Source: a virus
Length of the DNA: 22,655 bases
IMG/VR virus record: IMGVR_UViG_3300027671_000006
Span: 1 to 22,655 of that record
Reading direction: 5' to 3' (one strand)
Position numbers and translations under genes: made by a program. Shown here in pieces: positions 1 to 22,655 of the stretch (within the stretch, counting starts at the first letter, position 1; each line of letters starts with the position of its first letter). The notes beneath the pieces were generated by a model. That model did no database searches and was not told where the DNA came from. It worked only from the letters and a program-made list of their open reading frames with translations.

Positions 1-201
1 CTCCAAAATCGACGCCGGTAATTCGGACTTTACCGGCTCCGAGGGAAACACAAAGTATGTCCGCTCGGTCGCTACTTCGCGCTCGATTGATACCGCCAGC
101 GCCGCGTCGGCGTGCAGAGTCGCGTAACCCGTTGGGCACAGGTTGAAAACGTTCGTTCGGCAATGCTCGCATCTGTCTAAATGTGCATGAAAATCACTCA
201 T
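1..201 (-). CDS. Hypothetical Cys-containing phage protein, C-terminus outside the window
   Basis: The frame opens at ATG (201-199), three bases after the stop of the gene at 205-702, and stays open to the window edge, giving 67 codons. The start reads MSDFHAHLDRCEHC, and a further Cys follows in NLCPTGY. The Cys-x2-Cys plus later Cys and His residues suggest a small metal-binding fold, but no family is recognised. No Shine-Dalgarno sequence precedes the ATG, so translation is probably coupled to the gene before it. It is the last visible gene of the leftward operon, which continues past the window. Confidence 0.6.
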   Translation of the reverse strand, partial: MSDFHAHLDRCEHCRTNVFNLCPTGYATLHADAALAVSIEREVATERTYFVFPSEPVKSELPASILE

Positions 202-204
202 TTG

Positions 205-702
205 TCAAACAGCAACCCCTTTCTTAGCCGTCCGGGCTGCGATCTCGATTGCCGCCGCATCGTGCAGTTCCTCAAGAACGAGCGCGCGCCGTTCAAGAAT
301 GGTTCTGAGCGCGACAACCTTCGGTTCGTCGCCGGTTAGCTTGAGATAGTCCCGCTGTATTGTCAGCCGGCGGATTGCACTACGCCGCAGCAGGTTCAGC
401 AATTGTTTCAGATTCGACCGGCGAATCCGAGCGTTGATCTTCGTATCCAACGATTTCGGCGCGTGCGCTACCGCGCGCTTAAACGTTGACTTTCCTTCGA
501 TAACCTCTCGCCGGGTTTGCGAATAATCCCGATAAAGCGGCGCCTCACTGGTGAAAACTTTCTGACGCGCGATAGCGCAATTCTTCCGCATTCGATTGCT
601 AAGTTTAACCTTCGGTCCGGTTAACATCGCCGTTGCGACTTCGACAGGCATCCCGTCGATGGTTTCCGGGGTTACCGCCGGATCGGTTGTTTGTTTTTTC
701 AT
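205..702 (-). CDS. Hypothetical basic, helical protein (165 aa)
   Basis: No family is recognised. The protein is rich in Lys and Arg (for example RRSNLKQLLNLLRRSAIRR in the middle) and looks mostly helical, with an Ala-rich C-terminal helix ending in KKGVAV. The charge suggests nucleic-acid binding, which is inference only. The ATG at 702-700 overlaps the stop of the gene at 699-1040 in an ATGA arrangement, which fixes the start and implies coupled translation. Confidence 0.7.
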   Translation of the reverse strand: MKKQTTDPAVTPETIDGMPVEVATAMLTGPKVKLSNRMRKNCAIARQKVFTSEAPLYRDYSQTRREVIEGKSTFKRAVAHAPKSLDTKINARIRRSNLKQLLNLLRRSAIRRLTIQRDYLKLTGDEPKVVALRTILERRALVLEELHDAAAIEIAARTAKKGVAV

Positions 703-1040
703 AGATACTCAATTTCTACTTCAGTTGTAATCACTGCAACTGCTTGTTGATCCAATAGCTCTTTGACAAGAGTTACTAGTTTAATTTTTCGTGCTTCTAC
801 GTTGGCGAATTCTTGCATGGCATCAGTGATATAAATCACCAATGTTTTTCCAGGTTCCTCAACAAGCCTCCCTTGCTCGTTTTTCCAGCCGCCGAAAGTA
901 TCCAGCAGCGTGTATCCGCCGAAAAGACTTGCCGCTTTGTCGCAGATTGCGCGCACCGCTCGCTTTGCGTCATTCTGCGCGATCAGCCTGCCGTGTCGAT
1001 CCTCGCCGATGCCGAAACCGAATTCGATTTTGTATTTCAT
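699..1040 (-). CDS. Hypothetical small phage protein (113 aa)
   Basis: The start is placed at the ATG encoding MKYKIEFGFG because it overlaps the upstream stop as ATGA (1037-1040); a longer open frame exists but would run into the neighbour. The protein alternates beta-like and helical segments, with a Gly-rich middle (FGGYTLLDTFGGWKNEQGR) followed by EEPGKTLVIYI. That middle segment loosely resembles small DUF3574-like proteins, but this is an impression and no function should be inferred. It sits in the leftward operon with four-base overlaps on both sides. Confidence 0.7.
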   Translation of the reverse strand: MKYKIEFGFGIGEDRHGRLIAQNDAKRAVRAICDKAASLFGGYTLLDTFGGWKNEQGRLVEEPGKTLVIYITDAMQEFANVEARKIKLVTLVKELLDQQAVAVITTEVEIEYL

Positions 1041-1303
1041 GGTAAAAATCCTTTCGGGCCAGCGAGCATCTGATAATACTGGCCGAGATAAGCCGCCGCA
1101 CGAGAAGCGAAACATCGCGCGCGGATGTATGCTTTATACTTCGAGCCGCCGCTGAGACCGGACTGCGGCAGCGTCTCAAACCACCAGTGCGCCGCGAGGG
1201 TGTCATGCGTCCGCGCGGACAGCGGCGCGGGATACGCCGGGTATAAACAGGCAGAACCGCCCTGAGAGTGCAGCACGCGGCTGCTAGTAAATAGTCGATT
1301 CAT
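1037..1303 (-). CDS. Hypothetical small protein (88 aa)
   Basis: It begins MNRLFTSSRVLHSQGG; the ATG at 1303-1301 forms an ATGA overlap with the stop of the 1300-1488 gene. The sequence is rich in Ala, Tyr and Trp (TLAAHWWFETLPQSG, then AAYLGQYYQMLAGPKG) and has no recognised domain. The overlap at both ends is the best evidence that it is real rather than a shadow frame. Confidence 0.6.
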   Translation of the reverse strand: MNRLFTSSRVLHSQGGSACLYPAYPAPLSARTHDTLAAHWWFETLPQSGLSGGSKYKAYIRARCFASRAAAYLGQYYQMLAGPKGFLP

Positions 1304-1488
1304 CGCGTTACCTCCCCGGCGTCGATCAGCGCCACAGCCGTTCGCCCGTAGCTGCCTTGTAGCTGCCAAACCAGGCCGGTATCAACAAGGTGCTGGAAAA
1401 GTTCGATAACTCCGTCGTTGTCCAGTTCGCCGGACTCGTAGGCAATTATGCCGCCGACCGAATCGTAAACAGTGCTACGCGCGCTCAT
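1300..1488 (-). CDS. Small conserved phage protein (62 aa)
   Basis: The ATG at 1488-1486 overlaps the preceding stop as ATGA and gives MSARSTVYDSVGGIIAYESG. The body (ELDNDGVIELFQHL, then DTGLVWQLQGSYGRTA, ending in an Ala-Leu-Ile-Asp-Ala-Gly segment) matches a pattern I recall from many tailed-phage genomes, in which a short acidic helix is followed by a WQLQG-YGR motif. The function of that group is unknown to me. Its presence supports a phage origin for the leftward operon. Confidence 0.75.
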   Translation of the reverse strand: MSARSTVYDSVGGIIAYESGELDNDGVIELFQHLVDTGLVWQLQGSYGRTAVALIDAGEVTR

Positions 1489-1679
1489 GCGGCACCTGCC
1501 TTGCAAGCAGCAATAAACCGGGCGCCATCGAAGGCCGGATTATCGTTTGCCAGCCGATCACCCAGGACATCCACCAGCAGGTCGAGCGTCTTATTTCCGG
1601 CATCCCCGATAAGCCCCGGATTCACCGGACGGCAATTTGCAATTGCGTTTGCGATCAGTTTGTAATCTTTTCGGCTCAT
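1485..1679 (-). CDS. Small conserved phage protein (64 aa)
   Basis: The sequence opens MSRKDYKLIANAIAN and closes with LANDNPAFDGARFIAACK. The pairing of an N-terminal SRKDY-x2-IA helix with a C-terminal DNP-x-FD-x-x-RF-x-AAC segment recurs in small proteins encoded next to the preceding family in many phages. No biochemical role is known to me. It is separated from the upstream gene by 79 bp containing a short hairpin, so it is not stop/start coupled upstream, but it is ATGA-coupled to the gene at 1300-1488. Confidence 0.72.
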   Translation of the reverse strand: MSRKDYKLIANAIANCRPVNPGLIGDAGNKTLDLLVDVLGDRLANDNPAFDGARFIAACKAGAA

Positions 1680-1758
1680 ATTTTAATCGGCCTTACTGGG
1701 GCCGTGATGGAAGGTAGTCCAGCGCAACCAAACCCGCAAGGCGGGAATATACCCCCCG

Positions 1759-2115
1759 TTAGCTAGGGGAAACTACGGTGTCGTCCGTCGATACAACTGT
1801 GCCGAACGCGCCGCTGCGAATGTGCTCCCGCAATTCGGCAGCTTTGCATTCTGCAAATTTCCGCTGTTGCAATGCGCTGGCCTTGCGAAAAGCTTCAGTG
1901 TCCAACGATAGCTCATTCAAATATTGAACCAACACGTTGTTGATTGCTCCGAGACCGCAAGTTGCAGTCCCACGAATTGTTGAAACCCGCCAGGCGGCAA
2001 CAACGTCGTTAATCCTGCGCGGCGGATTGCTAGTGTTATCAAGTTCCCAATCGGTTAGTTCTTGCCAGATAATCAATCCGGGCAACTCGAAGAAAATCTT
2101 CTGCCGGTCGCGCAT
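1759..2115 (-). CDS. Hypothetical protein (118 aa)
   Basis: It begins MRDRQKIFFELPGLIIWQEL. The ATG at 2115-2113 shares its first base with the TAA stop of the preceding 25-residue membrane peptide (TAATG), which fixes the start. The C-terminal half is helical and contains paired Cys residues far apart (ATCGLG and AECKAAEL). There is no recognised domain. It is the last gene before a short intergenic gap in the leftward operon. Confidence 0.65.
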   Translation of the reverse strand: MRDRQKIFFELPGLIIWQELTDWELDNTSNPPRRINDVVAAWRVSTIRGTATCGLGAINNVLVQYLNELSLDTEAFRKASALQQRKFAECKAAELREHIRSGAFGTVVSTDDTVVSPS

Positions 2116-2192
2116 TACCTGTAAAAAACAAGCAACAAACCGAACACGATACTAATTAGGAAACCAATAAAATCCCAGATGGTAATCTTCAT
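2115..2192 (-). CDS. Tiny single-span membrane peptide (25 aa)
   Basis: The frame runs from ATG at 2192-2190 to TAA at 2117-2115 and encodes MKITIWDFIGFLI followed by SIVFGLLLVFYR, almost entirely a hydrophobic transmembrane stretch closed by Tyr-Arg. Its ATG shares a base with the upstream stop (TAATG), and its own stop shares a base with the next ATG. Such exact linkage on both sides is unlikely by chance. Small phage membrane peptides can be holin-like or act in superinfection control, but nothing here assigns a role. Confidence 0.6.
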   Translation of the reverse strand: MKITIWDFIGFLISIVFGLLLVFYR

Positions 2193-2269
2193 TACGAACG
2201 GCAGATTGCGAATGCCGTGATAATCGCCCAACAAACAAGAATTACCGGCCAACAGGTTAGTTCATTCAT
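2192..2269 (-). CDS. Tiny Cys/Trp-containing membrane peptide (25 aa)
   Basis: The frame begins at ATG 2269-2267, inside the last codons of the 2262-2474 gene (8-nt overlap), and encodes MNELTCWPVILVCW then AIITAFAICRS. One hydrophobic segment with three Cys residues spans most of the peptide. The stop overlaps the next ATG as TAATG. It pairs with the following 25-residue peptide as two consecutive membrane micro-genes. The function is unknown. Confidence 0.55.
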   Translation of the reverse strand: MNELTCWPVILVCWAIITAFAICRS

Positions 2270-2474
2270 GCGATTTACCCCCCTCGTCGGCCCAACTTTC
2301 CGGCACCAACGGATTTACCAAACCAAAGGATACCTTCAGTTGTCCTCGTCTGGCACCATCGTCGATTAGTCTTTGCACATCTTCAGTTGCAGCTAAAATT
2401 TCTTGCTTGAGCCTAGCGTTATAGCTATTTAAACGAACGCACCCATCCCACCAATAATTTTTCTCTTTTCTCAT
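2262..2474 (-). CDS. Hypothetical coiled-coil-like protein (70 aa)
   Basis: The chosen start is the ATG encoding MRKEKNYWWDGCVRLNSYNA, four bases beyond the stop of the Cys-rich gene at 2479-2715. The same frame is open further upstream, but there it would be read out of frame across the neighbour. The central part (ARLKQEILAATEDVQRLIDD) has heptad-like spacing and is probably a short coiled coil. The C-terminus is acidic and the last codons contain the start of the next membrane micro-gene. No family is recognised. Confidence 0.6.
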   Translation of the reverse strand: MRKEKNYWWDGCVRLNSYNARLKQEILAATEDVQRLIDDGARRGQLKVSFGLVNPLVPESWADEGGKSHE

Positions 2475-2478
2475 TTGC

Positions 2479-2715
2479 TCAAGGTCTGAAGTTACCTGTT
2501 CCAGTTCTCGGCGCAATCTGCGGGTTATCGGCAACGAAAAACCGGAGTCCACAAGATTCACAACGGCAATCGGCATGTGCCGGCGAACAGATTTCGCAAC
2601 GTCTGAAAATAACCGGCTCGCTCGAATAGCAGCGATACTCTGAAGTATTCGTCCCGGCAGCAGTTTCCAAAAAGCGAGGGCAAACAACGTCAACATAGGG
2701 TTTTTCCGTGGGCAT
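2479..2715 (-). CDS. Small Cys-rich, probable zinc-binding protein (78 aa)
   Basis: The start is the ATG at 2715-2713, which overlaps the end of the 2690-3082 gene by 26 nt. Cysteines are clustered in FRRCEIC and ADCRCESCGLRFF, with further Cys residues in VVCPRF and YRCYSS. The CxxC pairs suggest one or two zinc ribbons of the kind common in small phage regulators, though no specific family is recognised. The competing frame over the same bases lacks such structure and is treated as the upstream shadow of the 2262-2474 gene. Confidence 0.6.
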   Translation of the reverse strand: MPTEKPYVDVVCPRFLETAAGTNTSEYRCYSSEPVIFRRCEICSPAHADCRCESCGLRFFVADNPQIAPRTGTGNFRP

Positions 2716-3082
2716 AATTCAAATCATCGGCGCTGAGATGCCCCTTGCCGTTGCAAGACCGGCACCAGTCCAATTTCTCACCAACATAAACGTTGCCGGT
2801 GCCGCCGCAAGGCTGGCATATAGAACGATCAGTTCCACGATCAGCAACGGCCAGCGCAGCGCCGAATTGTGCAACCTGCGCGTCAGTCCACCTTGGCGCC
2901 GGATAGACCTTCCGAAACTTTCGGTATCCCGTTGCGTGAAAGATACCTAGTACCGAGCGCTGCCAGTCGATTTCGTCATAGTTCTGGCACCAGTTGGAAT
3001 TCATGTCATAGCGCGGTGCGTCACCCTTGCCATTGATCCCGTGCGCGGAACTCAAGCCAATATCTCGTTGTCGATTCTTCAT
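2690..3082 (-). CDS. Phage protein with DnaJ-type zinc-finger repeat (130 aa)
   Basis: The N-terminal half contains INGKGDAPRYD followed by QNYDEIDW, a combination I recognise from small proteins of many phages. The C-terminal half has two CxxCxGxG-like repeats, CQPCGGTG and CRSCNGKG, about 16 residues apart. This is the arrangement of a DnaJ-type cysteine-rich zinc module, so zinc binding is likely; no J domain is present, so this is not a co-chaperone. The start is fixed by an ATGA overlap with the preceding gene at 3079-3082. Confidence 0.75.
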   Translation of the reverse strand: MKNRQRDIGLSSAHGINGKGDAPRYDMNSNWCQNYDEIDWQRSVLGIFHATGYRKFRKVYPAPRWTDAQVAQFGAALAVADRGTDRSICQPCGGTGNVYVGEKLDWCRSCNGKGHLSADDLNYAHGKTLC

Positions 3083-3291
3083 AAAATTTTTTCAATCTTC
3101 CAACCGAGATCATCGCACATAACGCAAAAAACGTCAAACCAACCCCCACGCCACTCTAATAACGGCCCGGCGGTGCTAATTATTCTTCCGTCCGAGACTA
3201 GGATTTCCGTATCAAATCCCCCACTTGATCCGCGGTAGGAGACAAAGTATCGGTCGGAATGGATAACTGTATGTTGTATTTGCTCAACCAT
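3079..3291 (-). CDS. Hypothetical beta-rich protein (70 aa)
   Basis: The only ATG is MVEQIQHTVIH at 3291-3289, which places the first 94 nt inside the end of the 3198-3470 gene in another frame. The remaining residues (SYRGSSGGFDTEILVSDG, then a Trp/Cys-rich C-terminus) look beta-rich. The stop forms an ATGA overlap with the following gene, which supports the reading frame. The start is uncertain: a TTG at 3330 is also possible, and no Shine-Dalgarno sequence helps decide. Confidence 0.5.
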   Translation of the reverse strand: MVEQIQHTVIHSDRYFVSYRGSSGGFDTEILVSDGRIISTAGPLLEWRGGWFDVFCVMCDDLGWKIEKIL

Positions 3292-3470
3292 AAAATGAAC
3301 TCGGAAACCCGAATAAACCGCCGATTGCAAATTTCTTCAGTATCCACCCGACCAAACAAATCTTGCCAGGATTCCCGCGATTTCCAGAGCGACCCGTCCG
3401 AGCCGTCGAGAAAAAGTTGCATCGTCTCCAAGGCACCGCAAACAATCGGTTCAGTCGTGGATTCACTCAT
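3198..3470 (-). CDS. Hypothetical protein (90 aa)
   Basis: The start MSESTTEPIVCGALE is set by an ATGA overlap (3467-3470) with the stop of the preceding gene; a longer upstream reading is rejected on that basis. The middle (SWQDLFGRVDTEEICNRRF) and the helical segment RVSEFILWLSKYNIQ give no recognised domain. Its 3' end overlaps the next gene by 94 nt, the longest overlap in this operon. Confidence 0.6.
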   Translation of the reverse strand: MSESTTEPIVCGALETMQLFLDGSDGSLWKSRESWQDLFGRVDTEEICNRRFIRVSEFILWLSKYNIQLSIPTDTLSPTADQVGDLIRKS

Positions 3471-3778
3471 ACGGCATTCATACCCAACGGCAACCCGCGG
3501 TCGCCGGATTGTTCCGGCGGATTCGTCAGAATGAAAATCCACCGTTTGACGCCGGGTTCATCAACGAGGTATGCAAGCCGATAGCCGGACAGCCAGGCGC
3601 CGCGTGTCGTAGTCCTGCGGCTATAATGCTGCAAGCCGTGCAGTATTACATCACGCGGAAACCAATCCTGACCAAGAGATTCAACCTGCACTTCGATTTT
3701 ATCACCGGCAGGCAGCATTAATACCGCGTTGTCGAACGTGATTTTCAGTTGCTCGGGAATCTTTTCGTTGGCGCTCAC
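3467..3778 (-). CDS. Hypothetical protein with GTG start (103 aa)
   Basis: The start is GTG at 3778-3776, overlapping the previous stop as GTGA, and gives MSANEKIPEQLKITFDNAV. The sequence is beta-rich (GDKIEVQVESLGQDWFPRD, later GYRLAYLVDEPGVKRWIF). No domain is recognised. The exact four-base linkage at both ends supports this being a translated gene. Confidence 0.65.
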   Translation of the reverse strand: MSANEKIPEQLKITFDNAVLMLPAGDKIEVQVESLGQDWFPRDVILHGLQHYSRRTTTRGAWLSGYRLAYLVDEPGVKRWIFILTNPPEQSGDRGLPLGMNAV

Positions 3779-4143
3779 GATTGTTTCGGAACCTGTGCTT
3801 GCTGCTGCGCGACTTGTTGCTTCACGCGATCAACATGCGAACTGATTGACGCAAACAGCATTACCAACGGCTCGTATTCATTTCTCGTTGTGTGCCAGCA
3901 ACCCAGCAGGTCGGAAGCATAAGCAACGAAACTATTGAACAAGAACTGCCCGAGTCCGGCGATTTCCGCTTGGCTGTTGGGAGTCACAATTTTGGTATTA
4001 CTGAGTTCTTGGAACCTCGCTAACGCTTTTCCGATACCGATTGCGACATCCGGCGTCAAGCGTTGGTTGAACTGCAAGTCTGCGGCTGCGACGGTTCCCC
4101 TTACGTCGGTATTTCCAGGGAATTGTGTAATATTGTCTTTCAT
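3775..4143 (-). CDS. Hypothetical helical protein (122 aa)
   Basis: The start is MKDNITQFPGNTDVRG, chosen because this ATG overlaps the preceding TGA as ATGA; an in-frame ATG twelve codons upstream lies inside the neighbour. The protein is largely helical and ends in a Gln-rich tail (VKQQVAQQQAQVPKQS). No family is recognised. Its stop overlaps the next GTG. Confidence 0.65.
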   Translation of the reverse strand: MKDNITQFPGNTDVRGTVAAADLQFNQRLTPDVAIGIGKALARFQELSNTKIVTPNSQAEIAGLGQFLFNSFVAYASDLLGCWHTTRNEYEPLVMLFASISSHVDRVKQQVAQQQAQVPKQS

Positions 4144-4784
4144 TTTGTTGGATTTGTTTTTTTCGCTGCGCGCCAGCATTCAATATGCCGGCGCAAAATT
4201 ATGTTGTGCGTGCTCGGCGGGTTGCCGCAAAAAAGATTCAGCCAGTTCCGAAGTGCCGTATCAGAAACGGTATCTCCATCAATATACCAAACATCTAACT
4301 CGTAAGTGTAATGAACACCAGGCATCCTGTTGTTGGCCGGGCTATCAGGGGCGCAATCACAATTCGCTTGCTTGTCGATGACTTGCTGCAAATATTTTTC
4401 AAGCTTGCGCAGCCGATGAAAAATATTCTGTTTTTCATAATCCGGTAACTTAATTTCAGCGGGATACTCAAGCTTTGCAATTCGTTCTTGCAGACGCAAT
4501 ACGTGATCGAGTGTGGCAGCTTCTTTAATGTAGGCTCTGTTTGGTACCCGAAGGGCTTCTCCCGGAGGCGGCGATGAGATATACTGCGTTGAACTGGTGG
4601 ATTTCCCCAGGCTCGCCATAAATTCGAGATGCTGGTGCAGCGTATCCGAGAATTCTCGCAGCACGGCACCGCTGGAAAAATACATATTGTAGTCGTATGC
4701 CGAGTTTGGAGCGTCGAATTCAACTTTCAGCCGCGCATCGGTAGCGCCGGTCCTTTTTTTCGCTGGTTCAATTGTAATTTTCAT
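4140..4784 (-). CDS. Hypothetical protein with central coiled coil (214 aa)
   Basis: This is the second gene of the leftward operon. The N-terminal part (MKITIEPAKKRTGATDARLK) is followed by a segment with Ser/Thr- and Pro-rich stretches, then a likely coiled coil (LDHVLRLQERIAKLEYP and FHRLRKLEKYLQQVIDK). The C-terminal domain carries DVWYIDGDTVSDTALRNW and ends in a basic tail. I do not recognise it. Its start lies 30 bp downstream of the previous stop; a GG-rich stretch (AAGGTGGG) lies about 14 nt before the ATG, too far for an ideal ribosome binding site. Confidence 0.7.
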   Translation of the reverse strand: MKITIEPAKKRTGATDARLKVEFDAPNSAYDYNMYFSSGAVLREFSDTLHQHLEFMASLGKSTSSTQYISSPPPGEALRVPNRAYIKEAATLDHVLRLQERIAKLEYPAEIKLPDYEKQNIFHRLRKLEKYLQQVIDKQANCDCAPDSPANNRMPGVHYTYELDVWYIDGDTVSDTALRNWLNLFCGNPPSTHNIILRRHIECWRAAKKTNPTK

Positions 4785-4814
4785 TTCAGGTTGTCAACCC
4801 ACCTTTCCGGTGTG

Positions 4815-5615
4815 CTATTGAATTTCTGCATGTTTCGGTGTCAGTTCAAAAACGTTATTCGCTCGTGCAACACACTCTATCTCAGGTTTGCTAGTTGTCA
4901 AACGAGCAACATCGTCTTCGCAATAGGGAGTGACATAGCCCGGCGTTGGCGCCAGCGGCGGCGCCGGGTGCAGCGAGCCGACTGCAACAGTCCGATCCGG
5001 GTCGGTTATGTGAACTGTCTTTATGGATACCGTGTTTAAGCGTTCCTCGATACGCCTCAACCTACCGTTCAACGCATCAAACTTATCGCAGACTTCGCTG
5101 AAGTGATACAGCATCTCTCCGCGAATAGTTCGTGCGGCTGCGCGCTGTTGCTTCTTCAATTGTCGGTCGGATTCGACTGTCGCCGGGTTCAGAAGCACAC
5201 CAACGGTTTCAAGATGCTTTGCAATTCGATCCAATAGCCAGACAGCATCTTCAAAGTCGAGCGCATCCTGCTTAGTATCTTCAACACTGAAGTTCACGTA
5301 TGCGTCAGTGACCGCAGGCCCGCCGCGGCAGCGATACCCCCAAAATCGAAACGTTGCGAGATCAGCGAATTTTGCCGCAACAACTTCGGACTCTGAGAAT
5401 CCGATACGCCTATATTTTCCCCCGAGGTAAATACGCACTCCGAATGTTCTCCCGTTGGGCAACAGGTAATAGCAGCATGGTGTGCAACCTGCGGCACGTT
5501 TATCCCGCAGTTCGTCATCGTATTGACGCACCGGGTTGTCAACGGTGTCGAAGGTAATCGTCCGTAGCTCGTTCGCAAGCTCGGTCAACGTCGGATCGTT
5601 TGATCGTGTTCCCAC
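4815..5615 (-). CDS. AP2-like DNA-binding protein with coiled-coil region; leaderless GTG start
   Basis: First gene of the leftward operon. A TTG two codons upstream is also in frame, but the GTG at 5615-5613 lies five bases from the -10 hexamer CACTGT and so falls at the expected transcript 5' end, as for the other promoters here. Residues about 50-110 (FGVRIYLGGKYRRIGFSESE, then AAKFADLATF and later AYVNF) match the order of features in AP2/ERF-type DNA-binding domains of phage endonucleases: three beta strands, a helix with A-A-K, and a terminal N-F. No HNH domain follows; instead there is a helical, probably coiled-coil region and a Pro-rich linker. A regulatory DNA-binding role, perhaps at the adjacent inverted repeat, is inference. 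Confidence 0.7.
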   Translation of the reverse strand: MGTRSNDPTLTELANELRTITFDTVDNPVRQYDDELRDKRAAGCTPCCYYLLPNGRTFGVRIYLGGKYRRIGFSESEVVAAKFADLATFRFWGYRCRGGPAVTDAYVNFSVEDTKQDALDFEDAVWLLDRIAKHLETVGVLLNPATVESDRQLKKQQRAAARTIRGEMLYHFSEVCDKFDALNGRLRRIEERLNTVSIKTVHITDPDRTVAVGSLHPAPPLAPTPGYVTPYCEDDVARLTTSKPEIECVARANNVFELTPKHAEIQ

Positions 5616-5620
5616 GAACA

Positions 5621-5649
5621 ACAGTGCACCGGAAATCGTTACTTGTCAA
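5621..5649 (-). promoter_or_regulatory. Leaderless-type promoter of the leftward operon (family member 1)
   Basis: Read on the minus strand, TTGACA (5649-5644) is followed by exactly 17 bp and CACTGT (5626-5621). A GTG start lies five bases downstream. The -35 hexamer is a perfect sigma70 match; the -10 keeps A and T at the positions equivalent to -11 and -7. The layout is identical to that of the rightward members. Confidence 0.85.
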
Positions 5650-5687
5650 ACGATACGCCGTTTCGCCGTTATGGGCGATTATGTAAA

Positions 5688-5824
5688 CAATTATGATGAC
5701 GAGTTCTGAGTCCAGGCGACTGTGGCCCCGGCTGGGATATTCTATGGGCCAGGGCGTAGTCTCCATATATTGATTAAAAAATCCCAAAAAGGAAAAAGGG
5801 ACTCAGAACTCGTCATCATAATTG
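5688..5824. repeat. Perfect 26-bp inverted repeat between divergent promoters
   Basis: Arm 5688-5713 is the exact reverse complement of 5799-5824, with 85 bp between them. Complementarity continues imperfectly outward for roughly ten more pairs (5678-5687 against 5825-5834). The loop contains an A-rich run (about 5774-5797) and a smaller GGCCC/GGGCC repeat. The element lies between the leftward promoter (5621-5649) and the rightward promoter (5875-5903). Possible roles are operator, replication origin element or transposon relic; no target-site duplication is visible. Confidence 0.85.
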
Positions 5825-5874
5825 GTTAGATAATGGAACAATACCTTCGGCGGCTGGCAGGCCAGTTTTTCGGT

Positions 5875-5903
5875 TTGCAATTGCCGCGAAAATGTGGCAC
5901 TAT
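5875..5903 (+). promoter_or_regulatory. Leaderless-type promoter (family member 2)
   Basis: TTGCAA (5875-5880), a 17-bp spacer ending in GTGG, then CACTAT (5898-5903). The ATG at 5912 follows after eight bases. A short hairpin CTGG-CAGG-CCAG followed by five T (5854-5870) sits just upstream and could insulate this promoter from read-through. Confidence 0.85.
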
Positions 5904-5911
5904 TGGTTTAT

Positions 5912-6091
5912 ATGGACCCGAAAGATAAACCATCCCCAGCTTCGGTGGATAAAGAGCTTTTCAAGCGTATGCCGAAAGCGGTTCAAGACCTGAATGCCCT
6001 GGGCCGCAAGGAGCTTCGTCAGAAGCGCCGTGCTCAGTTCGAGGATGAGCGACAACAAAGAGGGTTCCCTACCACCCCGCCGAGAATATGA
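5912..6091 (+). CDS. Small basic hypothetical protein (59 aa)
   Basis: First gene of the rightward side. The ATG at 5912 is chosen over an in-frame GTG at 5894 because the GTG lies inside the promoter spacer, while the ATG falls where the transcript should begin. The sequence MDPKDKPSPASVDKELFKRM is followed by a Lys/Arg-rich helix (LGRKELRQKRRAQFEDERQQ). Its stop overlaps the endonuclease VII start as ATGA. The basic character suggests nucleic-acid association; no family is recognised. Confidence 0.65.
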   Translation: MDPKDKPSPASVDKELFKRMPKAVQDLNALGRKELRQKRRAQFEDERQQRGFPTTPPRI

Positions 6092-6429
6092 AAAACAAAG
6101 TCCCTGAACTCGGTCCGATGATTTTTGATGAATCTCGCCGGATGATAAGACGATTCCGTCGCCGCAATAACATTCAGAGAAACTCAAGTGTGAGCTATCT
6201 CAAGTATAAATATGGGCTGACGCCGGAGCAGCTTGAGAAAATGCGGTTAAATCAAAACTTTTCGTGTGCGATTTGTTTGCGGCAACTTCCGCTAGTGGTT
6301 GACCACAATCACGCGAATGGAAAAGTGCGGGCCTTGCTGTGCGTAGCCTGTAATGTTGGCCTAGGGCAGTTCCAAGATTCTGTGGTAATGCTTGAGCGGG
6401 CGCAAGAGTATATCCATAAACACCAATGA
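6088..6429 (+). CDS. Recombination endonuclease VII-type HNH nuclease (113 aa)
   Basis: The C-terminal domain is a clear endonuclease VII (beta-beta-alpha metal) nuclease: the lead-in SYLKYKYGLTPEQLEKM, then Cys60-x2-Cys63, the catalytic Asp72-His73-Asn74-His75, Arg81, and Cys85-x2-Cys88-Asn89. In phage T4 this fold resolves branched DNA such as Holliday junctions during packaging; shorter relatives are often nicking enzymes or homing-type nucleases. The N-terminal 35 residues are basic. The start overlaps the previous stop (ATGA), and its own stop overlaps the next start. Placement beside the TerS-like gene fits a DNA-packaging context. All expected metal and catalytic residues are present. 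Confidence 0.9.
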   Translation: MKNKVPELGPMIFDESRRMIRRFRRRNNIQRNSSVSYLKYKYGLTPEQLEKMRLNQNFSCAICLRQLPLVVDHNHANGKVRALLCVACNVGLGQFQDSVVMLERAQEYIHKHQ

Positions 6430-7079
6430 ATATGCCTGAAATTGATTCGATTGACCGCGAGCAAGCTTTTCTTTTGTATGCTTCTTTCTGTGGCGATCTC
6501 GCCCGCACAGCGCACGCTTTAAATGTATCCCCGGTGACGGTGCTTCGCATGGCCGACGACGAAGGCTGGAATGACAAGCTGGCGCCGATTCTCGCGCTTA
6601 AGAAGTCCAGCAAACCTGGTGACGTTGAGAGAGCTATGAATCGCGCGTATAACTTTGTCCAGGGGCATCGTATGCGTATGATTGTCAACCGCGTGATTCA
6701 GCGGCTTACCGGATTCAATGAGAAGGAGTTCGAGGATTATTTATTGACCGGAACATCCCCGCACGGTGTTAAATTCGCCAAGCTCAGCACGCGCGCGTTG
6801 GCGGACCTGGCGAGCGCGATGGAGAAGGCGCACGCTATGACCTATGCGTCCCTCAACGACACCGCGCCCGAGCGCAGCAGACGCAATGAAGCCGGCGACG
6901 ATAGCGTATCCGCCGGGCTGTTGCACGTCAAGCTTGCGGCAGCGATGTCCGAGGCTGGCGAGTCCAAGACACCGCGCGCCTTACTTTTCGACGCCCAGCT
7001 TGAGCAAGCCGCTGCGGCTGTGAAGGTTATACAGGATAGCGCGAAGCCGGCTAACCCGAACGACAACGATGACCACTAA
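6426..7079 (+). CDS. TerS-like DNA-binding protein (217 aa)
   Basis: The ATG at 6426 overlaps the nuclease stop as ATGA; a second ATG two codons later is possible. Residues about 15-48 form a helix-turn-helix-like segment (LYASFCGDLARTAHALNVSP, then VTVLRMADDEGW), followed by LKKSSKPGDVERAMNRAYNF, a layout I associate with phage terminase small subunits and related proteins. The C-terminal third is Ala-rich, helical and acidic at the end (NPNDNDDH). The terminase large subunit lies about 10 kb away, so the assignment rests on sequence character rather than adjacency. Confidence 0.55.
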   Translation: MNMPEIDSIDREQAFLLYASFCGDLARTAHALNVSPVTVLRMADDEGWNDKLAPILALKKSSKPGDVERAMNRAYNFVQGHRMRMIVNRVIQRLTGFNEKEFEDYLLTGTSPHGVKFAKLSTRALADLASAMEKAHAMTYASLNDTAPERSRRNEAGDDSVSAGLLHVKLAAAMSEAGESKTPRALLFDAQLEQAAAAVKVIQDSAKPANPNDNDDH

Positions 7080-7101
7080 TAGTTGACTAAACGGTCAACT
7101 A
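7080..7101. repeat. 8-bp inverted repeat directly after the TerS-like gene
   Basis: TAGTTGAC (7080-7087), a six-base loop, then GTCAACTA (7094-7101). It starts one base after the TAA stop. There is no T-run, so it is a poor intrinsic terminator; it may be an operator or a 3' RNA stabiliser. Confidence 0.6.
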
Positions 7102-7391
7102 CTAAGCGCAAGCGAAAACGTAGCGCGCTCCCCGGATTTTCTTTCCTTTCACGATAACGTTAGCGATAAATCCCCCGAGCGCAGGCCGCGCGCCTCACGA
7201 CCGAGGCCGGCGGACGTGGCCGAATCTACAGATAGTGCCACAACCTCCTACCCGGTATCGTTAAAGTTTCAAAACCCGCTTGGGGGGCTGCTCGGCTGTA
7301 TGTTTCGCTTAGTGCCTCCCCCTGGGGATAAAAAATTGGGATCGAGGATATTTTGTGTGCCGTAGGTTCCTCCCGGTGGGAACTATTGCGC

Positions 7392-7420
7392 TTGCACTAT
7401 ACTTGCGCCTGGAACACTGT
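7392..7420 (+). promoter_or_regulatory. Leaderless-type promoter (family member 3)
   Basis: TTGCAC (7392-7397), 17 bp ending in TGGAA, then CACTGT (7415-7420). The ATG at 7427 follows after six bases (TGAGAG). The shared geometry is what identifies it. Confidence 0.8.
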
Positions 7421-7426
7421 TGAGAG

Positions 7427-7696
7427 ATGGCTTACATGGAAAATGCGGACGCAGAGAAGCGGAAGTTTCTCCCGGCTGTTATTGTCGATTTTACCTGCGA
7501 CCGATGCAAACGAGCCGGCAAAGGGCTGTGCTCCACACTGCCGGCGCCGTCGCCGATAACCGCAGGCTACTATGACCTGACTGCCAGTTGGCGAGAATAC
7601 GCGCGCGGCAACGAGAAAACAATCTGCGACGAGTGCATGAACTCCGATGAAAAATTCAAAACCATGCTTCGATCTTCCTACGGATTTTCTGTGTAA
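7427..7696 (+). CDS. Small zinc-ribbon phage protein (89 aa)
   Basis: Two CxxC pairs, Cys24-x2-Cys27 (TCDRCKRAGKG) and Cys67-x2-Cys70 (ICDECMNSDEKF), flank a conserved-looking middle (TAGYYDLTASWREYA). This matches small phage proteins I recall in which a zinc ribbon is split by an AGYYD...W...YA segment; their role is unknown, possibly transcriptional or structural. The ATG is leaderless relative to the promoter at 7392-7420, and there is no Shine-Dalgarno sequence. The next gene has its own promoter, so this is probably a single-gene unit. Confidence 0.75.
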   Translation: MAYMENADAEKRKFLPAVIVDFTCDRCKRAGKGLCSTLPAPSPITAGYYDLTASWREYARGNEKTICDECMNSDEKFKTMLRSSYGFSV

Positions 7697-7703
7697 ATTC
7701 TGC

Positions 7704-7732
7704 TTGCCTATTTTTCTCGAATCCGGCACTGT
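7704..7732 (+). promoter_or_regulatory. Leaderless-type promoter of the protease gene (family member 4)
   Basis: TTGCCT (7704-7709), 17 bp ending in ATCCGG, then CACTGT (7727-7732). The first ATG of the gene follows after six bases (7739) and a second ATG comes directly after it. The CCGG just before the -10 is shared with the members at 15147 and 16487. Confidence 0.85.
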
Positions 7733-7738
7733 TGGTAT

Positions 7739-8530
7739 ATGATGAAAAGCGCGCTGAAGTTGGCCGCTGCGATTACAATTTTCGCGGTTGCTTCCGTTGC
7801 TTTTTGTCGTTGCGATTTCCTGCGGCCTCTGGCTGGCGTGTCGTCTGAAAACCGATACGAGCGTGCGGTCCAGCAAACGGTTCTGATCGTAACGCCATCC
7901 GGCAGCCAAGGGTCCGGCGTAGTCATCAAACGTAGTTCACCGGACGGTGAACGGTTGTTCGTCTGGACGGCGGCACACGTAACGTGCAATGCGGATACGT
8001 TCGATGTCATTAAATCTTTTCCTTCCGGCACAGCTACTTTTAAGGCGCATCTGATCGCCAGCGATACCAAATTCGATGTCGCGCTACTCCAATTGGATGC
8101 ACCGACGATTTTATTCCAATACGCGGAATTTGCACCGGAAAATTACACCGGGAGGATCGGTGACTGGATTTATCATTGCGGAAACGTTCTCGGTCAGAAC
8201 TATGTGAATCTGGTAAGCCGGGGAATAATTTCCCATGAGGGCAACATTCTGTGGGCGTTAGTCGATGTTTCAACACTGCAAGCGGAACACGGTTGCTCCG
8301 GCGGGCCGGTATATGCGGAAAGCAATCAGCAGGTAATCGGGATTTTGATTGCCGGAATCGCGCGCGGTCAATATGTCGGCTACGTTCCGGTGCGAGAAAT
8401 TTGGAAGTTTGCAAAGTCCGAAGGCGTCCGATGGGCAGTTTATGGAAACTATTGTCCGAGCGATGCAACTTTGAAAATCCTAATCGACGATCACCGGGTA
8501 GCCCCAAACCAATCAGACATACAGGAATAA
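7739..8530 (+). CDS. Secreted or membrane-anchored trypsin-like serine protease (263 aa)
   Basis: The catalytic triad is readable: His80 in FVWTAAHV, Asp113 in KFDVALLQLD, and Ser187 in HGCSGGPVY. The oxyanion motif GCSGGP and the preceding GSGVVIK strand are typical of chymotrypsin-fold (S1/HtrA-like) peptidases; no PDZ domain follows. Residues about 4-22 are hydrophobic (ALKLAAAITIFAVASVAFC), a signal peptide or membrane anchor without a clear lipobox. Phage capsid-maturation proteases usually belong to other folds, and a secretion signal argues against acting in the capsid. Processing of a periplasmic or surface protein is plausible, with virion processing as the alternative. The gene has its own leaderless-type promoter and lies just upstream of virion genes. 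Confidence 0.85.
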   Translation: MMKSALKLAAAITIFAVASVAFCRCDFLRPLAGVSSENRYERAVQQTVLIVTPSGSQGSGVVIKRSSPDGERLFVWTAAHVTCNADTFDVIKSFPSGTATFKAHLIASDTKFDVALLQLDAPTILFQYAEFAPENYTGRIGDWIYHCGNVLGQNYVNLVSRGIISHEGNILWALVDVSTLQAEHGCSGGPVYAESNQQVIGILIAGIARGQYVGYVPVREIWKFAKSEGVRWAVYGNYCPSDATLKILIDDHRVAPNQSDIQE

Positions 8531-8534
8531 TAAC

Positions 8535-8939
8535 ATGGCAATTCAACTCGGCGTAACAGCGCGCAATAACCGCCTCGATCAAGTCGAGAGCACCGCAGGA
8601 GTCAGCGCAAAACTTCAAATACGCACTGGCGCACAGCCTGCCGATTGCAGCGTTGCGAATTCCGGCACACTGTTGATTGAAATCGCGCTGCCGTCCGACT
8701 GGATGAACAGTGCATCCTTGGGGGTTAAAACGAAACTCGGCACCTGGTCCGGCAGTGCTACCGGCACTGGCACCGCTGGCCATTTCAGAATTTTCGACAC
8801 GACCGATGCAACGTGCCATGTGCAAGGCACGGTAACGTTGACTGGCTCTGGCGGCGACATGACGTTGGACAATACCAACATTCAATCGGCGCAAGTCGTC
8901 ACGGTCAACACATTCACATTAACAGACGGAAACGCATAA
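8535..8939 (+). CDS. Probable minor virion protein (134 aa)
   Basis: The sequence opens MAIQLGVTARNNRLDQVEST and continues with LQIRTGAQPADC, a signature I associate with small beta-rich structural proteins of podovirus-like phages. The remainder is Gly/Thr/Ser-rich beta structure (FRIFDTTDATCHVQGTVTLT). It has one of the few plausible Shine-Dalgarno sequences here, AGGA eight bases before the ATG. The stop is one base before the next start, consistent with co-translation in the virion module. Its exact virion location is unknown. Confidence 0.6.
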   Translation: MAIQLGVTARNNRLDQVESTAGVSAKLQIRTGAQPADCSVANSGTLLIEIALPSDWMNSASLGVKTKLGTWSGSATGTGTAGHFRIFDTTDATCHVQGTVTLTGSGGDMTLDNTNIQSAQVVTVNTFTLTDGNA

Positions 8940-8940
8940 T

Positions 8941-9477
8941 ATGAGCTTACAAACCTGGGAAGAAGTTTTAGTAACGTCGATCACTGACGGCACCGCGCTG
9001 ACAGCCAGCACAACGCCAACATCAATTTTGCCGTCGCAATCAATCCTGACGTTGCCGAGTAATTTTTTCTACGTCGGGCGCCAAATTCGGTTGCGCGCAA
9101 GCGGGAGAGTTACTACGGTTGTTACGACCCCCGGCACGTTGACATTGGATATTCGGTTTAACACGTCAGTCATTGTTGCTAACGGAGGCGCAATTCCGTT
9201 GACAACCGTTGCACAGACCAACGATACCTGGTCGTTGGAATGGTTGCTAACCTGCCGGACTGTTGGGTCTGGAACTGCGGCTACGTTAATGCACACGGGC
9301 GTTTTTCTGAGTTCCGCTGGCAACCCGATTGTGTCGATGTTACCTGCGACCGCTCCGGCAGTCGGCACCGGCTTCGACAGCACCGCTGCCCAAACTGTGA
9401 ATTTGTTTGCGACCTGGTCGTTGAACAATGCGGATTCGATTCTTTGCCATCAATATCATCTTGAGGCGACGAATTAA
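8941..9477 (+). CDS. Probable virion-associated beta-rich protein (178 aa)
   Basis: It begins MSLQTWEEVLVTSITDGTAL and contains LPSNFFYVGRQIRLRASGRV followed by TTPGTLTLDIRF, a pattern I recall from phage structural proteins encoded beside tail-fibre genes. The protein is almost all beta strand, rich in Thr, and ends in a Gly-free segment (SILCHQYHLEATN). The ATG is one base after the previous stop and no ribosome binding site is seen, so coupled translation is likely. Confidence 0.6.
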   Translation: MSLQTWEEVLVTSITDGTALTASTTPTSILPSQSILTLPSNFFYVGRQIRLRASGRVTTVVTTPGTLTLDIRFNTSVIVANGGAIPLTTVAQTNDTWSLEWLLTCRTVGSGTAATLMHTGVFLSSAGNPIVSMLPATAPAVGTGFDSTAAQTVNLFATWSLNNADSILCHQYHLEATN

Positions 9478-9490
9478 CAACGGATAGCTT

Positions 9491-9823
9491 GTGCCTGCGT
9501 CTCGTAGTCCGGGTAAATTTTTTGGCCCCCGGCAATTTCCGACGCCGGTTTTATTGCAGTTCAACGCTGGTGGTGCCAACGCGAATTCGGCGAATACGCT
9601 TGAAACAGTAACGTCATCCGGTGCTGGTGCCGTTGCGATTGCCGGAGCGACCTACGCCGTTATTATCTTCATAGCGGATACGTTATCCGCCAGCGGATCA
9701 GTTAGTGTTGCAGACACGTTGACTGTTACCCTGGCTCCGCTGACGCTGGTTGCCGGAGACCCGAAGGTAACTCGAAAATTTTTGCACCAACTTCGGATTA
9801 AGAAATATTTTCGCGGGATATAA
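9491..9823 (+). CDS. Short paralogue of the 21-residue-repeat virion protein (110 aa)
   Basis: GTG start at 9491, giving MPASRSPGKFFGPRQF. After a basic N-terminal segment, GGANANSANTLETVTSSGAG followed by AVAIAGA corresponds to the first repeat of the larger gene at 10358-11101, where the same linker reads AGANADSANILGALTLSGA. One clear repeat and a degenerate stretch are present, so this looks like a short version of the same adhesin- or fibre-like protein. The C-terminus is basic (KFLHQLRIKKYFRGI). The start is weakly supported. Confidence 0.5.
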   Translation: MPASRSPGKFFGPRQFPTPVLLQFNAGGANANSANTLETVTSSGAGAVAIAGATYAVIIFIADTLSASGSVSVADTLTVTLAPLTLVAGDPKVTRKFLHQLRIKKYFRGI

Positions 9824-9840
9824 TCCGCTTGAGAAAAAAC

Positions 9841-9846
9841 TAGAAT
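9841..9846 (+). promoter_or_regulatory. Possible -10 element (TAGAAT) for the gene at 9852
   Basis: TAGAAT lies five bases before the ATG at 9852, the same distance as in the leaderless-type promoters, but the -10 differs from the CACTRT family and no good -35 hexamer lies 16-18 bp upstream. It may be coincidental. Confidence 0.3.
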
Positions 9847-9851
9847 TTTAT

Positions 9852-10184
9852 ATGTCACAATCCGCTAACGCGCAGTCTTTCGGTATAATACCGAGAATCG
9901 ACGATATGCAGCAACGCCTCGGCTACAAGATGGCGGCGATGGTTGCTGTTGGTCTCGGCCTAGGCGGCGTTGTATGGGTGACGGATACCGCGATGCATTC
10001 CGGCGAATTCTGGTCATTTCATGCGATTTCCGATTGTGTTTTTGATACCGTGACATATAAGGCAAACACGAGCAGCGGTTCACCCGCGGGGTTAAAGCTG
10101 CTTGCGGGCGATAGGCTATTCGGGCCGATTGTTCAGCTTAAGTTGACCTCCGGCAGCGGCGAGCTTATGAAGGGGATTATATGA
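9852..10184 (+). CDS. Probable small virion protein (110 aa)
   Basis: The segment EFWSFHAISDCVFDTVTYKA, then PAGLKLLAGDRLFGPIVQLK, ending in TSGSGELMKG, matches a recurrent small phage structural protein in which a tryptophan-rich strand leads into a turn and a G-x-x-LFG-x-I strand. A hydrophobic Gly-rich stretch (MAAMVAVGLGLGGVVWV) precedes it and could be a membrane-active or core segment. There is no Shine-Dalgarno sequence; the ATG follows a possible TAGAAT element. Confidence 0.55.
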   Translation: MSQSANAQSFGIIPRIDDMQQRLGYKMAAMVAVGLGLGGVVWVTDTAMHSGEFWSFHAISDCVFDTVTYKANTSSGSPAGLKLLAGDRLFGPIVQLKLTSGSGELMKGII

Positions 10185-10348
10185 TTTGCGCCCCCGCGGC
10201 ATTTACTCGGTTTCAGCCTCCAAAAGTAATTCCACAATTTTCGGGTATTGCCTGCAAACCGCGTAGTGTATTTAAACAAGCTATTTGTTGGTGCATCCGA
10301 AGGATTCTAAACGTTTTGATTCCCGTCGGAACCTGGGCCACAAAATAA
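10181..10348 (+). CDS. Hypothetical small protein (55 aa)
   Basis: An ATG at 10181 overlaps the previous TGA as ATGA and opens a 55-codon frame ending in TAA at 10346-10348. The sequence MICAPAAFTRFQPPKVIPQF is followed by a Cys/Arg segment (QAICWCIRRILNVLIPVG). It is short but fills the otherwise unexplained gap before the repeat-protein gene. No family is recognised. Confidence 0.45.
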   Translation: MICAPAAFTRFQPPKVIPQFSGIACKPRSVFKQAICWCIRRILNVLIPVGTWATK

Positions 10349-10357
10349 GCTGATTTT

Positions 10358-11101
10358 ATGCCGGCGCAATACTCATCCGGCAGAGCACCGATAGTTATTG
10401 GTGGAATGTCGAAGCGCCGCAGGTTCGGTCGCGGATTATTTTCGTCAAGGAAATTTTTCGATGTTGCCGGCGCCAATGCGGATAGTGCGAATATCCTTGG
10501 TGCGCTGACGCTTTCCGGCGCAACGATTGTTGCAATTGTTGCAGATTCTACTCCGACGTTAGCGGCGTTAGCATTGAGTGGTGCAACGGCTGTTGCGGTT
10601 GCGGGGATTGATTCAAGCCCTCTCGCCGCTCTGACCTTATCTGGTGCTGGTGTTGTTGCGATTGCTGGCACAGAGTCAAGCACTCTCGCCAATTTAACGC
10701 TGGCAAGTGCAACGGCGGTTGCGATTGCTGGAACGGAGGTAAACACCCTCGGTGCCTTAACTTTATCTGGCCTTGGCGCTGTTGCGGTTGCCGCAACAGA
10801 TTCAAGCACTCTCGGAATATTAACCCTTTTGGGGGCGGGGGGTATCGCAATCTCCGCTTCAGCAGCAAACACATTGGCGGCTCTTACGGATGTTTCTGCC
10901 GGCATTATTTTAGTTCAATCGACGCTGAATGTAACATTGGATGCATTGGTTTTATCGGCTTCCGATTCGGAAGCGATTGTTGCAAATCTTTCTGTGTTGC
11001 TCGATGTTGCCATTCTTTTAGCCAACGGACAGGTTATTCCTTTTCAAACAAAACCCCGAACGCTGATTCCCGGCAGCGGGATTCAGTCGCTTTCCTGGTG
11101 A
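10358..11101 (+). CDS. Virion/adhesin-like protein with eight 21-residue repeats (247 aa)
   Basis: After a basic N-terminal segment (MSKRRRFGRGLFSSRKFF), units of exactly 21 residues begin at positions 46, 67, 88, 109, 130, 151, 172 and 193. The typical unit starts T-L-x-A-L-T-L-S-G-A and continues with a V-A-I-A-G strand and a short T-E-S-S turn. Such regular Leu/Val/Gly-rich units suggest a beta-solenoid or stacked beta-hairpin fibre. The C-terminus (FQTKPRTLIPGSGIQSLSW) is outside the repeats. The short gene at 9491-9823 has the same linker and one unit, so the pair is paralogous. The location among fibre genes suggests a particle-surface component. Confidence 0.7.
   Translation: MPAQYSSGRAPIVIGGMSKRRRFGRGLFSSRKFFDVAGANADSANILGALTLSGATIVAIVADSTPTLAALALSGATAVAVAGIDSSPLAALTLSGAGVVAIAGTESSTLANLTLASATAVAIAGTEVNTLGALTLSGLGAVAVAATDSSTLGILTLLGAGGIAISASAANTLAALTDVSAGIILVQSTLNVTLDALVLSASDSEAIVANLSVLLDVAILLANGQVIPFQTKPRTLIPGSGIQSLSW
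10493..10996 (+). repeat. Eight in-frame tandem units of 63 bp
   Basis: Coding repeat inside the adhesin-like gene. Each unit is 63 bp (21 codons), with the start of each following the last without insertion. DNA identity between units is imperfect, highest in the middle units. Unit number could change by recombination or slippage. Confidence 0.75.
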
Positions 11102-11109
11102 AAGCAACA

Positions 11110-11138
11110 TTGACATAGCGGGCAAAAATCAACACTAT
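11110..11138 (+). promoter_or_regulatory. Leaderless-type promoter (family member 5)
   Basis: TTGACA (11110-11115), 17 bp, CACTAT (11133-11138), then eight bases to the ATG at 11147. It shares the 16-base string AAAATCAACACTATTA with the portal promoter at 20234, defining a TCAA sub-class distinct from the CCGG sub-class. Confidence 0.88.
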
Positions 11139-11146
11139 TACTTTAT

Positions 11147-12103
11147 ATGGCAATCGACAAAAATGATCCTCGGCCTGCGGATACTGACAACAAATTGTTA
11201 CAAAAAATTCTTGAACGGCTGAAGTCCGGCATCGGGTTGACGAACAGCGCGATTGATATTGGCAAGGTTGACCAAGGAATTCCGGGGGTATCCCCGTGGC
11301 CGATCTCCGGCACTGTCGTAGTCAGTAATTTGCCGGCTACCCTCGGTCAAAAAACAATGGCGAATAGCGAATCGGTTGCTATTGCCAGCGATCAATCAAG
11401 TCTGCCGGTAACAATCGGTAATTTTCCCGCAACGCAACCTGTTTCTGTTGCCAACGGTGTTGACATTACGCAGGGTGGTTTAGCGGATGCGACCGCAAGT
11501 GCGGCAACGTTGGATGTAACTCCGACAACTGCGGCATCGAGTATTGCGATTCAGAAGGCGATCCTCAATGTGCTGTATCGCAGTAGCGTTGATACTACGC
11601 CGTTGAATGTTGTAATTGCCGCCGGGCTGAAACAAGTCAACACGAGTTTTAATCGGCCAGCGAATACGACGGCATACGCTGCAAATCAGGTTGTCAGTAA
11701 TAATACCATTGCCGGAAGTTCAAGCAATCTAACATTCACCGCAGTTGTTGCCAGCAATACCGGGGCCGCGTATATCTCTAAAGCCCGGCTTGTGTTGAAT
11801 AGTAGCGTTACCACCAATGGACAGTTTCGATTGTTTCTTTTCACCGTTAATCCTACGCCGTTGGGTGACGCTGCTCAGAATACATTATTGTATGCCGCGC
11901 GTGCTCAACGCATCGGGTGGATTGATTTTGCAGTATCCACTTCTGGCACCGGCAGCGATTGCGCGGAATCTGAGGTTGTAAGCATTAATCTTCCGTTCGT
12001 TGCAGTCGATAGCAACCTTTACGGCGTCCTTGTTGCGACCGCTGCCTACGTTCCGACATCGGCAGAGCCAATTTTCGTTGAGTTGACTATCGACCCGAAC
12101 TAA
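11147..12103 (+). CDS. Probable tail/baseplate-associated virion protein (318 aa)
   Basis: The N-terminal residues (MAIDKNDPRPADTDNKLLQK) lead into beta-rich linker segments such as ISGTVVVSNLPATLGQ and TIGNFPATQPVSVA. The C-terminal domain of about 150 residues (FNRPANTTAYAANQVVSN, later YISKARLVLNSS and FRLFLFTVNPTP) matches a domain I recognise from phage virion proteins near tail fibres; its function is not known to me. Transcription should start at the gene's own promoter with a leaderless ATG. Confidence 0.6.
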   Translation: MAIDKNDPRPADTDNKLLQKILERLKSGIGLTNSAIDIGKVDQGIPGVSPWPISGTVVVSNLPATLGQKTMANSESVAIASDQSSLPVTIGNFPATQPVSVANGVDITQGGLADATASAATLDVTPTTAASSIAIQKAILNVLYRSSVDTTPLNVVIAAGLKQVNTSFNRPANTTAYAANQVVSNNTIAGSSSNLTFTAVVASNTGAAYISKARLVLNSSVTTNGQFRLFLFTVNPTPLGDAAQNTLLYAARAQRIGWIDFAVSTSGTGSDCAESEVVSINLPFVAVDSNLYGVLVATAAYVPTSAEPIFVELTIDPN

Positions 12104-12110
12104 TTCTGCG

Positions 12111-13385
12111 ATGGGGAATTTGTTCAATAAACGTAAGCACGCGCCGTTTAACCCAACTGTCGGCGCGGGCTCCGATTTGATCTGCTGGCTGCGCGCCGAT
12201 CCGGGGTATGTTAGTGTTGATCCCGGCGATGGTGTGACCTTCCTGCGGGATAAATCACAAAAAACTCAAGGGGTATTCCAAAGCACGCTTACTCAAAGCC
12301 CAGGGCTGTCTCGACTAGATATTATAGGAAACGCGCTTAGGTTTTCTGAGGATTTAACTCAAGGAACCTACGGGACTTCGACTGCTTGGGGGCAGAATGG
12401 GATTACTACGTCAATTGACGGGACACAGACCCCGCCATACGGCCAGGCAACGAAAATTATTCCTACGGCGGCATTAGCGGCGCACAATGCTTCTCAGTTT
12501 TATGCAACTGTAGGACCGACAATTTTTGAGGCGCTCTGTGCCCCTTCCGGCCTAAGCCCGGTAACTTTAAGTTTTCTTGGCGGTCCTGAAGGAACGAAAT
12601 CGGCATCATTTAATTTGACGATCGGAACAATTGTCAGCACTGATGCCGGGATTACATCAGCGATTACCGATAAAGGCGGGGGTTGGTATCTTTGTAGCAT
12701 TACTGGAACTCGCACGGCGAAAGGCGGATCAGTCAGAGTTACTCCTGCTTTAAATCTAGTAAATTTTACCGGCGACGGAGTAAACGGTATTTTTGTTGCG
12801 GCAACTGCAATTCGTAACACCGCATGGCCGAATACTTACGTCAAAACAAGTATTCTCGGTGAACGTGCATACCCGACAATTTTTTCTCAATTTACGTTTC
12901 AGACCGATGCCGCTGTTAATAGACTGCAAGCTTTTTTGAATAGTAATTTTGTTGCTGCTCAGCCGATTACTTTTTACTTTGTTGCGAAACAAGTAACTTG
13001 GAATTTGAACGGAACGTTGTTTGATTTGGGTGCCGGAGTTAATCCGGTTGCGATTATTCAAAAAGTCGCAACTCCGAGCATAACATTGAACGCAGGACTC
13101 GACGGACCTGCGAATACCAACTGGCCGTTGGATACGTATGCGATAATTACCGGGGTAGTTAATTCCGCGTCATCGTTGTTACAGGTCAACAACGGAACAG
13201 CGGCAACGGGTAACGCAGGAACCAATGCCGCAGGTGCTTGTAGTGTCGGAATCGACACCGGATTTGCAATAGGCTTTGGACAGGTTCAATTCGGAGAATT
13301 GCTTGTTTATTCCGGCATTCACGACGAGAATCGCCGGAGTAGTATTCAACGATACCTAGCAAGGTTTTGGGGGATAGTATATTGA
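12111..13385 (+). CDS. Tail-fibre-like protein with lectin (LamG-type) fold (424 aa)
   Basis: The N-terminal segment LICWLRADPGYVSVDPGDGV followed by FLRDKSQ, and the C-terminal LLVYSGIHDENRRSSIQRYL ending in ARFWGIVY, are the opening and closing pieces of a concanavalin A/LamG-like jelly roll seen in many phage fibres. Between them (residues about 60-240) lies an inserted beta-rich region, including GGGWYLCSITGTRTAKGG, that resembles a carbohydrate-binding module. Binding of host surface glycans is the likely role, inferred from the fold. The ATG lies seven bases after the previous stop with no ribosome binding site. Confidence 0.68.
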   Translation: MGNLFNKRKHAPFNPTVGAGSDLICWLRADPGYVSVDPGDGVTFLRDKSQKTQGVFQSTLTQSPGLSRLDIIGNALRFSEDLTQGTYGTSTAWGQNGITTSIDGTQTPPYGQATKIIPTAALAAHNASQFYATVGPTIFEALCAPSGLSPVTLSFLGGPEGTKSASFNLTIGTIVSTDAGITSAITDKGGGWYLCSITGTRTAKGGSVRVTPALNLVNFTGDGVNGIFVAATAIRNTAWPNTYVKTSILGERAYPTIFSQFTFQTDAAVNRLQAFLNSNFVAAQPITFYFVAKQVTWNLNGTLFDLGAGVNPVAIIQKVATPSITLNAGLDGPANTNWPLDTYAIITGVVNSASSLLQVNNGTAATGNAGTNAAGACSVGIDTGFAIGFGQVQFGELLVYSGIHDENRRSSIQRYLARFWGIVY

Positions 13386-13386
13386 T

Positions 13387-15150
13387 GTGGCGAATACCTG
13401 GTATCTCAATCCGGCGACCGGAAACGATAGTAATCCGGGGAACTCAGCGTCGCGTGCCTGGCGAACTGCTGCGCGGTTAAATACCGCGCTGGCTGACGGA
13501 ACGATTCTCGGAAACAGCGCGCATCCCTGGCGAAACAATGACGGAACGTTTCCTGCGAATCCGTTGGATGGATTAACTTTTTGCACGGGTCACAAATTCG
13601 GTTTGTTAATTAGCAACGGCGATACGGTGCTGATCGACACCAGCAATGCACCGCTATATTTGAGTGCGCCTCTGGTAATCGGAGATAATCTCGCGGGATT
13701 GTTAATTACCAGCGCGAGTGCAGACCGTGCGGATATTCGTGCGTATAAGCCGGTCTTTGGTTGGCAGCGAACCGCAGGATATAATAACATCTTCGATACC
13801 CCCGACACCGAGCAATACGTAGTTCTGTGGGAAAATTTACGCTGGCTCAATCATCCGGTTGGTGCTAATTTTGGGGCCGTTGCAGCGCAACTTGATAGTA
13901 TTGCTGGAAGCTTTTGGACTGACGGTATCCGGCTATATGTGCACCCCTTCGGCGACACTGATCCGAGAACCGATGGAAAGAGCTATACCCGGTCACAACT
14001 TTTTAGCGGTGCCGGCGATAGCGCAATCAACATTACCGGCAACGACATAATGCTGAGTCGTCTAAACATCTCTGGCACTTGTCTTGTTGATAGTTCGGTC
14101 AACGATTCACCGCCGTCAACAATTCATTATTGTATTCAAACTGTTTGTAATAATAACCGAATTTTCGATTGTTTTCTTAGCTATGGAAGCAAGCATGTTT
14201 TTGGATCGTTGCGAGGAATTAGTAACCGCGGCATTTTTGTGGATAGTGTTGTCGCGGAACAAGGTTCTCCATATACCGTTGGCGGCGGACAAACGATATT
14301 TGTTGCTTATTCGGATACTGCGGCGGGAACTACGTCGATGACGGCGTATTTTAAATCGTGTTCATGCGTAAACAATGAAGGGCTAATCGGGGGGATTTCT
14401 GGAATAGTTGATTTTCTCGATCCAGTGTTTATTACCCACAACTCATCGACCGGAATTCAATGGACTAATATTTTTCTTGATAGCTGTAATTTTTCCGGCC
14501 TAGTAATTTCTCAAACCAACGACAATATTCTTGATGGTCTAATAATCACGGACTGCACCTTCGGAGCAGCGGCGCTGGTTCGCTCGTCTATTAACCGCGG
14601 TATTGTTGATGCAACCTCGGTTGGATGTAATATTGCATCCCCAGGAATCAGCATTAAAAATTCGATCTTCCGACCGATTCAGCCCCCGGCAAGTGCTTCG
14701 GGATATTCGGTTGTCAGCGGGATTTATTCCGTTACGAATTGTGTAGTCGATTTACGAAATAGCCCGGCGGTAACCCCCGGTGCGATGTTCTTTCGATCTG
14801 GGGCCTCAACGTTTGTTTTTTCTAACAATATTTTTATTACAAAATCGGGTGTGCTATTTATGCCGATAAATTTATTCTTCAGCACCGACACGTTGGTAAT
14901 TGACAACAATATTTATCAGCTTGATGCAACGACTAACCTTTCCAAAAACTACGACGACGGAAACACAACCTCGACCCGGACATTCGATGCCTGGCAGAAA
15001 CTTGGCTTCGATATTCACTCGTTGCTCGCGGACCCATTGCTGGATTCTCTATACCTGCCGCGTGTCGGGAGTCCGGTTGGTCAGGTTGCCGCCGGAGAGT
15101 TTCTGTTGGTCCGCAGGACGCGAAGGCCGTTCCTGCGAAATCGACATTGA
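13387..15150 (+). CDS. Right-handed beta-helix tailspike-like protein (587 aa)
   Basis: GTG start one base after the previous stop. The N-terminus NTWYLNPATGNDSNPGNSAS is the typical entry of pectin-lyase-fold proteins (a YV/YL-x-P-x-TG-x-D-x-N-PG motif). The middle and C-terminal parts alternate short strands with Asn and Ser/Cys turns (ISGTCLVDSSVN, RIFDCFLSYGSK, NNIFITKSGVLF), consistent with a right-handed parallel beta helix. Such proteins act as tailspikes and often depolymerise capsule or other surface polysaccharide; catalytic residues cannot be assigned here. The last codons contain the -35 of the next promoter. Confidence 0.72.
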   Translation: MANTWYLNPATGNDSNPGNSASRAWRTAARLNTALADGTILGNSAHPWRNNDGTFPANPLDGLTFCTGHKFGLLISNGDTVLIDTSNAPLYLSAPLVIGDNLAGLLITSASADRADIRAYKPVFGWQRTAGYNNIFDTPDTEQYVVLWENLRWLNHPVGANFGAVAAQLDSIAGSFWTDGIRLYVHPFGDTDPRTDGKSYTRSQLFSGAGDSAINITGNDIMLSRLNISGTCLVDSSVNDSPPSTIHYCIQTVCNNNRIFDCFLSYGSKHVFGSLRGISNRGIFVDSVVAEQGSPYTVGGGQTIFVAYSDTAAGTTSMTAYFKSCSCVNNEGLIGGISGIVDFLDPVFITHNSSTGIQWTNIFLDSCNFSGLVISQTNDNILDGLIITDCTFGAAALVRSSINRGIVDATSVGCNIASPGISIKNSIFRPIQPPASASGYSVVSGIYSVTNCVVDLRNSPAVTPGAMFFRSGASTFVFSNNIFITKSGVLFMPINLFFSTDTLVIDNNIYQLDATTNLSKNYDDGNTTSTRTFDAWQKLGFDIHSLLADPLLDSLYLPRVGSPVGQVAAGEFLLVRRTRRPFLRNRH

Positions 15151-15175
15151 CAATTTTGCGAAAATCCGGCACTAT
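15147..15175 (+). promoter_or_regulatory. Leaderless-type promoter overlapping the tailspike stop (family member 6)
   Basis: TTGACA (15147-15152) includes the TGA stop of the tailspike gene. A 17-bp spacer ending in AAAATCCGG precedes CACTAT (15170-15175), and the ATG at 15182 follows after six bases. It belongs to the CCGG sub-class. Confidence 0.9.
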
Positions 15176-15181
15176 TTTTAT

Positions 15182-15418
15182 ATGGCAAACTTTCTGAAAG
15201 CAGACGAATTGGCGACCTTGAAATACCTGGTGCGGTATCTGACGAAGGCGCAGACCGATAAACCCGTGGATCAGATTACGGCTGATCGACTGGCGCGCAG
15301 TTTCCGCAGCACCATGACGATTACGCCGCCCAGTGAAGTCGTGTTTCGGGAGAATATGTTGAACCTGCCGATTCTGACGCTGTTGCAGCTAATCCTCGAC
15401 CTGAACGCAAGGCCGTAA
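15182..15418 (+). CDS. Hypothetical helical protein (78 aa)
   Basis: The ATG is placed at 15182 because it sits six bases after the -10 box; the open frame extends far upstream inside the tailspike gene but is not expected to be used. The sequence MANFLKADELATLKYLVRYL is followed by another helix near QITADRLARSFRS and a Leu-rich C-terminal helix (LPILTLLQLILDLN). No family is recognised. A separate promoter suggests its dosage or timing differs from the fibre genes. Confidence 0.65.
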   Translation: MANFLKADELATLKYLVRYLTKAQTDKPVDQITADRLARSFRSTMTITPPSEVVFRENMLNLPILTLLQLILDLNARP

Positions 15419-15441
15419 TTCTACGGTATCGCGGGGTCTGC

Positions 15442-15469
15442 TTGACAATCGCTGGCGGTGCTGTATAGT
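15442..15469 (+). promoter_or_regulatory. Recombinase promoter with canonical-like -10 and overlapping inverted repeat
   Basis: TTGACA (15442-15447), 16 bp, TATAGT (15464-15469), then six bases to the ATG at 15476. The -10 is bracketed by TGCTG (15459-15463) and CAGCA (15471-15475), a 5-bp inverted repeat that could be an operator. The start-codon distance matches the other promoters but the -10 does not. Confidence 0.75.
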
Positions 15470-15475
15470 GCAGCA

Positions 15476-16171
15476 ATGAAAGTTTTCTCATACACGCGCG
15501 TCAGCGGGCGAGGCCAGGTTGAAGGCGACGGTAAGCAGCGTCAGCTTGATTCAATTTCTCGGATGTGTCGTGAACATAATCTTGAGCATTGCGGGGATTG
15601 GTTTGAGGCTGGTATTTCTGGAACGGTTGAGGGGATTGACCGACCCCGATTTTCCGAGATGCTAGACGACATCGAGTTTAGAAAAAAGCACAAGCCAGAT
15701 TCCATTGATGCAATTGTTGTTGAGCGTATGGATCGGCTCGCGCGCGATCTCATGGTTTCCGAGGTGCTGCTGAAGGAATGCAGAACTCGTGGAATCAAAG
15801 TGTTCGCCGCGGACTCCGGCGTGCTTGAGGACGTTGCCTCCGACAGTATCGACCCGACGCGCAAACTCGTTCGCCAGATTCTTGCCGCGCTGGCCGAGTG
15901 GGAGAAATCGGCGCTTGTGAAAAAACTTGCTGTCGCCCGCGCGCGGGTGAAAGCGAAAACCGGACGCTGCGAGGGCAGGTTGCCGTATGGGTGCCGAGTT
16001 GGCGAGCAAGCAGTTGTTGAGATAATCAAAAGTCAGCGTGCCGGGGGCCGATCCTATCAGCATATTGCAGATTTTTTGAATAGTGCTGCTCTGAAAACTC
16101 CGGCGGGAAAACAATTCGGAAAAAAGTTGGTGTTCAGTATTTACAACCGTGCAACCAACGGAAAGGTCTGA
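15476..16171 (+). CDS. Serine recombinase of the resolvase/invertase family (231 aa)
   Basis: The start at 15476 (MKVFSYTRVSGRGQ) puts the catalytic Ser10 in the classical Y-x-R-V-S motif with Arg8 beside it. Further family residues are in VVERMDRLARD (Arg87, Arg90), with the long helix around residues 125-160 and the recombinase-domain entry GRLPYG at 168-172. The C-terminal part (GGRSYQHIADFLNSAALKTP) resembles the helix-turn-helix region. At 231 residues it is closer to resolvases than to large serine integrases (usually over 450 residues). Possible jobs are lysogenic integration, dimer resolution or inversion of a receptor-binding segment; no attachment sites were identified. Confidence 0.88.
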   Translation: MKVFSYTRVSGRGQVEGDGKQRQLDSISRMCREHNLEHCGDWFEAGISGTVEGIDRPRFSEMLDDIEFRKKHKPDSIDAIVVERMDRLARDLMVSEVLLKECRTRGIKVFAADSGVLEDVASDSIDPTRKLVRQILAALAEWEKSALVKKLAVARARVKAKTGRCEGRLPYGCRVGEQAVVEIIKSQRAGGRSYQHIADFLNSAALKTPAGKQFGKKLVFSIYNRATNGKV

Positions 16172-16360
16172 GTGGATCAAGCATTTAAATGTTACATTAG
16201 AACCCACGGCGCCAGCCGGCTAAGCACCGTCGTCGAGGACGCGAAACAGCAACACGCCGACGATTGCAAGCTTCGACTGGCACGAATCGCCAACGGGGCA
16301 CACCCGGACTTCAAGAATGGGCATCTGAAGGATGCCGAGAAGGGCCGGCGAACAAAATAA
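16172..16360 (+). CDS. Hypothetical small protein downstream of the recombinase (62 aa)
   Basis: GTG start at 16172, directly after the recombinase stop, with a GGAAAGGT run about four bases upstream that could serve as a ribosome binding site. The protein (MDQAFKCYIRTHGASRLSTV, ending KDAEKGRRTK) is basic and helical with no recognised domain. It probably shares the recombinase transcript, which would end at the terminator at 16445-16482. Confidence 0.6.
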   Translation: MDQAFKCYIRTHGASRLSTVVEDAKQQHADDCKLRLARIANGAHPDFKNGHLKDAEKGRRTK

Positions 16361-16444
16361 TTTCCCTTTGCCGACCGGCTATCTGTAACGGGTAGTAGAT
16401 CAGCGTCATTGGGACGGGCGGGTTGACGAATCCGCGTAAACCGG

Positions 16445-16482
16445 CAGCCGAAGGCTTACTTGTCCTTCGGCTGTTTTATTTT
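16445..16482 (+). terminator. Intrinsic terminator of the recombinase unit
   Basis: A 10-bp perfect stem CAGCCGAAGG (16445-16454) pairs with CCTTCGGCTG (16464-16473) around a nine-base loop, followed by TTTTATTTT. A second hairpin, GCGGGTT/AATCCGC with loop GACG, sits just upstream at 16418-16435. It separates the recombinase unit from the next promoter. Confidence 0.88.
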
Positions 16483-16486
16483 CAGT

Positions 16487-16515
16487 TTGCATTATATCCG
16501 CTAAACCGGCACTAT
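16487..16515 (+). promoter_or_regulatory. Leaderless-type promoter before the membrane protein/tRNA block (family member 7)
   Basis: TTGCAT (16487-16492), 17 bp ending in AAACCGG, CACTAT (16510-16515), then five bases to the ATG at 16521. No other clear promoter is visible before the tRNA or the TerL block, so this may drive 16521 onward. Confidence 0.87.
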
Positions 16516-16520
16516 TGGGT

Positions 16521-16724
16521 ATGATTAACACTATTCTTGCAGTCTCCGGCGTTCATACGCTGGCTCTCGTTGTTGCCGCTGTGGCGGCTTCCGCTGTCGG
16601 CACGTTGCTGTTTTTGCGTGCGAATCCTCATAAGGCTTCTGAGGCCAATGAGTATGTCGGCAAAGCCGATAAGGCAGTTGATTCCGCCGTTAAATCGGTG
16701 GTTGAGACCGCTAAGAAGCTCTGA
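16521..16724 (+). CDS. Small single-span membrane protein (67 aa)
   Basis: The ATG at 16521 is preferred to an in-frame TTG two codons upstream because that TTG overlaps the -10 box. Residues about 10-33 are a hydrophobic Ala/Val/Leu segment (VHTLALVVAAVAASAVGTLL) followed by a basic, helical tail (KAVDSAVKSVVETAKKL). One transmembrane span with a charged C-terminal helix would fit a small inner-membrane protein; a holin is possible but not shown. It begins the transcript that also contains the tRNA. Confidence 0.65.
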   Translation: MINTILAVSGVHTLALVVAAVAASAVGTLLFLRANPHKASEANEYVGKADKAVDSAVKSVVETAKKL

Positions 16725-16767
16725 AACCGAAAGAGCTAAGTTGCGTCAGTTCGGCGCAGCCCTTTAT

Positions 16768-16844
16768 TGCAGCGTGGAGTAGCCTGGTAACTCGTCAGGC
16801 CCATAACCTGAAGTCCGTTGGTTCAAATCCAACCGCTGCACCCA
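16768..16844 (+). tRNA. Initiator-type tRNA-Met (CAT), 77 nt with encoded CCA
   Basis: Acceptor arm TGCAGCG/CGCTGCA, D-arm GAGT-AGCCTGGTA-ACTC, anticodon stem TCAGG/CCTGA with loop CCCATAA (anticodon CAT), T-arm GTTGG-TTCAAAT-CCAAC, discriminator C73 and encoded CCA. The layout and length match Escherichia coli tRNA-fMet closely. Initiator features are A11:U24 in the D-stem (elongators have pyrimidine:purine) and a weak U1:A72 end pair where bacteria have a C1:A72 mismatch. Deviations are A29:U41 instead of the third G:C pair of the anticodon stem, C33 replacing the near-universal U33, and C73 instead of A73. Confidence 0.93.
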
Positions 16845-16846
16845 AT

Positions 16847-16950
16847 TTGAGATGTTGATAAGGCACTGCCGACAGGCGGGGAGAAATCCGGGAACCTCGT
16901 CCCGAAAGGATTTGGGCTTGCACCGTCAGTAATTCCCGTTCGCATCTCAA
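16847..16950 (+). ncRNA. Structured RNA element in the leader of the 16960 gene
   Basis: An 8-bp closing helix pairs 16847-16854 (TTGAGATG) with 16943-16950 (CATCTCAA). Inside, AAATCC (16884-16889) pairs with GGATTT (16908-16913), enclosing GGGA (16890-16893)/TCCC (16900-16903). Smaller pairings (GCC/GGC near 16868-16877, ACTG 16865-16868 with CAGT 16927-16930) could form further arms. The element starts three bases after the tRNA CCA and ends ten bases before the next ATG. A riboswitch, processing signal or packaging-related RNA are all possible; no known class is recognised. Confidence 0.5.
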
Positions 16951-16959
16951 TATTTTCGC

Positions 16960-17469
16960 ATGAATGTGTATCTCTATTTCTATCCGCAGCCGGACGTTGA
17001 TAGCACCCGCGCGGATTTCATTCGGCTTTGGGCGTCAAGCTGGTCTCGGCATGGCTGGACGCCGAGAATTCTGACGATCCGTGATGCGCGCAAAAGTTCG
17101 TATTACCGGAAGGCGTTACAACTCGACCTTTCCGGGGGCTTCGGTTTTCCGGTGGAGTATCTTGCGCTGCACGCAGTCGGCGGCGGGATGTTGACGACCC
17201 CGGACACGATAAATTTCGGATTACCGGCAAAACGGAGGGTAATGCCGGCTGAGTTTATCTCTGGTGGTGTTGTTTGGTCAACGAGCGCGGGAATTGAATC
17301 CGAGATGCGTCGGATTGCGCGGTATAAAATGCCAGGCAGCGGATTTATGAAGCGGGCGCCGGAAGCTATTTGCGGACATTATCCCGCGGAAGGATGGCAG
17401 AATTATCCATTGGTTCGGTTTGTTGGCGGCACCCCGGAAGATATTCGGACCTGTGGGCGCGATGTTTAA
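16960..17469 (+). CDS. Glycosyltransferase-like phage protein (169 aa)
   Basis: The N-terminus MNVYLYFYPQPDVDSTRADF, then SWSRHGWTPRILTIRDAR, and the segment EYLALHAVGGGMLTTPDTIN resemble phage proteins with a GT-A-like fold. In those, a chain such as Y-L-A-x-x-x-x-GGG is normally followed by a D-x-D sugar-nucleotide/metal motif. Here the acidic pair is degenerate (T-T-P-D, residues 79-82), so catalytic activity is doubtful. The ATG has no Shine-Dalgarno sequence and follows the structured RNA element. It sits five bases upstream of the terminase gene, a placement I recall for related proteins. Confidence 0.5.
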   Translation: MNVYLYFYPQPDVDSTRADFIRLWASSWSRHGWTPRILTIRDARKSSYYRKALQLDLSGGFGFPVEYLALHAVGGGMLTTPDTINFGLPAKRRVMPAEFISGGVVWSTSAGIESEMRRIARYKMPGSGFMKRAPEAICGHYPAEGWQNYPLVRFVGGTPEDIRTCGRDV

Positions 17470-17474
17470 ACGTT

Positions 17475-19415
17475 ATGTTGCCCGTAGGACGGAACAAAGA
17501 TTTAGCGAAATACATCGCAGCTTTCATTCACGCGCAACAACTCGGTGAAGCGGCAAAGTTAATCTCCGATTTCTGCGGCATTGCTAAAACATTCGATAGT
17601 AATAACCCGAAGGAATGTCACCCGATTCTTCTGACGTATCTGCACAGCCTGCTGAACAGTAATGGCATGGAGGAAGCCGCGCAGATTCTCTGGACTCCGA
17701 ATCAATTTTCTTGCGCGCCGAAATACACCAAAGACCTTTGGAATCTATTTGATTCAACCAATCGGGGCCTTGTAATGGGCGCCGCGTCGTGCAGTAAATC
17801 GTATGCGCTGGGTGTTCGATTATTTCTCGAATGGATTCGTGATCCTGTATGGACGAGCATTCAGCTTGTCGGCCCGAGCGAGGATCACCTTGAAACAAAT
17901 CTTTTTTCTCATATCGTCGGCTTGCATACGAAATCAACGCTGCCGATGCCGGGGCAAATTGGAGAACTTTTCATCGGTATGGACCGGCGGCAGCAGCTTG
18001 GTTCGATCAAGGGAGTAATAATTCCGGTTGGTAAATCGAAAAAGGCCGGCAGGTTGCAGGGCGGAAAACGGCTACCGCGGGATCGGGCGCATCCGATCTT
18101 TGGATTGTTATCTCGCAAGTTTGCGTTTATCGACGAAATTGAAAACGTGCCCGCGGGTCTTTGGGCGGATATTGACAACATGCTTTCGACCATCGACGAG
18201 CAGGGTCACGAGGGCATGAAAATTTTCGGTGCATATAATCCTTCCGACAGAAACTCTGAAGTCGCCAAGCGCGCAGAGCCGCCTTTCGGTTGGGAGTCTT
18301 TCGACGTTGATGCTCATTTTGACTGGGTATCCAAGCGCGGTTGGAACGTGTTGCGACTCGATGGAGAAAAATCTGAAAACGTTGTCGCCGGTAAAACGAT
18401 TATTCCGGGATTACAAACGCGCGCGGGGCTTGCGGCGTTGGCATTGAATGCCGGCGGAACGCAATCCGCTGGATATTTTACAATGGGCCGCGGCGCATAT
18501 CCGCCAACCGGGATCGAGCTAACGTTGATCCCGCCAGGAATGTTGTATAAAATGCGGGGCGAGTTTATCTGGTATGACGCGCCGACGCCGTGCGCGTCCT
18601 GCGACGTTGCGTTGACTGGCGGCGCTCGCGCTGTGTATTCGCTTGGTAAATACGGCAAGGCAACGGGAATGAAAATTCCTCCGACAATTGAGTTTCCGAA
18701 CGGGCAGGTAATAATGTTCAAGGATAAAAACGGCCATGTTGTCCCGCGCTTCGGGGTTCAGTTGGACCGCCAGTTTACGTTGCCGCAAGGCGACACGGTC
18801 GCTGTTAAGGAGGGCTTGATGCAGGTTAATCGTCGTGCTGGTGTCAAACCGCAGGATTTTGCTTGCGACAGAACTGGCAACGGTGCTGGGGTCGCTGATT
18901 TGCTTCGGCACGAATGGTCGAGTCAGATTCACGATGTAAACTATTCTGAGGGGCCGACCAAAACGAGAATTGTTGCTGAGGATAAAAAACCGTGCGACGA
19001 GATGTTTGATCGGATGTGTTCCGAGCTTTGGTTTGGTTTTCGGACCTTTGGTGAATTTCATATTTTTTTGATTAACCCGCAAGTTGACATGAGTAAACTT
19101 ACGGAACAAATCACAGGTCGAAAGTCTAAGCAGGTCGGTGAGAAATCGAAAATCGAATCGAAGAAAGACTATATCACTCGTGGCAATGAATCTCCCGACG
19201 AGGCCGATAGCGCAACGTTGCTTGTTCTTGCGGCGCGTCTCGGTAGCGGAGTTATTCCTTCGATCAACGGCACCGAGCTTCCGACGCTCGGAAATTTCGA
19301 CGGGTGGGAGGACGAGATGCACTATCCGCACGGGGTTCGCCTTGATCCAAGTTCTCGAACAGATTATCTTGATGCTTCAGAAAGCGGGATGTATGGAGGC
19401 GAACCGATTTTATGA
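17475..19415 (+). CDS. terL: Terminase large subunit (646 aa)
   Basis: ATPase motor and nuclease that cuts and packages phage DNA into the prohead. A Walker A-like loop GAASCSKS lies at residues 102-109 and Walker B FAFIDE at 216-221, followed by the coupling segment GAYNPSD near 252. In the C-terminal nuclease half, acidic residues appear in CASCDVALTGG (Asp377), ACDRTGNGAGVAD (Asp465) and later SPDEADSAT, the expected RNase H-like triad. The start is the ATG at 17475, five bases after the preceding stop, giving MLPVGRNKDLAKYIAA; the open frame reaches further upstream inside the neighbour. The stop overlaps the next ATG. The packaging type cannot be told from this alone. Confidence 0.93.
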   Translation: MLPVGRNKDLAKYIAAFIHAQQLGEAAKLISDFCGIAKTFDSNNPKECHPILLTYLHSLLNSNGMEEAAQILWTPNQFSCAPKYTKDLWNLFDSTNRGLVMGAASCSKSYALGVRLFLEWIRDPVWTSIQLVGPSEDHLETNLFSHIVGLHTKSTLPMPGQIGELFIGMDRRQQLGSIKGVIIPVGKSKKAGRLQGGKRLPRDRAHPIFGLLSRKFAFIDEIENVPAGLWADIDNMLSTIDEQGHEGMKIFGAYNPSDRNSEVAKRAEPPFGWESFDVDAHFDWVSKRGWNVLRLDGEKSENVVAGKTIIPGLQTRAGLAALALNAGGTQSAGYFTMGRGAYPPTGIELTLIPPGMLYKMRGEFIWYDAPTPCASCDVALTGGARAVYSLGKYGKATGMKIPPTIEFPNGQVIMFKDKNGHVVPRFGVQLDRQFTLPQGDTVAVKEGLMQVNRRAGVKPQDFACDRTGNGAGVADLLRHEWSSQIHDVNYSEGPTKTRIVAEDKKPCDEMFDRMCSELWFGFRTFGEFHIFLINPQVDMSKLTEQITGRKSKQVGEKSKIESKKDYITRGNESPDEADSATLLVLAARLGSGVIPSINGTELPTLGNFDGWEDEMHYPHGVRLDPSSRTDYLDASESGMYGGEPIL

Positions 19416-19984
19416 GGCGCATAAACGTCAACCTTTACCCGAAGGATGGTTATTGGTTCAAGAATACTGATGGTGCAAGAATTATTGCAGCAACTTGGGG
19501 AGGCGTCATGGCTCGGCTTGCGATTTATCGGAAACGCGCTGGACAGCCGGCAGGCGATCCTGAACGGGAAGTGATGGAGCAAGCATGTCAACGCAATCCG
19601 TCGTTTTGCACAACCGATGACGGGACCGCGGGCCGACAGTTGAAAGCCGCTTCGCTCAAAGGCAGATTACTTGCCTGGCTGAACGGAATTATCTCTCGTA
19701 GAACGATAACTCCGTTGGAATTCGTCTCTCAAACCGACGCAGCGAACCGGGCCAACGTTTGTGCGGGCTGCCCGATGAATACCGCACTCGCGGAGGGATG
19801 TTCAAGCTGCAAAGCGGCGTTACGAGAACTTAGAAAAAACGTAATCGGCGGACGAATCATTGACAGCCGGATAAACGGATGTGTTGTCACCGGAGAAGAT
19901 TTGCCAACAACCGTCTGGCTGAACGAGCCGACGATTGAAAACGCAGAACTACCGGCGCATTGTTGGAGAAAGAGAACGCTGTGA
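19412..19984 (+). CDS. Cys-rich protein between terminase and portal (190 aa)
   Basis: ATGA overlap with the terminase stop at 19412. The N-terminal third is unremarkable (YPKDGYWFKNTDGA). The C-terminal half has Cys117-x2-Cys120 (VCAGCPMN) and Cys130-x2-Cys133 (GCSSCKAAL), plus Cys157 and a final H-C-W at 183-185, a layout I recall from phage proteins encoded between terminase and portal genes. Zinc binding is likely. The role is unknown; location suggests packaging or head assembly. Confidence 0.7.
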   Translation: MRRINVNLYPKDGYWFKNTDGARIIAATWGGVMARLAIYRKRAGQPAGDPEREVMEQACQRNPSFCTTDDGTAGRQLKAASLKGRLLAWLNGIISRRTITPLEFVSQTDAANRANVCAGCPMNTALAEGCSSCKAALRELRKNVIGGRIIDSRINGCVVTGEDLPTTVWLNEPTIENAELPAHCWRKRTL

Positions 19985-20250
19985 TCTTCCGTTTCGATTC
20001 AATTTTTCGCGCAATCAGTGCTTTTGCTCGTATGTGCTGGTGGGCGCATAAAGGATACCGAAACCTGGCAACCGAATCGGAGCAGGAAGAACGCTCTGAA
20101 TATTGTTACGACTGCCCGGAGCTAACAGAATCCGATCAATGCCGGCTTTGCACCTGTTTTCGTGCCGCGAAAGTAGTTTTGACCAGCGAGCGGTGTCCGT
20201 TGCGAAAATGGGACGTAATTCGGTCCAAACCGCTTGACAGCAGCCTCTAA
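19981..20250 (+). CDS. Small Cys-rich protein, GTG start (89 aa)
   Basis: GTG at 19981 overlaps the previous TGA as GTGA, and this is the start used here rather than an ATG seven codons upstream inside the neighbour. Cysteines at 42, 45, 54, 57, 59 and 72 form CYDC, CRLCTC and a terminal CPLRKW, close to the C-x2-C...C-x2-C-x-C...CP-x3-W pattern of DUF6171-like phage proteins. The C-terminal codons (LDSSL) contain the -35 of the portal promoter. Confidence 0.7.
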   Translation: MIFRFDSIFRAISAFARMCWWAHKGYRNLATESEQEERSEYCYDCPELTESDQCRLCTCFRAAKVVLTSERCPLRKWDVIRSKPLDSSL

Positions 20251-20262
20251 AATCAACACTAT
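20234..20262 (+). promoter_or_regulatory. Promoter of the portal gene (family member 8)
   Basis: TTGACA (20234-20239), 17 bp, CACTAT (20257-20262), then ten bases to the ATG at 20273. It lies partly inside the end of the preceding coding sequence. The string AAAATCAACACTATTA is identical to that of the promoter at 11110. This member has the longest -10 to ATG distance, so a leader of a few bases is possible. Confidence 0.85.
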
Positions 20263-20272
20263 TAAATAGAAT

Positions 20273-22453
20273 ATGCCGCCATCTGATAACTTTTCGATGC
20301 CCTACACCACCAGTCCGGTGACAGCCTCTAGCGGCGATTACGCATTCGGTATAATTCGATCTCCGAAAATCGACGAAAAGGGAGAACCGCACCAGAAATC
20401 CATCCGGGATATTCAAATGGCTCGGGATGTTGTCCGAACAGTGATTATGGCGGGCCGAAATCGTCAAATTGTCAACAGCAGAATCCTTGCTAAATACAAT
20501 GCCGAGCGTCCCTACGACAGCCACAAGCTTGAATCCGAAGGACTAGGATGGAAGCAGAATTTTACGACGAAACCGTTGCCGAACATGATCGAGAAAGTCG
20601 CGCCGCGGTTCTCGATTGCCGTTGACGGATTGAAATATTTTACGAATTCTTCACTTTCAGATAAATGGTTGAACAACACTGAAAAAACGGAAAAATTCCG
20701 AAAGATAATCACTGAAACAATTCGGGGCCGGAAGGGCTGGAAAACGTTGATCGAGGATATTGCGTTTAACAACGCGCTGTTCGGTCATTCGGTTATCGCT
20801 TGGCTCGATGAGTTCAGTTGGTTTCCGAAACACTTTCAACAAGACGAGAGTTTTCTTTCCGACGGCACAAAACAAACGGTTAGCTACAGTCAGGTCGCCG
20901 TGCTGAAAGAAGTTTTCATGCCGCACGAACTGTTCGATCAGATCAAGGATATGGAGGCTGCGAAGATGGTGGGCTGGAACATCCAGGAAACCATCGACTC
21001 GATTAACCGCGCGTCTCCGGTGCAAATCCGCGACCGTCTGAACGTCGGCGGAACGTTGGAAACCTGGTATCAGAATGCATTGCGCGAACTGACTATCGGC
21101 GCAAGCTACATGGCTGGCATGAGTGTCATTGTCGTTTATTCTTTGATTGTTCAAGAAGTGACTGGGAAAGTGTCGCACTACCGTATGGCCGGCCCGGAGC
21201 TTCTTGCGATCTTTGAGAAAGATGACAGGTTTGAACGCATGGATGACTGCCTTGCATTTTTTGCGTATCAAAAGGGCAACGGAACGATGCACGGTAGTAA
21301 AGGTGTCGGACGTGATATTTACGAACTCGCGGGCATGATCGACAGGACCAGAAATGAAATCGTTGATAGGTCGATACTTTCCGGCAAACAAATGGTGCAA
21401 GGCGACGTAAAACGAATCCATCAATTCAAAATGTCGATTGTTGGCGCTACGGTTATCGTGCCGAGCGGCTGGGATTTTCTTCAGCACAAAATCGACGGAA
21501 ATATTGAACCGTTCCTCAAGCTCGATGCATATTTTTCTCAGCTTGTAGATCAGTTAATTGGAAACACATCGCCTCCAACAACTCAGAGCGGGGAGGGTAT
21601 GCGAAGTCCTGCGGCCTGGAACCTTCTTGCTTCCCGCGAGGAAGAAGGAAAAGACGTAAAGATCAATAGGTTTCTCGAACAGTTTGTTGAAATGGTCGGA
21701 ACAATGCAGCGTCGTATTTGCGATGTTGATACCAGCGACAAAGACGCAAAGGAAGCTCAGCGGCAGTTGTTGTTATCCATGACGCGCGATGAAATTGACG
21801 AACTTGCCAACGATACCGTTGCCGGAACTATTCGGGATTTGACTCCGCAGGAGCGACAATTGATTGTTGCTATTGCCGGAGAGAAAAAAGGAAATCCGTT
21901 GTATAACCAGCGCGCGCTTGAGGTTGAGGATTTGACGGCGCGAGTCGGCGCTGATTTCGCCGAGAAGGTGTTGATGCCGGCCAACGATCCAACAGAAGAA
22001 GCGGAGAATCACCGCCAGCAGCAGTTTGAATCTGCGCTGCTGTCGCTCGGTCAGCCGGTGCCAGTATCGCCTCGGGATAATCATCTTATACATCTCTCTG
22101 TGGTAATGCCGACTGCGGAAAATATGGGCCATGCGCTGATGCAAGGCGGAACGAATACTCAGGCTTTCGAGACGATATTGGCCCACATAAACGAGCACTA
22201 TAATCAGGCTCTCGGTCAAGGTGTTCCGAAAGAAAAACTCAAGGAAGTCGCCGAGTTAATGAAACAGGCCGGTCCTGCGATTGCCAAGCTTAAGGCAATC
22301 GACCAGCAGGCGCAGCAGCTTCAGGCAGCCAGCGCACAGCATGATGCAGAGCATCCGATGAATTCCATGCAGCCGTCCGCTTCACCCGGACAGCCGCCAA
22401 TGCCGGTTCCGCCCGCGCCGCCGGCACCAATGCCAAACCAAACAGCCCAATGA
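20273..22453 (+). CDS. Portal protein (726 aa)
   Basis: Forms the dodecameric ring at the capsid vertex through which DNA is packaged and ejected. Size, position after terminase and sequence character fit portals of podovirus-like phages: NAERPYDSHKLESEGLGWKQ near the N-terminus, a central region with GVGRDIYELAGMIDRTRNE, a long helical stem (PAAWNLLASREEEGKDVKIN and following), and PRDNHLIHLSVVMPTAENMG late in the protein. The last 28 residues are Pro/Gln-rich (PGQPPMPVPPAPPAPMPNQT). The ATG has no Shine-Dalgarno sequence and depends on its own promoter. Confidence 0.85.
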   Translation: MPPSDNFSMPYTTSPVTASSGDYAFGIIRSPKIDEKGEPHQKSIRDIQMARDVVRTVIMAGRNRQIVNSRILAKYNAERPYDSHKLESEGLGWKQNFTTKPLPNMIEKVAPRFSIAVDGLKYFTNSSLSDKWLNNTEKTEKFRKIITETIRGRKGWKTLIEDIAFNNALFGHSVIAWLDEFSWFPKHFQQDESFLSDGTKQTVSYSQVAVLKEVFMPHELFDQIKDMEAAKMVGWNIQETIDSINRASPVQIRDRLNVGGTLETWYQNALRELTIGASYMAGMSVIVVYSLIVQEVTGKVSHYRMAGPELLAIFEKDDRFERMDDCLAFFAYQKGNGTMHGSKGVGRDIYELAGMIDRTRNEIVDRSILSGKQMVQGDVKRIHQFKMSIVGATVIVPSGWDFLQHKIDGNIEPFLKLDAYFSQLVDQLIGNTSPPTTQSGEGMRSPAAWNLLASREEEGKDVKINRFLEQFVEMVGTMQRRICDVDTSDKDAKEAQRQLLLSMTRDEIDELANDTVAGTIRDLTPQERQLIVAIAGEKKGNPLYNQRALEVEDLTARVGADFAEKVLMPANDPTEEAENHRQQQFESALLSLGQPVPVSPRDNHLIHLSVVMPTAENMGHALMQGGTNTQAFETILAHINEHYNQALGQGVPKEKLKEVAELMKQAGPAIAKLKAIDQQAQQLQAASAQHDAEHPMNSMQPSASPGQPPMPVPPAPPAPMPNQTAQ

Positions 22454-22459
22454 CCACAC

Positions 22460-22655
22460 ATGGATATATCAAATGACTCGCTCCCTTGGAGTTCCGAGGA
22501 CGTAGCGTTATTTCGTCAGTTTCTCAAGGCCCAAACCGGCAAACGTTTTCTCCCGAAGATCGTTGAGTCGGTGCCGATATTACTTGCTAAGGGTAACGAC
22601 AATGAAATTTTAATTCGCTCCGGCGAAGTCCGGGGCTATCAACTCGCGGCTCAGG
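22460..22655 (+). CDS. Small protein following the portal, C-terminus outside the window
   Basis: ATG at 22460, six bases after the portal stop, opens a frame that runs to the window edge (65 complete codons). The product begins MDISNDSLPWSSEDVALFRQ and contains AQTGKRFLPKIVESVPILLA and IRSGEVRGYQLAA, a pattern of a W-x-x-F-L-like opening, a G-x-x-x-LP segment and a G-E-x-x-GY-x-x-A ending that I recall for small genes just after phage portals. The function is unknown. Confidence 0.65.
   Translation, partial: MDISNDSLPWSSEDVALFRQFLKAQTGKRFLPKIVESVPILLAKGNDNEILIRSGEVRGYQLAAQ

Follow-up and report, generated by a model that had tools for sequence, protein, structure and literature searches.

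A promoter family at the gene starts of related phages and its possible link to a phage sigma factor and leaderless mRNAs

A 22,655-bp stretch of viral DNA, called the window in the following, harbours a family of promoters with fixed geometry positioned immediately upstream of start codons, and this family is conserved in related phages that encode a sigma factor and, in a number of cases, an initiator-type tRNA. In the account proposed here, a phage-encoded alternative sigma factor together with the host core RNA polymerase would bind the -35 element and the hexamer CACT(A/G)(T/A)T 17 bp on, and transcription would start around 6 nt beyond the hexamer, either on the start codon or immediately in front of it. 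The resulting mRNAs would have no leader or hardly any and would have to be translated independently of a Shine-Dalgarno site, and the phage initiator-type tRNA, in some relatives itself under the same promoter class, would raise initiation on these messages. As a whole, this account of phage sigma promoters giving rise to leaderless mRNAs boosted by an initiator-type tRNA is assigned a probability of roughly two in three.

Promoter family in the window and in related phages

The eight sites listed by the initial annotation have all been recovered at their coordinates, with the leftward one spanning 5620-5649 (Table 1). Each of the eight matches TTG-N20-CACTRTT, so that the shared hexamers, the 17-bp spacer and the T after the -10 stand as described, and the start codons, belonging to ORFs of 59-726 aa, do follow the -10 at the proposed distance of 5-10 nt. 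The -10 is CACTRT in 8/8 sites and not a TANNNT hexamer of the Deinococcus type. On both strands of the window, 9 matches to TTG-N20-CACTRTT occur versus 0.09 expected as the mean of 100 dinucleotide shuffles (shuffle maximum 1); the ninth match scores 8.5 bits on the eight-site matrix versus 20-36 bits for the other sites and is probably accidental. When the matrix built from the eight sites, a check already suggested in the initial annotation, was run leave-one-out, 7/8 sites kept top ranks within the window with at most one non-family site scoring higher; the leftward site is an outlier and the weakest of the eight, outscored by 31 non-family sites. A matrix derived exclusively from other genomes picks out 8 window sites followed by a start codon after 5-12 nt, versus a mean of 0.30 for 200 column-permuted matrices. 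That the promoter family is real can hardly be doubted.

Table 1. Promoter sites and associated features in the window
Feature	Coordinates	Strand	Context
Promoter TTGACA-17-CACTGT-T	5620-5649	-	GTG start 5615, gap 5 nt; 266-aa ORF 4815-5615, first of leftward gene cluster
Promoter TTGCAA-17-CACTAT-T	5875-5904	+	ATG 5912, gap 8 nt; 59-aa ORF, then endonuclease VII-like ORF 6088-6429
Promoter TTGCAC-17-CACTGT-T	7392-7421	+	ATG 7427, gap 6 nt; 89-aa ORF 7427-7696
Promoter TTGCCT-17-CACTGT-T	7704-7733	+	ATG 7739, gap 6 nt; trypsin-like protease ORF 7739-8530
Ninth TTG-N20-CACTRTT match	8645-8674	+	Inside ORF 8535-8939; no gene start codon behind
Promoter TTGACA-17-CACTAT-T	11110-11139	+	ATG 11147, gap 8 nt; 318-aa ORF
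Promoter TTGACA-17-CACTAT-T	15147-15176	+	ATG 15182, gap 6 nt; 78-aa ORF 15182-15418; top-scoring site
Promoter TTGCAT-17-CACTAT-T	16487-16516	+	ATG 16521, gap 5 nt; 67-aa ORF 16521-16724, then tRNA gene
Initiator-type tRNA-Met (CAU)	16768-16844	+	CCA encoded; D-arm of initiator type with A11:U24; AGG:CCU in place of GGG:CCC in the anticodon stem
Promoter TTGACA-17-CACTAT-T	20234-20263	+	ATG 20273, gap 10 nt; conserved 726-aa ORF; position kept in relatives
Conserved 726-aa protein	20273-22453	+	Query for relatives; putative portal by position only

With the conserved 726-aa ORF as query, 42 relatives with approximately 63-71% identity, several of them 68-75 kb long, have been identified, and the whole records found through this gene constitute the test set. 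Assignment of the 726-aa protein as portal is unconfirmed, with no family match and a poor structure model (pLDDT 54). The phages carrying the promoter family represent a little-known group from soil. No relative was found among the isolate phages searched, and a scan of bacterial genomes yielded one distant relative with 44% identity on a contig of a Ca. Peribacteraceae MAG, which does not possess the motif and may be mis-binned. The designation of the family as phage-wide has to be qualified, as the window covers only 22.7 kb of a larger genome, which probably measures about 70-75 kb when complete.

A blind ranking of 7-mers 3-12 nt before the start codons of the relatives, with the window left out, returned GCACTAA, CACTATT, CACTGTT and CACTAAT as the top four. 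Subsequently considered were 51 sites of the relatives picked solely by a CACT-type hexamer near a start codon, the -35 having played no part in the choice. At a spacer of 17, T-N-G is present in 30 of these 51 sites, versus 11 at spacer 20 and at most 4 at any other spacer within 11-23, and the third -35 position is G in 76%; the complete TTG is found in 15/51 at spacer 17 versus 0-5 at other spacers. The promoter consensus reads T-(T/G)-G-(A/C)-C followed, after a spacer of 17 bp, by CACT(A/G)(T/A)T. With a leave-one-genome-out matrix, 45 sites were followed by an ATG-ORF after 5-10 nt, whereas 40 permuted matrices averaged 4.0 such sites and never exceeded 9. Genes were called throughout simply as the longest ORFs, and part of the sites are orthologs of one another in different genomes, so that the counts of this comparison are not all independent.

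Genome by genome, the signal is clear in the window, G002, G003, G005, G009, G014, G021, G004, G006 and G017; G007, lambda and N4 show 0 sites at gene starts in the same matrix scan. Among the more distant sigma-bearing contigs, the motif is clear in G021, weak in G022, present as a variant form in G025 and not clearly seen in G023, G024 and G026. In G026 and G007, the -10 may take the form of an AACT variant, which is too weakly indicated to be claimed, and covariation of the -35 with the sigma clade (G002/G005) has been seen at sites that are orthologous, hence no claim is made. As only about 6-12 clear sites per genome have been recognized, other promoters must exist.

Candidate sigma factor and alternative readings of the motif

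An orthologous sigma protein of 200-245 aa occurs in each of the six near-complete relatives obtained with the 726-aa ORF (6/6). Pfam sigma70 region 4 is matched in every member and region 2 weakly, with FliA/WhiG-type factors being closest by profile. The best PDB matches of the predicted structure (pLDDT 79) are sigma factors, with overall TM-scores low because the two domains are set differently. The absence of a sigma gene from the window is most simply explained by its being a 22.7-kb fragment. Comparison of the eight near-complete sigma-bearing genomes indicates region 2.4 to be RG-E or RG-Q in the motif-bearing G002, G003, G005, G009 and G014 and RG-A or RG-R in the motif-less G007, G023 and G026, a difference that tracks presence of the motif, but is confounded by descent and can serve as a lead only. 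Co-occurrence and this region 2.4 difference in few genomes form the basis of the link between sigma factor and promoter. Against the proposed account speaks G007, which has sigma and tRNA genes, but no CACTRTT sites at gene starts. On balance, the phage sigma factor probably reads these promoters.

Phage alternative sigma factors with promoters of their own, such as SPO1 gp28 and gp33/34 and T4 gp55, are known. As in those systems, the sigma-like protein would be expected to steer the host core polymerase to phage promoters with a non-host -10; unlike SPO1 and T4, the candidate is FliA/WhiG-like with regions 2 and 4, the promoter is TTG-17-CACTRTT and the promoters abut start codons.

Other readings of the motif have to be weighed against a phage sigma promoter. 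The housekeeping sigma factor of the host might instead recognize the family, with the near-leaderless layout then being a habit of a host poor in Shine-Dalgarno sites and no special phage system involved. Indeed, the -35 is sigma70-like (TTGACA-like at around 17 bp), a geometry identical to that of sigma70, and Shine-Dalgarno-like sites precede 6% of ATGs in the window and 8-18% in the six near-complete relatives, while identical counting gives 45% for lambda and 63% for N4; with so little Shine-Dalgarno usage at any gene of these phages, the host is likely Shine-Dalgarno-poor. However, the -10, CACTRTT, departs from the TATAAT-like sigma70 -10, beginning with C in place of the conserved first T, although the -10 of the actual host may differ from the latter. 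Moreover, sense-strand enrichment before the genes of these phages is seen neither for TATAAT (6 vs 5) nor for TANNNT, and the phage sigma gene has been kept in 6/6 near-complete relatives. Recognition by the host main sigma is thus considered unlikely, if still worth bearing in mind, and for the non-consensus CACTRT -10 a phage-encoded sigma is a better fit than the host RNA polymerase with its main sigma.

Considerably less probable are readings that dispense with a sigma factor altogether. Promoters of the single-subunit RNA polymerases of T7, SP6 and T3 possess the core CACTATA or CACTAAA, which CACTATT and CACTAAT resemble; yet a distinct -35 at a constant distance of 17 bp is foreign to such promoters, and PF00940 (RNA_pol) has no match in eight long relatives, while the T7 and N4 controls score. 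This idea can be viewed as largely refuted. A similarly marginal standing is given to a translation signal or regulatory operator, as might be suggested by the location of the motif immediately upstream of start codons, since the motif is accompanied by a -35 at fixed spacing, its distance to the start is anywhere between 5 and 16 nt and it precedes tRNA genes too. TGGCGG-17-CACTGT sits 9 nt before the initiator-type tRNA gene in G014, L023, L039 and close relatives, and as an RNA gene needs no start-codon signal, the family is to be seen as a promoter. In G010, CACTGT without a recognisable -35 is found before the tRNA gene; tRNA hits in other viruses (L129 and L132) lack the -35, carry GGG:CCC and have been treated as unrelated.

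Leaderless messages and the initiator-type tRNA

The distance between hexamer and start codon bears on the nature of the message. A gap of about 5-7 nt would be expected for leaderless transcripts; in the window, 5/8 sites have 5-6 nt and the rest 8-10 nt, and the gaps of the relatives peak at 5 nt (16/51), with 2 sites below 5 nt and a tail to 16 nt. Such a sharp edge at 5 nt would follow from a transcription start point 5-6 nt beyond the hexamer, upstream of which no start codon can lie. In Deinococcus, -10 motifs located 6-7 bp before ORFs yield leaderless mRNA (PMC12340547), and this precedent together with the gap geometry suggests that most mRNAs would be leaderless or possess a leader of a few bases. 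The mRNAs of the promoter family are thus likely leaderless or nearly so as judged from promoter geometry, in line with the initial annotation, which predicted zero-to-few-base leaders, although not invariably, as the gap extends up to about 16 nt in the relatives. The initial interpretation is upheld as far as a real, conserved promoter family tied to gene starts is concerned; the near-leaderless layout, on the other hand, may partly be a habit of a Shine-Dalgarno-poor host, and the phage initiator-type tRNA may form part of the strategy as well.

Known systems resemble parts of this arrangement. In the Deinococcus-Thermus genes with a -10 motif next to the ORF, the motif equally lies around 6-7 bp before the ORF and gives rise to leaderless mRNA, but is TANNNT in host promoters, in contrast to the phage-borne CACTRTT with a -35 at 17 bp (PMC12340547). 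Phage transcripts have been described as often leaderless (PMC5312081). Like the leaderless phage mRNA of lambda cI (PMC9031893), the messages predicted here would have little or no 5' leader; unlike lambda cI, a recurrent promoter class serves many genes and comes along with its own candidate sigma factor and a tRNA of the initiator type.

The initiator-type tRNA-Met with CAU anticodon and initiator D-arm (GAG at 10-12, A11:U24) is encoded in the window and at least eight relatives. The triplet 29-31/39-41 is AGG:CCU in the window and ACG:CGU, GCG:CGC or UGG:CCA in the relatives, with GGG:CCC in the E. coli control, and position 1:72, not a Watson-Crick pair in bacterial initiators, is U1:A72 in the window and several relatives and a U-U or C-U mismatch in L066, L037 and L075. 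In E. coli, a tRNA in which the triplet has been changed completely (UA/CG/AU) is still charged and formylated, yet fails to initiate (PMC10486304), and raised fMet-tRNA boosts leaderless translation strongly and canonical translation only mildly (PMC9031893). In the light of these findings, an initiator tRNA supplied by the phage would fit leaderless messages. The tRNA is not indispensable, since tRNA-Met is absent from the near-complete G002 and G005, which have promoters and sigma. That the phage tRNA helps translation of these messages is conceivable, with odds somewhat below even.

A serious rival, which concerns the tRNA only and has a fair chance of being correct, though at clearly less than even odds, assumes that it replaces host initiator tRNA cut by a defence such as VapC and has nothing to do with leaderless mRNA. 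One proposed role of phage tRNAs is to withstand defences that cut tRNAs, and initiator tRNA is a substrate of VapC (PMC10264068 and references therein), but where VapC-LT2 targets tRNA-fMet, phages are reported generally to avoid encoding tRNA-fMet (PMC10264068). Furthermore, the sequence changes reside in the anticodon stem with the anticodon itself unaltered, and in some relatives the tRNA has the promoter class of the regulon. Extending the role of the tRNA in the opposite direction leads to a self-contained leaderless programme, in which the phage's own sigma would produce mRNAs starting from the AUG, its own initiator tRNA, devoid of the GGG:CCC that matters for ordinary-route initiation, would serve mainly these via the 70S route and the initiation rules of the phage would be partly separate from those of the host; this far-reaching version is deemed improbable.

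Phage sigma factors and leaderless mRNAs are, taken singly, already known. These phages would combine a promoter class suited to making such messages with a retained sigma factor and a tRNA of the initiator type. If true, the proposed account would amount to a coherent takeover of transcription and translation initiation; it would offer a naturally occurring series of initiator-type tRNAs devoid of GGG:CCC, and it would make testable whether a virus can favour its own messages by supplying initiator tRNA.

Initiator-type tRNA-Met genes and their surroundings

The GGG:CCC anticodon-stem triplet is absent from all initiator-type tRNA-Met copies checked in this phage group (window 16768-16844 and the relatives' records L051, L060, L062, L066, L072, L075, L080 and L037), with four distinct triplets standing in its place. 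The stretch following the window gene gave no match in an Rfam search, and its folding is only mildly better than that of shuffled sequences (z -1.6). Other tRNA genes occur among the relatives: in G007, one with an unassigned four-base anticodon (gtat; L060 16419-16494) adjoins the initiator-type tRNA, while G005 carries tRNA-Ala and tRNA-Pro (L056 19007-19163) and is without tRNA-Met.

Inverted repeat and candidate regulators

Between the divergent promoters 5620-5649(-) and 5875-5904(+) lies a perfect inverted repeat with a folding z-score of -10.8. Possible roles for this repeat are termination of transcription from both sides, an origin, or a site for recombination. A serine recombinase is encoded in the window and equally in the relative G002. 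In addition to the sigma factor with regions 2 and 4, four near-complete relatives code for small proteins whose sole sigma part is a region 4-like HTH, possibly a second transcription regulator.

Features in the window and in records of relatives (L-numbers)
Feature	Position	Strand	Remark
Perfect inverted repeat, 26 bp (CAATTATGATGACGAGTTCTGAGTCC)	window 5688-5824		loop 85 nt
Serine recombinase	window 15476-16171		Resolvase domain PF00239; mid rightward gene cluster
~100-nt stretch	window 16850-16952		GAGATG/CATCTC pairing at its ends; adjoins tRNA gene 3' end
Small region 4-like HTH protein	L047:14313-14543	-	
Small region 4-like HTH protein	L056:7364-7582	-	
Small region 4-like HTH protein	L060:559-783	-	
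Small region 4-like HTH protein	L050:18518-18883	+	

Shine-Dalgarno usage and the host

Host identification by a bacterial genome scan and by isolate phages established no host. Shine-Dalgarno sequences are used very little throughout the whole window and in the relatives, which points to a Shine-Dalgarno-poor host of these phages.

What the first reader, a model, noticed from the sequence alone, without database searches (positions are those of the whole stretch)
16768..16844. Phage-encoded initiator-type tRNA-Met with C33, U1:A72 and C73
The 77-nt tRNA aligns base for base with bacterial tRNA-fMet and has A11:U24, an initiator hallmark. It departs from the bacterial norm at key positions: U1:A72 instead of the C1:A72 mismatch, A29:U41 in place of one of three G:C pairs, C73 instead of A73, and C33 instead of the near-universal U33 (C33 is known in some eukaryotic initiators). 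An initiator tRNA differing in its discriminator and anticodon loop could be specialised, or decay-prone.
Basis: partly seen in the sequence, partly recalled or inferred. Interest (0 to 1): 0.82.

Follow-up and report, generated by a model that had tools for sequence, protein, structure and literature searches.

The report
Phage initiator tRNA with rare variants
This virus of bacteria carries its own working-looking copy of the tRNA that starts every protein; its odd bases turn out to be recurring variants seen in other phages and (partly) in bacteria, so it is not decaying, and in its relatives the gene sits right against the start of the next gene, which may be the more interesting part.

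Summary
It is 79% identical to E. coli tRNA-fMet without gaps, against 57-59% for elongator Met and Ile2. It is not decaying: all 21 stem pairs are Watson-Crick, and related phages keep the gene at the same locus with compensatory changes. The 'specialised C33/C73' reading is mostly not supported. U1:A72 and A29:U41 are known or common initiator states. C33 occurs in 110 viral contigs of one search pattern and is the only initiator state matched in whole groups of bacteria (Weissella/Leuconostoc relatives and others). C73 is a rarer variant, seen only in phages here, and is present with U1:A72 in cultured Caulobacter phage CcrSC. Within the window's own phage clade C33 and C73 do not travel together. 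Most likely it is a functional phage initiator tRNA; escape from host tRNA-attacking toxins is untested. Unexpected in this clade: no Shine-Dalgarno sites, a CACTRTT promoter-like motif, and a tRNA gene ending 5-23 nt before a start codon in six of six relatives (115 nt in the window), suggesting that tRNA processing makes near-leaderless mRNA.

The parts
16768..16844 (+). initiator-type tRNA-Met(CAU), 77 nt with encoded CCA; U1:A72, A11:U24, A29:U41, C33, C73
16510..16523 (+). CACTATT motif (16510-16516) followed 4 nt later by ATG (16521); nearest promoter-like motif upstream of the tRNA
16515..16724 (+). small ORF between the motif and the tRNA; true start probably ATG 16521
16847..16950 (+). 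segment closed by an 8-bp inverted repeat (TTGAGATG/CATCTCAA) between the tRNA and the next ORF; no Rfam match; fold z -1.63 (weak); no counterpart seen between tRNA and ORF in the related phages
16960..17469 (+). ORF without Shine-Dalgarno; homologue directly follows the tRNA in related phages
17370..19415 (+). probable large terminase (conserved in the phage clade); identity rests on a weak structural match and an inferred Walker A/B pattern
15458..16171 (+). serine recombinase/resolvase, left border of the conserved locus

Best explanation
A functional, selectively maintained phage-encoded initiator tRNA (tRNA-fMet type). It is transcribed with the gene block that precedes the probable terminase, charged with Met by the host MetRS, formylated, and used at the ribosomal P site to boost or replace host initiator during infection of an unidentified host. 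C33 and C73 are two independent tolerated variants, not a co-adapted set. Shown: sequence, initiator type, conservation of the gene at the locus, compensatory change, distribution of the variants. Inferred: expression, charging, formylation, use in initiation, and the benefit to the phage.
For: Initiator features kept: CAU, A11:U24, G2:C71, C3:G70, weak 1:72, G30:C40, G31:C39, encoded CCA (determinants in PMC7949028 and PMC9976931). 79% identity to E. coli initiator against 57-59% to elongator Met and Ile2. An initiator-type tRNA lies at the same site between resolvase and probable terminase in L013, L352, L492 (same sequence in L489, L493, L497), L494 and L496, plus a partial 3' end in L357. 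Compensatory changes in 8 of 21 pairs among four clade members, 0/500 shuffles as high. Among 96 distinct viral initiators, positions 2:71 and 3:70 stay G:C and C:G in 86 and 93. C33: 110 viral contigs; at least 119 cellular contigs, with titles from Weissella, Leuconostoc, Erysipelotrichaceae, Saccharibacteria, Elusimicrobia and Phycisphaerales; in the Lactobacillaceae sample the 18 listed genomes with C33 show no U33 copy for the pattern, and several have two C33 copies; two of these loci lie in large chromosomal-type tRNA clusters (L243, L264). C73 with U1:A72, U33 and CCA in Caulobacter phage CcrSC, annotated tRNA-fMet.
Against: A73 and U33 are listed Met identity elements for E. coli (PMC9976931), so charging by an E. 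coli-like MetRS may be reduced. C73 was 0 of 74 in my cellular C33 set, so it is not host-normal in that set. No expression, charging or host data. The window is a 22.7-kb fragment.
Confidence: 0.72

Rival explanations
1. Counter-defence: the phage supplies an initiator whose altered anticodon loop (C33) and acceptor end (U1:A72, C73, non-G:C lower stem) is not cut or modified by host toxins that hit initiator tRNA (VapC, AtaT-like acetyltransferases, CdiA-type nucleases).
For: Published proposal that phage tRNAs carry anticodon-loop changes that avoid anticodon nucleases (PMC10264068). VapC cleaves tRNA-fMet at A38/C39 (PMC4105405). AtaT depends on the lower acceptor G-C pairs and on positions 1/72 (PMC7595197). 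C73 was seen only in viral sequences here.
Against: C33 is also the normal state in some bacteria, so it need not be an escape mutation; A38 and C39, the known VapC cut site, are unchanged; the same paper reports that phages generally avoid encoding tRNA-fMet where it is the VapC target; host and its toxins unknown; within the clade most members have U33 and A73.
Confidence: 0.2
2. Processing signal: in this Shine-Dalgarno-less phage clade the tRNA works at least partly as punctuation, so that RNase P and 3' processing release a near-leaderless mRNA for the gene block that contains the probable terminase. This can be true together with the best explanation.
For: In six of six distinct relatives an ATG-started ORF of at least 60 aa begins 5-23 nt after CCA with no SD, against 36 of 227 other viral initiator genes. 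2 of 21 gene starts checked in the window have an SD-like site. A GCACTNTYT promoter-like motif lies 8-10 nt before the tRNA in five relatives.
Against: In the window the next ORF is 115 nt away; the six relatives share ancestry, so they are not independent; CAU and initiator features are conserved, which pure punctuation would not need; no RNA data. L488 has the adjacency at a different locus.
Confidence: 0.3
3. Pseudo-tRNA or decaying hitch-hiker.
For: C73, C33 and U1:A72 all depart from the E. coli consensus.
Against: Perfect stems, encoded CCA, compensatory changes, conserved locus.
Confidence: 0.04
4. Elongator Met or lysidine-modified Ile2 tRNA.
For: Same CAU anticodon.
Against: 57-59% identity with gaps; U1-A72 in 3 of 5179 elongators only (PMC5143459); A11:U24 and the two conserved G:C pairs.
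Confidence: 0.03

Closest known systems
Bacterial initiator tRNA-fMet (E. coli metZ)
   Same: 77 nt, ungapped alignment, CAU, A11:U24, G2:C71, C3:G70, G30:C40, G31:C39, CCA
   Different: U1:A72 for C1:A72, A4:U69, A29:U41, C33, C73
Phage-encoded tRNA-fMet of Caulobacter phage CcrSC
   Same: U1:A72, C73, encoded CCA, initiator body
   Different: U33; unrelated large phage
C33 chromosomal initiators of Weissella/Leuconostoc relatives, Saccharibacteria, Elusimicrobia, Phycisphaerales
   Same: CCCATAA anticodon loop, initiator body
   Different: A73 in all 74 distinct sequences; mostly C1:A72
Initiator tRNA of related phage L013
   Same: same locus, identical anticodon arm with C33
   Different: C1:A72, A73, 76 nt, next ATG 23 nt away

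Membership tests
Bacterial-type initiator tRNA (tRNA-fMet) | CAU anticodon in a normal cloverleaf | tested here: met
Bacterial-type initiator tRNA (tRNA-fMet) | purine 11 : pyrimidine 24 (A11:U24) | tested here: met
Bacterial-type initiator tRNA (tRNA-fMet) | no strong 1:72 pair (mismatch, or U1:A72 in 1.4%) | tested here: met
   U1:A72; PMC5143459; seen in 7 of 90 distinct viral C33 and 21 of 109 viral U33 initiators
Bacterial-type initiator tRNA (tRNA-fMet) | three G:C pairs 29-31:39-41 (E. coli norm) | tested here: not met
   two of three; A29:U41, which is the commonest state in the viral and cellular C33 sets, so treated as typical rather than strictly defining
Bacterial-type initiator tRNA (tRNA-fMet) | G2:C71 and C3:G70 (formylation) | tested here: met
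Bacterial-type initiator tRNA (tRNA-fMet) | A73 and U33 (near-universal, MetRS elements in E. coli) | tested here: not met
   C73, C33; both occur in other initiator-type tRNAs, so typical rather than strictly defining; filed as a variant for this reason
Bacterial-type initiator tRNA (tRNA-fMet) | charged with Met, formylated, used at the P site | not testable with these tools
   needs biochemistry
Elongator tRNA-Met or tRNA-Ile2(CAU) | sequence closer to metT or ileX than to metZ; strong 1:72 pair | tested here: not met
Anticodon-nuclease-resistant phage tRNA | altered loop at a known cut site, with resistance shown | tested here: inconclusive
   position 33 changed, VapC site 38/39 unchanged; resistance not testable; host unknown

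The most novel reading that the evidence does not exclude
A clade of Shine-Dalgarno-less phages couples its own initiator tRNA to its translation: the initiator gene has its own phage-type promoter and ends a few bases before a start codon, so tRNA maturation both supplies initiator and creates a near-leaderless mRNA, as tRNA punctuation does in mitochondria; C33 and C73 would tune this initiator for leaderless starts.
Probability: 0.12. Interest if true: 0.8.

Novelty: new variant of a known kind. Interest (0 to 1): 0.42.

Why it matters
It shows that two 'universal' positions of bacterial-type initiator tRNA are evolvable in nature: U33 (C33 is the only state found in groups of bacteria) and A73 (C73 in several phages). 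These are ready-made substrates for testing what MetRS, formyltransferase and the P site really require. I found no open-access paper describing bacterial C33 initiators; the coverage of my library is partial. The tRNA-to-ATG adjacency in an SD-less phage clade makes tRNA punctuation in a bacterial virus directly testable.

Tried and rejected
Host identification: no probable-portal match in INPHARED or in 288 and 294 genomes of the phyla of a Lentisphaeria MAG and a Phycisphaerales MAG; one remote 22% match in a genome of the phylum of a Ferruginibacter MAG; no host assigned. No terminase match in INPHARED. A GGYA-type initiator pattern in 61 genomes of that third phylum found nothing (pattern probably too strict). 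T7-like RNA polymerase (PF00940): no hit in six records, and the controls were also silent, so uninformative. AlphaFold models of probable terminase and probable portal are poor (pLDDT 43-44); the portal label rests on position only. The segment 16847-16950 has no Rfam match above chance and only weak folding. C73 against C33 association: not significant (p 0.18); C73 against U1: p 0.04, unadjusted, related sequences. A viral C73 pattern scan returned only length-shifted matches. The true U33 to C33 ratio in viruses is only bounded: at least 120 U33 against 10 C33 for one stem type.

Full report
Observation. ARAGORN finds one tRNA in the window, tRNA-Met(cat) at 16768-16844 +, and Rfam's tRNA model scores it 58.2 bits. 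Numbering each base confirms U1:A72, A11:U24, A29:U41, C33 and C73, with an encoded CCA. It aligns without gaps to E. coli initiator metZ at 79.2%, but only with gaps at 56.8% to elongator metT and 58.8% to Ile2 ileX. It is an initiator-type tRNA by sequence.

Not decaying. All 21 stem pairs are Watson-Crick. The probable terminase (17370-19415) has relatives at 52-61% identity in 13 viral contigs, and further members of the clade came in with another search. Between resolvase and probable terminase these phages keep the same gene order. An initiator-type tRNA sits in that gap in the window and in L013, L352, L492 (same sequence in L489, L493 and L497), L494 and L496; L357 begins with the 3' end of one. 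A further relative (L359 contig; tRNA in L363/L488) carries one elsewhere in its genome. Not all relatives have it: L351, L356, L358, L360 and L361 show none in the fetched sequence. On the four-sequence alignment 8 of 21 pairs changed on both sides and 96.4% of cells pair, 0 of 500 shuffles as high.

How odd are the departures? U1-A72 is the only Watson-Crick 1:72 pair among 4438 predicted bacterial initiators (1.4%) and nearly absent from elongators (PMC5143459). In my viral sets it is the second to fourth commonest state. A29:U41 is the commonest 29:41 pair in viral C33, viral U33 and cellular C33 initiators. C33: the exact pattern GGTARCTCGNNNGGCCCATAACC hits 110 viral contigs and at least 119 cellular contigs. 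Of 20 such cellular genomes, 15 matched a longer pattern; 14 of these carry one copy, C33 only, and one (a Nocardioides MAG) has a U33 copy plus the C33 copy. In 151 Lactobacillaceae genomes the 18 listed genomes with C33 carry only C33, several with two copies, and no listed genome mixes C33 and U33 (the list is truncated and the pattern is strict). Two of these C33 genes lie in large tRNA clusters (L243 Leuconostoc, L264). C33 is therefore compatible with being a bacterium's normal initiator. It is still the minority in viruses: for one stem type at least 120 U33 contigs against 10 C33.

C73 is rarer: 7 of 90 distinct viral C33 initiators, 3 of 109 viral U33, 0 of 74 cellular C33. It is real and recurrent: Caulobacter phage CcrSC, a cultured phage, encodes an annotated tRNA-fMet with U1:A72, C73 and CCA but U33. 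Within the window's clade C33 occurs only in the window and L013, and C73 only in the window and the L363/L488 phage. So the two features are separate polymorphic states, and their combination in the window is not a clade-wide specialised type.

Function. The positions that help formylation in E. coli (weak 1:72, G2:C71, C3:G70, A11:U24; PMC7949028) are kept. A73 and U33, listed among Met identity elements (PMC9976931), are not, so charging efficiency is the main doubt. The best-supported account is a working initiator that supplements or replaces host initiator; expression, charging and use are inferred. The escape model (PMC10264068) is possible, but the mapped VapC site in tRNA-fMet, A38/C39 (PMC4105405), is unchanged here and C33 is normal in some bacteria.

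Surroundings. Gene starts in the window lack Shine-Dalgarno motifs: 2 of 21 starts checked have one, one of the 21 positions being a mis-set coordinate. The motif CACTRTT occurs 3-12 nt before an ATG 7 times in the window against 0.64 expected, and 11 times in the relatives against 1.94. A similar motif lies 8-10 nt before the tRNA in five relatives (individual p values from 0.0006 to 0.17). It resembles the core of T7/SP6 promoters (own knowledge), but no polymerase was identified. In six of six distinct relatives an SD-less ORF starts 5-23 nt after the CCA, against 36 of 227 other viral initiator genes. In the window this distance is 115 nt, with a segment closed by an 8-bp inverted repeat in between. 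This suggests, but does not show, that tRNA processing shapes the mRNA 5' end.

Limits. The window is a fragment of an unnamed virus, the host is unknown, and the clade has no match in 50,697 annotated phage records by probable terminase or probable portal. 'Terminase' rests on a weak Foldseek match (E 7.8e-4 to a phage D6E terminase, with a low-confidence model); 'portal' rests on position only.

Noticed in passing
L492 6815-6890, L490/L352 about 112-188, L488/L491 about 3732-3806, L494 about 1678, L496 about 2865, L353 about 5367: CCA-ended (ACCG in L353) tRNA-like RNAs in relatives of the window phage: conserved D arm TCGTCYAAAATCTAGGAC without G18G19, T loops without TTC, shortened and variable anticodon hairpins; they fold into a cloverleaf-like shape but mostly escape ARAGORN and Rfam. 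L495, a different phage with 13 tRNAs, has one too. Possibly a new class of elbow-less phage tRNA-like RNA.
   Followed up: partly
window 5898, 7415, 7727, 11133, 15170, 16510, 20257 (+): CACTRTT motif a few nt before ATG, 7 observed against 0.64 expected; promoter-like, would give near-leaderless mRNAs.
   Followed up: partly
L243, L247, L264, L235, L248, L281 and genomes: C33 as the only matched initiator state in groups of bacteria, contrary to the textbook U33.
   Followed up: partly
window 16847-16950: Segment closed by TTGAGATG/CATCTCAA between the tRNA and the next ORF, no Rfam match, weak fold.
   Followed up: partly
L306 7507-7583 (Nocardioides MAG): C33 initiator (A1:C72) on one contig while another contig of the same MAG has a U33 initiator; possibly phage-borne.
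   Followed up: no
L498 7718-15754 (-): 2679-aa ORF in a relative with phosphatase-like and acetyltransferase-like stretches.
   Followed up: no
window 12111-13385: ORF matches the NCBIfam phage head spike fiber domain; the window otherwise has few database matches.
   Followed up: no
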